64,000 nt of DNA from Tachypleus tridentatus (Eukaryota; Arthropoda; Merostomata; Xiphosura; Limulidae): positions 24,841,276 to 24,905,275 of the forward strand of contig NW_027467782.1 in assembly GCF_004210375.1 (NCBI RefSeq), in the 5' to 3' direction. The position numbers were made by a program, and so were the translations under genes. Positions 1 to 64,000 of the stretch are shown here, piece after piece. The notes beneath the pieces are model-generated. The model was not told where the DNA came from. It did no database searches and saw nothing but the letters and a program-made list of their open reading frames with translations. Every line of letters begins with the position of its first letter. Position 1 is the stretch's first letter.

Positions 1-899
1 ATACCGTATTTTCATACTACATATACTCAACGTAATGTATAGCTTTACGAAAAAAGTCTGACTGAACTTATCGCTTCTTACGGCCCTCTTAGAAACCTAC
101 ATTTCTTACAACACATATCCATGTAATCGTTTTTCACAGTGTACAGTTTAGCCGAAGGATAAACACTAAAGCTTTGCGATAAGTGGCTTTGTGGACAACG
201 TTGTGTGCCTTTTGCCTATTTTTTACTCATACGAGTGAAAGCTATACTGACTATTTAACTCTATTTTACCTGAGACTAAATATCTAGAGGGTGAATAACT
301 TGAACATCCAATTGACATTTAGTAGGCGTTTTCTTTTTGTTTTTGTATGAAACTCTCGTACATTTCAACACGAATATTCTCTGGTTGAAAACTGAGAGTT
401 CTTAATTTCTCAACTCTCCTGGAAAGTCTCTCAGTAGCCTGATACCGATATTTTCAATTGATGGGTATTTTATGCTCACAAGGGCTAAATGGCAAGTCAG
501 AATCACTTAACATTTCTAATTCTAAACAACTGACCAACTTATCATTACCATAAGAAACTTTAGCCGTCTGTTAGACCCGAAGAATGGGAATGACTGCCAT
601 TACTATAACCCGAGCACAACCGAACTTACGGGCTGTATTCAGCTGCATTGTGGCTCGAATATTAAACACTGAGAAACGCAACACTGCATACTGAATATCA
701 GTTATTGCTGGCCCGTCCAAGTAGAATATAATAAGTATAAATTTATGTTATCTTTTAATCTCTGAAAGGATCTGTTTGAAGGAAGAGTGATGTGAAAAAT
801 GTAACAGATTTTAACATGTCCCTAGGGTAATCGACGATTTCTAATTTAAAATACGTTTATATTAAACACTAACTTGTATTGACTTTGTACATCATACAG

Positions 900-1030
900 C
901 TTCGTTGGACTTCGTTGAACAACCATGTCGTAGTTTCTTTTTTGTTTATTTCTTACTATCATCGCTTCGTTGGACTTCTTTGAAAAACCATGTCGTAGTT
1001 TCTTTTTTGTTTATTTCTTACTATCATCCG
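900..1030 (+). repeat. 65-bp tandem duplication upstream of exon A (unit 1)
   Basis: A T-rich 65-bp stretch beginning CTTCGTTGGACTTC is present twice. The same duplication is in unit 3 (near 9389) and a shortened one in unit 4 (near 13,663). Units 2, 5 and 6 have a single copy. It makes a long open but intronic frame, which I do not call coding. Confidence 0.75.
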
Positions 1031-1139
1031 CGTGGCATGACAGTAATTGGATGTCTCACCTTTTTAATTTATGCTTGTATAAAAGGGAAACAACAATCTG
1101 TGCTTTAACAACATTTTTTCTCTCCAAAACACACTCTAG

Positions 1140-1309
1140 TAGCAATGATAATGAAGAAATGGAGTTGGATAGCTCACCAGTTTGGAATTACACGACTGGT
1201 AGTGTCATTAAATTTGAAGAGGATGAAAAACGTGTTATAGAGAAAATAAAGTCTAAAAATAAACCTCAAGGATTTTGTATTGCTAAGAAGAAGTTAAAGA
1301 ACAGTAATG
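1140..1309 (+). CDS. Array unit 1, exon A (type 1)
   Basis: The exon follows the acceptor ACTCTAG and ends at the donor G|GTAAGC. It is 170 nt: one base completing the previous codon, 56 codons and one base left over. It encodes an acidic start (SNDNEEMELDSS), VWNYTTGSV, a charged stretch (KFEEDEKRV) and a lysine-rich end (GFCIAKKKLK). No family is recognised. The open frame runs well upstream and downstream into intron, so the boundaries rest on splice consensus, conservation across units and phase match with exon C before and exon B after. No start codon is needed because this is an internal exon. Confidence 0.72.
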
Positions 1310-1715
1310 GTAAGCAGTCTCTTGTTTGTATCAGAATAGCGTTTCTTTTATTATTATTATTACAGTAAAAGATGACCTGGAGAGATCACCCATTTTAATC
1401 ATTTACACCACTTTATGGTAGTGTGTTGTCTCTCTATAACTTAGATACTAGACACTAAAATGTTGTCATTTAAGAAACGCTTAACATTGCAATTTCTACT
1501 GCCGTGACGTTAGTGAATCGTGCACATGCCACGAATTACGAGAAAGATAATACAATCTGTAAGATACAACACAGCATGAAGTAAGAACTTGAAAAGCAAG
1601 AAATTAAAATATTTGTGACGATTCATTTAGATTTTATCTGTTCTTGGTACAAAACACGTCAGAAGTCCCTTCACCAAGCATCAAGATGATTAATATATGT
1701 CGTGAGTGCAAATCT

Positions 1716-1995
1716 AGTTTGTTTGTTTGCTGTTGAATTTCGCAAAAAGCTACACGAGGGCTATCTGTGCTAGCCGTCCCTAATTTAGCAGTGTAAGACA
1801 AGAGGAAGACAGCTAGTCATCACCACCCACCGCCAACTCTTGGGCTACTCTTTTACCAACGAATAGTGGGATTGACCGTCACATTATAACGCCCCCACGG
1901 CTGAAAGGGCGAGCACGTTTAGCGCGACGGGGATGCGAACCCGCGACCCTCAGATTCCGAGTCGCACGCCTTAACACGCTTGAATATGCCGGGCC
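1716..1995 (-). mobile_element. tRNA-derived SINE, unit 1
   Basis: Read on the minus strand it starts with a tRNA-like head (CCCGGCATATTCAAGCGTG, then GGGTTCGCATCCC as box B), followed by a conserved body and a 3' end rich in AAAC repeats. A 12-bp target-site duplication, GAGTGCAAATCT, lies at 1704-1715 and 1996-2007. It sits in the A-B intron. Confidence 0.88.
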
Positions 1996-2331
1996 GAGTG
2001 CAAATCTAAAGAAAGATGACAGGATTATGTGTTCAATTTATTATTTTAAATTAATTAATTATAGTGGAAACAAAATTATCATGGCAGAATCCGGCAGAAA
2101 ATAACGTGACGGTTAATTTAAAATTACAATGACAACAGTTTTGAACTGATGATGATGATGTCGTATTAAAGGTCTATATGATTTAGTTATTAAAGTCAGG
2201 ATTTACCTGGTGTAGAAGTTGTTGTTATTGTATTTTGAATTTAATTATTTAGTGAAGCAGGTTTTGCATTGTAACTGAAACAATTTTATCTTAACGTTTA
2301 AAATTTCACTTCAATAGTTTTGAGCCCGACT

Positions 2332-2594
2332 TGGCCAGGTGGTTAATACATTGAAATCGTAATCCCAAAGTTTCGAGCTCGAATCCCTGTCGCACCAAAC
2401 ATGTTTGCCCTTTCAGCTGTGGGGACGCTATAATGCGAGGTTCAATCCCTTTATTCGTTGATAAAAGAGTAACCCAAAAGTTGGCGGTGGGTGGTGATGA
2501 CTAGCTGCCTTCCCTCTAGTCTTACACTGCTAAATTAGGGACGGCTATCAAAGACAGTCCTTGTGTATCATTGCACGAACGTAAAAAAACAAAA
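2332..2594 (+). mobile_element. tRNA-derived SINE, opposite orientation, unit 1
   Basis: This is the same SINE family read on the plus strand (GAGCCCGACTTGGCCAGGT, box B GAGCTCGAATCCC, then the shared body and an A-rich tail). It is more diverged than the minus-strand copy 336 bp before it. The two form an inverted pair inside one intron. Confidence 0.82.
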
Positions 2595-2765
2595 GGACAA
2601 TACGATGTAGTTATTAAAGTCATAGTTTACCTCGTGTAAAAGCTGCTGTTATTGTGTTTTGAATTTAATTATTTAATCTAGCATATTCCTTACTAGATAT
2701 CAAAGCAAAACTAGTTTAGATGTTATTTAATTTTGTAGAAATCAGTATTTTTTATCTTGACTTAG

Positions 2766-2844
2766 GTGAATCTTGGCCAATTAATGATACAATCTGGAAT
2801 GAAGAAGAAGAATCAGTTCCTTCCGGGATTTTCATACCCAAAAG
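2766..2844 (+). CDS. Array unit 1, exon B
   Basis: The acceptor is TTGACTTAG and the donor is AG|GTATGT. At 79 nt it supplies two bases to finish the glycine codon begun in exon A, 25 codons, and two leftover bases. It encodes ESWPINDTIWNEEEESV and then SGIFIPK: two tryptophans, an acidic run and a hydrophobic-basic end. Sequence is almost invariant between units. A 43-bp tandem duplication covers its 3' end and donor. Confidence 0.72.
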
Positions 2845-2901
2845 GTATGTATTCTCAAGTTCCTACCGGGATTTTCATACCCAATAGGTATGTATTCTCA
2901 A
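2816..2901 (+). repeat. 43-bp duplication across the exon B donor (unit 1)
   Basis: Two copies of a 43-bp stretch (GTTCC..CCGGGATTTTC..GTATGTATTCTCAA) cover the end of exon B and its donor, so two AG|GTATGT-type donors lie 43 nt apart. Use of the second adds 43 nt and ends exactly on an in-frame TAG. Equivalent pairs occur in units 2 to 5 at the same place, starting near 7026, 11303, 15574 and 19524. Confidence 0.85.
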
Positions 2902-2918
2902 ATAAATCCTGACTTTTA

Positions 2919-3183
2919 TCTAAGTGGTTGCCAGGACGCTCTGCTCACAATACCCGGAAAACTGTTTTGAGCTCCTGTCACACCAAACACATTCAACCTA
3001 TTTAGTCGAAAGGGAAAATTAAAATATGACGGTCAATTTCATTATTCGTTGATCTAAGAGTAACCCAATAGTTGACAGTGTAAGGTGTTGACTTGGTGTC
3101 TTTCCTTTAGACTACATTTGCTGAAAATATGGTTGGTGTATACAACCTACGTGTTGTTTCGCGCAAAATTTAAAAGAAACCAA
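2919..3183 (+). mobile_element. Old, degenerate SINE, unit 1
   Basis: Remnants of the same SINE body (TGGTTGCCAGGACGCTCTG, GACGGTCAATTTCATTATTCG, AGAGTAACCCAATAGTTG) lie just after exon B. Equivalent copies start near 7128, 11,405, 15,676, 19,626 and 23,898. Confidence 0.65.
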
Positions 3184-4131
3184 ATCAAATAGAATAAGTG
3201 ACGAAAAAAAATTAAAATTATAAAAATATTTTAAAATAGTTTCTTAGCAAATATGTAACAGTTCATGTATATTATATATTGTTGTTCTTAGTTGTTTTTA
3301 TCTCACCATAAAACTTGTGTTTTGATAAGAATGCGTACTATTGATGATTATAATCTGTTATCAAGCAGAAAAACTGTTATCTTAAAAATTCAATGAAAAG
3401 TATGTAATCCAATGATATAATTAGGTTTCATAGTTACTTATATAACCTATGTATTTCTTCAATACATTGCACCTTTGCTGCTTGGCTACAACTAGTTAAA
3501 CGCTACCTGTCATAACATCTTTGCCGTCAACATCTTGTAGAGTCGTTTTCACTTATAATTTGTTTTGGGACCTTAATTCTTGTATTTTGATTCAAGCAGA
3601 CAAATTTGGTAACATATGTTTTATGTGACTTTGAAATAACCACAATTCGTTATCTATTCCACCATATAAATATTCAAGTACGTTTAATAATCATTTGACA
3701 AACCTCAACTACTGTTTTTCTCTATACACAATTGCAACCATTTTTCATTATAAGTAACTTTAACGTGGGTATTATAGTAACTTGTGAATGAGAGTAGAGA
3801 AGAATATGTTAATTCCATTACATCTGCAATATCCACTATTATCGAGGACCTCTGTATAATACCAGGACTCCACAGTTTGACTCATACACGACAGATCTAG
3901 TAGTTATTGAAATACTGTTCATACTGTTATATTGTCTGAACAATAATTGTTTTAGTGTGGATCGTGATATTTACCAATTTTATCTCAGTTGTTAACCATT
4001 AACATTAAGGTACTGATTTATCAATATAACACAATTCATTTAAATAAATATTGATCTTTTCTCATACAAGTCACTTTTGTGTAAATATACTATGACAAAT
4101 TAATTATTTGTAAGTATTGCTTCTATTCCAG

Positions 4132-4248
4132 TGACTTTGTCCTGAAGAAGAAATCATTGAAGGAGAGGATACAGAACAGCCTCAGTAGTGTGTTTCGTCG
4201 CAAACATCAGAACAAGCAGAAAAGAATAAGAGTCTGGTGTCACGACTC
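4132..4248 (+). CDS. Array unit 1, exon C
   Basis: The acceptor CTATTCCAG and the donor TC|GTAAGT bound 117 nt (1 + 38 codons + 2). It encodes DFVLKKKSLKERIQ, then SSVFRRKHQNKQKR and ends in VWCHD. The middle is strongly basic and resembles a nuclear-localisation or nucleic-acid-binding stretch, which is inference only. The two leftover bases are completed by the first base of exon A in the next unit, which links units in frame. Confidence 0.72.
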
Positions 4249-5354
4249 GTAAGTTCTAGGTTTTTATGAATTAACTAGGATACCGTATTTTCATACTACA
4301 TATACTCAACGTAATGTATAGCTTTACGAAAAAAGTCTGACTGAACTTATCGCTTCTTACGGCCCTTTTAGAAACATACATTTCTTACTACACATATCCA
4401 TGTAATCGTTTTTCACAGTGTACAGTTTAGCCGAAGGATAAACACTAAAGCTTTTGCGATAAGTGGCTTTGTGGACAACGTTGTGTGCCTTTTGCCTATT
4501 TTTACTCATACGAGTGAAAGCTATACTGACTATTTAACTCTATTTTACCTGAGACTAAATATCTAGAGGGTGAATAACTTGAACATCCAATTGACATTTA
4601 GTAGGCGTTTTCTTTTTGTTTTTGTATGAAACTCTCGTACATTTCAACACGAATATTCTCTGGTTGAAAACTGAGAGTTCTTAATTTCTCAACTCTCCTG
4701 GAAAGTCTCTCAGTAGCTTGATACCGATATTTTCAATTGATGGGTATTTTATGCTCACAAGGGCTAAATGGCAAGTCAGAATCACTTAACATTCCTAATT
4801 CTAAACAACTGACCAACTACTCATTACCATAAGAAACTTTAGCCGTCTGTTAGACCCGAAGAATGGGAATGACTGCCATTACTATAACCCGAGCACAACC
4901 GAACTTACGGGCTGTATTCAGCTGCATTGTGGCTCGAATATTAGACACTGAGAAACGCAACACTGCATACTGAATATCAGTTATTGCTGGCCCGTCCAAG
5001 TAGAATATAATAAGTATAAATTTATGTTATCTTTTAATCTCTGAAAGGATCTGTTTGAAGGAAGAGTGATGTGAAAAATGTAACAGATTTTAACATGTCC
5101 CTAGGGTAATCGACGATTTCTAATTTAAAATACGTTTATATTAAACACTAACTTGTATTGACTTTGTATATCATACAGCTTCGTTGGACTTCTTTGAACA
5201 ACCATGTCGTAGTTTCGCTTTTTTTGTTTATTTCTTACTATCATCCGCGTGGCATGACAGTAATTGGATGTCTCACCTTTTAATTTATGCTTGTATAAAA
5301 GGGAAACAACAATCTGTGCTTTAACAACATTTTTCTCTCCAAAACACACTCTAG

Positions 5355-5518
5355 TAGCAATGAAGAGATTGAGTGGGATAGCTCATCCGTTTGGAATTAC
5401 ACGATTGGTCGTGTTGTTGAATTTGAAAAGGATGAAAAACGTGTTATAGAGATATTAAAGTCTAAGAACAAACCTCACGGATTTTGTATTGGTAAGAAGA
5501 TGTTAAAGAACAGTAATG
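5355..5518 (+). CDS. Array unit 2, exon A (type 2)
   Basis: This is a 164-nt variant, two codons shorter than type 1, still in frame. It reads SNEEIEWDSSSVWNYT and then GRVVEFEKDEKR, with GFCIGKKMLK at the end. The donor is G|GTTAGC rather than GTAAGC, so it may be weaker. The difference from type 1 is concentrated in the acidic start and the middle, while the WNYT and GFCI segments are kept. Confidence 0.66.
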
Positions 5519-5924
5519 GTTAGCAGTCTCTTGTTTGTATCAGAATAGCGTTTCTTTTATTATTATTATTACAGTAAAAGATGACCTGGAGAGATCACCC
5601 ATTTTAATCATTTACACCACTTTATGGTAGTGTGTTGTCTGTCTATAACGTAGTTACTAGACACTAAAATGTTGTCACTTAAGAAACGCTTAACATTGCA
5701 ATTTGTTCTGCCGTGACGTTAGTGAATCGTGCACATGCCACGAATTACGAGAATAATAATACAATCTGTAGGATACAACACAGCATGAAGTAAGAACTTG
5801 AAAAGCAAGAAATTAAAATATTTGTGACGATTCATTTAGATTTTATCTGTTCTTGGTACAAAACACGTCAGAAGTCCCTTCACCAAGCATCAAGATGATT
5901 AATATATGTCGTGAGTGCAAATCT

Positions 5925-6204
5925 AGTTTGTTTGTTTGCTGCTGAATTTCGCGAAAAGCTACACGAGGGCTATCTGTGCTAGCCGTCCCTAATTTAGCAG
6001 TGTAAGACGAGAGGGAAAACAGCTAGTCATCACCACCCACCGCCAACTCTTGGGCTACTCTTTTACCAACGAATAGTGGGATTGACCGTCACATTATAAC
6101 GCCCCACGGCTGAAAGGGCGAGCACGTTTAGCGCGACGGGGATGCGAACCCGCGACCCTCAGATTCCGAGTCGCACGCCTTAACACGCTTGGTCATGCCG
6201 GGCC
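5925..6204 (-). mobile_element. tRNA-derived SINE, unit 2
   Basis: It has the same insertion site and the same GAGTGCAAATCT duplication as in unit 1, so the insertion predates the array expansion. The head reads GGTCATGCC. Confidence 0.87.
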
Positions 6205-6531
6205 GAGTGCAAATCTAAAGAAAGATGATAGGATTAAGAGTTCAATTTTTTATTTTTAAATTAATTAATTATAGGGGAAACAAAATTATCATGGCATAAT
6301 CCGGCAGAAAATAACGTGACGGTTAATTTAAAATTATGATAAAAACAGTTTTGAACTGATGATGATGATGTCGTATTAAAGGTCCATATGATTTAGTTAT
6401 TAAAGTCAGGATTTACCTGGTGTAGAAGTTGTTGTTATTGTATTTTGAATTTAATTATTTAGTGAAGCAGGTTTTGCATTGTAACTGAAACAATTTTATC
6501 TTAACGTTTAAAATTTCACTTCAATAGTTTT

Positions 6532-6804
6532 GAGCCCGACTTGGCCAGATGGTTAATACATTGAAATCGTAATCCCAAAGTTTCGAGTTCGAATCCCTGT
6601 CGTGCCAAACATGTTTGCCCTTTCAGCTGTGGGGACGCTATAATGTGAGGTTCAATCCCTTTATTCGTTGATAAAAGAGTAGCCCAAAAGTTGGCGGTGG
6701 GTGGTGATGACTAGCTGCCTTCCCTCTAGTCTTACACTGCTAAATTAGGGACGGCTATCAAAGACAGTCCTTGTGTATCATTGCACGAATGTAAAAAAAC
6801 AAAA
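6532..6804 (+). mobile_element. tRNA-derived SINE, opposite orientation, unit 2
   Basis: Plus-strand partner of the inverted pair, at the same place as in unit 1. Confidence 0.82.
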
Positions 6805-6975
6805 GGACAATACGATGTAGTTATTAAAGTCATAGTTTACCTCGTGTAAAAGCTGCTGTTATTGTGTTTTGAATTTAATTATTTAATATAGCAGATTCCT
6901 TACTAGATATCAAAGCAAAACTAGTTTAGATGTTATTTAATTTTGTAGAAATCAGTATTTTTTATCTTGACTTAG

Positions 6976-7054
6976 GTGAATCTTGGCCAATTAATCATAC
7001 AATCTGGAATGAAGAAGAAGAATCAGTTCCTTCCGGGATTTTCATACCCAAAAG
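6976..7054 (+). CDS. Array unit 2, exon B
   Basis: It has 79 nt with the same splice sites and phases as in unit 1. The one coding change seen is PINHTIW instead of PINDTIW, shared with unit 5. The 43-bp donor duplication is present. Confidence 0.68.
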
Positions 7055-8339
7055 GTATGTATTCTCAAGTTCCTACCGGGATTTTCATACCCAATAGGTA
7101 TGTATTCTCAAATAAATCCTGACTTTTATCTAAGTGGTTGCCAGGACGCTCTGCTCACAATACCCGGAAAACTGTTTTGAGCTCCTGTCACACCAAACAT
7201 ATTCAACCTATTTAGTCGAAAGGGAAAATTAAAATATGACGGTCAATTTCATTATTCGTTGATCTAAGAGTAACCCAATAGTTGACAGTGTAAGGTGTTG
7301 ACTTGGTGTCTTTCCTTTAGACTACAATTGCTGAAAATATGGTTGGTGTATACAGCCTACGTGTTGTTTCGCGCAAAATTTAAAAGAAACCAAATCAAAT
7401 AGACTAAGTATCGAAAAAAATTAAAATTATAAAAATATTTTAAAATAGTTTCTCAGTAAATATGTAACAGTTCATGTATATTATATATTGTTGTTCTTAG
7501 TTGTTTTATCTCACCATAAAACTTGTGTTTTGATAAGAATGCGTACTATTGATGATTATAATCTGTTATCAAGCAGAAAAACTGTTAACTTAAAATTCAA
7601 TGAAAAGTATGTAATCCAATGATATAATTAGGTTTCATAGTTACTTATATAACCTATGTATTTCTTCAATACATTGCACCTTTGCTGCTTGGCTACAACT
7701 AGTTAAACGCTACCTGTCATAACATCTTTGCCGTCAACATCTTGTAGAGTCGTTTTCACTTATAATTTGTTTTGGGACCTTAATTCTTGTATTTTTGATT
7801 CAAGCAGACAAATTTGGTAACATATGTTTTATGTGACTTTGAAATAACCATAATTCGTTATCTATTCCACCATATAAATATTTAAGTACGTTTAATAATC
7901 ATCTGACAAACCTCAACTACTGTTTTTCTCTATACACAATTGCAACCATTTTTCATTATAAGTAACTTTAGTGTGGGTATTATAGTAACTTGCGAATGAG
8001 AGTAGAGAAGAATATGTTAACTCCATTACATCTGCAATATCCACTATTATCGAGCACCTCTGTATTATACCAGGACTCCACAGTTTCACTGACACACGAC
8101 AGATCTAGTAGTTATTGAAATACTGTTCATACTGTTATACTGTCTGAACAATAATTGTTTTAGTGTGGATCGTGATATTTACCAATTTTATCTCAGTTGT
8201 TAACCATTAACATTAAGGTACTGATTTATCAATATAACACAATTCATTTAAATAAATATTGATCTTCTCTCATACAAGTCACTTTTGTGTAAATATACTA
8301 TGACAAATTAATTATTTGTAAGTATTGCTTCTATTCCAG

Positions 8340-8459
8340 TGACTTTGTCCTGAAGAAAAAATCATTGAAGGAGAGGATACAGAACAGCCTCAGTAGTGTG
8401 TTTCGTCGCAAACATCAGAACAAGCAGAAAAGAAGGAGAAGAGTCTGGTGTCACGACTC
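8340..8459 (+). CDS. Array unit 2, exon C
   Basis: At 120 nt it is one codon longer than in unit 1, reading KQKRRRRVWCHD. The insertion is in frame and increases the run of arginines. It joins the exon A of unit 3 in phase. Confidence 0.68.
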
Positions 8460-9628
8460 GTAAGTTCTAGGTTTTATGAATTAACTAGGATACCGTATTT
8501 TCATACTACATATACTCAACGTAATGTATAGCTTTACGAAAAAAGTCTGACTGAACTTATCGCTTCTTACGGCCCTTTTAGAAACCTACATTTCTTACTA
8601 CACATATCCATGTAATCGTTTTTCACAGTGTACAGTTTAGCCGAAGGATAAACACTAAAGCTTTGCGATAAGTGGCTTTGTGGACAACGTTGTGTGCCTT
8701 TTGCCTATTTTTTACTCATACGAGTGAAAGCTATACTGACTATTTAACTCTATTTTACCTGAGACTAAATATCTAGAGGGTGAATAACTTGAACATCCAA
8801 TTGACATTTAGTAGGCGTTTTCTTTTTGTTTTTGTATGAAACTCTCGTACATTTCAACACGAATATTCTCTGGTTGAAAACTGAGAGTTCTTAATTTCTC
8901 AACTCTCCTGGAAAGTCTCTCAGTAGCCTGATACCGATATTTTCAATTGATGGGTATTTTATGCTCACAAGGGCTAAATGGCAAGTCAGAATCACTTAAC
9001 ATTTCTAATTCTAAACAACTGACCAACTTATCATTACCATAAGAAACTTTAGCCGTCTGTTAGACCCGAAGAATGGGAATGACTGCCATTACTATAACCC
9101 GAGCACAACCGAACTTACGGGCTGTATTCAGCTGCATTGTGGCTCGAATATTAAACACTGAGAAACGCAACACTGCATACTGAATATCAGTTATTGCTGG
9201 CCCGTCCAAGTAGAATATAATAAGTATAAATTTATGTTATCTTTTAATCTCTGAAAGGATCTGTTTGAAGGAAGAGTGATGTGAAAAATGTAACAGATTT
9301 TAACATGTCCCTAGGGTAATCGACGATTTCTAATTTAAAATACGTTTATATTAAACACTAACTTGTATTGACTTTGTACATCATACAGCTTCGTTGGACT
9401 TCGTTGAACAACCATGTCGTAGTTTCTTTTTTGTTTATTTCTTACTATCATCGCTTCGTTGGACTTCTTTGAAAAACCATGTCGTAGTTTCTTTTTTGTT
9501 TATTTCTTACTATCATCCGCGTGGCATGACAGTAATTGGATGTCTCACCTTTTTAATTTATGCTTGTATAAAAGGGAAACAACAATCTGTGCTTTAACAA
9601 CATTTTTTCTCTCCAAAACACACTCTAG

Positions 9629-9798
9629 TAGCAATGATAATGAAGAAATGGAGTTGGATAGCTCACCAGTTTGGAATTACACGACTGGTAGTGTCATTAA
9701 ATTTGAAGAGGATGAAAAACGTGTTATAGAGAAAATAAAGTCTAAAAATAAACCTCAAGGATTTTGTATTGCTAAGAAGAAGTTAAAGAACAGTAATG
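9629..9798 (+). CDS. Array unit 3, exon A (type 1)
   Basis: It is 170 nt and by eye identical to the unit 1 exon A. The upstream intron also shares the 65-bp tandem duplication found in unit 1, so the front half of unit 3 is a recent copy or conversion of the unit 1 type. Confidence 0.7.
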
Positions 9799-10204
9799 GT
9801 AAGCAGTCTCTTGTTTGTATCAGAATAGCGTTTCTTTTATTATTATTATTACAGTAAAAGATGACCTGGAGAGATCACCCATTTTAATCATTTACACCAC
9901 TTTATGGTAGTGTGTTGTCTCTCTATAACTTAGATACTAGACACTAAAATGTTGTCATTTAAGAAACGCTTAACATTGCAATTTCTACTGCCGTGACGTT
10001 AGTGAATCGTGCACATGCCACGAATTACGAGAAAGATAATACAATCTGTAAGATACAACACAGCATGAAGTAAGAACTTGAAAAGCAAGAAATTAAAATA
10101 TTTGTGACGATTCATTTAGATTTTATCTGTTCTTGGTACAAAACACGTCAGAAGTCCCTTCACCAAGCATCAAGATGATTAATATATGTCGTGAGTGCAA
10201 ATCT

Positions 10205-10484
10205 AGTTTGTTTGTTTGCTGTTGAATTTCGCAAAAAGCTACACGAGGGCTATCTGTGCTAGCCGTCCCTAATTTAGCAGTGTAAGACAAGAGGGAAGAC
10301 AGCTAGTCATCACCACCCACCGCCAACTCTTGGGCTACTCTTTTACCAACGAATAGTGGGATTGACCGTCACATTATAACGCCCCACGGCTGAAAGGGCG
10401 AGCACGTTTAGCGCGACGGGGATGCGAACCCGCGACCCTCAGATTCCGAGTCGCACGCCTTAACACGCTTGAATATGCCGGCCC
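10205..10484 (-). mobile_element. tRNA-derived SINE, unit 3
   Basis: Same site and flanking duplication as in unit 1. The head ends GCCGGCCCGAG instead of GCCGGGCCGAG, a change shared with unit 6. Confidence 0.87.
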
Positions 10485-10810
10485 GAGTGCAAATCTAAAG
10501 AAAGATGACAGGATTATGTGTTCAATTTATTATTTTAAATTAATTAATTATAGTGGAAACAAAATTATCATGGCATAATCCGGCAGAAAATAACGTGACG
10601 GTTAATTTAAAATTACAATGACAACAGTTCTGAACTGATGATGATGATGTCGTATTAAAGGTCCATATGATTTAGTTATTAAAGTCAGGATTTACCTGGT
10701 GTAGAAGTTGTTGTTATTGTATTTTGAATTTAATTATTTAGTGAAGCAGGTTTTGCATTGTAACTGAAACAATTTTATCTTAACGTTTAAAATTTCACTT
10801 CAATAGTTTT

Positions 10811-11083
10811 GAGCCCGACTTGGCCAGGTGGTTAATACATTGAAATCGTAATCCCAAAGTTTCGAGTTCGAATCCCTGTCGCACCAAACATGTTTGCCCT
10901 TTCAGCTGTGGGGACGCTATAATGTGAGGTTCAATCCCTTTATTCGTTGATAAAAGAGTAGCCCAAAAGTTGGCGGTGGGTGGTGATGACTAGCTGCCTT
11001 CCCTCTAGTCTTACACTGCTAAATTAGGGACGGCTATCAAAGACAGTCCTTGTGTATCATTGCACGAACGTAAAAAAAAAAAG
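10811..11083 (+). mobile_element. tRNA-derived SINE, opposite orientation, unit 3
   Basis: Plus-strand partner of the inverted pair. The A tail is an uninterrupted run here. Confidence 0.82.
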
Positions 11084-11252
11084 GACAATACGATGTAGTT
11101 ATTAAAGTCATAGTTTACCTCGTGTAAAAGCTGCTGTTATTGTGTTTTGAATTTAATTATTTAATATAGCAGATTCCTTACTAGATATCAAAGCAAAACT
11201 AGTTTAGATGTTATTTAATTTTGTAGAAATCAGTATTTTTATCTTGACTTAG

Positions 11253-11331
11253 GTGAATCTTGGCCAATTAATGATACAATCTGGAATGAAGAAGAAGAAT
11301 CAGTTCCTTCCGGGATTTTCATACCCAAAAG
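11253..11331 (+). CDS. Array unit 3, exon B
   Basis: It is 79 nt, of the PINDTIW type, with the same phases and donor duplication as in unit 1. Confidence 0.68.
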
Positions 11332-12616
11332 GTATGTATTCTCAAGTTCCTACCGGGATTTTCATACCCAATAGGTATGTATTCTCAAATAAATCCTGAC
11401 TTTTATCTAAGTGGTTGCCAGGACGCTCTGCTCACAATACCCGGAAAACTGTTTTGAGCTCCTGTCACACCAAACACATTCAACCTATTTAGTCGAAAGG
11501 GAAAATTAAAATATGACGGTCAATTTCATTATTCGTTGATCTAAGAGTAACCCAATAGTTGACAGTGTAAGGTGTTGACTTGGTGTCTTTCCTTTAGACT
11601 ACAATTGCTGAAAATATGGTTGGTGTATACAGCCTACGTGTTGTTTCGCGCAAAATTTAAAAGAAACCAAATCAAATAGACTAAGTATCGAAAAAAATTA
11701 AAATTATAAAAATATTTTAAAATAGTTTCTCAGTAAATATGTAACAGTTCATGTATATTATATATTGTTGTTCTTAGTTGTTTTATCTCACCATAAAACT
11801 TGTGTTTTGATAAGAATGCGTACTATTGATGATTATAATCTGTTATCAAGCAGAATAACTGTTAACTTAAAATTCAATGAAAAGTATGTAATCCAATGAT
11901 ATAATTAGGTTTCATAGTTACTTATATAACCTATGTATTTCTTCAATACATTGCACCTTTGCTGCTTGGCTACAACTAGTTAAACGCTACCTGTCATAAC
12001 ATCTTTGCCGTCAACATCTTGTAGAGTCGTTTTCACTTATAATTTGTTTTGGGACCTTAATTCTTGTATTTTTGATTCAAGCAGACAAATTTGGTAACAT
12101 ATGTTTTATGTGACTTTGAAATAACCATAATTCGTTATCTATTCCACCATATAAATATTTAAGTACGTTTAATAATCATCTGACAAACCTCAACTACTGT
12201 TTTTCTCTATACACAATTGCAACCATTTTTCATTATAAGTAACTTTATTGTGGGTATTATAGTAACTTGTGAATGAGAGTAGAGAAGAATATGTTAATTC
12301 CATTACATCTGCAATATCCACTATTATCGAGCACCTCTGTATAATACCAGGACTCCACAGTTTCACTGATACACGACAGATCTAGTAGTTATTGAAATAC
12401 TGTTCATACTGTTATACTGTCTGAACAATAATTGTTTTAGTGTGGATCGTGATATTTACCAATTTTATCTCAGTTGTTAACCATTAACATTAAGGTACTG
12501 ATTTATCAATATAACACAATTCATTTAAATAAATATTGATCTTCTCTCATACAAGTCACTTTTGTGTAAATATACTATGACAAATTAATTATTTGTAAGT
12601 ATTGCTTCTATTCCAG

Positions 12617-12735
12617 TGACTTTGTCCTGAAGAAAAAATCATTGAAGGAGAGGATACAGAACAGCCTCAGTAGTGTGTTTCGTCGCAAACATCAGAACAA
12701 GCAGAAAAGAATGAAAGAGTCTGGTGTCACGACTC
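12617..12735 (+). pseudogene. Array unit 3, exon C with +2 frameshift
   Basis: The exon is 119 nt instead of 117 or 120. It reads normally to KQNKQKR's equivalent (KHQNKQKR), after which two extra bases give MKESGVTT in place of VWCHD. Only one base is left over at the donor. Spliced to unit 4 exon A, the frame is wrong and meets a stop after about 35 codons (near GATGAAAAACGTGTTATAG). Either the reading ends here, or the indel is a sequence or assembly error. Confidence 0.6.
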
Positions 12736-13896
12736 GTAAGTTCTAGGTTTTATGAATTAACTAGGATACCGTATTTTCATACTACATATACTCAACGTAA
12801 TGTATAGCTTTACGAAAAAAGTCTGACTGAACTTATCGCTTCTTACGGCCCTTTTAGAAACCTACATTTCTTACTACACATATCCATGTAATCGTTTTTC
12901 ACAGTGTACAGTTTAGCCGAAGGATAAACACTAAAGCTTTGCGATAAGTGGCTTTGTGGACAACGTTGTGTGCCTTTTGCCTATTTTTACTCATACGAGT
13001 GAAAGCTATACTGACTATTTAACTCTATTTTACCTGAGACTAAATATCTAGAGGGTGAATAACTTGAACATCCAATTGACATTTAGTAGGCGTTTTCTTT
13101 TTGTTTTTGTATGAAACTCTCGTACATTTCAACACGAATATTCTCTGGTTGAAAACTGAGAGTTCTTAATTTCTCAACTCTCCTGGAAAGTCTCTCAGTA
13201 GCCTGATACCGATATTTTCAATTGATGGGTATTTTATGCTCACAAGGGCTAAATGGCAAGTCAGAATCACTTAACATTTCTAATTCTAAACAACTGACCA
13301 ACTTATCATTACCATAAGAAACTTTAGCCGTCTGTTAGACCCGAAGAATGGGAATGACTGCCATTACTATAACCCGAGCACAACCGAACTTACGGGCTGT
13401 ATTCAGCTGCATTGTGGCTCGAATATTAAACACTGAGAAACGCAACACTGCATACTGAATATCAGTTATTGCTGGCCCGTCCAAGTAGAATATAATAAGT
13501 ATAAATTTATGTTATCTTTTAATCTCTGAAAGGATCTGTTTGAAGGAAGAGTGATGTGAAAAATGTAACAGATTTTAACATGTCCCTAGGGTAATCGACG
13601 ATTTCTAATTTAAAATACGTTTATATTAAACACTAACTTGTATTGACTTTGTACATCATACAGCTTCGTTGGACTTCGTTGAACAACCATGTCGTAGTTT
13701 CGTTTATTTCTTACTATCATCGCTTCGTTGGACTTCTTTGAAAACCATGTCGTAGTTTCTTTTTTGTTTATTTCTTACTATCATCCGCGTGGCATGACAG
13801 TAATTGGATGTCTCACCTTTTTAATTTATGCTTGTATAAAAGGGAAACAACAATCTGTGCTTTAACAACATTTTTTCTCTCCAAAACACACTCTAG

Positions 13897-14066
13897 TAGC
13901 AATGATAATGAAGAAATGGAGTTGGATAGCTCACCAGTTTGGAATTACACGACTGGTAGTGTCATTAAATTTGAAGAGGATGAAAAACGTGTTATAGAGA
14001 AAATAAAGTCTAAAAATAAACCTCAAGGATTTTGTATTGCTAAGAAGAAGTTAAAGAACAGTAATG
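13897..14066 (+). CDS. Array unit 4, exon A (type 1)
   Basis: This is an intact 170-nt copy of the type 1 exon. The preceding intron carries a shortened form of the 65-bp duplication. Confidence 0.68.
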
Positions 14067-14472
14067 GTAAGCAGTCTCTTGTTTGTATCAGAATAGCGTT
14101 TCTTTTATTATTATTATTACAGTAAAAGATGACCTGGAGAGATCACCCATTTTAATCATTTACACCACTTTATGGTAGTGTGTTGTCTCTCTATAACTTA
14201 GATACTAGACACTAAAATGTTGTCATTTAAGAAACGCTTAACATTGCAATTTCTACTGCCGTGACGTTAGTGAATCGTGCACATGCCACGAATTACGAGA
14301 AAGATAATACAATCTGTAAGATACAACACAGCATGAAGTAAGAACTTGAAAAGCAAGAAATTAAAATATTTGTGACGATTCATTTAGATTTTATCTGTTC
14401 TTGGTACAAAACACGTCAGAAGTCCCTTCACCAAGCATCAAGATGATTAATATATGTCGTGAGTGCAAATCT

Positions 14473-14752
14473 AGTTTGTTTGTTTGCTGTTGAATTTCGC
14501 AAAAAGCTACACGAGGGCTATCTGTGCTAGCCGTCCCTAATTTAGCAGTGTAAGACAAGAGGGAAGACAGCTAGTCATCACCACCCACCGCCAACTCTTG
14601 GGCTACTCTTTTACCAACGAATAGTGGGATTGACCGTCACATTATAACGCCCCACGGCTGAAAGGGCGAGCACGTTTAGCGCGACGGGGATGCGAACCCG
14701 CGACCCTCAGATTCCGAGTCGCACGCCTTAACACGCTTGAATATGCCGGGCC
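14473..14752 (-). mobile_element. tRNA-derived SINE, unit 4
   Basis: Same site and flanking duplication as in unit 1. Confidence 0.87.
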
Positions 14753-15079
14753 GAGTGCAAATCTAAAGAAAGATGACAGGATTATGTGTTCAATTTATTA
14801 TTTTTAAATTAATTAATTATAGTGGAAACAAAATTATCATGGCATAATCCGGCAGAAAATAACGTGACGGTTAATTTAAAATTACAATGACAACAGTTTT
14901 GAACTGATGATGATGATGTCGTATTAAAGGTCCATATGATTTAGTTATTAAAGTCAGGATTTACCTGGTGTAGAAGTTGTTGTTATTGTATTTTGAATTT
15001 AATTATTTAGTGAAGCAGGTTTTGCATTGTAACTGAAACAATTTTATCTTAACGTTTAAAATTTCACTTCAATAGTTTT

Positions 15080-15354
15080 GAGCCCGACTTGGCCAGGTGG
15101 TTAATACATTGAAATCGTAATCCCAAAGTTTCGAGCTCGAATCCCTGTCGCACCAAACATGTTTGCCCCTTCAGCTGTGGGGACGATATAATGCGAGGTT
15201 CAATCCCTTTATTCGTTGATAAAAGAGTAGCCCAAAAGTTGGCGGTGGGTGGTGATGACTAGCTGCCTTCCCTCTAGTCTTACACTGCTAAATTAGGGAC
15301 GGCTATCAAAGACAGTCCTTCTGTATCATTGCACGAACGTAAAAAAAACAAAAG
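15080..15354 (+). mobile_element. tRNA-derived SINE, opposite orientation, unit 4
   Basis: Plus-strand partner. It shares GACGATATAATGCGAGG with unit 6 only. Confidence 0.82.
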
Positions 15355-15523
15355 GACAATACGATGTAGTTATTAAAGTCATAGTTTACCTCGTGTAAAA
15401 GCTGCTGTTATTGTGTTTTGAATTTAATTATTTAATCTAGCATATTCCTTACTAGATATCAAAGCAAAACTAGTTTAGATGTTATTTAATTTTGTAGAAA
15501 TCAGTATTTTTATCTTGACTTAG

Positions 15524-15602
15524 GTGAATCTTGGCCAATTAATGATACAATCTGGAATGAAGAAGAAGAATCAGTTCCTTCCGGGATTTTCATACCCAAA
15601 AG
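15524..15602 (+). CDS. Array unit 4, exon B
   Basis: It is 79 nt, of the PINDTIW type, with intact splice sites and phases. Confidence 0.68.
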
Positions 15603-16889
15603 GTATGTATTCTCAAGTTCCTACCGGGATTTTCATACCCAATAGGTATGTATTCTCAAATAAATCCTGACTTTTATCTAAGTGGTTGCCAGGACGCTCT
15701 GCTCACAATACCCGGAAAACTGTTTTGAGCTCCTGTCACACCAAACACATTCAACCTATTTAGTCGAAAGGGAAAATTAAAATATGACGGTCAATTTCAT
15801 TATTCGTTGATCTAAGAGTAACCCAATAGTTGACAGTGTAAGGTGTTGACTTGGTGTCTTTCCTTTAGACTACATTTGCTGAAAATATGGTTGGTGTATA
15901 CAACCTACGTGTTGTTTCGCGCAAAATTTAAAAGAAACCAAATCAAATAGAATAAGTGACGAAAAAAAATTAAAATTATAAAAATATTTTAAAATAGTTT
16001 CTCAGCAAATATGTAACAGTTCATGTATATTATATATTGTTGTTCTTAGTTGTTTTTATCTCACCATAAAACTTGTGTTTTGATAAGAATGCGTACTATT
16101 GATGATTATAATCTGTTATCAAGCAGAAAAACTGTTATCTTAAAAATTCAATGAAAAGTATGTAATCCAATGATATAATTAGGTTTCATAGTTACTTATA
16201 TAACCTATGTATTTCTTCAATACATTGCACCTTTGCTGCTTGGCTACAACTAGTTAAACGCTACCTGTCATAACATCTTTGCCGTCAACATCTTGTAGAG
16301 TCGTTTTCACTTATAATTTGTTTTGGGACCTTAATTCTTGTATTTTGATTCAAGCAGACAAATTTGGTAACATATGTTTTATGTGACTTTGAAATAACCA
16401 TAATTCGTTATCTATTCCACCATATAAATATTCAAGTACGTTTAATAATCATCTGACAAACCTCAACTACTGTTTTTCTCTATACACAATTGCAACCATT
16501 TTTCATTATAAGTAACTTTAACGTGGGTATTATAGTAACTTGTGAATGAGAGTAGAGAAGAATATGTTAATTCCATTACATCTGCAATATCCACTATTAT
16601 CGAGGACCTCTGTATAATACCAGGACTCCACAGTTTGACTCATACACGACAGATCTAGTAGTTATTGAAATACTGTTCATACTGTTATATTGTCTGAACA
16701 ATAATTGTCTTAGTGTGGATCGTGATATTTACCAATTTTATCTCAGTTGTTAACCATTAACATTAAGGTACCGATTTATCAATATAACACAATTCATTTA
16801 AATAAATATTGATCTTTTCTCATACAAGTCACTTTTGTGTAAATATACTATGACAAATTAATTATTTGTAAGTATTGCTTCTATTCCAG

Positions 16890-17006
16890 TGACTTTGTCC
16901 TGAAGAAGAAATCATTGAAGGAGAGGATACAGAACAGCCTCAGTAGTGTGTTTCGTCGCAAACATCAGAACAAGCAGAAAAGAATAAGAGTCTGGTGTCA
17001 CGACTC
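16890..17006 (+). CDS. Array unit 4, exon C
   Basis: It is 117 nt and matches unit 1 exon C, including KQKRIRVWCHD. Units 1 and 4 also share intron variants, which suggests that units 4-6 arose as a copy of a 1-3 block. Confidence 0.68.
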
Positions 17007-17852
17007 GTAAGTTCTAGGTTTTTATGAATTAACTAGGATACCGTATTTTCATACTACATATACTCAACGTAATGTATAGCTTTACGAAAAAAGTCTGACT
17101 GAACTTATCGCTTCTTACGGCCCTTTTAGAAACATACATTTCTAACTACACATATCCATGTAATCGTTTTTCACAGTGTACAGTTTAGCCGAAGCATAAA
17201 CACTAAAGCTTTTGTGATAAGTGGCTTTGTGGACAACGTTGTGTGCCTTTTGCCTATTTTTACTCATACGAGTGAAAGCTATACTGACTATTTAACTCTA
17301 TTTTACCTGAGACTAAATATCTAGAGGGTGAATAACTTGAACATCCAATTGACATTTAGTAGGCGTTTTCTTTTGTTTTTGTTTTGTATGAAATTCTCTC
17401 GTTCTTACATTTGAACACGAATATTCTCTGGTTCACAAAAACTCAGAATTCTTAATTTTTCCAACTAAGAAACTCCTCTAAAATCTCTCAGTAGCTTCAG
17501 GACTCAGTAGCTATAAGTATAAATTTATGTTATCTTTTAATCTCTGAAGGATCTGTTTGAAGGAAGAGTGATGTGAAAATGTAACAGATTTTAACATGTC
17601 CTTAGGGTAATCGACGATTTCTAATTTAAAATACGTTTACATTAAACTTTAACTTGTATTGACTTTGTATATCATACAGCTTCGTTGAACTTCTTTGAAC
17701 AACCATGTCGTAGTTTCTTTTTTATTTATTTCTTACTATCATCCGCGTGGCATGACAGTAATTGGATGTCTCACCTTTTAATTTATGCTTGTATAAAAGG
17801 GAAACAACAATCTGTGTTTTAACAACATTTTTCTCTCCAAAACACACTCTAG

Positions 17853-18015
17853 TAGCAATGAAGAGATTGATTGGGATAGCTCATCCGTTTGGAATTATAC
17901 GATTGGTCGTGTTGTTGAATTTGAAAAGGATGAAAACGTGTTGATGAGATATTAAAGTCTAAGAACAAACCTCACGGATTTTGTATTGGTAAGAAGATGT
18001 TAAAGAACAGTAATG
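17853..18015 (+). pseudogene. Array unit 5, exon A (type 2) with -1 frameshift
   Basis: This is a type 2 exon (SNEEIDWDSSSVWNYT) of 163 nt. One A is lost from the A-run in GATGAAAAACG, so the frame changes and stops soon after (DENVLMRY then stop). Splice sites are still present. The same base is lost in unit 6, which points either to a shared inherited lesion or to homopolymer error. Confidence 0.6.
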
Positions 18016-18421
18016 GTTAGCAGTCTCTTGTTTGTATCAGAATAGCGTTTCTTTTATTATTATTATTACAGTAAAAGATGACCTGGAGAGATCACCCATT
18101 TTAATCATTTACACCACTTTATGGTAGTGTGTTGTCTGTCAATAACGTAGTTACTAGACACTAAAATGTTGTCACTTAAGAAACGCTTAACATTGCAATT
18201 TGTTCTGCCGTGACGTTAGTGAATCGTGCACATGCCACGAATTACGAGAATAATAATACAATCTGTAGGATACAACACAGCATGAAGTAAGAACTTGAAA
18301 AGCAAGAAATTAAAATATTTGTGACGATTCATTTAGATTTTATCTGTTCTTGGTACAAAACACGTCAGAAGTCCCTTCACCAAGCATCAAGATGATTAAT
18401 ATATGTCGTGAGTGCAAATCT

Positions 18422-18702
18422 AGTTTGTTTGTTTGCTGCTGAATTTCGCGAAAAGCTACTCGAGGGCTATCTGTGCTACCCGTCCCTAATTTAGCAGTGT
18501 AAGACGAGAGGGAAAACAGCTAGTCATCACCACCCACCGCCAACTCTTGGGCTACTCTTTTACAAACGAATAGTGGGATTGACCGTCACATTATAACGCC
18601 CCCACGGCTGAAAGGGCGAGCACGTTTAGCGCGACGGGAATGCGAACCCGCGACCCTCAGATTCCGAGTCGCACGCCTTAACACGCTTGGTCATGCCGGG
18701 CC
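18422..18702 (-). mobile_element. tRNA-derived SINE, unit 5
   Basis: Same site and flanking duplication as in unit 1. The head reads GGTCATGCC as in unit 2. Confidence 0.87.
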
Positions 18703-19029
18703 GAGTGCAAATCTAAAGAAAGATGATAGGATTAGGAGTTCAATCTTTTATTTTTAAATTAATTAATTATAGGGGAAACAACATTATCATGGCATAATCC
18801 GGCAGAAAATAACGTGACGGTTAATTTAAAATTATGATAAAAACAGTTTTGAACTGATGATGATGATGTCGTATTAAAGGTCCATATGATTTAGTTATTA
18901 AAGTCAGGATTTACATGGTGTAGAAGTTGTTGTTATTGTATTTTGAATTTAATTATTTAGTGAAGCAGGTTTTGCATTGTAACTGAAACAATTTTATCTT
19001 AACGTTTAAAATTTCACTTCAATAGTTTT

Positions 19030-19303
19030 GAGCCCGACTTGGCCAGATGGTTAATACATTGAAATCGTAATTTCAAAGTTTCGAGTTCGAATCCCTGTCG
19101 TGCCAAACATGTTTGCCCTTTCAGCTGTGGGGACGCTATAATGTGAGGTTCAATCCCTTTATTCGTTGATAAAAGAGTAGCCCAAAAGTTGGCGGTGGGT
19201 GGTGATGACTAGCTGCCTTCCCTCTAGTCTTACACTGCTAAATTAGGGACGGCTATCAAAGACAGTCCTTGTGTATCATTGCACGAATGTAAAAAAACAA
19301 AAG
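19030..19303 (+). mobile_element. tRNA-derived SINE, opposite orientation, unit 5
   Basis: Plus-strand partner of the inverted pair. Confidence 0.82.
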
Positions 19304-19473
19304 GACAATACGATGTAGTTATTAAAGTCATAGTTTACCTCGTGTAAAAGCTGCTGTTATTGTGTTTTGAATTTAATTATTTAATATAGCAGATTCCTTA
19401 CTAGATATCAAAGCAAAACTAGTTTAGATGTTATTTAATTTTGTAGAAATCAGTATTTTTTATCTTGACTTAG

Positions 19474-19552
19474 GTGAATCTTGGCCAATTAATCATACAA
19501 TCTGGAATGAAGAAGAAGAATCAGTTCCTTCCGGGATTTTCATACCCAAAAG
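19474..19552 (+). CDS. Array unit 5, exon B
   Basis: It is 79 nt, of the PINHTIW type as in unit 2, with the 43-bp donor duplication present. The exon itself is intact, although exon A before it is broken. Confidence 0.6.
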
Positions 19553-20840
19553 GTATGTATTCTCAAGTTCCTACCGGGATTTTCATACCCAATAGGTATG
19601 TATTCTCAAATAAATCCTGACTTTTATCTAAGTGGTTGCCAGGACGCTCTGCTCACAATACCCGGAAAACTGTTTTGAGCTCCTGTCACACCAAACATAT
19701 TCAACCTATTTAGTCGAAAGGGAAAATTAAAATATGACGGTCAATTTCATTATTCGTTGATCTAAGAGTAACCCAATAGTTGACAGTGTAAGGTGTTGAC
19801 TTGGTGTCTTTCCTTTAGACTACAATTGCTGAAAATATGGTTGATGTATACAGCCTACGTGTTGTTTCGCGCAAAATTTAAAAGAAGCCAAATCAAATAG
19901 ACTAAGTATCGAAAAAAAATTAAAATTATAAAAATATTTTAAAATAGTTTCTCAGTAAATATGTAACAGTTCATGTATATTATATATTATTGTTCTTAGT
20001 TGTTTTTATCTCACCATAAAACTTATGTTTTGATAAGAATGTGTACTATTGATGATTATAATCTGTTATCAAGCAGAATAACTGTTAACTTAAAAATTCA
20101 GTGAAAAGTATGTAATCCAATGATATAATTAGGTTTCATAGTTACTTATATAACCTATGTATTTCTTCAATACATTGCACCTTTGCTGCTTGGCTACAAC
20201 TAGTTAAACGCTACCTGTCATAACATCTTTGCCTTCAACATCTTGTAGAGTCGTTTTCACTTATAATTTGTTTTGGGACCTTAATTCTTCTATTTTTGAT
20301 TCAAGCAGACAAATTTGGTAACATATGTTTTATGTGACCCTGAAATAACCATAATTCGTTATCTATTCCACCATATAAATATTTAAGTACGTTTAATAAT
20401 CATCTGACAAACCTCAACTACTGTTTTTCTCTATACACAATTGCAACCATTTTTCATTATAAGTAATTTTATTGTAGGTATTATAGTAACTTGTGAATGA
20501 GAGTAGAGAAGAACATGTTAATTCCATTACATCTGCAATATCCACTATTATCGAGCACCTCTGTATAATAGCAGGACTCCACAGTTTGACTCATACACGA
20601 CAGATCTAGGAGTTATTGAAATACTGTTCATACTGTTATATTGTCTGAACAATAATTGTCTTAGTGTGGATCGTGTTATTTACCAATTTTATCTCAGTTG
20701 TTAACCATTAACATTAAGGTACTGATTTATCAATATAACACAATTCATTTAAATAAATATTGATCTTTTCTCATACAAGTCACTTTTGTGTAAATATACT
20801 ATGACAAATTAATTATTTGTAAGTATTGCTTCTATTCCAG

Positions 20841-20972
20841 TGACTTTGTCCTGAAGAAAAGATCATTTATGGAGAGGATACAGAACAGCCTCAGTAGTGT
20901 GTTTCGTCGCAAACATCAGAACAAGCAGAAAAGAATGACAGATCCTCTCGACCAGTCCTGGTGTCACGACTC
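20841..20972 (+). CDS. Array unit 5, exon C (long form)
   Basis: At 132 nt this is the longest exon C and still in phase (1 + 43 codons + 2). The start reads KKRSFMERIQ. Between KQKR and WCHD it carries MTDPLDQS, five codons longer than unit 1. All length changes among exon C copies fall at this same hinge. Confidence 0.62.
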
Positions 20973-22077
20973 GTAAGTTCTAGGTTTTTATGAATTAACT
21001 AGGATACCGTATTTTCATACTACATATACTCAACGTAATGTATCGCTTTACGAAAAAAGTCTGACTGAACTTATCGCTTCTTACGGCCCTCTCACAAACC
21101 TACATTTCTTACAACACATATCCATGTAATCGTTTTTCACAGTGTACAGTTTAGCCGAAGGATAAACACTAAAGCTTTTGCGATAAGTGGCTTTGTGGAC
21201 AACGTTGTGTGCCTTTTGCCTATTTTTACTCATACGAGTGAAAGCTATACTGACTATTTAACTCTATTTTACCTGAGACTAAATATCTAGAGGGTGAATA
21301 ACTTGAACATCCAATTGACATTTAGTAGGCGTTTTCTTTTTGTTTTTGTATGAAACTCTCGTACATTTCAACACGAATATTCTCTGGTTGAAAACTGAGA
21401 GTTCTTAATTTCTCAACTCTCCTGGAAAGTCTCTCAGTAGCCTGATACCGATATTTTCAATTGATGGGTATTTTATGCTCACAAGGGCTAAATGGCAAGT
21501 CAGAATCACTTAACATTTCTAATTCTAAACAACTGACCAACTTATCATTACCATAAGAAACTTTAGCCGTCTGTTAGACCCGAAGAATGGGAATGACTGC
21601 CATTACTATAACCCGAGCACAACCGAACTTACGGGCTGTATTCAGCTGCATTGTGGCTCGAATATTAAACACTGAGAAACGCAACACTGCATACTGAATA
21701 TCAGTTATTGCTGGCCCGTCCAAGTAGAATATAATAAGTATAAATTTATGTTATCTTTTAATCTCTGAAAGGATCTGTTTGAAGGAAGAGTGATGTGAAA
21801 AATGTAACAGATTTTAACATGTCCCTAGGGTAATCGACGATTTCTAATTTAAAATACGTTTATATTAAACACTAACTTGTATTGACTTTGTACATCATAC
21901 AGCTTCGTTGGACTTCGTTGAACAACCATGTCGTAGTTTCTTTTTTGTTTATTTCTTACTATCATCCGCGTGGCATGACAGTAATTGGATGTCTCACCTT
22001 TTTAATTTATGCTTGTATAAAAGGGAAACAACAATCTGTGCTTTAACAACATTTTTTCTCTCCAAAACACACTCTAG

Positions 22078-22246
22078 TAGCAATGATAATGAAGAAATGG
22101 AGTTGGATAGCTCACCAGTTTGGAATAACACGACTGGTAGTGTCATTAAATTTGAAGAGGATGAAAACGTGTTATAGAGAAAATAAAGTCTAAAAATAAA
22201 CCTCAAGGATTTTGTATTGCTAAGAAGAAGTTAAAGAACAGTAATG
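22078..22246 (+). pseudogene. Array unit 6, exon A (type 1) with -1 frameshift
   Basis: It is 169 nt, type 1, with WNNTTG instead of WNYTTG. One A is missing from GATGAAAAACG, which gives DENVL then stop. Acceptor and donor are intact. It is not preceded by the 65-bp intron duplication. Confidence 0.6.
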
Positions 22247-22652
22247 GTAAGCAGTCTCTTGTTTGTATCAGAATAGCGTTTCTTTTATTATTATTATTAC
22301 AGTAAAAGATGACCTGGAGAGATCACCCATTTTAATCATTTACACCACTTTATGGTAGTGTGTTGTCTCTCTATAACTTAGATACTAGACACTAAAATGT
22401 TGTCATTTAAGAAACGCTTAACATTGCAATTTCTACTGCCGTGACGTTAGTGAATCGTGCACATGCCACGAATTACGAGAAAGATAATACAATCTGTAAG
22501 ATACAACACAGCATGAAGTAAGAACTTGAAAAGCAAGAAATTAAAATATTTGTGACGATTCATTTAGATTTTATCTGTTCTTGGTACAAAACACGTCAGA
22601 AGTCCCTTCACCAAGCATCAAGATGATTAATATATGTCGTGAGTGCAAATCT

Positions 22653-22932
22653 AGTTTGTTTGTTTGCTGTTGAATTTCGCAAAAAGCTACACGAGGGCTA
22701 TCTGTGCTAGCCGTCCCTAATTTAGCAGTGTAAGACAAGAGGGAAGACAGCTAGTCATCACCACCCACCGCCAACTCTTGGGCTACTCTTTTACCAACGA
22801 ATAGTGGGATTGACCGTCACATTATAACGCCCCACGGCTGAAAGGGCGAGCACGTTTAGCGCGACGGGGATGCGAACCTGCGACCCTCAGATTCCGAGTC
22901 GCACGCCTTAACACGCTTGAATATGCCGGCCC
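22653..22932 (-). mobile_element. tRNA-derived SINE, unit 6
   Basis: Same site and flanking duplication as in unit 1, with the unit 3-type GCCGGCCCGAG end. Confidence 0.87.
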
Positions 22933-23259
22933 GAGTGCAAATCTAAAGAAAGATGACAGGATTATGTGTTCAATTTATTATTTCTAAATTAATTAATTAT
23001 AGTGGAAACAAAATTATCATGGCATAATCCGGCAGAAAATAACGTGACGGTTAATTTAAAATTACAATGACAACAGTTTTGAACTGATGATGATGATGTC
23101 GTATTAAAGGTCCATATGATTTAGTTATTAAAGTCAGGATTTACCTGGTGTAGAAGTTGTTGTTATTGTATTTTGAATTTAATTATTTAGTGAAGCAGGT
23201 TTTGCATTGTAACTGAAACAATTTTATCTTAACGTTTAAAATTTCACTTCAATAGTTTT

Positions 23260-23533
23260 GAGCCCGACTTGGCCAGGTGGTTAATACATTGAAATCGTAA
23301 TCCCAAAGTTTCGAGCTCGAATCCCTGTCGCACCAAACATGTTTGCCCCTTCAGCTGTGGGGACGATATAATGCGAGGTTCAATCCCTTTATTCGTTGAT
23401 AAAAGAGTAACCCAAAAGTTGGCGGTGGGTGGTGATGACTAGCTGCCTTCCCTCTAGTCTTACACTGCTAAATTAGGGACGGCTATCAAAGACAGTCCTT
23501 CTGTATCATTGCACGAACGTAAAAAAACAAAAG
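23260..23533 (+). mobile_element. tRNA-derived SINE, opposite orientation, unit 6
   Basis: Plus-strand partner of the inverted pair. Confidence 0.82.
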
Positions 23534-23703
23534 GACAATACGATGTAGTTATTAAAGTCATAGTTTACCTCGTGTAGAAGCTGCTGTTATTGTGTTTTGA
23601 ATTTAATTATTTAATCTAGCATATTCCTTACTAGATATCAAAGCAAAACTAGTTTAGATGTTATTTAATTTTGTAGAAATCAGTATTTTTTATCTTGACT
23701 TAG

Positions 23704-23782
23704 GTGAATCTTGGCCAATTAATGATACAATCTGGAATGAAGAAGAAGAATCAGTTCCTTCCGGGATTTTCATACCCAAAAG
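23704..23782 (+). CDS. Array unit 6, exon B, last exon of the array
   Basis: It is 79 nt, of the PINDTIW type. The donor region is triplicated rather than duplicated. No exon C follows, because the unit breaks off in the B-C intron near 24,370, so in this assembly the exon has no downstream partner. Confidence 0.58.
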
Positions 23783-23882
23783 GTATGTATTCTCAAGTTC
23801 CTACCGGGATTTTCATACCCAATAGGTATGTATTCTCAAGTTCCTACCGGGATTTTCATACCCAATAGGTATGTATTCTCAA
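23754..23882 (+). repeat. 43-bp triplication across the exon B donor (unit 6)
   Basis: Three copies start at 23754, 23797 and 23840, each with a GTATGT donor. The second and third are nearly identical, so the extra copy is recent. Confidence 0.88.
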
Positions 23883-24354
23883 ATAAATCCTGACTTTTAT
23901 CTAAGTGGTTGCCAGGACGCTCTGCTCACAATACCCGGAAAACTGTTTTGAGCTCCTGTCACACCAAACACATTCAACCTATTTAGTCGAAAGGGAAAAT
24001 TAAAATATGACGGTCAATTTCATTATTCGTTGATCTAAGAGTAACCCAATAGTTGACAGTGTAAGGTGTTGACTTGGTGTCTTTCCTTTAGACTACATTT
24101 GCTGAAAATATGGTTGGTGTATACAACCTACGTGTTGTTTCGGGCAAAATTTAAAAGAAACCAAATCAAATAGAATAAGTGACGAAAAAAAATTAAAATT
24201 ATAAAAATATTTTAAAATTGTTTCTTAGCAAGTATGTAGCAGTTCATGTATATTATATATTGTTGTTCTTAGTTGTTTTTATCTCACCATAAAACTTATG
24301 TTTTGATAAGAATGTGTACTATTGATGATTATAATCTGTTATCAAGCAGAAAAA

Positions 24355-24386
24355 CTGTTATCTTAAAAATCTGTTATCTTAAAGAA
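24355..24386 (+). other. Right-hand breakpoint of the array
   Basis: The last unit runs into CTGTTATCTTAAAAAT and then repeats CTGTTATCTTAAAG before unique sequence begins. The short direct repeat at the junction fits a replication-slippage or end-joining breakpoint, or the edge of a tandem duplication. Confidence 0.6.
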
Positions 24387-24397
24387 AATATGAATTC

Positions 24398-24577
24398 ATG
24401 TGCCTGCAAAACTTTGTTGATGAGAACTTAGCTCATAAACAGCAGCAAGAAAAGTATTTCAAAGACACTGAAATTATTCAAGATGCCAGTTTTCCAGACC
24501 TTTTGTTGGATGTGAGGAAGAATATACATTTCATATTTAAGACACAAAAAACTGGTTGTTACAGCCCAATTACATAA
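24398..24577 (+). CDS. Short open frame after the array, unrecognised
   Basis: This is a 59-codon frame from an ATG to a TAA. Its first 40 codons look protein-like (MCLQNFVDENLAHKQQQ, KYFKDTEIIQDASFPD), with a mixed polar composition unlike the AT-rich noise around it. It could be an exon, since a GTGAG lies inside it near codon 39, a remnant of a retrocopy, or chance. No family is recognised and no splice acceptor with a clear pyrimidine tract is seen. Confidence 0.25.
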   Translation: MCLQNFVDENLAHKQQQEKYFKDTEIIQDASFPDLLLDVRKNIHFIFKTQKTGCYSPIT

Positions 24578-24799
24578 TGAATAACTAAACACATTAAAAA
24601 TATAAAGTGCACAAAAAACCTCTCTTTAGTGCACACAATGAAGGATGGAATAACAGGGGTATGTATAAACAGTTATTAATAAAGATACACACTTAAACAC
24701 GATGTTTTCTGATTTCACGTACAGAAGTACTATTTGATAATCACAATGATCCCCTTGTCGGAGTCTCATTAGATTGACTGTGGATTTTCTTTGGCAGAA

Positions 24800-25460
24800 G
24801 AGAACCTGTCAAGTTAGTGAATTAAAATTAGGTCACTATATCATAATCAGGAGCAAGTAAATCAGAAAAACTAAAATATAAAAGATGTTAAGAGAACAAA
24901 GCCTTAGCAAATGTTTCCCTGATGCTAGAGATTCTACACCAGCCTTAGAATGTTGGCTTTCTATTATTTACACATAATGTGGTATTAAACATCACAGATA
25001 ACTACTGGCAATTTCTGAAACAAGAGGATGTGATATGTGGGCATGTCACATTGGGTCTGATTTACAAATTTACAATTTCTGGGATGTGTAACCAAATGAG
25101 ATCGAAGACTATAAAAGTTATGCTTTGTGTGAGTGATTACAACATTATAAGAAATTATGTTAACTTTCATAGCTCTTGATGCAATGGAAAATGAGTTAGA
25201 GAAGAGGGTATTACCTACTGAGCAAATGTCAATTCTCACACTATGATGCTTGTTCTGAAAAAGATAAACCGATCACCAAAAGTATTACTTACTTGGCATG
25301 ACACAAGATCTTAGTGTCTCACAATCAAAATTTAATTAATTTGTTATAACAATTAGAATAGCATAAACATCTCAGCTAATAATGCATATTATAACAGTAT
25401 ACAAGTTTTAAGTTCTTAATTCTAAAGGCAATATTTAAAAAAACAGGATTTGTCAAAAGA
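24800..25460. repeat. Scrambled copy of the ATR-intron repeat (family 2)
   Basis: The stretch near 25,020-25,150 (GGGTCTGATTT, TGTAACCAAATGAGATCG, GAAGACTATAAAAG) matches family 2 copies near 50,260 in direct orientation. The stretch 25,300-25,450 matches the distal part of the same family (GACACTAAGATCTTGTGTCATG on the minus strand) in inverse orientation. The copy therefore seems internally inverted. Confidence 0.5.
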
Positions 25461-25469
25461 GACTTCATA

Positions 25470-26230
25470 AGCTGTAGCTAAAATTAGCATGTAAGCATAT
25501 TTCTTTGATGGAATTAAAACATTTCCATCATCTTTAAGTCCATCACCAATACTCCTCTTTAGATTACTTGTACCTACATCGCCAAAGCTCCCAATGTTCT
25601 GTAAGGCAACAACAGAAATAAACTGTAAAACATTGCTTCACTGCTTTAGCAAAAATCAGTTTGTTTATTTTTAGAGCCAGTTTTCATGTGTAACTACCAC
25701 AACTAAGCATTGCATAAAAGTACTGCAACTTGAATGGCTTCAACAATAATGTTAATTAATTATTTCTTTCTATTGGCATTATCAAGATCTGAAATCAACT
25801 GTACCCCATTTTGCTTTTATACTTTACTAGAGTTTTGAATGCTGACAAAGTATGTCCATCCACAGCAAACAGATAAGCTGTTTAAGAAGTTTTCAATATG
25901 CTTCTTTAGCTTGTACACCCAGAGTTAAGTTATCTGAGGATGAAGAGAGATGCTGGAAGCAAAAAGATCATCATCAGTAATACCAGTGTTGTCATGAAGA
26001 CTTCTCATCATCTTTGGACAACTTTTTAAAACATTAAAAGCACAAGTGTATAATTGTATAAATTTTATGTTGGATACAATGTAATAGAATAGATTAATAA
26101 AAATAGCATAGCTTGAATTAATAAAATAAATGGATAGTATATCTGTGTAAAAGAAAATCATAGTGATTGAGAAAACAGAAATTCACCAAAAAAAACTAGG
26201 TTATAGACTTACCAGTTTATAAAAAACAAC
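25470..26230. other. Non-coding stretch with exon-like fragments
   Basis: No gene can be called. On the minus strand two patches look exon-like: near 25,500-25,600, after a TTGCCTTACAG acceptor-like site, NIGSFGDVGTSNLKRS; and near 25,935-26,030, TGITDDDLFASSISLHP. Neither has a convincing partner exon or a known family, and neither matches the next expected ATR segment. Confidence 0.3.
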
Positions 26231-26244
26231 AAAAATCAATTAGT

Positions 26245-26372
26245 GTGAGTGTGTGTGTATGTTTTCTTATAGCAAAGCCACATCTGGCTATCTGCTGAGT
26301 CTACCGAGGGGAATTGAACCCCTGATTTTAGCATTGTAAATCTATAAACTTACTGCTGTACCAACTGGGAAC
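26245..26372 (-). mobile_element. Second tRNA-derived SINE family, short
   Basis: On the minus strand it begins with a tRNA-like head (TCCCAGTTGGTACAGCAGT, box B GGGTTCAATTCCCC) and ends with a GT/AC-rich tail. A perfect 12-bp target-site duplication, AAATCAATTAGT, flanks it at 26233-26244 and 26373-26384. The element is 128 bp, so it is compact and insertion was probably recent. Confidence 0.85.
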
Positions 26373-26539
26373 AAATCAATTAGTAGATAATACCATACAC
26401 AGGATAAAATTTAATTATGTTTAAGTTAGTACTCAGTAAATAAAGACCACAAAATCAGTTCTCTAATTACCTTAGTATATGCTAATTTGAATTACTAACA
26501 AATAACCAAATTTTAAAGTTCACAGATAACTCAAAAATC

Positions 26540-26760
26540 AGATAAAAACACATATATTAAACACATCATGACACACAAAAATCGATGTTTAGGTGTCTTT
26601 TTAAATAACGTATAATATGAAAATTTAAATATTAACATACAGTTTGATACCAAACTTAAGAAGATAAAGTTATAAAATAGTAGTTCAATAAAATTTTGAA
26701 TGTAAGTTGACAAGTGCAATGATGTGGCCTTTGACCCATGACCCATCTGGAAAGGGTTAA
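26540..26760 (+). mobile_element. Right part of a TTAA-flanked repeat (family 1)
   Basis: The segment ends TTTGACCCATGACCCATCTGGAAAGGGTTAA and matches the right ends near 30,765 and 54,905. The left limit is not clear. It ends only about 40 bp from the donor of the adjacent ATR exon. Confidence 0.55.
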
Positions 26761-26797
26761 CAGTTACATACATAAAGAAATATTTACTTTTACATAC

Positions 26798-26903
26798 CAG
26801 TTGCTTCATGACCTAGAATCAAATCATGAAGTGTGGGGTCTTCTTGATGAGATGCTGCTACTCCTGCCACTCCATCTGGTTCATCAAGGAGGATGTACAG
26901 TTT
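26798..26903 (-). CDS. ATR: ATR exon, FAT-domain start (most 3' exon seen)
   Basis: The 106-nt exon follows acceptor GTCTTAG and ends at donor G|GTATGT. It encodes KLYILLDEPDGVAGVAA and DPTLHDLILGHEAT. This matches the ATR family motif (human KLYAAMHEPDGVAGV and ILEHES, from memory), in the FAT domain that clamps the kinase domain. The phase joins exactly to the exon at 27628. ATR phosphorylates CHK1 and other targets after replication stress, with ATRIP bringing it to RPA-coated single-stranded DNA. The next exon should start with the family's LLRDATACYDRA-like motif, and I cannot find it to the left. Confidence 0.9.
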
Positions 26904-27627
26904 CTAAGACAAAAAAATAGATGCATACTGATCACAACTGAAAAAAGTAGTAATAAAAAACAATGCATTCATCCTATATATATATAAAAACATTTTTTGC
27001 ATTTGAATACTGAATATTCTTAGATTCCTTATTCTTATAAAGAGTGATTCTGAAGTTCATTAACAGGTAAGGAGAGGCACAGGATCAGAAATAAGGTACA
27101 CTGAGTCTGCCCGTGACAGTACCATTGAAATAATGGGAAATTTTGTTGATATGAACCAAATAACCAAATTATCAGGAGAAAAGGTGTAGACAATAAAAAA
27201 TAAAAACATTTTAACACGAGTACTCTGAATATATTCTTTGAGAGCTATAATTTTATGTATATGTGCATGTAAAGTTGTACTACAGAAGATGTAAGTCTGA
27301 CAGTAGCAAAAGTTATAGCACAAATCTGAGTTTGAGGTACAAGCCCAGAATTTTATTATACAATTAGCTCATTGAAAGATTGTAAGTATTAAACTTTACA
27401 CAGTTTGGTTTCTATTCATCTAATGAATATTGCAACTTCACATAACACACACTGCAGATTCACACTTAAAATCTGTTTCAATGCAAAATTACCAATATCT
27501 ATTGTTTTCCTTAAACTATTATTTTGTCATTTGAAATCAAACAATATTCTGGCATGTGATGTAATCTTAGTAGTATTAATATTTCATTATACAAAATTAC
27601 AAGAGATATCATTTCAAAATTATTTAC

Positions 27628-27806
27628 CTGCAAGAAAGCCAACTGTAGCCGTGAAGATTCTGGGTTATTCTTGATTGATAATTCTAAATACATTAAAGCC
27701 CGAACATAAGCTTGACAAACAAAGGAGGCACGATCTAAAAGGTCTTCTGGAACACTCTTCAGGAAGTCATAAACAGACTTATAGTTGGGATCATTATGTG
27801 GGTCCA
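27628..27806 (-). CDS. ATR: ATR exon, end of HEAT region and start of FAT
   Basis: The 179-nt exon lies between TTTCTCTAG and CAG|GTAAAT. It encodes NYKSVYDFLKSVPED, LLDRASFVCQAYVRALM and LQLAFLQ. It matches the ATR family signature around ASFRSKAYTRAVMHFE and GFLQ (from memory). Two bases at its start complete a codon from a previous exon that must leave one base. The nearest exon seen upstream (33688-33849) ends in phase 0, so at least one exon between them is missing or unseen. Confidence 0.92.
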
Positions 27807-27959
27807 CTAGAGAAATAACAACTTTGTCAATTCATGCATTAGCAAAAGCAAATCACAAAAAACGAAAAATACATTGTCTTTACATGTAAAACATTTATTA
27901 TAGATTAAGGAAAGTTGGTGTATTCATTCTATGCATGAGCTTATGAATATACAGAACCA

Positions 27960-28340
27960 CAACAATCATCATGAGGTCTTAGTAATGGGTCACATCTCAA
28001 TAACTGAGAATAATTCTATTCTGTTAACAACAGAACCAAAACAGCCATTTTGAGGTCCTAGTAGCAGATTACATCTCAACAACTAAGAATCGTTTTTATT
28101 CTGTCAAGAACAAAACCCATAGGACCTCCATTAGGTCACCAATAATTACAAACCATGTCTTATTATGTAAAGAATAGAATCACAAAAATTTCTGTCAGGT
28201 CCAAGAAAAACAGGTCACCTTGCAAAAATGTGTAATTATGGGTTTTTATTTGTCAATAACAAAATCTTAACAACCTCCATCAAGTCAAAAGAAAATTGGT
28301 CACAGCACAATAATTTGGAATTTTATCTATTATTTTAACG
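27960..28340 (+). repeat. Degenerate tandem repeat, ~75 bp period
   Basis: About five diverged copies of a unit carrying ACAGAACC..AAC, AGGTCC and TCACATCTCAA-like motifs followed by a T-rich part. It lies in an ATR intron. Confidence 0.5.
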
Positions 28341-28344
28341 ATAA

Positions 28345-29186
28345 AGTTCTAAACAGAAGTTGATATCAGTTACAAAACAGATGTTGAAAGCAGCAAAGTT
28401 TGAATGAACTATAATAGTACAGATTGTACATGTAAACAACTTCAGATCTTTGAAGCTTATCAGAAAAACAATAAAAAACCACTAAAGATGAATCCCAAAA
28501 TACTGATGTTGCAATAATTTGACTCTACAATGAACTGAAGCATTTCATGGAGTATGTTGATATATATATAGAGCTAAAGGAGATGTGGCACAGAAACTGA
28601 AAAATTGCAAATAAATTCAACATTGAAACTCTGCCATCATTTATTAGCTGAATTTCTACTTTCAAGGGCAAGTTGGCAACACATTTTGGTGGTTTCCACA
28701 AGATCATTTTATTATTAAACTGCAACTTACTTTGCTTGTTTTGAGAAATCGAATATTTTGTAAATTCTGGTTTTATTTATACCATAACAATCATCACATT
28801 TGCTTCCTTTCAGGATGAAAGCTCCGACACATCATTCTATAGTTTCTCCACTTTAAACCAAAATCTGCAAAATTGTCAGCTTATCAGATTTTTCAAATGA
28901 GACTGCTGACATATCTTGTTTCTGTTAAATGCAGTCAAAGTTTTCATCAGTGAACCAAGTTGAAGACACAATATACAATACAAGTACATAAGCCACATAC
29001 AAAGATGAATTTCTCTTCATTATCAATGTAGTTCTAAAGTTTACAGGTTACATATTTTTAGAAGTTACATACAAATATCAATGAATAAGGTGTAACAGAT
29101 AGTTTATACATGCTACTTCATTTTATATATGAAGGATAGCTTTTGCTAGAGACAGATCAGGAAAAAATTATGATAACTAGCAGTCA
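28345..29186. other. ATR intron, nothing recognised
   Basis: AT-rich sequence on the non-coding side of the ATR intron. Short open frames on both strands lack splice support and family similarity. Confidence 0.5.
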
Positions 29187-30765
29187 TTTAGCCCTTTTGC
29201 TACAGACTCAGTATAATATACAAGTTCATCTACACATTTGCACACATTAAGTATTTGTACTATAACTTTTGATACAGCACATGTACCTTCACAAAATCTG
29301 GTAGACATTAGTACAGATACAAGTATTTTTTTTACAAAAATCAGATGTTTCATGAACTATTTTTATAAAAGATCTGTTTGTGAAAATTGAGTCTGTTTCA
29401 TTACTAGTATGAGTGCAAAGTGATTTCATGTTATGAGTTAAAAACTGTTCTTCATCCCAAAAATCTCAAATATTATTTCCATAATCTCTAAAACTTCCTA
29501 AATATATTTCAGATGTTTGATTTCAGCAAAACTTTATACATTATGTTATTTTCTACATTCCAGCTGTGGGGTCTGTCACTTAACTAGCTTTGTAACTATC
29601 ATTAAAAATTAGGAAATAAATAATTTTATTTTTTTAGTGCTATGATGATGACATATTGTAACATGAAAATACAAATGTTTAGTTTAAGTAGACTAAGTCT
29701 CATACTGCTATATGTTACATATATATTTATTATGTTACTGACCTTCCAGTCATGCCTAGCTAGCATTGTGCAACTTGCATTGATCTGGTGCTCGCATATT
29801 ACATATCCAGTAACATAAAACTGACCTTTAGTCTTTTCTGTCTTGGCTGTGTTTTAGTGGACTAGTATTTTGTAATATACAGACACATTTAAATTATTAT
29901 ACATTATATATATGTATATACATTATGACTATTTAGAAATAAATTATTAAACTTTTCTTAAAATACAGAAAAAAAATGGGAAAAGCAAACAATTATCTCT
30001 TCTCTCTACGATCTCTGTACTTGGTTGTTGCTGGACATAAGTTGCTAAGCCTTTTGAAATTTCACAAGTGGAGGATATCAAACAATTTTTTTTTTAGGTT
30101 TTATACATACAGTTGAATAACCAAAAAATCATAAGTAACTACACTGATACCATAGAATTCCACTTAGTAACTAGATTTATATCAATTTTAAAATATATGA
30201 AACTATGAGCAGACTAAAGACACAACCGAACTCCTTGAAAACTTAGATTGAAAGAACACTAGCTTTTTCGAAGATTAAAATAGCTAAAAAACCACTTTAG
30301 GAACATCTTAAGCTACTGATTGGTTATTCACATGTCATATACTGTAGTAAGAGTATATGATGGACTGTTTCAAAAATTGGAAAGAGTTGAATAGGGCCCA
30401 CTGTGTTAAAGACCTCATACCTTTTTATTTTATATTCTAGCTTGTTAAAGTTAGTAATCTGAGTTCCTAATTTGTATGAAACTGTGAACTTAGTATTTTG
30501 ACACCACAAACATCTAATTTTAAACTGTGCAGCATTAAACATAACATGTGACTCACTAAAATCAATATTTATGTTCTTTTAATACTTATTTTTAAACTAA
30601 GAAATTAACTCATACATAACATTAAATAGTAAAATTATAATCTACAATTTGATTCCAAACTTACTGACATAAATTCATAAAATATTTGTTCAATACAATC
30701 TTGAATGCAAGTCAACAAACACAACAAGATGGCCTTTGATCCATGACCCATTATAAAAGGATTAA
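29187..30765 (+). mobile_element. TTAA-flanked non-autonomous element (family 1)
   Basis: The left end TTTAGCCCTTTTGC..GACTCAGT and right end CCATGACCCATTATAAAAGGATTAA match the ends of the copy at 53643-54905, and the interiors match over about 1.1 kb (for example ATAAAACTGACCTTTAG, TTTTAGTGGACTAGTATT). CCC-TTT termini next to TTAA fit a piggyBac-type non-autonomous element. No transposase frame is seen. Confidence 0.55.
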
Positions 30766-33687
30766 ACATTGTTAAGTCCTTAATACTGCATGAAAGTTAG
30801 ACCACACAGTACTGAATATAATGCACCAGATTAAGTCACAGTATAACTATACACTTGCTACATGGATGAAAAGGTCCTGTCACAAACTACAGCTCTTGAA
30901 AGAACATGATGACTTGTTTGTACATCTCTTGAATGTTAAAGACCTAAGTGACATACATAGGTTTGTGTACACACTACCATTTAAAATATTCAATTGCTCT
31001 TCATTAAACTATAAGTCAAACTCAGGGTTTAGATGGTAATGTATTAAAAATGGAAACTAATGCTTTCTTAAACTAAAATGCACTTCCAATAATACTTACC
31101 TATGCAGACATTACAGCTATTTCATGATCTCTAAGGATTCCATATTTTGCCCATCTAAGCACTGAAAATACTAACTTCAGTCTTTTATACCCAACTTAAA
31201 TACCTTAGACAAGTTCTAACTAGCAAACTGCTCCACAAACTTTAATGTGCCTTCTAACTAGGTACTGTATATAACCATCTCATCCTGACAACACAGTCAC
31301 TTTTTCTGAGAAATACATTTGGTTTTAGTGGGAAGGTAGAACAGGAGAGTGTCAGTGAAGGTAAGTATTATTGAAAATACATGTTCAGTTAACTTTCAAA
31401 ATATACCATCTACTGACACTAGAATCCCATGTTAAGAAGGTGGAGGGGCTGGTGCAGGCATGATCCATACAGAAAGTGTCTTCATAGAACAGGAGTATAC
31501 CAAGAAAAGAATAGTACAAGAGTGGGAGAACTGAACTACCTCCAGAACAGATATGCTCTTCACCTGAAACTTAATTTTTATATCCAAGGTGGAACAGAAT
31601 ATGAGTAATCATTCGTATAGGTTAGCCTCAACCAGGTAGCCAAGGTTGGATTTAGGCAGTCATGAAACCTGTATCTCATGTTAGTGGTTAGGGTTATTGG
31701 ACCACAATGTTTTGTGTGTGTATATAAATATCTATGATAACGCAAAAACTGCTGTGAACACATTATTCAGCTCACATTTTCAGTTCATTTTGGTATAAAT
31801 CAGTCATCTTTACACCTCCACAATTCTGGGGATTTCATCTTAATATGTAGGACAACCACCATGAACAACAAAGGCAGTACAGCACTGATGGTGTATACTC
31901 GAAATCAGAATGTTCATTAAGTTCTAAGGCATCAGTAATCACTCCATTATAAACAAATACCTTCAGGGCATTTTCAGTATTCTGAATTATTTCATAGGAC
32001 GTGATGAAGCTCACAAGAGTATCTCATGCATGAACAATGGATATGAAGACTGGTGACACACTTCACTCAATCCCCTCTTTTTGAAGACGATGTACTGATT
32101 ACTTCTACACAGAATGAAAATCATAATTCATTATGTGACAGAACACAGGATAATAGAATTTAAGGCATTAGTAGTCCAATCAGAAGATCGTAAAACAAAG
32201 TCTACCAATGTTCATTACTGTCAACACCAACTTGAATCACCATCATATGTACAACGTCTCCATTATGAATATGGTATTTAACCTGACTCTCAGATACTCA
32301 TCAAATAAGCACATAGCTGTTATGTGGTAGCAGGGTGAGACATAGCTCACTTGTAAAATTACTATTCTTATATTGTTGGTCCACTTGGTATGTTCTTGGC
32401 ACAATAAGAAGCAAGTCATTTCCTGCTATATGTGAGCATAATGCACCTTAGTAGGTGTGTGAAATACAAGCTATCCTCATATAGTCTCTATTTTAGCAGT
32501 CTGTATACTTACAGTGCCAAAGTAAAAACTACAGACATTTGACACAGTCTAAGAGCAAGTTTAACCAACCAAACAGAGCTTTAGACACCTGACTCAACCT
32601 AGATGCAGTTTTTTTAAACCTATCTGCCTGTGCATCATTTACTATTGCAGTAACACTGTAGTCTTACACTGCACAGCATTCAAAAAACAAACAATGTTGT
32701 CTTATATAATTATATAAATCAAAATCACTGTTCAACTGGTATTTTTAATGCTATAACATTATATAAGTGGATTATAGTTTATTTTAACATTCATGTTTTT
32801 CATATTACATTATATTTGTTGAAAGCTATGACAAGACTTCAGTGCACATAAGCTAAGTAAACATGTACGGTAAATAAAAACAAATTATTCTAATAATTCA
32901 AACTATTTCTTCTTGAATGTTACTGTTAAGTTTATAGCACTCATAAGATACACATAAATAATTTAATATCTATTAAAAAAACCATTATTAGATATAAATT
33001 CATGCTGTCTAAGAATACTCTTAGCAAAAATATTGTTAATTAGACTGACAAAAGTAACGTTGATCTCAATTTCAAAGATCTGACCATAGGTCACTCATAC
33101 ATTTTTGACAGTTTTATCTTTGTTTCTGGCAGTGACAGTTGTAACTGGCAAAATAAACTGTCAAAAGAAATAATGTTACTTTCAATCAAGTTGAAATTGA
33201 CTAGATATGTAAGATGGAACTAGGATTTGTAATCAACAATAAGAAAGAAAGAAAATTTTTTGATAAAAGGAAGTACTTTTAATATTATTTTGAAAATAGT
33301 TTCTCACAATAGAATTCACATCCTGAAAAACGACTGAAAGACTAAAGTTAAGTAAAATGTTCCAAAAGTCAGAATACCTTTGGCTGACTGATGGATAATT
33401 AACCAATTCAGAATCTTTTCTATTTACTGTAAACATCAAAGCAGATGTACTGGTACTGGTATTTTCTTTCTGTTCCCTGCTTTCTTACCCCTTAAAACAT
33501 TTTATTACCAGATCTAAACAAAATTAATTATTGGCCAATCTGATAAGAGAAGATGCAGAAGTCTGTCAAATGGCTATCAATGCTAAGCTCTGTCTTTAAA
33601 ATCTCACAGCCTATCAGTTGTATTACATTCTTTACTTCTGAAAAAAGAAAATGTCATATAAAGAATTACGTACATTTACTTCCATAC
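30766..33687. other. ATR intron expected to hold a missing exon
   Basis: Phase logic requires at least one ATR exon between 33,688 and 27,806. I searched by eye and found only exon-like shapes, for example near 33,373-33,435 and 33,500-33,650 on the minus strand. They have stops or wrong phases. Part of 31,300-31,470 resembles 36,200-36,300 (AAGTATTATTGAAAATACAT). Confidence 0.4.
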
Positions 33688-33849
33688 TTTATATTCTTTC
33701 TTAAAACAAACATCTTCCTTTTCTTCATTGCTTGCATCTTGTAAAACATTAACCATGATGTGAGGAAGAAGAAAAACTGCTGTCTTCACATCGTTTTTGA
33801 CAATCATGAAGCATGACTGAAAAACTCTAGCTGTATTCTCTCGCTTTAT
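33688..33849 (-). CDS. ATR: ATR exon, HEAT repeats
   Basis: After acceptor ATTTCTCAG it encodes KRENTARVFQSCFMIVK, NDVKTAVFLLPHIMVNVL and DASNEEKED. This matches ATR (human ASKIFTCCSIMMKHDFKV, IYLLPHILVYVLLG, from memory). The end is uncertain: the donor AAA|GTATGG gives 54 codons, while an earlier GAT|GTTTGT at 33712 would give 46. Both keep phase 0 and I prefer the first by consensus. It is preceded in phase by the exon at 34518. Confidence 0.88.
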
Positions 33850-34517
33850 CTGAGAAATTAAATACACAAAACCATATAAATTTTATAAAACTAAGGGCAT
33901 TTAAAAACATGCTAATGAGCATGGAAAAGTTAGTTTTAAATTGAAATGATTTTGGTTGTTTTTCTCTGTGGCATAATCTGTTCTCAAAAAGCAGTTTTAT
34001 AAAAAACTATTCTGCATTATTTCTTTTCTTTCCATTAGAAACAGAAAATTAACATATACAAAGACAAAATGAGAGAATTTTAAGTGTAATGTGGTGATTA
34101 TAATCTAGTACTTGTCTTTAATACTACAGTAGTCCACCCCCCCAAAAGAAATTCTAAAAGTGTATACCACCTTTATGTTCTAAACATATTTGAAGAGTAA
34201 GTTTCAATAATGTGCTCCTAATGGGCTAAAACTGTGACAAATGTTACAGAACTGTGTGCACGTTACTTAATAGTTGAAATTAACATTCTCCTAATTTAGA
34301 AAGGAAATGAAACTCAGACTTACAAGAACTGTGTGAACAGATATGTTTAGCTGAACTGTGAGGTGCCTCTGTTTCAGTAATACTTTTATCTACACAGTCT
34401 GATCTCTAGTTCAAATTTTGTCATGGTTTTAATTAATATAATAATCACCTATAACAATAATATTGATTAGCAACCTAATTATCTCATTTCTTTTTATCAC
34501 AGAAAAGTGCTTCTTAC

Positions 34518-34632
34518 CTTCTGGAGAAGACAAGATGCCCAATTACAGGCCCAATCTTTAAAAGTGCTTCCTAGTTTGCTCCCATATATTGGGCATAGAA
34601 AGGAAGTCCTCTTGATACTAGACATAATGTAC
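34518..34632 (-). CDS. ATR: ATR exon, HEAT repeats
   Basis: The 115-nt exon sits between TTTGATAG and AAG|GTAAGA. It encodes YIMSSIKRTSFLCPIYG, then SKLGSTFKDWACNWASCLL. The family motif is KPIYLSKLGSNFAEWSASWAGYL in human, quoted from memory in part (LSKLGSNFAEWSASW). Phases fit the exons on both sides. The spacing to the upstream exon is a 293-bp intron, the shortest between ATR exons here except the neighbours at 58.6-59.0 kb. Confidence 0.92.
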
Positions 34633-34925
34633 CTATCAAATAATAACAGAAAACCTGATGAACTTTTTTTTTAACTTTTATTAAAAAAGCAGAACAACTT
34701 CAATATTCAAATAACTTTTCAGTTTATGTGAAATATTAAAAACAAAATTGAGTTTTTAATGTTTAAACTATGCTAAAATACTGTTGAATTGTAATGTTTT
34801 ATAACACAGTAAAGATAAAAGAAAAACATAACACAATGAACAATGTTAGAAAAAAGATTGATAAGAAAGAAAATAACTGAAAATTACTGTCTAAATTTCA
34901 TTATAATAAAAAATAAAATACATAC

Positions 34926-35074
34926 CTAGAGTGCTGCAAAGGTACCAAAATTTCTTGAACCTCTTCTGAAAACCTTTTCCAGACACTACCACTTGGTCTC
35001 ACAATTTGTGACAACTCTCCACTTTGACAAGTATATATCTGTAAGGTTTCCTGCAGTGCATAAGATGCACAGTC
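34926..35074 (-). CDS. ATR: ATR exon, HEAT repeats
   Basis: The 149-nt exon sits between TTTTTGTAG and AG|GTATGT. It encodes DCASYALQETLQIY, then GSVWKRFSEEVQEILVPL. It matches ATR SAAYAIQELLSIY and LWRRFPEHVREILEPHL (from memory). A 38-bp minisatellite starts about 130 bp upstream in the gene's sense, inside the preceding intron. Confidence 0.93.
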
Positions 35075-35204
35075 CTACAAAAAAGAAAAATGTGTACTTT
35101 ACATAAGAAAACAGTCATAAACACAGCATGAAAAACTTCAGTTCCAGAAAGAAAGAAAAACGTTAGGAAGTGGAGAAATAAAAATAACAATAAATACACA
35201 CAAT

Positions 35205-36060
35205 ACCATATGTTTACTGTGAAAGGCCTACAGTATCATACGTGACTATGTTTACTGTGAAAGATATAAGGTATAACGTGTGACTGTGTTTACTGTGAAA
35301 GATATAAGGTATCATGTGCAACTGTGTTTACTGTGAAAGATACAAGGTATTATGTGTGACTGTGTTTAATGTGAAAGATATAACGTATTATGCAAGACTG
35401 TGTTTAGTGTGAAAGATATAGAAGAAAGATATAAAGTATCACGTTGTGACTGTGTTCACTGTGAAAGATATAAGGTATTATGTGCAACTGTGTTTACTGT
35501 GAAAGATATAAGGTATTATGTGTGACTGTTTAATGTGAAAGATATAAGGTATCACGTGTGACTGTACTTACTGTGAAAGATATAAGGTATCGCGCGTGTG
35601 ACTGTGTTTACTGTGAAAGATATAAGGTATTATGTGTGACTGTGTTTAATGTGAAAGATATAAGGTATCACGTGTGACTGTGTTTAGTGTGAAAGATATA
35701 AGGTATTATGCAAGACTGTGTTTAGTGTGAAAGATATAGAAGAAAGATATAAAGTATCACATTGTGACTGTGTTCACTGTGAAAGATATAAGGTATCATG
35801 TGCAACTGTCTTTACTGTGAAAGATATAAGGTATTATGTGTGACTGTGTTTAATGTGAAAGATATAAGGTATCACGTGTGACTGTGTTTAATGTGAAAGA
35901 TATAAGGTATCACGTGTGACCGTGCTTACTGTGAAAGATATAAGGTATCGTGTGTGACTGTGTTTACTGTGAAAGATATAAGGTATTATGTGTGACTGTG
36001 TTTAATGTGAAAGATATAAGGTATCATGTGACTGTGTTTACTGTAAAAGACCTAAAGTAT
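35205..36060 (+). repeat. 38-bp minisatellite in an ATR intron
   Basis: About 22 copies of a unit like GTGTTTACTGTGAAAGATAT + AAGGTATTATGTGTGACT. Variants swap TTACTG/TTAATG/TTAGTG and TATTATG/TATCACG. A longer variant with an extra GAAGAAAGATATA occurs twice about 320 bp apart, which shows multi-unit block duplication. Confidence 0.93.
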
Positions 36061-36113
36061 TAACAGGAATATGAGAGAATAATGGATGATGATTTCCTTG
36101 ATAAACAAATCCC

Positions 36114-38360
36114 AATTCAAGGGGAGTGGAAGACTTGTAGTATGCATAAAGAAAAAGTTCACATACAAAGGGCAACACTAAATAAGAACAGTTAATCTTG
36201 TGAGAGATGGCAAGTACATTGAAAATACATTTTCAGTATAGGGAAAATTAAGACTTCTGATATGGTAATTATCTACTCTCACAATATTAGCTAGAATCTT
36301 ACACTGATAACAATGAGGGACCAGTGTGAGGATATGACAAAAGAATATTTTAAAATTATCTGAATGATATCTTGGAAATGAAAGAATCAGATTTGAAGAT
36401 CATAGAAAGGGGAAGTGTACCATTTCTGAGCCAGGGATACTCTTCATCCGATTATGGAACGTGTGAAATATAAGGGAAAAAAATGAGAGGAGTACATCAG
36501 AGTGAGAGAGAATGTGGCAAGAAAGTGGTCATAACCAATACTGTAACTCAATCTCAAAATAGGAAAGGCAGGTAAACAAAAGATACACCCCTAGGTGTAC
36601 AGCAGCTTGGATGCAATGGACTACACATAGTAAATCAACTACTTTCAAAACATGCCCATGGGATACCAACATCCATGTGAGTGTAGAATTAAGAGCATAC
36701 CCTCTTTACCTCAATCCCATGAAATGGGGAATTGAAACCCACTCTAATTCCTGGGTATGACACTAGGATTAGATCTGAGCTATTGAATTGGTATCAACAG
36801 AATGTCTGTTGCATGTAATCAACTCCCATAACTGTGAAATGGGCCAGGACCATCCATAGACAATATCATACCCCTAATATTAAGATGAGAAAACAAGAAA
36901 CAAGAGATAGCCAATGACAGAACCAGAACAATTTCACAAATCATTGCTGTGACCCACAGCCAAGATGGAGGAAATTGAGTTAGGAAGATAGTTAACTTGA
37001 AATATGTGTGAGAACTTAAGTAAATGAGTTCACTCTAAATTCAAAACCTTCTTATAGTGTAACAACATTTAGTTGAGAGTAGGATGACAGTTTCCAATAA
37101 AAGGGATGAATTACATCTTGATGTCTCATTCTGTTGTCAATGGTTATCATAAAGAGAAGAATATCACATCATCTACACCCATAAAATACCACCACCCTAT
37201 TCTGTAATTGATTGGTTATTGTGAGTAACTCATTCAGCTGGGTGCCTTCAGGGTCAACCACCTCAGCAATTTGGAACTGGAGTTGTAAGGATGCCCATAC
37301 TCCACTTGAAGCAAGGAAGGTGACAATGTGGTGGTGAAATCCAAAGCAGTATCACCACATAACCACAAAATCTTATTTTGAAAAATCAGACCATACTGAG
37401 TTATTAATTCTAGGAATGATTGGGATGGACAACAAACCCCTTCTGTTTTCCCATTCAGTCCAAGGGTGATACAGTCTGGGATGGGCTTGGTTATGAAACA
37501 CAAAATATCATGAAAATCATGAACCTATATGTGATTTTGTGGAACACCCCATCTCAATGGTGAATGTGTGAAGCCATGGAAGATAAATTGAACACATCAT
37601 GGAAGTACAGTGTGGATTTAAAGTTTAAAAAAATCCTGGTGTCTGACCACAGAACAGGATCAAAATAATGATGAATGAAAAGAAGACCTGTGAAAAGAAA
37701 AAGGAAAGTATAAATAGAAACTTAACAGTCAGTCACACAGAATTATGAAGAATGGCTACAGGTGGAAGATAAAACCCCAAACAAAGAGGAAACTGCAATA
37801 TAATGGAAGACTTAGAATGGATGACAAAGGCAAGCAAGGGAAAAGTGAAATTGTCAGATCTGATAGGAGTATACCTAGAATAAATTCCAGGAGAAATAGA
37901 CCAACTGAAACAAAAGATGGACCTAACTGGCAAAAAAAGTAGGTAAAAGATCATGAACAGAGGAGGATTGCCAGAGGATAAAGAAAACGTATCCTGGTAG
38001 GAAGCAGTATGTCAACAAAGAGCTCTCACTGAGCACAGAAGCCTACACGGATAAAGTCAAGGGGAAAGATGGAAAATGGAAGAAAAGGAGGAATCACCAT
38101 CTCAAGCTGCTAACAATAATGCCATATCCCTAAAAGTGATAGAACCTTGTGAGCAGTAAATACAACCTTAAAAAAGAAAAAAACTCTTCCAAACCTAAGC
38201 ACTGTCAAATGAGAAGTGATAGTTCAGTAGAGGAGTGTAGAAGGAACCACATATGTCAAATGAGTATGTCACACGACGATTCGGATGAGAAACTCATTGA
38301 AATCTTACAATTCCAAAAGTGGGGAGCAGAAGGTTTGTAGCATGTGTAAAGTTCACATAT
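36114..38360. repeat. 2.2-kb block with similar direct repeats at both ends
   Basis: The block begins near AATTCAAGGGGAGTGGAAG..TTGTAGTATGC..GTTCACATA and ends near AATTCCAAAAGTGGGGAGC..TTGTAGCATGTG..GTTCACATA, about 50 bp each. The inside is less AT-rich than its surroundings and purine-rich on the plus strand after 37,650. Open frames inside (for example 37234-37503 minus, 37745-37942 plus) match nothing I know. It may be an unclassified mobile or dispersed repeat. Confidence 0.4.
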
Positions 38361-40080
38361 GTGAGAAAAGATAATCATTATGTTGGAATTTCATATTTTT
38401 TTAGACCTAAATACAGCTTACTTACTAAGCTTGATAAATTATAGTGGAATTCTACAGTACTGATATTGTAACTTATGACTATTTTGTTTATTTAAACTGT
38501 ATACTTGTTACCTGTAAATAACAGTATTGTAAATACGTATATAATGTATAATAATTGAAATGTGACAGCATTTTGCACAATCCTTTTCCACTCCAACACA
38601 GTCAAAACAGGTCACTCTGTGGATAGTAAAAATTAGTTCCATATAACTTAATACAGTAATATGACACATGTGCACTGCTTCACTGTAGCTTCTGTATTGT
38701 TAGGCATGCATGGATGAAAGGTTGTTATAATAAAAATAATAAATATATATGAATGTATAATGTTATAAGATTTAAGCTATTTAGTCTAAACATTTGTGTT
38801 TTCATGTTATACTCTGTTGTCATCCCAGAATGAAAAGGGCAAAATTTATATATATACACACACACACACACATTTTGTTTTTTGGTTACGAAATAAGTAA
38901 AATCAACCAAACCGACACAGAGATTCATTAGTAAAAATAAAGGGCAAAACATAATGTTTTTCCTTAATAAACATTTGATAAGTTTTGAATGTTATATTTT
39001 GTATGTGAAATTTGAAAATTTTCTGATGCATGAAAGTATTTTTCATCTCAAAATGTTGGATAAGAAACATGCAAAAAAGAAAAAAAGGCAAAAGAAAAGC
39101 TTACGACTTCATAAAAAAACACACAATATTTTGCATAACAAATCTTGTAATATTTATTGATAATATACCAAGTTCCATCAAGATATATTTATTAATTTAA
39201 AAGTAATAGCTTGAAAATTGTATCAAACACAAAATGATTATAAAGCCAGTCCCAGAGACTAAGCCTGTGTTAAAAAAAAAGTCACATATACAATCAACAT
39301 AGATTCGTTATACGGTACAGTTCTTGAATTCTGTGTACACCAAAAGGTCTCCTCAAGAATAATTACTTCTTGTTACAAACTTTAGATATTGGCACTTTAT
39401 TAACAACCCTATAATCTCGAGTGTGTCTAATATTTTTCACTATCTACAAATACATGAAGCTCAACAGGTCTTTCACTCACAATAATGAAAAGTCCAAAGC
39501 AATATTGCAACTTTATCAATGGGTGCTTCAGAACACAGGATACAAACATTCTCAGTCTACAAAGAATTTTATTTCAACACATTAAGTCTATTTGTAAGTA
39601 ATGAATGAGCTTATAAAAGTGAAACCTGTTAGTCCTAAAATTATGCAGATGTAGCTTAACACTGTTTCAGTGAAGAAATTCCTTCACTTTTAGAAGTATT
39701 TTCTCTTCTCTAAATACATTTCACTTAGAAACAAAAGTGACATTTCTATATTTTTTGCCCTCCCAGAAAACTGATCTGCTGATTCCACACAAAATTCTAT
39801 GTCCTGAACAATCTTAATGTTCCTACTGACTAGTGATAGTAGTGGTTTTGTAAAGACAACACTGAGGTCTCTTCTCCCTGGTTTCACTCAATTTTATGCC
39901 ACTAAAGATGGTTAGTTTATGTTTTCACTTCATGCTCTTTTTTAACAAAAAAACATTTCTGCTGGTGCCTGGCACACCTTTACTACTTCATATAGCTGGA
40001 AGGTCTTGTCTTAGGCTCCATGCAGGTTGGCAGAAGTTTATCAACTGTAGTAATGCTGTTAACGGAGTTACAAAATGTTA
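38361..40080. other. ATR intron with a TA/CA microsatellite
   Basis: AT-rich intron. A (TA)n(CA)n run lies at about 38,848-38,872. No exon with family support is seen. Confidence 0.5.
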
Positions 40081-40082
40081 TA

Positions 40083-40311
40083 CAGGGTGTTCAGAAAGTC
40101 ACTGTGCAGTTTTGTAATTATATGTCTATTCAGTCTATTTCAAGCCAGCAACTGACAGCAGTGTTTAGAAACAAAATAAGAAGGATCCAAGCCAACAGGG
40201 GTCACTTTTAATATTGTTTATAATTGTTATTCATATTTACCTCCTGTATTCTATATTGAAACATGTCTGTTAATAAATATACAAGTGCACAGTGACTTTC
40301 TGAACACCCTG
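40083..40311. mobile_element. mariner-type MITE
   Basis: The 229-bp element has 26-bp perfect inverted ends, CAGGGTGTTCAGAAAGTCAC + TGTGCA, and a TA on each side (40081-40082 and 40312-40313). There is no coding capacity. The terminus resembles mariner-family ends I remember, and it would need a transposase supplied elsewhere. Confidence 0.88.
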
Positions 40312-41024
40312 TACAAGTGATCTTTTGATAGTTTATTTATTCTATTTACCTGATGACGATTTAAAACTTTCTCCATTTACAGTGTGTTTCAGTGGCGAGT
40401 TATGATTGTCACAATCTGTATTTTGTTCAAAGCATATATACAATCCAAAATGGTATGCAGTATTTGAAATATATAAAAGCACATTCTGCTGTCATTCGTA
40501 AGTCCAGGATTTGGTAACACACCTTAAAATGTGGCTTTTGTTTTGTTGCACTGAACTTCTTCACCCATTTGTATCCATATTTTGAAGACCACAGGAGATT
40601 CAAAACATGTTTGTCCATATTTCAGAACATCATGTTACAAACCATTTGTTGGGTAAGAAAGCAACTGGGTAATGTAAACTAAATGTCATATCTCACTGAA
40701 TATCTAGTGATTACTGTGATCAACAATTTGTTTTGAGATTTCTGAAAAATTTAATATCTCATGTATAGTGAAAGAAATAAATGGCAAGGTTCATAGATAA
40801 TTAAGATTATATTTTAAACTAATTTTTTTTAAAATAAATGATTAAGTTTTAACAAATGAAAAACTTAAATTTAAGTAAAGTGAAAATAAAGTATTTTTCA
40901 AATCTGTGCAACTTTTGTATAGGTAGTCTAATTATTCTAACCATTTCTCATAAGTATGTCAATGTGAAATAAAACCAATAACACAGAGTCAAAAGACACA
41001 CTTCAGTATAAAATAACCACTCAC

Positions 41025-41160
41025 TTGTATTCTGGTGTCTTCAGCTGCTAGGAAAGACCTAACTAGCTCTTGAACCAAATCATAAGCAAAGTTTTCATCT
41101 TCTACACTTAAATAAAAAAATGAAGACTTTTGGTTCTCACTCAATCTCCTCATTTCTAAT
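41025..41160 (-). CDS. ATR: ATR exon, HEAT repeats
   Basis: The 136-nt exon sits between TTTTTAG and CAA|GTGAGT. It encodes LEMRRLSENQKSSFF, then SVEDENFAYDLVQELVRSFL. It matches ATR RLDFS and GVEDSSFAYGLLMELTRAYL (from memory). One base at its start would complete AG from the exon at 51605, so a direct join is in frame. That join would skip about 125 residues usually present in ATR. Confidence 0.9.
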
Positions 41161-41263
41161 CTAAAAACAAAACAAAAGAAGATAAACATTTATTTAAGTT
41201 TCAACTCAAACTTCTCTACTTCAAAATAATCTGTATTCCTATATGTATTCTTGAGACAGCTAA

Positions 41264-41394
41264 TATGGATATTAGAACTTTAATTAACATAAAGCACAGA
41301 AGAATATTTTGATCTTCTCATTAATCTTCAGGTTAACAAAGAGAGAGTTTGCAACTGACTCTGCTTTATGTTAATTAAAGTTCTAATATCCATA
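41264..41394. repeat. Perfect 33-bp inverted repeat
   Basis: Arms at 41264-41296 and 41362-41394 are exact reverse complements (TATGGATATTAGAACTTTAA and onward), separated by 65 bp. The locus is 104 bp from an ATR exon, on its upstream side. It could form a long hairpin in the pre-mRNA or be a minimal foldback element. Confidence 0.88.
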
Positions 41395-42164
41395 CCATCT
41401 GTCTTCAGAATACATTTTTACTTGAAGTGTGTTTCTCATCTTCACGAATGTATTCCTATATATTACAAATAACTTATGAACTGTTGTTTAGAGATGCACA
41501 TAAATTATTCATGCAAGTTAATGTAAAAAAAAATAAAAAAATGAAGGGCTTTCCTACATCTTTTCTAAAACTTGTCATTTACTAGGATTTATTTTACTGA
41601 TTTTAACAGATACACGAACTCCAATAAACTAAGTTTATTATATTTTGTAACAAAATAATTGCACTGAATACAATAAATAAACTGCAGTGAGTCCAATACA
41701 GCTAAAAAACAATAGAAACAGGTTACTGAATAAGTACTACTGAATTCTTCAGTCTTCATGTTCCCTTAATTATACTTTTTCAATTTCAGTGCAATAACAA
41801 GTGATATGAGCCTTGCATCTTTTCCCTAAATACTGTTCTTTACCTGCAGTTTGCAACAAAAATCAACTTGTATTTATTGAACACATTACTTCAACTTGCC
41901 AAAAGGATTGCTTTTAAACCTGACTAACTGCTTAAACATAAAATACATCACCATGCAAAATAATTCAGTAAAGTAGATTCAGTCATATTGTCATGAAAAC
42001 TTCCTTCACATTATTATGTACATAACCACTATTTTAGACTTTGTGATGTTTCTATATAATTGTATTTCATGACTGTTAAGCACTTTCTCATTTTATTATG
42101 GCAATTCCACCTAACAAAGAAATGGAAACTTTGTTAATCAAAACAACTTTGATATTTCTACATT

Positions 42165-42450
42165 GTGTTCAGTTGGTTGGTGTTTATTGGCACAAACCAA
42201 CTAGACTATCTACACCAAACAAGCAGTAAAATAGGAAAAAGGAAAGTCTTATAAAAGGCAAAAAAATAAATTAAATTAAAACAAAACAATGTCCAAAATT
42301 TGGATAAAAGATCTAAATAGAATTAAAAAGGCAAATGGCCCATAAAAAGTTAAAGACATGAGGAAGTCGGACAGTGTTACCATTTCCAATGTCAAGGGTA
42401 AACCCATACTTAAGGCATATCAAAAATGGTGCCATTGAAGAGGAGAGTTT
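42165..42450 (-). pseudogene. LINE relic, end of ORF2 and 3' UTR (left piece)
   Basis: On the minus strand the frame ends ILGNGNTV-like (DIGNGNTVRLPHVFNF), then FNSI and a stop at 42,313, typical of the last residues of jockey/I-type ORF2. It is followed by a T-rich 3' UTR and GTTTGGTGTAGATAGTCTAG..CCAATAAACACCAA, a tail I recognise from arthropod LINEs. The rest of the LINE lies right of 44,060, split by the insertion between them. Confidence 0.7.
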
Positions 42451-42483
42451 TTTCTTTCCATTGTTAACTTTACATTTTTCAAC

Positions 42484-43542
42484 ATGCCTCCACAACAGGG
42501 GAGAGAGAGACCTGAGCTAGTCACCGAGCAAGTCAGACGTGCCAATATGCTATTCAGAACGAAACGTTCATCCTCACCAGTCAGGCTGTTAGTGCCGCCT
42601 GTAATCGTCGACGGCTTACCGCCGAACCAAGACGCCACATTGATCGCCCGAGCCAAGCCTGGGGCAACCATCGAACCGTCCAGGACCCGTATTTTACGCT
42701 GGAGAGGAATTCTCATCCAACCAGCCACTACTGCAGACCAAACCTATCTGTGCCAGCCATGGAACACTGAATTTAAAGTAAGTTGTTCCCCAAATAAAAG
42801 TCCAGTCAATCTTTATTCTGTATTCCTCAGGGGCATCGACCCATCAATTCAACCAGAAGAAATTAGACAAACCATAGAACCCCAAATACAAGCCAAGGTA
42901 TACGCAGTTCATCGAATTTATTCTAAGAACAGTAATCATCCCACACACTTCATGAAGATAGTGACAACATCGAAGTACAGTGCCGACTGTATTTTACGAG
43001 ATGGCTGTTATTATCATATATTTCATTTTAGAGCCGAACACCCACATCGACGACCACTCAAGAATGGTTCAAACCAAGCACCCAAATATCGCAAACAACC
43101 AACGGAAATCTTCCAACAGGAAAATACCAAAATACCGCCGAGTCCAGACAGTATTAGAAGAAACATGAAAAAGGATTCAGACAACCCGACTCAGAAGACG
43201 ACAACACCCATTGTTAGCAACACGCCAAGTTCCAGTAGTTCAAGAAAGAAAAAGGACAGTTCCTGCCAGACTTCAATTCTAGTTCCACAGAATTCAACAA
43301 CCAGCCAGACTCAAACCATTACGAAGATAACCATCGATGCGACAGCACAAACTGAAAAACAATCTACCTCCACGCAGAAAACTCAAACCAAAATCTCGAG
43401 AAGAAACAAAGCATCACAGACCAGCGAAGAACAGCCAGTAGTTCCACCACCAAGACCACGTTTCACAGTTGCACCAATGGGCTTCAAGTGTGGAAACAAG
43501 TTCATGATGAAGTTACCACCCGATCTACAAGACTGCAGCTAA
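42484..43542 (+). CDS. Intact 352-residue retrotransposon ORF1-like protein
   Basis: The only long frame in the window, with an ATG 30 bases after a TTAAC-rich leader. Residues about 115-195 (NLYSVFLRGIDPSIQPEEI to HFRAEH) have the layout of the RRM-like or pre-zinc-knuckle domain of non-LTR retrotransposon ORF1 proteins. Residues 200-330 form a basic, Ser/Thr/Gln/Pro-rich tail (TPSSSSSRKKK, QTQTKISRR). No CCHC knuckle is seen. Base composition is clearly GC-richer than the ATR intron. It should bind nucleic acid if expressed. A domesticated host gene is possible but there is no neighbouring intron structure to support one. Confidence 0.62.
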   Translation: MPPQQGRERPELVTEQVRRANMLFRTKRSSSPVRLLVPPVIVDGLPPNQDATLIARAKPGATIEPSRTRILRWRGILIQPATTADQTYLCQPWNTEFKVSCSPNKSPVNLYSVFLRGIDPSIQPEEIRQTIEPQIQAKVYAVHRIYSKNSNHPTHFMKIVTTSKYSADCILRDGCYYHIFHFRAEHPHRRPLKNGSNQAPKYRKQPTEIFQQENTKIPPSPDSIRRNMKKDSDNPTQKTTTPIVSNTPSSSSSRKKKDSSCQTSILVPQNSTTSQTQTITKITIDATAQTEKQSTSTQKTQTKISRRNKASQTSEEQPVVPPPRPRFTVAPMGFKCGNKFMMKLPPDLQDCS

Positions 43543-43935
43543 CAGTTTCCACGTACACCACCAACAGAGTTCATCAGTTTTTGTTTTTTTTTCTCCCAGC
43601 TACTTCCGGGCATGGTCTGGGTAGATTATTAGGCGCCCAGGCCGTGAAAGTGGGTTTTCTCGGGGCACTCCCATTTCCCCCCACAGCAAAATCTCGGGCA
43701 TTGGACCCGTAGGTCCCAGCCTCATTCTGAAAAGGGCCGTTTTCCCAGTCAAGGGTATCTAAATCAATTACAGTAAATTTTAAAAACCAATTCGCCAGCC
43801 ACCAGTGTACTCCATCCTCGAGCCAAGGTCTGGCTCACTTCACTTTCGCTGCTTTTGTCCAGTTCTCCCGTCCTTCCTCTCACTCACAAATACACCACAA
43901 CATTTTTTTGAAATGTTAAAAATAAAGTAAAAATT
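43543..43935 (+). other. 3' part of the inserted retroelement
   Basis: GC-rich sequence with GTGGGTTTTCTCGGGGC and CATTTCCCCCCACAG, a style common in LINE 3' regions, ends in an A-rich stretch with AATAAA at about 43,920. Confidence 0.5.
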
Positions 43936-44059
43936 CCACGGATATCTTAAAACATTTCTCATGTAAGGGGACGAAGAGGAACTACAAAGTTCCTGAACAC
44001 CCCAGTTGGGAAGAGAACTCTTCTGATTTCTCTCTCTCTAAACTGAACCCCTGCCACGT

Positions 44060-45720
44060 TAGTTTAGTTTAGTTTTAGTGCCATCACTTATGATTGTAAT
44101 GATGGCATGACAGTAAAACATGGTTTATTGTGACTTGAGTGTTACAAAGGCCACACATTGGTGGCTCAGTCGCAGATGAAAGTAAATAATGAGTTAAATA
44201 GCTGTGACCAATGCATAACCTAGTAAGGACAACTTCCCCCTCTCAATCATTTGGAGAAAAACCTTGGCAGGTTGTACAGAGACACCTTACTTTAAACCAT
44301 ATGCATAAATAGGAATAGAAGAATGGTTTGAAAGATATTTATTAAAGAGATAGTACATTCAATTGGAAATATCTGCTTTCCTCAGATGACTCAAAGAAAG
44401 ATAAACAAGTGGGAATGATAATAAGCTATTGCAGTATGGGCTGATCAGTGGAAACAGCAATGACATCCAATGGCACACCCAATTCTACCAGTGCACCTGA
44501 ATATGAAGGCTAAAAAGAAGAGTGGCAGACTGTCTATTCTAAAAGAGCACAGCTCACTGAGGAAGATAGAACCTCAAGGGAATGCTGTGGTAAGGATTAA
44601 AGTTTAATAGCATATTGCCAGAAGCAGGGCTGAAAAACCTGGACCTGGGCAATCACTGGAAAGAATGGTGGGAACAGAGTGAGGAGTAGACACTGACTTG
44701 CCAATTCACTTATCCAAAGAGGGCAAAATACTCTTCACATTGTTGGAAAATAAATCTTTCTGCACTCGCACTGCAGCAGTGGTACATAGTGCAGAAGCAT
44801 ATGTCTGAAATGGAGTTGGGGAAAAATAATTTCTGAGTTTCAAGCTAAATGTTGTCAACTGTTTTAAAACACTGTACCTCTTTCTCCTCCACCCACCTAA
44901 GACAAGGACAAAAGTAAAAGAGGTGACAACCACTACTTTTAATGCAATGTGGTTCCAGTTTGTACTCATATGCATTGTGGTCTTTGCCACCACAAAAATG
45001 TGCACGTCAAAGAACTACGATGTGATGTCTTTGAAATCAAAACTGCTGGCACTGAAAAAATCAGAGAGGGTTAGGAATATACCCACACCTTACAATTCAG
45101 GTAGATGTCAAGGCAGACAGATGTAACAATTTAAATGTCAAAATTACGACACTGGTTGGCAGCATAATTCTGTCCTTGCAAGTGAAGAAATGGCTGCACA
45201 ACAGAAACTCCTTGGTTGGGAAACAAGCAAGAATCTCCAACTCAGGAATGTTCTTCAAATTACTCTCAACAATTACTCCTTGTAAAGAATTCACAGTAGC
45301 AAGGGGGAGTAACATCAATGGGTATATCCCCAATGGCCTTAAAATTCAGGAGGTGTTCACTGTGTTTTGGGGTTGATATTTCCACAAAGATGTCCCCAAA
45401 ACATAGCTTCTTGATGGACTTGGGAAAGCAAATATTCCACTCTAATCCCTTTTAAATGAAAAAGGGAGACATATGCCCTAAGGATTAATCAGATAAAGAA
45501 TGAAGGATTAAAAATTGAGCTACAAGATCTGATGGTTGTGGTGATTTTCAAGGATTACGGAATTCATAAGAGTGAGAGGAAGATTTACTACCCATTGACC
45601 CTGCCCACAATGGAGTCCTATGAGGCTACACGTTACAATGCTAAACAAGGACATTGCAGCTACACCAGGGTTTCATGAACATCATACCCGAACACCAACA
45701 TCTGACACAATGTCCACAAC
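44060..45720 (-). pseudogene. LINE relic: ORF1 plus fused end of ORF2 (right piece)
   Basis: On the minus strand, 45,450-44,690 is a decayed ORF1 of the jockey/I type: KSIKKLCFGDIFVEI, LATVNSLQGVI, NLKNIPELEIL, YIPNPL, and a worn zinc-knuckle/EPHC region. At 44,250-44,090 it is already the end of ORF2: EVVLTRLCIGHSYLTHYLL, then PPMCGLCNTQV..HVLLSC, the C-terminal zinc-like motif after RNase H. Only about 450 bp separate the two, so endonuclease and reverse transcriptase are deleted. Many stops and frameshifts are present. Confidence 0.75.
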
Positions 45721-45779
45721 ACCTGTTGAAAACGTCCAAAACTGGTTTTCAGGTTAATCCTGGAAGGGGTCACCACAAG

Positions 45780-46820
45780 GCCACCCATCTACAGAAAGTA
45801 AACTAAAAATATGGAACCTTTCCTGGTAAGACCCCTTACCACACAAAAGAATCACACCAAGCACATAGTGTTCAGCCTTTAAATTTTCTTATACAATAAT
45901 ATCTATTATTTAAAACACAATCCATGAGTTAGGGAAACATTTATGGTGGGTTCATCCTTCTCTCAAAGTCTAAGAGTACAATACAAGATTTGGTTCTTCT
46001 GTTCTGTAAAGCCATTTTCTTTGCACTAGGGAGGGGACACTATACTTTACTTGTTGATTTAAGATAACTAAATGTGAGGGATGCAAAAAGAAAACACTTT
46101 TACTATTTTGTGCAAGAGGAACAAAATCCAGCCAACTGTCAAAAAAAGGACAGAGTGACACACATGTAGCTTATTAGATTTAGGGCATGTATCTGACTTT
46201 ACTTTACATGCATGCTTTTGAATCACATGTCAAAGTTAATTTCATTATTAGTATAGATGTATATGTAGATTTTACTAAGTAATAACAATAAACACATCCA
46301 ACTTTTGTTACTGATCATGTTTTTATTAACCAGGAAATCACTGCTCATGGTCCTGCAAACAGTTGTGGATTAATGTTATAAAAAATAGCCCTAGTCATTC
46401 TTATTCCTCATATCAACTTCATTTAAGGTGGGTGTAGTGTTTTGTGTCTGTGACTGTGCTGTGCACATTGGAGGAGACACACTCCACTTCAGAGGTGCTA
46501 CCTGGAAGGGCTGCAGCAGTTGTCACAAGTTGGTGAATTAGTGAAGAGAAATGTGTGATTTTATAAATGAGAACAGAATGTGATTATATGTAGTTCTTAT
46601 TGGTGTCTTTTATCACTTCCTTCAGCTGGACAGAAGATTCATCAATATCAAGGCTGTACTATTTTGATGATCTCTATTCCACTCTTTTAAATTAATAATT
46701 TTTACAAATATTATTCATTGAATACGACTTTAATAGTATCTGTTCTTCACTGTATAAATAAAAGCATAAATATTCTTCACTTCAAAAAATGCAAAAGGAT
46801 CAACCAGAAAGTGTTCTGGA
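45780..46820. other. ATR intron, nothing recognised
   Basis: No repeat, exon or RNA gene that I can support. A minus-strand frame at 45,970-46,161 has no splice or family support. Confidence 0.45.
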
Positions 46821-46829
46821 CTTGGAAGG

Positions 46830-47340
46830 ATGTAAATAGGCCTTTACAGTTACAACATATCAAGAGTGTTCTTAAAAATGAAAGAACCTACAACATCAAA
46901 TTACTATGAAAGTGGTAAATTCAAAAGGACACAATGTTACATCCTGATGAAAATAATTTTGATTTTGAACACCTTTGGTAGACCTGTAACATTGCATCAC
47001 CATGAAAGTTTTCTCAGCTCTAAATGTTACAAGACCTGTAATATTAGGTAGTCATAAAAGTGTTTTTGGTTCTAAACGATGCAAAAAGACCTGTAATAGT
47101 CATGAAAGTGTTCTTGGTTCTAAATGATGTAACAAGACCTATAATGTCAAATAGTCATGAAATTATTTTTGGTTCTAAAATGATGTAACAAGACCTGTAA
47201 TATCAGATAGTCATGAAAAGGTCATTGCCCTTGAAAGAAGCAGCAGGCTCTTCATTATTATATCTTCATGGAACTTTCCTTGGCTCAGAAAGTTGTAATG
47301 GGACTTGTAATGTTATGATTTCATTAAAGTGCTTTTGGAT
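46830..47340 (+). repeat. Tandem repeat, ~55-60 bp period
   Basis: About eight diverged copies of GTCATGAAAGTGTTCTTGG + TTCTAAATGATGTAACAAGACCTGTAATATCA-like units. It abuts the TTAA-flanked element that begins at 47341. A smaller block of the same unit lies at 50,640-50,860. Confidence 0.75.
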
Positions 47341-49080
47341 TTAACCCTCTCATCATGAATTCAGTTAAAATGACCAAACACATGACCTCTTTGTACTCAT
47401 TTCAAGTCTTAACAAAACTTGGTAGTCTTTCAGTTAACATTACAAGTCTTTCACACACAACAAAATCATATTTTTTGAAGTATTTTTAACAAACTACAAT
47501 AAAGGTTTGTCTGTAAATATATTATGTATTTGTTTTGAGGATGCAGTGTGTAAAGATTAAAAATATTTTTCTCCTCCAAAAAAGTTTCAGTATTCCTTTG
47601 TGCAATTTATAAAACCACTTAAATACATTTCAAATGTTTTTCCCAGAAAACTTCATATTTCACCTTTCATTTTCTCTACCCTATCTTAAAACCAGATCAG
47701 TCAGTTCGATTAATCTCCTAACCACCATTAAATAAAACTAAATTACCCTCTTTTATTCTTAGAATTGTAACATGAAACTACTTTTGTTTATCTGATGTAG
47801 TTTTAAGCTCATAATAGTGCACATACATTTATAATCAAATTTTGTTTTCTTGCACTTTGAACCTTTTCTAGCTACTATCTGTGCCATTATAAGGTTTAAA
47901 TCACTTGGAGCACATGCAGTTCATTTGGGTGCCTTGTGAAACACTTTTATCATATTATTTATTTTACCTAATTTAGTCTTTACTAACCTAAAAGATCCCT
48001 ACTTTTATATTTTAGTTACTTTTATAATAATAAATAACAAACAAACATGAAAATCAAGAAATAAAGTATTTACCAAAACTTCTTGTTTCTTGCTGTTGAT
48101 TGTCAGTGAAACTTAAGCCTGTTTTTTATACTAATGGTAGTAATGCACTAAACAATTATTATTTATTTAAATAATATACTGAAGATCACAGATTAACTAT
48201 GCGACAAGAGACTTTACAATTTTATCCAAGCTAGTCATTGTGATTCCTGTGGGAACCAAAGTTGTATTATAAGTGAAATTCATGCCAACCTAATCAAAAC
48301 ATAATTTAACACATCAATTGACAAAAGAAAAGCTTGACTTTCTACTATCTACAAGTAATATGTAATTAAATGTAAGAGAGAATTAGTAACAAATTCTGAA
48401 AAGGAGGATGTGACAGATGGCAAGGGAGGATCTGATTTTCTATTTGATAGCTCTGTAACCAAATAAAATTGAAAGTAGCAACAATCACAGTTAGTGAGAG
48501 ATTTGTTTTAGAATTTCGCACAAAGCTACTTGAGGGCTATCTGTGCTAGCCATCCCTAATTTAGCAGTGTAAGACTAGAGGGAAGGCAGCTAGTCATCGT
48601 CACCCACTGCCAACTCTTGGGCTACTCTTTTACCAACGAATAGTGGGATTGACTGTCACATTATAACGCCCCCATGGCTGAAAGGGCGAGCATGTTTGGT
48701 GCGAATGGGATACGAACCCACGACCCTCAGATTACGAGTTGCACGCCTTAACACGCTTGGCCATGCCGAGCCGTTAGTGAGAGAAACAACAATTTTATAG
48801 TAAGTACTTTAAGCTTAATTTTGTACTTTTTCAAGGGGTGGTGGGTAAAACAGAGAAGAGAAGGAAGAATACTTAGGGAAAATTCAGGATGTTTTTAATA
48901 TTACCTTGTAGAATTAAGAACTTAAAACTTACATACTATTAAAATATGGATTACTAGTCAAGTTCTTATGTTATAATAATTGTTGTATCATAAACAAAAA
49001 GCAGTTTAGTAAAAGTTTGAATGTAAGACACTAAAACTTTGTATCATGTGCAGTAAAGGACACCAGGAGAGAAATAGGGT
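47341..49080 (+). mobile_element. TTAA-flanked element (family 2), copy 1, with nested SINE
   Basis: The left end TTAACCCTCTCATCATGAATTCAG matches other family 2 starts (near 52020), and the right end AGAGAAATAGGGTC runs straight into copy 2. The SINE at 48502-48772 is inserted within it. Confidence 0.55.
48502..48772 (-). mobile_element. tRNA-derived SINE nested in the family 2 element
   Basis: This is the same SINE family as in the array, well preserved (head GGCTCGGCATGGCCAAGCG, box B GGGTTCGTATCCC). A perfect 12-bp target-site duplication, GTTAGTGAGAGA, lies at 48490-48501 and 48773-48784, inside the older TTAA element. Confidence 0.93.
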
Positions 49081-50628
49081 CGATTTATATGACCAACCAT
49101 GTGACCTCTTTGTACTTGTTTAAAATCTTTTTAGATTAAATACTTTTAACTTTCAATATAGTGTGTATATCTTCACAAAATATGGCAGTGTTTAATTTTA
49201 TATTGTAAGTCTTTAACATACAAATATATTATATTTTTAGAAGTATTTCTAATAAAATAAAATAAATATTTGTCCATAAGTATATTGAGTATTTTTTTAT
49301 TTTTAAAGTCCGTGTGTCAAGTAATTTTCACATCTAAATTAAAAATACTTTTCCTTATCTCAAAGTCTCAACATTCCTTTATTTAATCCCTAAGACTTCC
49401 TAAATACATTTAAAACTGTTTCTTTTCACAAAATTTGATAATATATGTATATTATTTCTCTAACCCACTTCAAAATGAGATTGGTAATTACGATTAACTG
49501 TGCAACCATAAAAATAAAATAAAATCTGAATTACCTACTTTAATTTCTATAATGACTTCGTATAGTAATATAACAACCCATTTGTTTATCCTAATTAGCT
49601 TTAAGTTTGTAACAATATGCATTTATTTATATTTAAATTTAATTGTTTTATTGATTTTGAGACATGACTTACTACTCTCTGGATGCTTATAAGTTGTAAA
49701 TAACTCTGGGAATGTGCAGCTCCATCATGCTATTGAATTACATTACCAACGAGCTACTAAAACTAGTAAAAGCAGCTTACATGTGAGCCTCAAGAAGCAT
49801 CTTTATTTTATTATACATAAAAAATAACCATGAAAAACAAGAAATAAAATACATCACAAATATTTTTTTGTTTGCTCTCGGTTGTTAAAGAGAGTTAACC
49901 CTAATTTTTGTATACTATTTATTCATTGTATTGCAATTAATGAGTTTTATTTAATTAAATACTACTCCAAACAATATAAACTAATAACATGCAAAAAGTA
50001 TACAAATTCCATTACCCCTCAAAATTTTTCTGGCTTTTTGACTAGAACAATGGTCATTACAAATTAATCCAAGCTAGTCATTAAATTTCTTAGAGGAACA
50101 TTGTTCATACTCTGAGAGAAACTGACATTTAACTGTTCAGAATAGAATGTTATACAACACGGCATTTGACAGATGAAAACCTTGAGTGTCTGCTGGTTAT
50201 AGGTAATATATAATTAAATGTATGAGTGAACTACTAATGAATTATGAAAGAAAAGATGTGATGGGTGGGTGTGGCAGAATGGGTCTGATTTTATATTTGA
50301 TAACTCTGTAACCAAACAACGTTGAGGACTATAATAAAAGTGGTTTACCTGAGCAATGACAATTTTATGGAGAATAGTTTATGTACAATTTCATACTTTT
50401 TTAAAGGATGATGACAGGATAGGGAAAATTCTGTATTTTTTCAAATATTACCTTATAGAGTTAAGAACTTAAAACTTATATGCTATTAAAATATAGATTA
50501 TTAGCTAATATTTTATGCTATTCTAATTGGTATAACATAACCATAAAGTTATTTAATAAACATTTTAATGTGTGACACTAAACCCTCGTGTTATGCACTG
50601 TAAAAATACCTCAGTGGATAGGGTAAAA
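49081..50628 (+). mobile_element. TTAA-flanked element (family 2), copy 2
   Basis: It follows copy 1 without a gap. Shared landmarks are ATGACCAACCATGTGACCTCTTTG at the left (49,091 on), GGGTCTGATTTTATATTTG in the middle and GATAGGGTAA at the right. The left terminus has lost its clear TTAA. Confidence 0.5.
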
Positions 50629-50639
50629 GGATGCAATGG

Positions 50640-50860
50640 GATACATAGCATAATATCCTCATTAAAATGTTTTTTGCTCTGAAAGATGCAGTAGGGTTTA
50701 TATTATTACATCTTCATGAAATTGTTTGTGGCTCAGAAAAATGTAAGAGGAACTTTGTTCTAAAGGATGCAACAGGACCTGTAAATCAGATCTTTGCGAG
50801 TGTATTTGACTCTGAAAGATGTAAAAGGTCCTCTAACATTAATAGAGAGTGAGAGTGCTC
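50640..50860 (+). repeat. Short block of the ~55-bp tandem repeat
   Basis: Units such as TTTGCTCTGAAAGATGCAG, TGTGGCTCAGAAAAATG and TTTGACTCTGAAAGATG are of the same type as at 46,830-47,340. As there, the block touches the end of a family 2 element. Confidence 0.6.
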
Positions 50861-51314
50861 TTTACTTTCAAGTATGTGACAAGAATTGTTTACCTCACCA
50901 TGATTCTGAACAATCATCAGATCAACAGGAAATTGCTCTTTACTATAAAAATTTAATATAATATCTAGCATTAAATTTTTAAGCAATCGTACACTGCTCT
51001 AAAGTGCAGATCTGTTATTAATTCATACCAACTATCAGTTAAATGCTCTTTTATTAGATATAAAAAAAAGTTTGTACAGAATTGCTCTATCATAGAAGAA
51101 AGAGAGAATATTAAACATTTATCTTATAAAGATATAACAGAATATAATCCTCAAAGGTAAAGTGCACTAGTAGATGTATCATTAATATTATATTTTCATA
51201 ATGTGTATTACTAAAAGTGTTTTAGTACAAAAAAACATTAATATATTTATGAAAGCTTTAACTGCACCTACAAAAATGTTGATCTTTATTTGTGTCTCTA
51301 ACACAGATGCTTTG

Positions 51315-51560
51315 TTTTTGTTTTAAGATATTCACAGAAACTTATTCATTGGCCATCTGCACTAGACACCCACAATTTTTTAACTGACAATTTTGAGGAA
51401 AAACAACTAGTTATCAAAATCCACTGCCAACTCTTGTCTGACTACTCAGTATGATTTGGTTGTCATGCTTACAATGCATGCACAGCCTCAAAGTGTAAAG
51501 CACGATTTTTATTTCTAGTAGCATATGAAAAAGTCAAGCATATTAACCAGTAATCTAAAG
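51315..51560 (-). mobile_element. Degenerate SINE
   Basis: Remnants of the SINE body can be followed (GGCCATCTGCACTAG, CCACTGCCAACTCTTG, GACTACTC), but the tRNA head is heavily worn. Confidence 0.6.
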
Positions 51561-51604
51561 TTGTAAAAAAGAATAACATAAATAAATATGAACTTCATAC
51601 ATAC

Positions 51605-51724
51605 CTGTTTTCAACAACTAAAAAGTGGAATATAGTAGCAACTCCTTGTGGGTGAAACTGAAGAAGGGGCAGTAAAGCAGTCATCACCTGGTTAAGAAGG
51701 GATCCAAGAGATTGCAATTCCACA
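51605..51724 (-). CDS. ATR: ATR exon, UME domain (second half)
   Basis: The 120-nt exon sits between GTGTCAG and AG|GTATGT. It encodes QSLGSLLNQVMTALLPLL, then GVATIFHFLVVEN. It matches ATR CLGSLLSHVIVALLPLI and IFHYLIIEN (from memory). The first base completes the asparagine codon left by the exon at 55254. After it, about 125 residues of the usual ATR sequence are not seen before the next exon at 41025, an interval that is full of mobile elements. Confidence 0.93.
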
Positions 51725-52019
51725 CTGACACAAAGAAACAAAAGGTTAAATTCTGTATTATATAATTTTTAATGATTAGTCATACTTTCATATGCCTGAA
51801 CATGCAACTATGACCAAATCCCTAAAACCATGATATTTTATGAAAACTGAAATTAGGATGCCATATTATAAATATGCTAATAAAAAAACTAAAAACAAAA
51901 ACATAAACATGTAATGCACATAAACAGCACTTATGAAAACCAGATTTTGAGTGAGAACTGATAACAAAAAATGGACAATTTCTATTTTGGTCCTAAAATA
52001 TGTTATAGATTCTTAACTT

Positions 52020-53007
52020 TTAACTCTTTCAACATGGGCTCGGTCAATTTGACCAACCATGTGACCTCTTTGTACTCATTTAAAATCTCTTTTGACATAA
52101 TACTTCTAACCTTAAATAATAGTGTGCATATCTTCCCATAGTTTGGCAGTTTTCAGTTAATGTTATAAGTGTTACACAAACAAGAAAAATATTTTTAGTG
52201 AAGTATTTTCAATAAACTAGAGTAAAGATTTGTCAGTGAATATATGGATCACTCCATTTGCAAAGTAATTTTTATGTTGAGATTAAAATACTTTTCTTAA
52301 TCTCAAAAATTCCAAATTTCCTTTGTGTCATCCCAAAAACCTTTATAGACATTTTAAATGTTTGTTTCCAGTAACTATTTACATTTCATCTGTTATTTTC
52401 TCTACCCTAACTCAAAATGCGATCAGTCATTTTGGCTGACCTGGTAACTGTAAATAAAAACCTGAAATTTACATATACCTGTTAAGAACAGAATGTAATA
52501 TATCATTTGACACATAAAAACCTTAATTTCCTATTGTTTATAGGTAGTATGTAGTTAAATGTACAAGAGAACTATTAACATATCTTGAAAGAGAGGGTGT
52601 GACAGGTAGGTGTGGTAAAAGGGGTTTTCTATTTATATCTCTGTTATCATGCAAAATTGAAGACAATAAAAAATATGGTTTGCCTGAGCAATAACAATTG
52701 TATAGTGAGTAACGAATGTTTAATTTCTTAATTTTTCAAAGAATTGTGAAAAAATAAAGATGACAAGATACTTAGCAAAAATACATAATGTGTGTCATAC
52801 TAAGGGAAATTCAGAATTTGAGTTAACATTGTCTTGTAAAAGTAGGAGCTTAAAACGTATACTGTTAAAGCATGGATTATTAGCTAAGCTTATATGCTAC
52901 ATTAATTGGTACAACATAAACAAAAATTAGTTTAATAAAATATTGAATGTAAGACACTAAAACTTTGTGTCATGGTCAGTGAAGAATACATGGGTCAAAT
53001 GAGTTAA
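52020..53007 (+). mobile_element. TTAA-flanked element (family 2), copy 3, best ends
   Basis: The 988-bp copy starts TTAACTCTTTCAACATGGG and ends CATGGGTCAAATGAGTTAA, imperfect inverted termini each bounded by TTAA. No open frame is seen. This fits a piggyBac-type non-autonomous element, by inference from ends and target only. Confidence 0.6.
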
Positions 53008-53642
53008 TAGTTACTGAAGAGATGAGATAGACAGATGGAATCTTACCTTCACATTATGACAACGAGATAAGTAGACTGATCCTAACCTTCATACATAACT
53101 AAAAGACAGATTTTTTACATTTAAGATCGCCAGGAAAGTTTACAGATTTCAACCACTACAAATCATTCAACTTCAGTAAATTAACTTCAGACATTGAATA
53201 TCTTTGTTGATAAAAAGTCAGCTTGTAAGCAGTGTCAAGCCATCCAAAAATAAACAACTGGCTAGCTCAAGCAAAGTGTAACAATATCAACTCAAAATTA
53301 ATTTGCTTGTCATGGACCTGGACTGTCAATACAATATTCAGTTCTAGACAGATAGAAAAGTCAGTATAGTTTATAAGTTTTTAAAAATTCTTGTATATTG
53401 ACTAATATTTGCAATAGCTACTATCACAAACCGTAGTTATTGTTTTTTGTTGTTGTTTGTATATTAAAATATATTTGTGTTAAGAAAATTGTGTGTATCA
53501 ATTTTGTTAGCAAATATCATAAATTTGATACATATCAAAATTCAATTAACTTCTAAATTAAAATTTCACATGAGAAATCCTTATAACATCTAGTTAGCTT
53601 TACCAAATGTTTCTTAAGAAGAAATATTTTATTTCATGTCCA

Positions 53643-54905
53643 TTAACAAATTTCTACATGGATTCAGTCAATTTGACCAATTTCGTAATCACCATATAAA
53701 AATACAAAACCAATATACATTATGCTTTTTTTTACTCAAGAATGACTACAGATTACAAAACATAAATGTTTAGACACAACTGCTTAAATCTCATGACATT
53801 ATACATTTATATAGATTTACTATTTTCATAATATTGACTTTTCAGCCTGTTTGGCTAACAATTCAGAAGTTACAATGCCACAGTGCATGTTTGCTAATGT
53901 TAATGTATCCAATAATATAAAACTGACCTTTAGGTTTTACAAAGTGACCTATATCATCTGCATTTTAGTGGACTAGTATTTGGTAAAATACAGTCATATA
54001 CAATTATTATAAATTGTATATTTATATAGAACATTACTATTTAAAAACAAATTTTCTTAAACTAATTTATCTCAAAACGTAGAGCAGTAAATAACAAAGT
54101 AAGCAAACAATTATCAGTTTTAGTTACAACCTATGTCCTCATTGCTGTTTGTCTTAGCTTGCTAAGCCTTCAGAAATGTCCCATGTGGAGGTTATGAAAC
54201 AAAATTTTCTTTTTGATATTTTATATGTACATTAGAACAATCAAACAGTTATAAATTACTACACTGATAACATAGAATTCCATTATAATTTATCAAGTTT
54301 AAAAACTAAACTGTATTTGTATCAAATAAAACAGGAAATCTAGAACAGGCTAAAGACTCAAATTAGCAGCATGAAGGTTTGTTTCGAAAGAAAGAGAGGA
54401 CACCATCACATTTGAAAATGGCTAGGAAAATCATTAAAAAAATATTCTGAGCTTCTGATTGTTTTTTCAGATCATATATAGAAGTAAATGTATATACAAG
54501 ACCATTTCTCAAAATGAAAAGGTACGATTCAACAAATATTGTTATAGTTTAGAAAATTAAAAGGATAAAAGTGTTTTTTTTTTTATTTTAGCTTATCCAT
54601 TTGAGTTCCTAGTTGGTACATCTACAGACGTTGTGTTTTTACATCACAAGCATTTAATTTGAACCAGTGCTACATTCAACACAACACAGAACATATAAAA
54701 TTGAAGTTTTGGTGTATTTGTTTAATACTTACTTTTAAACTACAAAATTAAATACTGTATAATATCAAAATTTGAATTATAATCTACAGTTTGATACCAG
54801 AAATAGAGATAAATTCATAAAACTGTATTTCAATAAAATTTTGAATGCAACTTAATAAATGTAATAACATGGCCTTTGACATGTGACCCATCTGAAAAGG
54901 GTTAA
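53643..54905 (+). mobile_element. TTAA-flanked element (family 1), copy 2
   Basis: It starts TTAACAAATTTCTACATGG and ends TGACCCATCTGAAAAGGGTTAA. The interior matches the copy at 29187-30765 (ATAAAACTGACCTTTAGG, TTTTAGTGGACTAGTATT). Confidence 0.6.
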
Positions 54906-55253
54906 TAAAAGTCATATTATTCCCTGCACAATGCAATGCAATACTGACTAATCACGAGTACACACTCCCAATAGATGTGAAAAATAAGTCTACAAAGATC
55001 ATAAACACTTAAGACAACAAACCACATCAAATCAAAGTAGACGTTATTAAAGAAATATTTATAAAATATTAGACACAATGAAAGAATATTATTTTCAAAA
55101 TTGTTTTTAGAGTTTTCTACACTTTTACCATTTTCAAGACCCTATGGAATCAATAAAATTATAAAAAAATGTGTTTAAGTTAAGAAATTTCATTAGATAA
55201 GTAGATTAATTAAAAGTTACTTTTCTTGCAATTGCAAAGTAAAGAAAATATAC

Positions 55254-55411
55254 TTATGAACAAAAGTGTTCCAGGCTTGAGTACAAATTTGAGGGAAATC
55301 TTCCTCAGTAAAATGAATAGCTATCTTTAGAGTAGCCATCACTTTCATCCTCACTGCAGTAATGTGCTTTGGACCCATTAGCTCCATAATAGAATTTAAA
55401 CTTCCTAATGC
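55254..55411 (-). CDS. ATR: ATR exon, UME domain (first half)
   Basis: The 158-nt exon sits between TTATTTTAG and AA|GTATAT. It encodes ALGSLNSIMELMGPKHI, TAVRMKVMATLKIAI and DFPQICTQAWNTFV. This matches the most conserved part of the ATR UME domain (ALNSLMSLMKLMGPKHV, VRVKMMTTLRTGL, FPELCCRAWDCFV, from memory). Phases fit the neighbours on both sides. Confidence 0.95.
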
Positions 55412-56489
55412 CTAAAATAAATGAGAAAATTAGTTTTAGATATAAAAGTTCTCTTTATGTATTTAATGAATTTTGAGCAGTTGTAAAGTTCTAGATTTTT
55501 TGTTTTATGAAAAAAAAGTGTCCAGGTTTTAAACATGAAAACTCAAATATATACTACCAAAAATTAAGCACATAAGTGTCATACAGTGACACTGGTAAAA
55601 CTTCTTACGTTTGTTTAAAATAAACCTGTCCAACAACAGTAATTAAATGAAATTTCTGATGATATAAAGATAGGGATGTTGCAGCTACAGTTTACATTTT
55701 AAAACTCGATACACTTAAGAGAAACTGCTACAATCTCTATACAGAATAACAAACATTTCATGTTTGCAAAACTACAAAAAATTCATTGATGTTGTATCAC
55801 TAAGTTTAATACTAGCAAGTCAGTTCTTTAAAAAACCTTAGAAACCAACAAAATTTCTTAATATTTCATTAATGTCCACAATTAGTTAAACAGGATGGAA
55901 TACAATTATGTAACTACTCAAAATATTGTCCAATATTTGGATGTGTTGTTCCTACAGGCAAGCTTATCAATCCTTGTATTTAATGTATTTAGAGGTAGGA
56001 AATAATTAAATGTAAGCCTAATACTACAATATGAAGCTGATTGGTTCCATATATAAAGCACAAACCATATTCAAGAAACACTTCTATGGGTAAATGGTAC
56101 ATACCAGAGTACTGACCATTAGTGACAAAACATGCACCATACTCTAATTAACTCTAAAAATAACATATCCAAATATCCTACAAAATTAAACTATATTTTC
56201 TGTGAATAGATAACTGTGTTCCATTCAGTATTAAGTCTATAATTTTTTTTTCCTATGATAAATTCATGGGAGGATAACGATGAAGAAAGAGCTCGTTCTT
56301 TTATTGGAGCTAAGATGGTTAACTTCATCACCTTCATCCAGCATGATCAACTCTAGTTCTTATAACGTACAACCTATAGTTACTATTTTGGATGATTACA
56401 TCAGTTTCAACAATTCTTAGGATAAATGATACATAACTGGAACAGCACCTTACTAACATACAGACTTTTACTTTCAACCATAAGAGCTT

Positions 56490-56630
56490 TGTCCAACTGT
56501 ATGAGTCAAATAATGGGATTCACGGTTACTTTCATAACAAACTCACAACTGAAAGCATGAAGAATGTTCAGTAGCATTATATGTCAAACCCTGGACCCTA
56601 CAAGCTAACCACTGGGCAATGCCAAGCCTG
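56490..56630 (-). mobile_element. Degenerate SINE with tRNA-like head
   Basis: On the minus strand the head GGCTTGGCATTGCCCAGTGG + TTAGC and box B-like CAGGGTTTGAC are followed by worn SINE body (a match to the GTGGGATTGACCGTC region). Confidence 0.6.
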
Positions 56631-56723
56631 TATTATTCATACAGGGAGTCTTTGCTCTTTCATAAATATTTATTTACATAAATTTCACTTTCATATTTTC
56701 AATATGACTTTAAGATTATAAAG

Positions 56724-56850
56724 TTTTTTTTTACTAAATAATGATAACAATAGTTTAACTTAGAAAACCAATCATAAACAAACATGTTTTTTTTATACTA
56801 AATAATGATAACAATAGTTTAACTTAGAAAACCAATAATAAACAAACATG
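56724..56850 (+). repeat. 63-bp tandem duplication
   Basis: Two near-identical copies of T8-ACTAAATAATGATAACAATA..AACAAACATG. An ATR exon begins about 130 bp to the right. Confidence 0.85.
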
Positions 56851-56982
56851 TGATATACATAGAATTTTATGGAACTGACTTTACTTTCTTTTAAGATAAA
56901 TAAAATAAAATATACAAATGAATCACAAAACTTTCAAGCAATAAATTTAAATTTCCTAATTATCATGTAATAAAACACCTAC

Positions 56983-57060
56983 TAGTTTCTTTTCCTCTAA
57001 TGGAAAATTTGCATTAAGCAACTGGGAATCAAAGAAAGCAAGAAAACCCAAAAGTCGTGA
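56983..57060 (-). CDS. ATR: ATR exon, HEAT repeats
   Basis: This small 78-nt exon sits between TTTTACAG and CTA|GTAGGT. It encodes SRLLGFLAFFDSQLL, then FPLEEKKL. It matches ATR PKLLGILAFFNMQLL and IEDKKM (from memory). Phase 0 at both ends agrees with both neighbours, which supports the donor at CTA|GTAGGT rather than the GTGTTT four bases later. Confidence 0.93.
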
Positions 57061-57069
57061 CTGTAAAAT

Positions 57070-58380
57070 TTGGCCTATGGATTAAAATAAAGCAATCAAT
57101 TAAAGGTTATAATAACTTTTTACTGATTTAAAAATGAATTTCAATTCCTCTTCACAAAAGTTAACAAATACCAACTTATTTTATTAATGAAGCTATTTGC
57201 TCTGGTTATGTTTCTTACTCTACTTTTAGTTGTGTTGTAAAATTATACCTGGTACTTATTTCCTACATATACAATATTACAATAATTGCTGTAATATAAT
57301 GTTTAAGTATATAATTCTTAGGTAAATATACTTCTGACAACTTTAATTCTCATAAAAGATTGCGAGCTCACAATTCCCGTAGCTTGTAATTATTAAAATT
57401 GCTTTACTTGAAAGCATGTCCATATTACAGTTACGAGAAGTCCGTTTGTGGCCCCTGACTCAAAAGTTTGTGCACCACTGCTGTAAATACTTTACTCTGA
57501 ACAATGCTAAACTTCTGTTATGTTAACCTATAATTTCCTTGTATAAATACCAGAATTTTTAAAGTCAGATACAAGTAACTGACCAATATGACTCATCAAG
57601 AGTAAATAACTGACAAATTTTACTCAGAAACAATCATTTGGAATTTTTCTGGATACTTCAAGTCTCAAGTTTTTGAGAAATATCAATATTCAAGGTGATT
57701 CTCAATTCACACTTTATTCAGCCAGCCTTTTAAATTTATTACTTTCCATACATGGCTGCATGCTTTTAATATATTCTGCATAATGTACTGTATTAAAAAA
57801 AGTGCAAATATTTTAGTTTATAATGTAAAGATTTAAAACAAAATTGTCATCAAAGTACACTAGATGTGAATTCTCCTAGATGTTTCATTTTTTAACGTTT
57901 TCAAAGATTTATAAAAGTTTCTTACACACCAAACATTCACAAATACTTTTTTTTAATTTATATTAATTAGATGAAGTTCTAAAACTTAGGTTTCTTTTTA
58001 AATATTTAAGTAGTTTTTACTTATTCAATTAGCTCTCAGGAAATTAGAATTTTACTAAAAAGTAAATATATTAAACAAGTGGTTATTACTGATACTTCTT
58101 CACTTAATATTAACAATTCCATTTACTTTGAATGGCCATAATGTTTATTTTAACTAACAATTCAACATTAACTGTCCACAAAAGGAGATACAGGGAAAAA
58201 TCTCAGTCAAGATGCTACCAAAAGAAATTCCAACTAAACTTATAATAGTTTGATACAGCATGTCAGTTTTTATTTATCTTTATTGAGATATTTGCCCAAA
58301 ATTTACATTTTACAGCACAGAATCAGATTTTTTATTTGTTGTAGATATGTAATGCAACTTTTTTAAGTATTTCAAATTTC
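57070..58380. other. ATR intron, nothing recognised
   Basis: AT-rich intron. I see no exon, RNA gene or clear repeat. Confidence 0.5.
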
Positions 58381-58383
58381 AAC

Positions 58384-58566
58384 TGTAGCCATTACTATAT
58401 CTTCTGGTTTTGTAATAGGCTTTGTTCCATCATAACTTTCATCTTTCCATGCCAACATTGCAAGTCCACTAAAGACTTGTTCATAGTGAGTGCTGATGTG
58501 AAGAAGTAATTCATTATGTATTCTCTGGTAATCACATCTCAACAAGCTGCCTATCTCAATATTAGT
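58384..58566 (-). CDS. ATR: ATR exon, HEAT repeats
   Basis: The 183-nt exon follows the acceptor AAACTGAG. It encodes TNIEIGSLLRCDYQR, HNELLLHISTHYEQVFSGL and then a variable end, DESYDGTKPI. It matches ATR TEIELGSLLRQDFQ and HNELLLRIGEHYQQVFNGL (from memory). The donor used is ACA|GTTGAA, a poor consensus but the only one that keeps phase 0 with the next exon. The true end could differ by a few codons. Confidence 0.92.
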
Positions 58567-59014
58567 CTCAGTTTAAAAATAAGAAATTCTGTTATAATCA
58601 AAGTCAGTTTAAATTAGATTTTATTAAATTAATACCATATATCTCACAGAGATACAAGTTTTTACAAAAATCTACTGAAGCGAATCCCATGCTTTCCCAT
58701 ATAATAATATGTGAAAAAAAACAACCGAGACTTTAATTCTAAGTATTTAATTAATTGAGTCAAAATGTAAATAATGTATGGAACTGCAGATATAAAATAA
58801 CATACAGTATTGAGAGACTACAAACTTTGACCTTCCTTCTCCCATAAACATCTTACTTCTAAACATTGTCATACAAATTAAATTTGCCAAATACCAGTAT
58901 TATGTTAAAAGTGTATTAGTATTGTTTGTTTTTAATAAAGTGCTGTATAAATACACAATTATATGGCTAAGTAATAGCAAATATAAGCCAAAGTTGAATG
59001 CAAGTAGTACTTAC

Positions 59015-59209
59015 CTGAACATAGGTGAGTGCTTTTTCCATTTCTTCTTTAGAGCAGTGACGAACAAGGTATGAAAATATGTATTTAAAATGGTTCATTA
59101 AGAGTTCTTGCTTCTGCATTCTCATCTGTTTGGCCAGTACTTTCAGCAACATTGAAGCTTCAGGAGAAGCTTTAGTAGCAAGTGGAGGCAACATGTAGCG
59201 TAAAGTGCT
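59015..59209 (-). CDS. ATR: ATR exon, HEAT repeats
   Basis: The 195-nt exon starts after GAATAATAG and ends at CAG|GTAAGT. It encodes STLRYMLPPLATKASPEAS, NHFKYIFSYLVRHCSKEEM and EKALTYVQ. It matches ATR TLQVLLPDLAAKASPAAS and NNFKYIFSHLVCSCSKDEL (from memory). It starts in phase 0 while the exon upstream (61543) leaves two bases, so the two cannot be neighbours in the mRNA. In the family several hundred residues lie between these regions. Confidence 0.95.
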
Positions 59210-60330
59210 CTATTATTCGAAAAGCAACATGGATGTACAAGTGATTTCTAACAGTGATAACAATGTATATATTTCAGTTTTAAAACTACATATACAGCCT
59301 TTCCCATTTTAAACCAAAGACTAACATACATATTTATGTGCTTGTTTTACACTTTCAATAAACAATACATTATAAACATGAGCTACTAAATACTTTGATC
59401 TTTACATATGTAACAGGTAAAAAAATATATGTATTTTAAATATGTATTTAATATAAAATAAAAATAATATATAATATAATATAAAATATGTATTTTAAAG
59501 TGATAAGTACTTTTTTTGATAAGAAATTGATACAAATATGAGAAAAACAACAATAAACACATGAAACGAGAACAAATTAAAAGTCACAATACAAGAACAG
59601 CCAACCAAGAAGTAATAATTCAGTGAAAGAGAACAGAGGGAGTTGCACATATCAGGAGCATGTGTGTTGCACTACTATTGGTGGGAAGGTTGTCACATGA
59701 TAATCTGCATGCAAGACACACTTTACCATTTAACTGTTAGGCATGCTTTTTTTTTACATATAGATAAAAGCACCAAACTATTTATTGATGTGAGAGGAAG
59801 TAATGTTTGGTATTGGAAGAATAATCATGAAACAACTCTGGTACATCAAAACTAAGGCAATTTTCAGTTTGTTTTTATTCTTACCCAAATCCAAGTCTGA
59901 ATACTAAGCAAACATATGATTTTGTATCATAACTGTTATATAGATATGATACAAAATCATATAGATCTGTGTTAAAAATTTCATAATTTTCATTTTTCTC
60001 CACTAATTTGAAAATGATAGAATGTGTAAAAAAGAATTTTTGGCATAAACACTGTAATCATAGGTAAAATCATTAATAATTCACAATAAACATTCAATAA
60101 AGCTTACAAAATTTGATATATTTCTGTATTTATATTAATATTCATTATTTCAATGCCAGAAAGAAATAAAGAGCAAACATCACAACAGAAATTTCTTACA
60201 TATATTTTGTGTATTTTTTTCATTTTTATACTTAAAAGTAAGACAATAAAGCATTGTAACAGAAATGTTTAAATTTACATAGGGAAATACACTATCAAGA
60301 TTTTAACAATCACAATTGAATAATAAAGAT
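59210..60330. other. ATR intron stretch that should hold missing exons
   Basis: AT-rich, with a 17-bp perfect inverted repeat (59915-59931 and 59945-59961, TATGATTTTGTATCATA). I see no ATR exon, although the family predicts several between 61.5 and 59.2 kb. Confidence 0.5.
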
Positions 60331-60331
60331 A

Positions 60332-61513
60332 CACCACATGGCCAAAAGTAGGTGAATACCCATATGTGCTTGTTGAACATTTCATTCCAGAAACATGGGC
60401 ATTAATATGGAGTTGATACTGCCTTTGCTGCTATAGCAGCCTCCACAGGAAGGGTTTTCCCTAGATTTTGAAAGATGGCTGTGGGAATTCACTCCTATTC
60501 AGTCACAAGAGCAAGAAGGCCTGGCTTGCAGTCAGCATTCCAATTCATCCCAAAGTTGTTCAGCAGGGTTGATGTCATGGCTCTGTGCAGGCCAGTCAAT
60601 TTCTTCAACATCGACCTCAGCAAACCATGTTTTTATGGACCTTGCTTTGAGCATGGGGCATTGTAATGTTGGAAAAAGGGCCTTCCCAAACTGTTGCAAA
60701 ATTTTGGAAGCACACAACTCTAGAATGTCATTGTATGCTGTAGCATTAAGACTTCCTTTCACTGGAACTAAAGAGCCTAGTTTAAACCTTGAAAAACAGC
60801 CCCAGACCATTATTCCTCCTCCACAAAATTTTATGCATTCAGGCGGGCATTGTTTTCCTGGCATCTGCCAAACCCAGATTCGTTCATCAGACTGCCAGAT
60901 AGTGAAGCAAGATTCATTACTCCAGAAAACGTGTTTCTACTGATCCAGAATCCAATGGTGGTAACTTTACACCACGCCAGCCAATGCTTGGCATTGCTCA
61001 TGGTGACCTTACACTTGCATGTGGCTGCTCGACCATGGAAACCCATTTCATGAAGTTCCCAATGAACAGTTCTTGTGCTTGCATTGCTTACACAGGCAGT
61101 TTGGAACTCAGTAGTGAGTGTTGCAACCGAGAAAAGACAATGTTTATGCGTTATGCGCTTCACCACTTGGCGGTCCCATTCTGTGAGCTTCTATGACCTA
61201 CCTCTTCATGACTACAGTTTTTTTTTCTTCTAGACGTTTTCGCTTCACAATAAGAGCACTTACAGTTGACCAGGGCAGCTCTAGCAGGGCAGAAATTTGA
61301 CAAACTCACTTGTTCGAAAAGTAATATCCTATGACAGTGCCATGTTGAAAGACTCTGAGCTCTTCAATACAACCCATTCTACTGCCAATGTTTGTCTCTG
61401 GAGATTGCATGGCTGCATGCTTGACTTTATTCACCTGTTGGCAACGGGTGTGGCTGAAATAGCTAAACCCACTAATTAGAAGGGTGTCCGCATACTTTTG
61501 GCCATGTAGTGTG
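60332..61513 (-). mobile_element. Tc1-like transposon, decayed
   Basis: The ends read CACCACATGGCCAAAAGTA at the left and, on the minus strand, CACACTACATGGCCAAAAG at the right, a terminus typical of one Tc1/mariner group, with TA outside. The length of about 1.2 kb fits a once complete element. Confidence 0.87.
60540..61330 (-). pseudogene. Tc1-like transposase relic
   Basis: Fragments in several frames on the minus strand are recognisable: ATLTTEFQTA and STRTVHWELHEMGFHGRAA (DNA-binding half), then [40 protein letters not shown] and [20 protein letters not shown] (catalytic half). The DINPAE motif replaces the usual DLNPIE. Frameshifts and stops make it inactive. Confidence 0.85.
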
Positions 61514-61542
61514 TATAACAAATATAGAAAATCACAACTCAC

Positions 61543-61709
61543 TTCAAAGGTTCTTCTCCTTTAATGTCATTGCTAGCTCTCTTTCTTTTGGTGGATAACC
61601 TACTTGTAGATGGTTGATGTTGAACAGGTTTTCCTTGAATTGTGGGATTATGAGCAGACAACTGCTTGAGCTCTTCTCTTTGTATATATAATAATGCAGT
61701 CTTGACACA
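61543..61709 (-). CDS. ATR: Probable ATR exon, N-terminal HEAT region
   Basis: The 167-nt exon sits between ATATATAG and AA|GTGAGT, an excellent donor. It encodes CVKTALLYIQREELKQLS, then a disordered part STSRLSTKRKRASND and GEEPL. ATR proteins carry a basic KRRRLS-type stretch in this region, which fits but is weak evidence on its own. Position and strand agree with the gene. Its donor is only 30 bp from the Tc1-like element. Confidence 0.6.
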
Positions 61710-61908
61710 CTATATATAAACACACACATATTTAATTACAATAATAATTAAGAATATGTAAATTGAAAGAAAAATAAATCACAGAAACTTAAATTATATT
61801 TTTTAGAAAGAACACTGTGCAATATTTGAAATGAAGAAACCCAAGTAACAGAAAAAAATTTGATATTAATGTAACCTTATCTTTAAACCACAGTACATAT
61901 GCACACAA

Positions 61909-63433
61909 TTAAGCTCAGTCAATTGGAACAACCACATGACCTCTTTGTACCCATTCAAGGTCTTTATAGCTTTAAATACTTCCAATTTTCAATAGTGTAC
62001 ATATTTACAAAATTTTGCACACTTTCGGTTAACATCATAAATAATATTTTTTTAGTGAAGTAGTTTTAGTAAAATAAAATAAAGATTTGTCCACGTTTAT
62101 ATTAACCAACCTCATAACCACCAAAACAAAATCAAATTATATTAACCAACCTCATAACCACAAAACAAAATCAAATTATATTAACCAAATAACCACCAAA
62201 ACAAAATCAAATTATATTAACCAACCTCATACCCAAAATCAAATTATATTCTAACCACCAAAACAAATCAATCTAAACTACCCTTTTCTGATTTTCGAAT
62301 GACTCTAAATTGTAACACAAAACTACATTCTTTTACCCTAAGTAGTTTTAAGGTCCTAACAGTGTACATCTATTTGTAATTAAAAATTTATTTTTTTATA
62401 TGCTCTTTGAATCCTGTCTAACTATTATCTGTGTCACTCAAGGCACATACAGCTCACGTTACAGTACTGAATCACATTAACTACAAGATACTTGCACGTG
62501 TGGCTTGTGAAACATTTTTATTATATTATTATTATTTTCTTTACATAATCTATTCTTAACTAATCTAAAAAGAGATCCACATTTTTACATTTTGATTACT
62601 TTTAATAATAATAAATAAAGAAGAAACAAGACAAATATGAAATAATGTACTTTATCTTCTTTTTTCTTGCTGTAGATTGTTGAGAACACTTTATACTACT
62701 GTTTTTACACTAATGGTAGTAATGCATTAAATAATTTTCATTTAATTAAATAACGGACCAAAGAACATATACTGATAATATGTAAAAAGCAGATAATTTC
62801 TCCTAACACTCAATTTTTCTACCTTTCTACCTATGCAACAAAAGCTGTTGCAAATCTGTCCAAGCTAGCCATTAAATTTCCCATGAGAAAGAAGATTGTT
62901 CTCTGAGTAAAACTAATGTTTATTTTTTCAGAATACAACATTATACAATACATCATTTGATAGATCAAAACCTTGACTTTCTGTTGGTTATAAATAATAT
63001 ATAAATAAATCTAAGAGAGAATAATCACCAAAACCTGAAAGAAAGGATATGACAGCTTGATGTGGCAGGAATGGGGTCTGATTTTTTATTTATAGCTTTG
63101 TAGCCAAACAAAATTGAAGGCTATAAAATTATGGTTAGTCTGAGCAATGACAATTTTATTCTGAGTAATTTAAGTTTAATTTTGTACTTTTTGAAAGGGT
63201 GGTGAATAAAATAGGGAAGACAAGATACCTAAAGTAAATATGTCGTGTTATACTAAGAGAAATTCAGGAAGTTTTTTTAAAATATGACCTCGTAGAATTA
63301 AAAACTTATAAAGATACGAATCATTAGCTAAAATTTTAAGCTTTTCTAAATAATATAACATAAAAGAAAAATAGTTTAATAAAAGTTTAAATGTAAGACA
63401 CTAAACGATACCTTGGGTGAGAAGATTAGTTAA
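61909..63433 (+). mobile_element. TTAA-flanked element (family 2), copy 4
   Basis: It starts near TTAAGCTCAGTCAATTGG + AACAACC, contains the family marker CACATGACCTCTTTGTACC and ends near ATTAGTTAACC. A 40-bp tandem repeat expanded inside it. Confidence 0.5.
62096..62275 (+). repeat. ~40-bp tandem repeat
   Basis: About four and a half copies of TTATATTAACCAACCTCATA + ACCACCAAAACAAAATCAAA, the later ones shortened. It is found only in this family 2 copy. Confidence 0.88.
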
Positions 63434-63459
63434 CCAAAGACTTTTAAAAATGCTGGTCT

Positions 63460-63700
63460 TTCATTTTTGATTTGTTTATGAATTTTGTGGAAAACTATCC
63501 AAGGGCTTTACACGCATAGCTGTCTCCAATTCTGAAGTATAAGACTAAAAGGAAGGTAGCTAAGGAACAGCCAGTGAGATTTGATAGTTACACTTATTGC
63601 ACCCACAAGCCCCACAGAACACACATTTGCAGTAATGAAACACAGATAATAAAATCTTAGATTCACAGTTTGAGCACATTAATCACTTGGCTGCACCAAA
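63460..63700 (-). mobile_element. Degenerate SINE
   Basis: Worn SINE body and head are visible (ATCCAAGGGCTTTACACGC, AGTATAAGACTAAAAGGAAGG, GAGCACATTAATCACTTGGC). Confidence 0.6.
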
Positions 63701-63973
63701 CTAATGGTCCATTATGAAAGATTTTACAAAAGCTCCAGATAAAAGAATAATGTGCAGCAGTATAAAATATGAATGTAAATAACAAAAACATGATATGAGT
63801 ATACACATACTTATCTATTCATTTTCTCAAAGTGTAATAGACATATAAAACTTTGTTAGCTAGTCTAATTTATAATGCAAAAATACACTACAGTTCTACA
63901 AAACACCTTTATCCAATACATACATACAAGTTTCATATTTTAAAAACCCTTTCAACTCTACAGTTTATCTTAC

Positions 63974-64000
63974 CTGTGAGTTCACCATTTTTCCACAATG
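63974..64000 (-). CDS. Possible ATR exon cut by the window end
   Basis: A good donor (CACAG|GTAAGA on the minus strand) follows an open stretch reading CGKMVNSQ that runs off the window. If phase 0, it would join the exon at 61543 in frame. It is too short to confirm by family. Confidence 0.35.

Follow-up and report, generated by a model that had tools for sequence, protein, structure and literature searches.

The 64-kb window analysed here, a 64,000-nucleotide stretch of Tachypleus tridentatus DNA, carries at its left end a tandem array of exon-bearing units. The question is whether the array is one gene growing by whole exon triplets, whose joined reading frame is kept by selection, as proposed in the original prediction, or whether the repeated exons have another origin. 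We favour the second answer, with a probability of about 0.74: the units would be incomplete tandem copies of a small PDZ gene of horseshoe crabs, reshuffled by recombination and partly decayed.

Organization of the Tandem Array

The array covers positions 1..24370 (forward strand, as for all features below) and was delimited by self-BLAST, anchor positions and pairwise identities. It is composed of six direct units of ~4.2 kb, the last one incomplete, that start at 1, 4280, 8490, 12766, 17038 and 21004 and share 95.6–99.7% identity (15 pairs). Position 1 of the window corresponds to 4280, which lies 32 bases past exon C1, and the array probably continues beyond the left edge. Its right edge (24350..24383) falls within the B–C intron, with 16 bp locally duplicated at the junction. 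A 65-bp duplication upstream of exon A (899..1028) is present in units 1, 3 and 4 (a few bases were lost in unit 4) and absent from units 2, 5 and 6. The 43-bp tandem duplication (2815..2901) that takes in the last part of exon B together with its donor is found in two copies in units 1–5 and in three copies in unit 6. The units form a mosaic: exon A groups units 2 and 5, the 65-bp duplication is common to units 1, 3 and 4, and 11 sites at unit positions 2378–3380 group units 2, 3 and 5. Scanning the window against Rfam and for tRNAs gave no match.

The predicted arrangement of exons A, B and C in tandem, with matching splice phases, was recovered in all six units except for exon C of unit 6. 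All exon copies have AG directly upstream and GT directly downstream. Exon A is 170, 164, 170, 170, 163 and 169 nt long in units 1 to 6 and occurs in two types. Units 1, 3, 4 and 6 carry type I (1140..1309, 9629..9798, 13897..14066 and 22078..22246), units 2 and 5 type II (5355..5518 and 17853..18015). Exon A1, which has a tandem acceptor (CTAG/TAG/CAATG), encodes an acidic, Trp-bearing linker and, after it, what are probably the opening strands of a PDZ domain (see below). Type II exons have an internal donor (ATTG/GTAAG; last exon base 5491 in A2 and 17988 in A5) and an end donor weakened to GTTAGC, in place of the GTAAGC found otherwise. Exon B is 79 nt long in the six units (2766..2844, 6976..7054, 11253..11331, 15524..15602, 19474..19552 and 23704..23782, the last exon of the array); B1 carries ESWPINDTIWNEEEE. 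Exon C measures 117, 120, 119, 117 and 132 nt in units 1 to 5 (4132..4248, 8340..8459, 12617..12735, 16890..17006 and 20841..20972). It codes a basic segment (FRRKHQNKQKR ... WCHD in C1) that, when left unspliced, runs into a TAA stop codon across the donor. C5 encodes TDPLDQ, as found in the related protein P0006. Neither an exon C6 nor a PDZ remainder was found downstream of B6 in the window.

Splice Phases and Reading Frame

The leftover bases of intact copies fit from A to B (phase 1), B to C (phase 2) and C to the next A (phase 2), as had been noticed. The 122-codon module was confirmed in units 1 and 4, where A, B and C add up to 366 nt, but the expectation that n units yield n × 122 codons does not hold: C3 is two bases too long, one base is missing from each of A5 and A6, and exon C is absent from unit 6. 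Conceptual splicing from A1 gives an open frame of 399 codons (390 if the internal donor of the type II exons is used) that stops 33 codons into A4, because C3 loses the reading frame close to its end. With these breaks and this stop, no continuous open frame crosses the array. The breaks of A5 and A6 are single-base changes within an A homopolymer, possibly introduced by the assembly. Two observations count against the partial-duplicate reading favoured here: units 1, 2 and 4 are open throughout, and the length changes of exon C are frame-neutral in four of its five copies (C2 and C5 remain in frame). The open frame of A-B-C is beyond chance: only 15 of 20,000 random trios of equal lengths, drawn from unit 1 including its exons, were open in the fixed frame.

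Relatives of the Array and the PDZ Domain

Six related proteins (P0001–P0006) are annotated, as uncharacterised, at five T. tridentatus loci. They are database-predicted gene models and their exon borders were deduced from the protein sequence. At three of the five loci (P0002, P0003 and P0006) B-C-A precedes the remainder of a PDZ-like domain, while the P0001 model has the order B-C-A-B-C, with A joined to B. Joins of C to A fit the protein sequences of P0001, P0002, P0003 and P0006, and joins of A to B those of P0001 and P0005. No known family had been recognised in the module. This view has to be revised, as a PDZ domain starts with exon A in P0002 and P0006 (31.9 and 27.3 bits with the Pfam profile PF00595, above its curated cut-off of 23.2 bits) and in P0003, which scores just below (21.0 bits). 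The same profile has no match in P0001, P0004 and P0005. The B-C-A-PDZ order at three of five loci argues that exon A encodes the first strands of the PDZ fold. The predicted structure of P0006 is too poor to confirm the fold (mean pLDDT 32.1), so this placement relies on sequence alignment.

In searches of solved structures the B-C-A-PDZ proteins matched best the PDZ domains of KIAA1719, presumably GRIP2 (E 2.7e-5), PAR-6B (1.5e-4) and CASK (1.6e-4). This similarity is weak and limited to the PDZ part, of which the window has only the first portion. The A-B-C module alone gave nothing against solved structures (best E 1.7), two spliced modules matched no Pfam family, and three proteins compared to NCBIfam had no hit above cut-off. 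A tblastn search of the window with the rest-of-PDZ piece found no real match (best E 0.92), and no complete PF00595 domain is encoded there. The upstream flank of exon A in unit 1, which would be intron sequence where A is spliced to an upstream exon, translates into the first 31 residues of P0005 (31/31), pointing to near-identical units in the genome of P0005 or in a very close one. The listed titles and abstract openings on PDZ domains in horseshoe crabs and on exon shuffling in T. tridentatus hold no mention of the family.

Probable Partial Duplication of a PDZ Gene

The order of exons in the relatives changes the reading of the array. Since it is B-C-A-PDZ, the C to A step is a normal intron within the single-copy gene and the true unit junction is A to B. 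The normal gene would thus be organized as 5′ exon, B, C, A and rest of the PDZ domain, and unequal recombination would have duplicated a block holding B-C-A. Crossing-over and conversion between units would then maintain their similarity. Phase 1 is found both at the 3′ border of A and at the 5′ border of B, in the window and in agreement with the proteins of the relatives. Because both outer borders of the block have this phase, B-C-A duplicates are in frame automatically and added copies would stay so at the splice level. The selection on the joined frame that had been deduced from the C to A fit is therefore unnecessary: that fit belongs to a native intron, and the A to B match follows from the outer borders. 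The array would be a young example of symmetric (1-1) exon blocks multiplying in frame by default, and it cautions against taking phase fit as proof of selection.

Partial duplication is also supported by the mosaic identities of the units, by the broken frame in three of six units and by the lack of a detectable PDZ remainder in the window. The P0001 model, which runs through an A to B join, counts against it. Transcripts with one or two joined modules, as in P0001, may be made from the array. In A to B joins exon B would occupy the place of the remaining PDZ sequence, and such products should consequently lack a working PDZ pocket.

Alternative Readings

A doubtful but possible variant is that B-C-A-PDZ is a travelling horseshoe-crab exon cassette with a phase-1 acceptor, inserted at several loci and joined there to unrelated 5′ exons, whose 1-1 core B-C-A multiplies in tandem at some sites to give transcripts that differ in their number of half-PDZ modules. 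The 5′ parts of the relatives do differ (a GPATCH11-like DUF4187 piece in P0006, MADKKKR... in P0001 and METN in P0003). If this were true, horseshoe crabs would offer a view of exon shuffling caught in the act.

It is improbable that each unit is a separate short gene with a TATA-driven A-B-C transcript ending at the TAA just past exon C. The candidate promoter TATAAAAG is found in all six units ~60 nt upstream of A (1078..1085, starting 62 nt upstream of exon A in unit 1, and from 5294, 9567, 13835, 17792 and 22016), an in-frame stop (TCG-TAA) crosses the donor of the five C exons, and ATTAAA follows each of them at 635–892 bp. Type I exons A hold an in-frame ATG (1159, 9648, 13916 and 22097), P0001 ends with WCHDS at the TCG-TAA point, and P0005 begins just upstream of A. 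However, no in-frame ATG precedes exon A in the type II units 2 and 5, which have only late ones inside it, and the upstream in-frame ATG of type I (1051) precedes the TATA box. No AATAAA is found within 900 bp downstream of C, and the GTAAGT that follows C is a good donor whose use for the C to A join fits P0001, P0002, P0003 and P0006. The array is also not a cluster of complete genes, in which every unit would have a start, a stop and all exons of its own: the PDZ remainder, the upstream in-frame ATG of units 2 and 5, and exon C6 are missing.

The single gene for a long protein of 122-codon modules, in which the breaks would be assembly errors or skipped exons, is quite improbable. It agrees with the compatible phases of intact copies, the rarity of chance openness and the joining of two modules in P0001. 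Against it stand the three frame breaks, the missing C in unit 6, the absence of a terminal exon from the window and the explanation of the phase fit without selection. Moreover, when three joined modules were used as a 366-residue query, only three of 3957 candidates (limited to 0.55–1.75 times the query length) matched with E ≤ 0.01, and in none of them did any exon occur more than twice. One long repeat protein is thus unlikely to be produced from the array as assembled.

Diversifying selection separating exon A types I and II, in an array that would serve as a variable-exon reservoir and supply variants to a full gene through conversion or splicing, is highly unlikely. Fixed differences between the types are concentrated in exon A (18/162, against 25/830 in the neighbouring intron; Fisher p = 4e-5) and 13 of the 18 changes are non-synonymous, but synonymous sites show an increase too (5 changes in 28 sites; dN 0.106, dS 0.204) and both types occur in separate relatives (P0002 and P0003). 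Non-synonymous and synonymous changes do not differ (p = 0.32); positive selection on exon A was not accepted, and an old converted tract explains the divergence equally well. A viral origin was rejected, six stretches fitting a pattern in viral contigs with no relatives among them.

Comparison with Known Systems

Multi-exon blocks of ~5.5 kb are repeated in frame, with homogenised copies, in the human LPA gene (KIV-2 of apolipoprotein(a)). The array resembles LPA KIV-2 in having an in-frame multi-exon block whose copies are homogenised. It differs in that KIV-2 repeats a complete domain within one protein, whereas the block of the array cuts a PDZ domain and its frame is broken.

Tandem expansion in a horseshoe crab is also described for Carcinoscorpius rotundicauda, with 230 tandem gene clusters (PMC7210998). 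Those clusters are defined there on annotated gene copies while the array repeats three internal exons only; the main text of that article has no occurrence of “PDZ”.

The closest likeness is within T. tridentatus, where LOC143250382, LOC143256647 and LOC143224669 (B-C-A-PDZ) and LOC143232694 (B-C-A-B-C) have exons B, C and A in the order of the array. The first three end in the PDZ remainder that the array lacks. The identity of exon B between these relatives and the array reaches 26/26 residues, whereas the basic part reads FCCKHQTKQE or FGRKHQYKPHKQE in the relatives and FRRKHQNKQK in the array.

Organization of the tandem array

Self-comparison of the window resolves positions 1–24370 into six ~4.2-kb units in direct orientation (units 1 to 6, starting at 1, 4280, 8490, 12766, 17038 and 21004), with an identity of 95.6–99.7% over all 15 pairs. 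Every unit but the sixth contains exons A, B and C (A1 being exon A of unit 1, and so on); the alignment of unit 6 with unit 1 stops within the B–C intron. AG/GT is present at the exon borders in all copies. The 122-codon module of the original prediction is confirmed in units 1 and 4, where A, B and C add up to 366 nt (170 + 79 + 117). Window position 1 is the equivalent of position 4280, located 32 bases 3′ of exon C1, and the array therefore probably extends to the left of the window. A 16-bp sequence occurs in duplicate at the junction that ends the array on the right.

Related proteins and the PDZ domain

Comparison of the spliced module with proteins gave five matches at E ≤ 1 (10 candidates). 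A profile built from two of these five added a sixth relative, with 5 matches at E ≤ 0.01 (648 candidates). The six relatives (P0001–P0006) are annotated Tachypleus tridentatus proteins from five loci described as “uncharacterised”; no Limulus protein was among the matches of this search, which reaches relatives sharing exact 5-residue words. The exon order read from the protein sequence is B-C-A-PDZ in P0002 and P0003. In the gene model of P0006 (LOC143224669 isoform X2), B-C-A-PDZ is preceded by a DUF4187 piece that scores 51 bits against a cut-off of 29. DUF4187 is a domain carried by GPATCH11, and the P0006 piece is GPATCH11-like; its fusion to B-C-A-PDZ uses an apparent phase-1 join. P0001 has the order B-C-A-B-C, P0004 is an isoform that reads as though A were skipped, and P0005 contains A-B plus unspliced flanks. 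The translation of the unit 1 sequence directly 5′ of exon A is identical to P0005 in 31/31 residues, which points to T. tridentatus or a close relative as the most likely source of the window.

The PDZ match is over the Pfam cut-off in P0002 and P0006 and slightly under it in P0003; the closest solved structures are the PDZ domains of KIAA1719, PAR-6 and CASK. The match spans residues 124–199 of P0002, and the end of exon A falls near residue 147 of this protein. This suggests that exon A encodes the first PDZ strands together with the carboxylate-binding loop (PFGF), and that the missing exon would encode the remaining part.

Splice phase and reading frame

The fit of splice phase at the unit junction had been read as selection on the joined frame. 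C>A is the normal intron of the B-C-A-PDZ genes, and the join newly created by the tandem array is A>B. Exon A ends in phase 1, as required to meet the PDZ remainder encoded behind it in the relatives, and exon B likewise begins in phase 1, as its join to the 5′ exon demands (METN|G and GTAHE|G, judging by the protein sequences of the relatives). The B-C-A block is 1-1 symmetric, so its duplication preserves the frame unaided and the phase fit provides no evidence of selection on the joined frame.

When trios matching the exons in length were drawn at random from unit 1, 15 of 20,000 were open in the fixed frame, which marks the open frame as a remnant of coding sequence. The single continuous protein proposed originally is not encoded by the array as assembled, whose frame is broken in C3 (+2 bases), A5 and A6 (−1 base each). 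Both losses, in A5 and in A6, affect one and the same run of A and may be assembly errors. The C3 change falls in a stretch of variable length (exon C measures 117, 120, 119, 117 and 132 nt in copies 1–5). Conceptual splicing from A1 yields 399 open codons ending in A4, or 390 when type II exons (see below) stop at their internal donor. Units 1, 2 and 4 are each intact on their own.

Two versions of exon A

Exon A is of type I in units 1, 3, 4 and 6 and of type II in units 2 and 5. Fixed differences between the types number 18 at 162 sites in exon A, compared with 25 at 830 sites of the adjacent intron and 4 at 795 upstream sites. Changes at non-synonymous (13 in 131) and synonymous sites (5 in 28) do not differ (p = 0.32), and an old converted tract explains the split as well as diversifying selection does. 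A new internal donor (ATTG|GTAAG) is present in both type II units and in none of the four type I units; the end donor of type II is altered to GTTAGC. P0001 and P0005 join exactly at the internal donor point (GFCI|GESWP), so that modules of type II probably fall short of the 122 codons originally proposed. The exon A acceptor is doubled (CTAG|TAG|CAATG), and the residues found there in P0001 (SSN) and P0003 (SN) are compatible with splicing at one and the other of the two sites.

The site pattern of exon A groups units {2,5}, 11 sites at unit positions 2378–3380 group {2,3,5}, and a 65-bp duplication is common to units 1, 3 and 4. Such groupings, shifting along the unit, form a mosaic as would be expected from unequal crossing-over and conversion between units.

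Surroundings of the array

An ATR M-HEAT exon (PF25030, E 4.8e-9) lies at ~27.5 kb on the minus strand. The apparent next ATR exon (26793–26900, minus strand) shares 55.6% of 36 aligned residues with a vertebrate ATR segment. These two ATR kinase exons span 26793–27831 on the minus strand, with the array to their left on the opposite strand. The same query revealed no additional ATR exon left of 26793 in the window, so that the array apparently either sits in an intron of ATR, in antisense orientation, or lies where this ATR copy is broken.

A dispersed repeat of ~260 bp occurs twice per unit in opposite orientations (1726–1996, 2324–2579 and their equivalents) and once outside the array (48502–48773), self-comparison giving ~79–90% identity to the outside copy. 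It resembles a tRNA-derived SINE; no match was found in a tRNA scan or in Rfam. Two overlapping frames at 60532–61190 (minus strand) hold Tc1/mariner-like transposase pieces, with matches to HTH_Tnp_Tc3_2 and DDE_3 that are each under the Pfam cut-off. An open frame of 367 codons without a Pfam match (42439–43542, plus strand) is perhaps, as a guess, the first ORF of a retroelement, and 35211–36062 is a tandem repeat of 38/76/318-bp units totaling ~850 bp.
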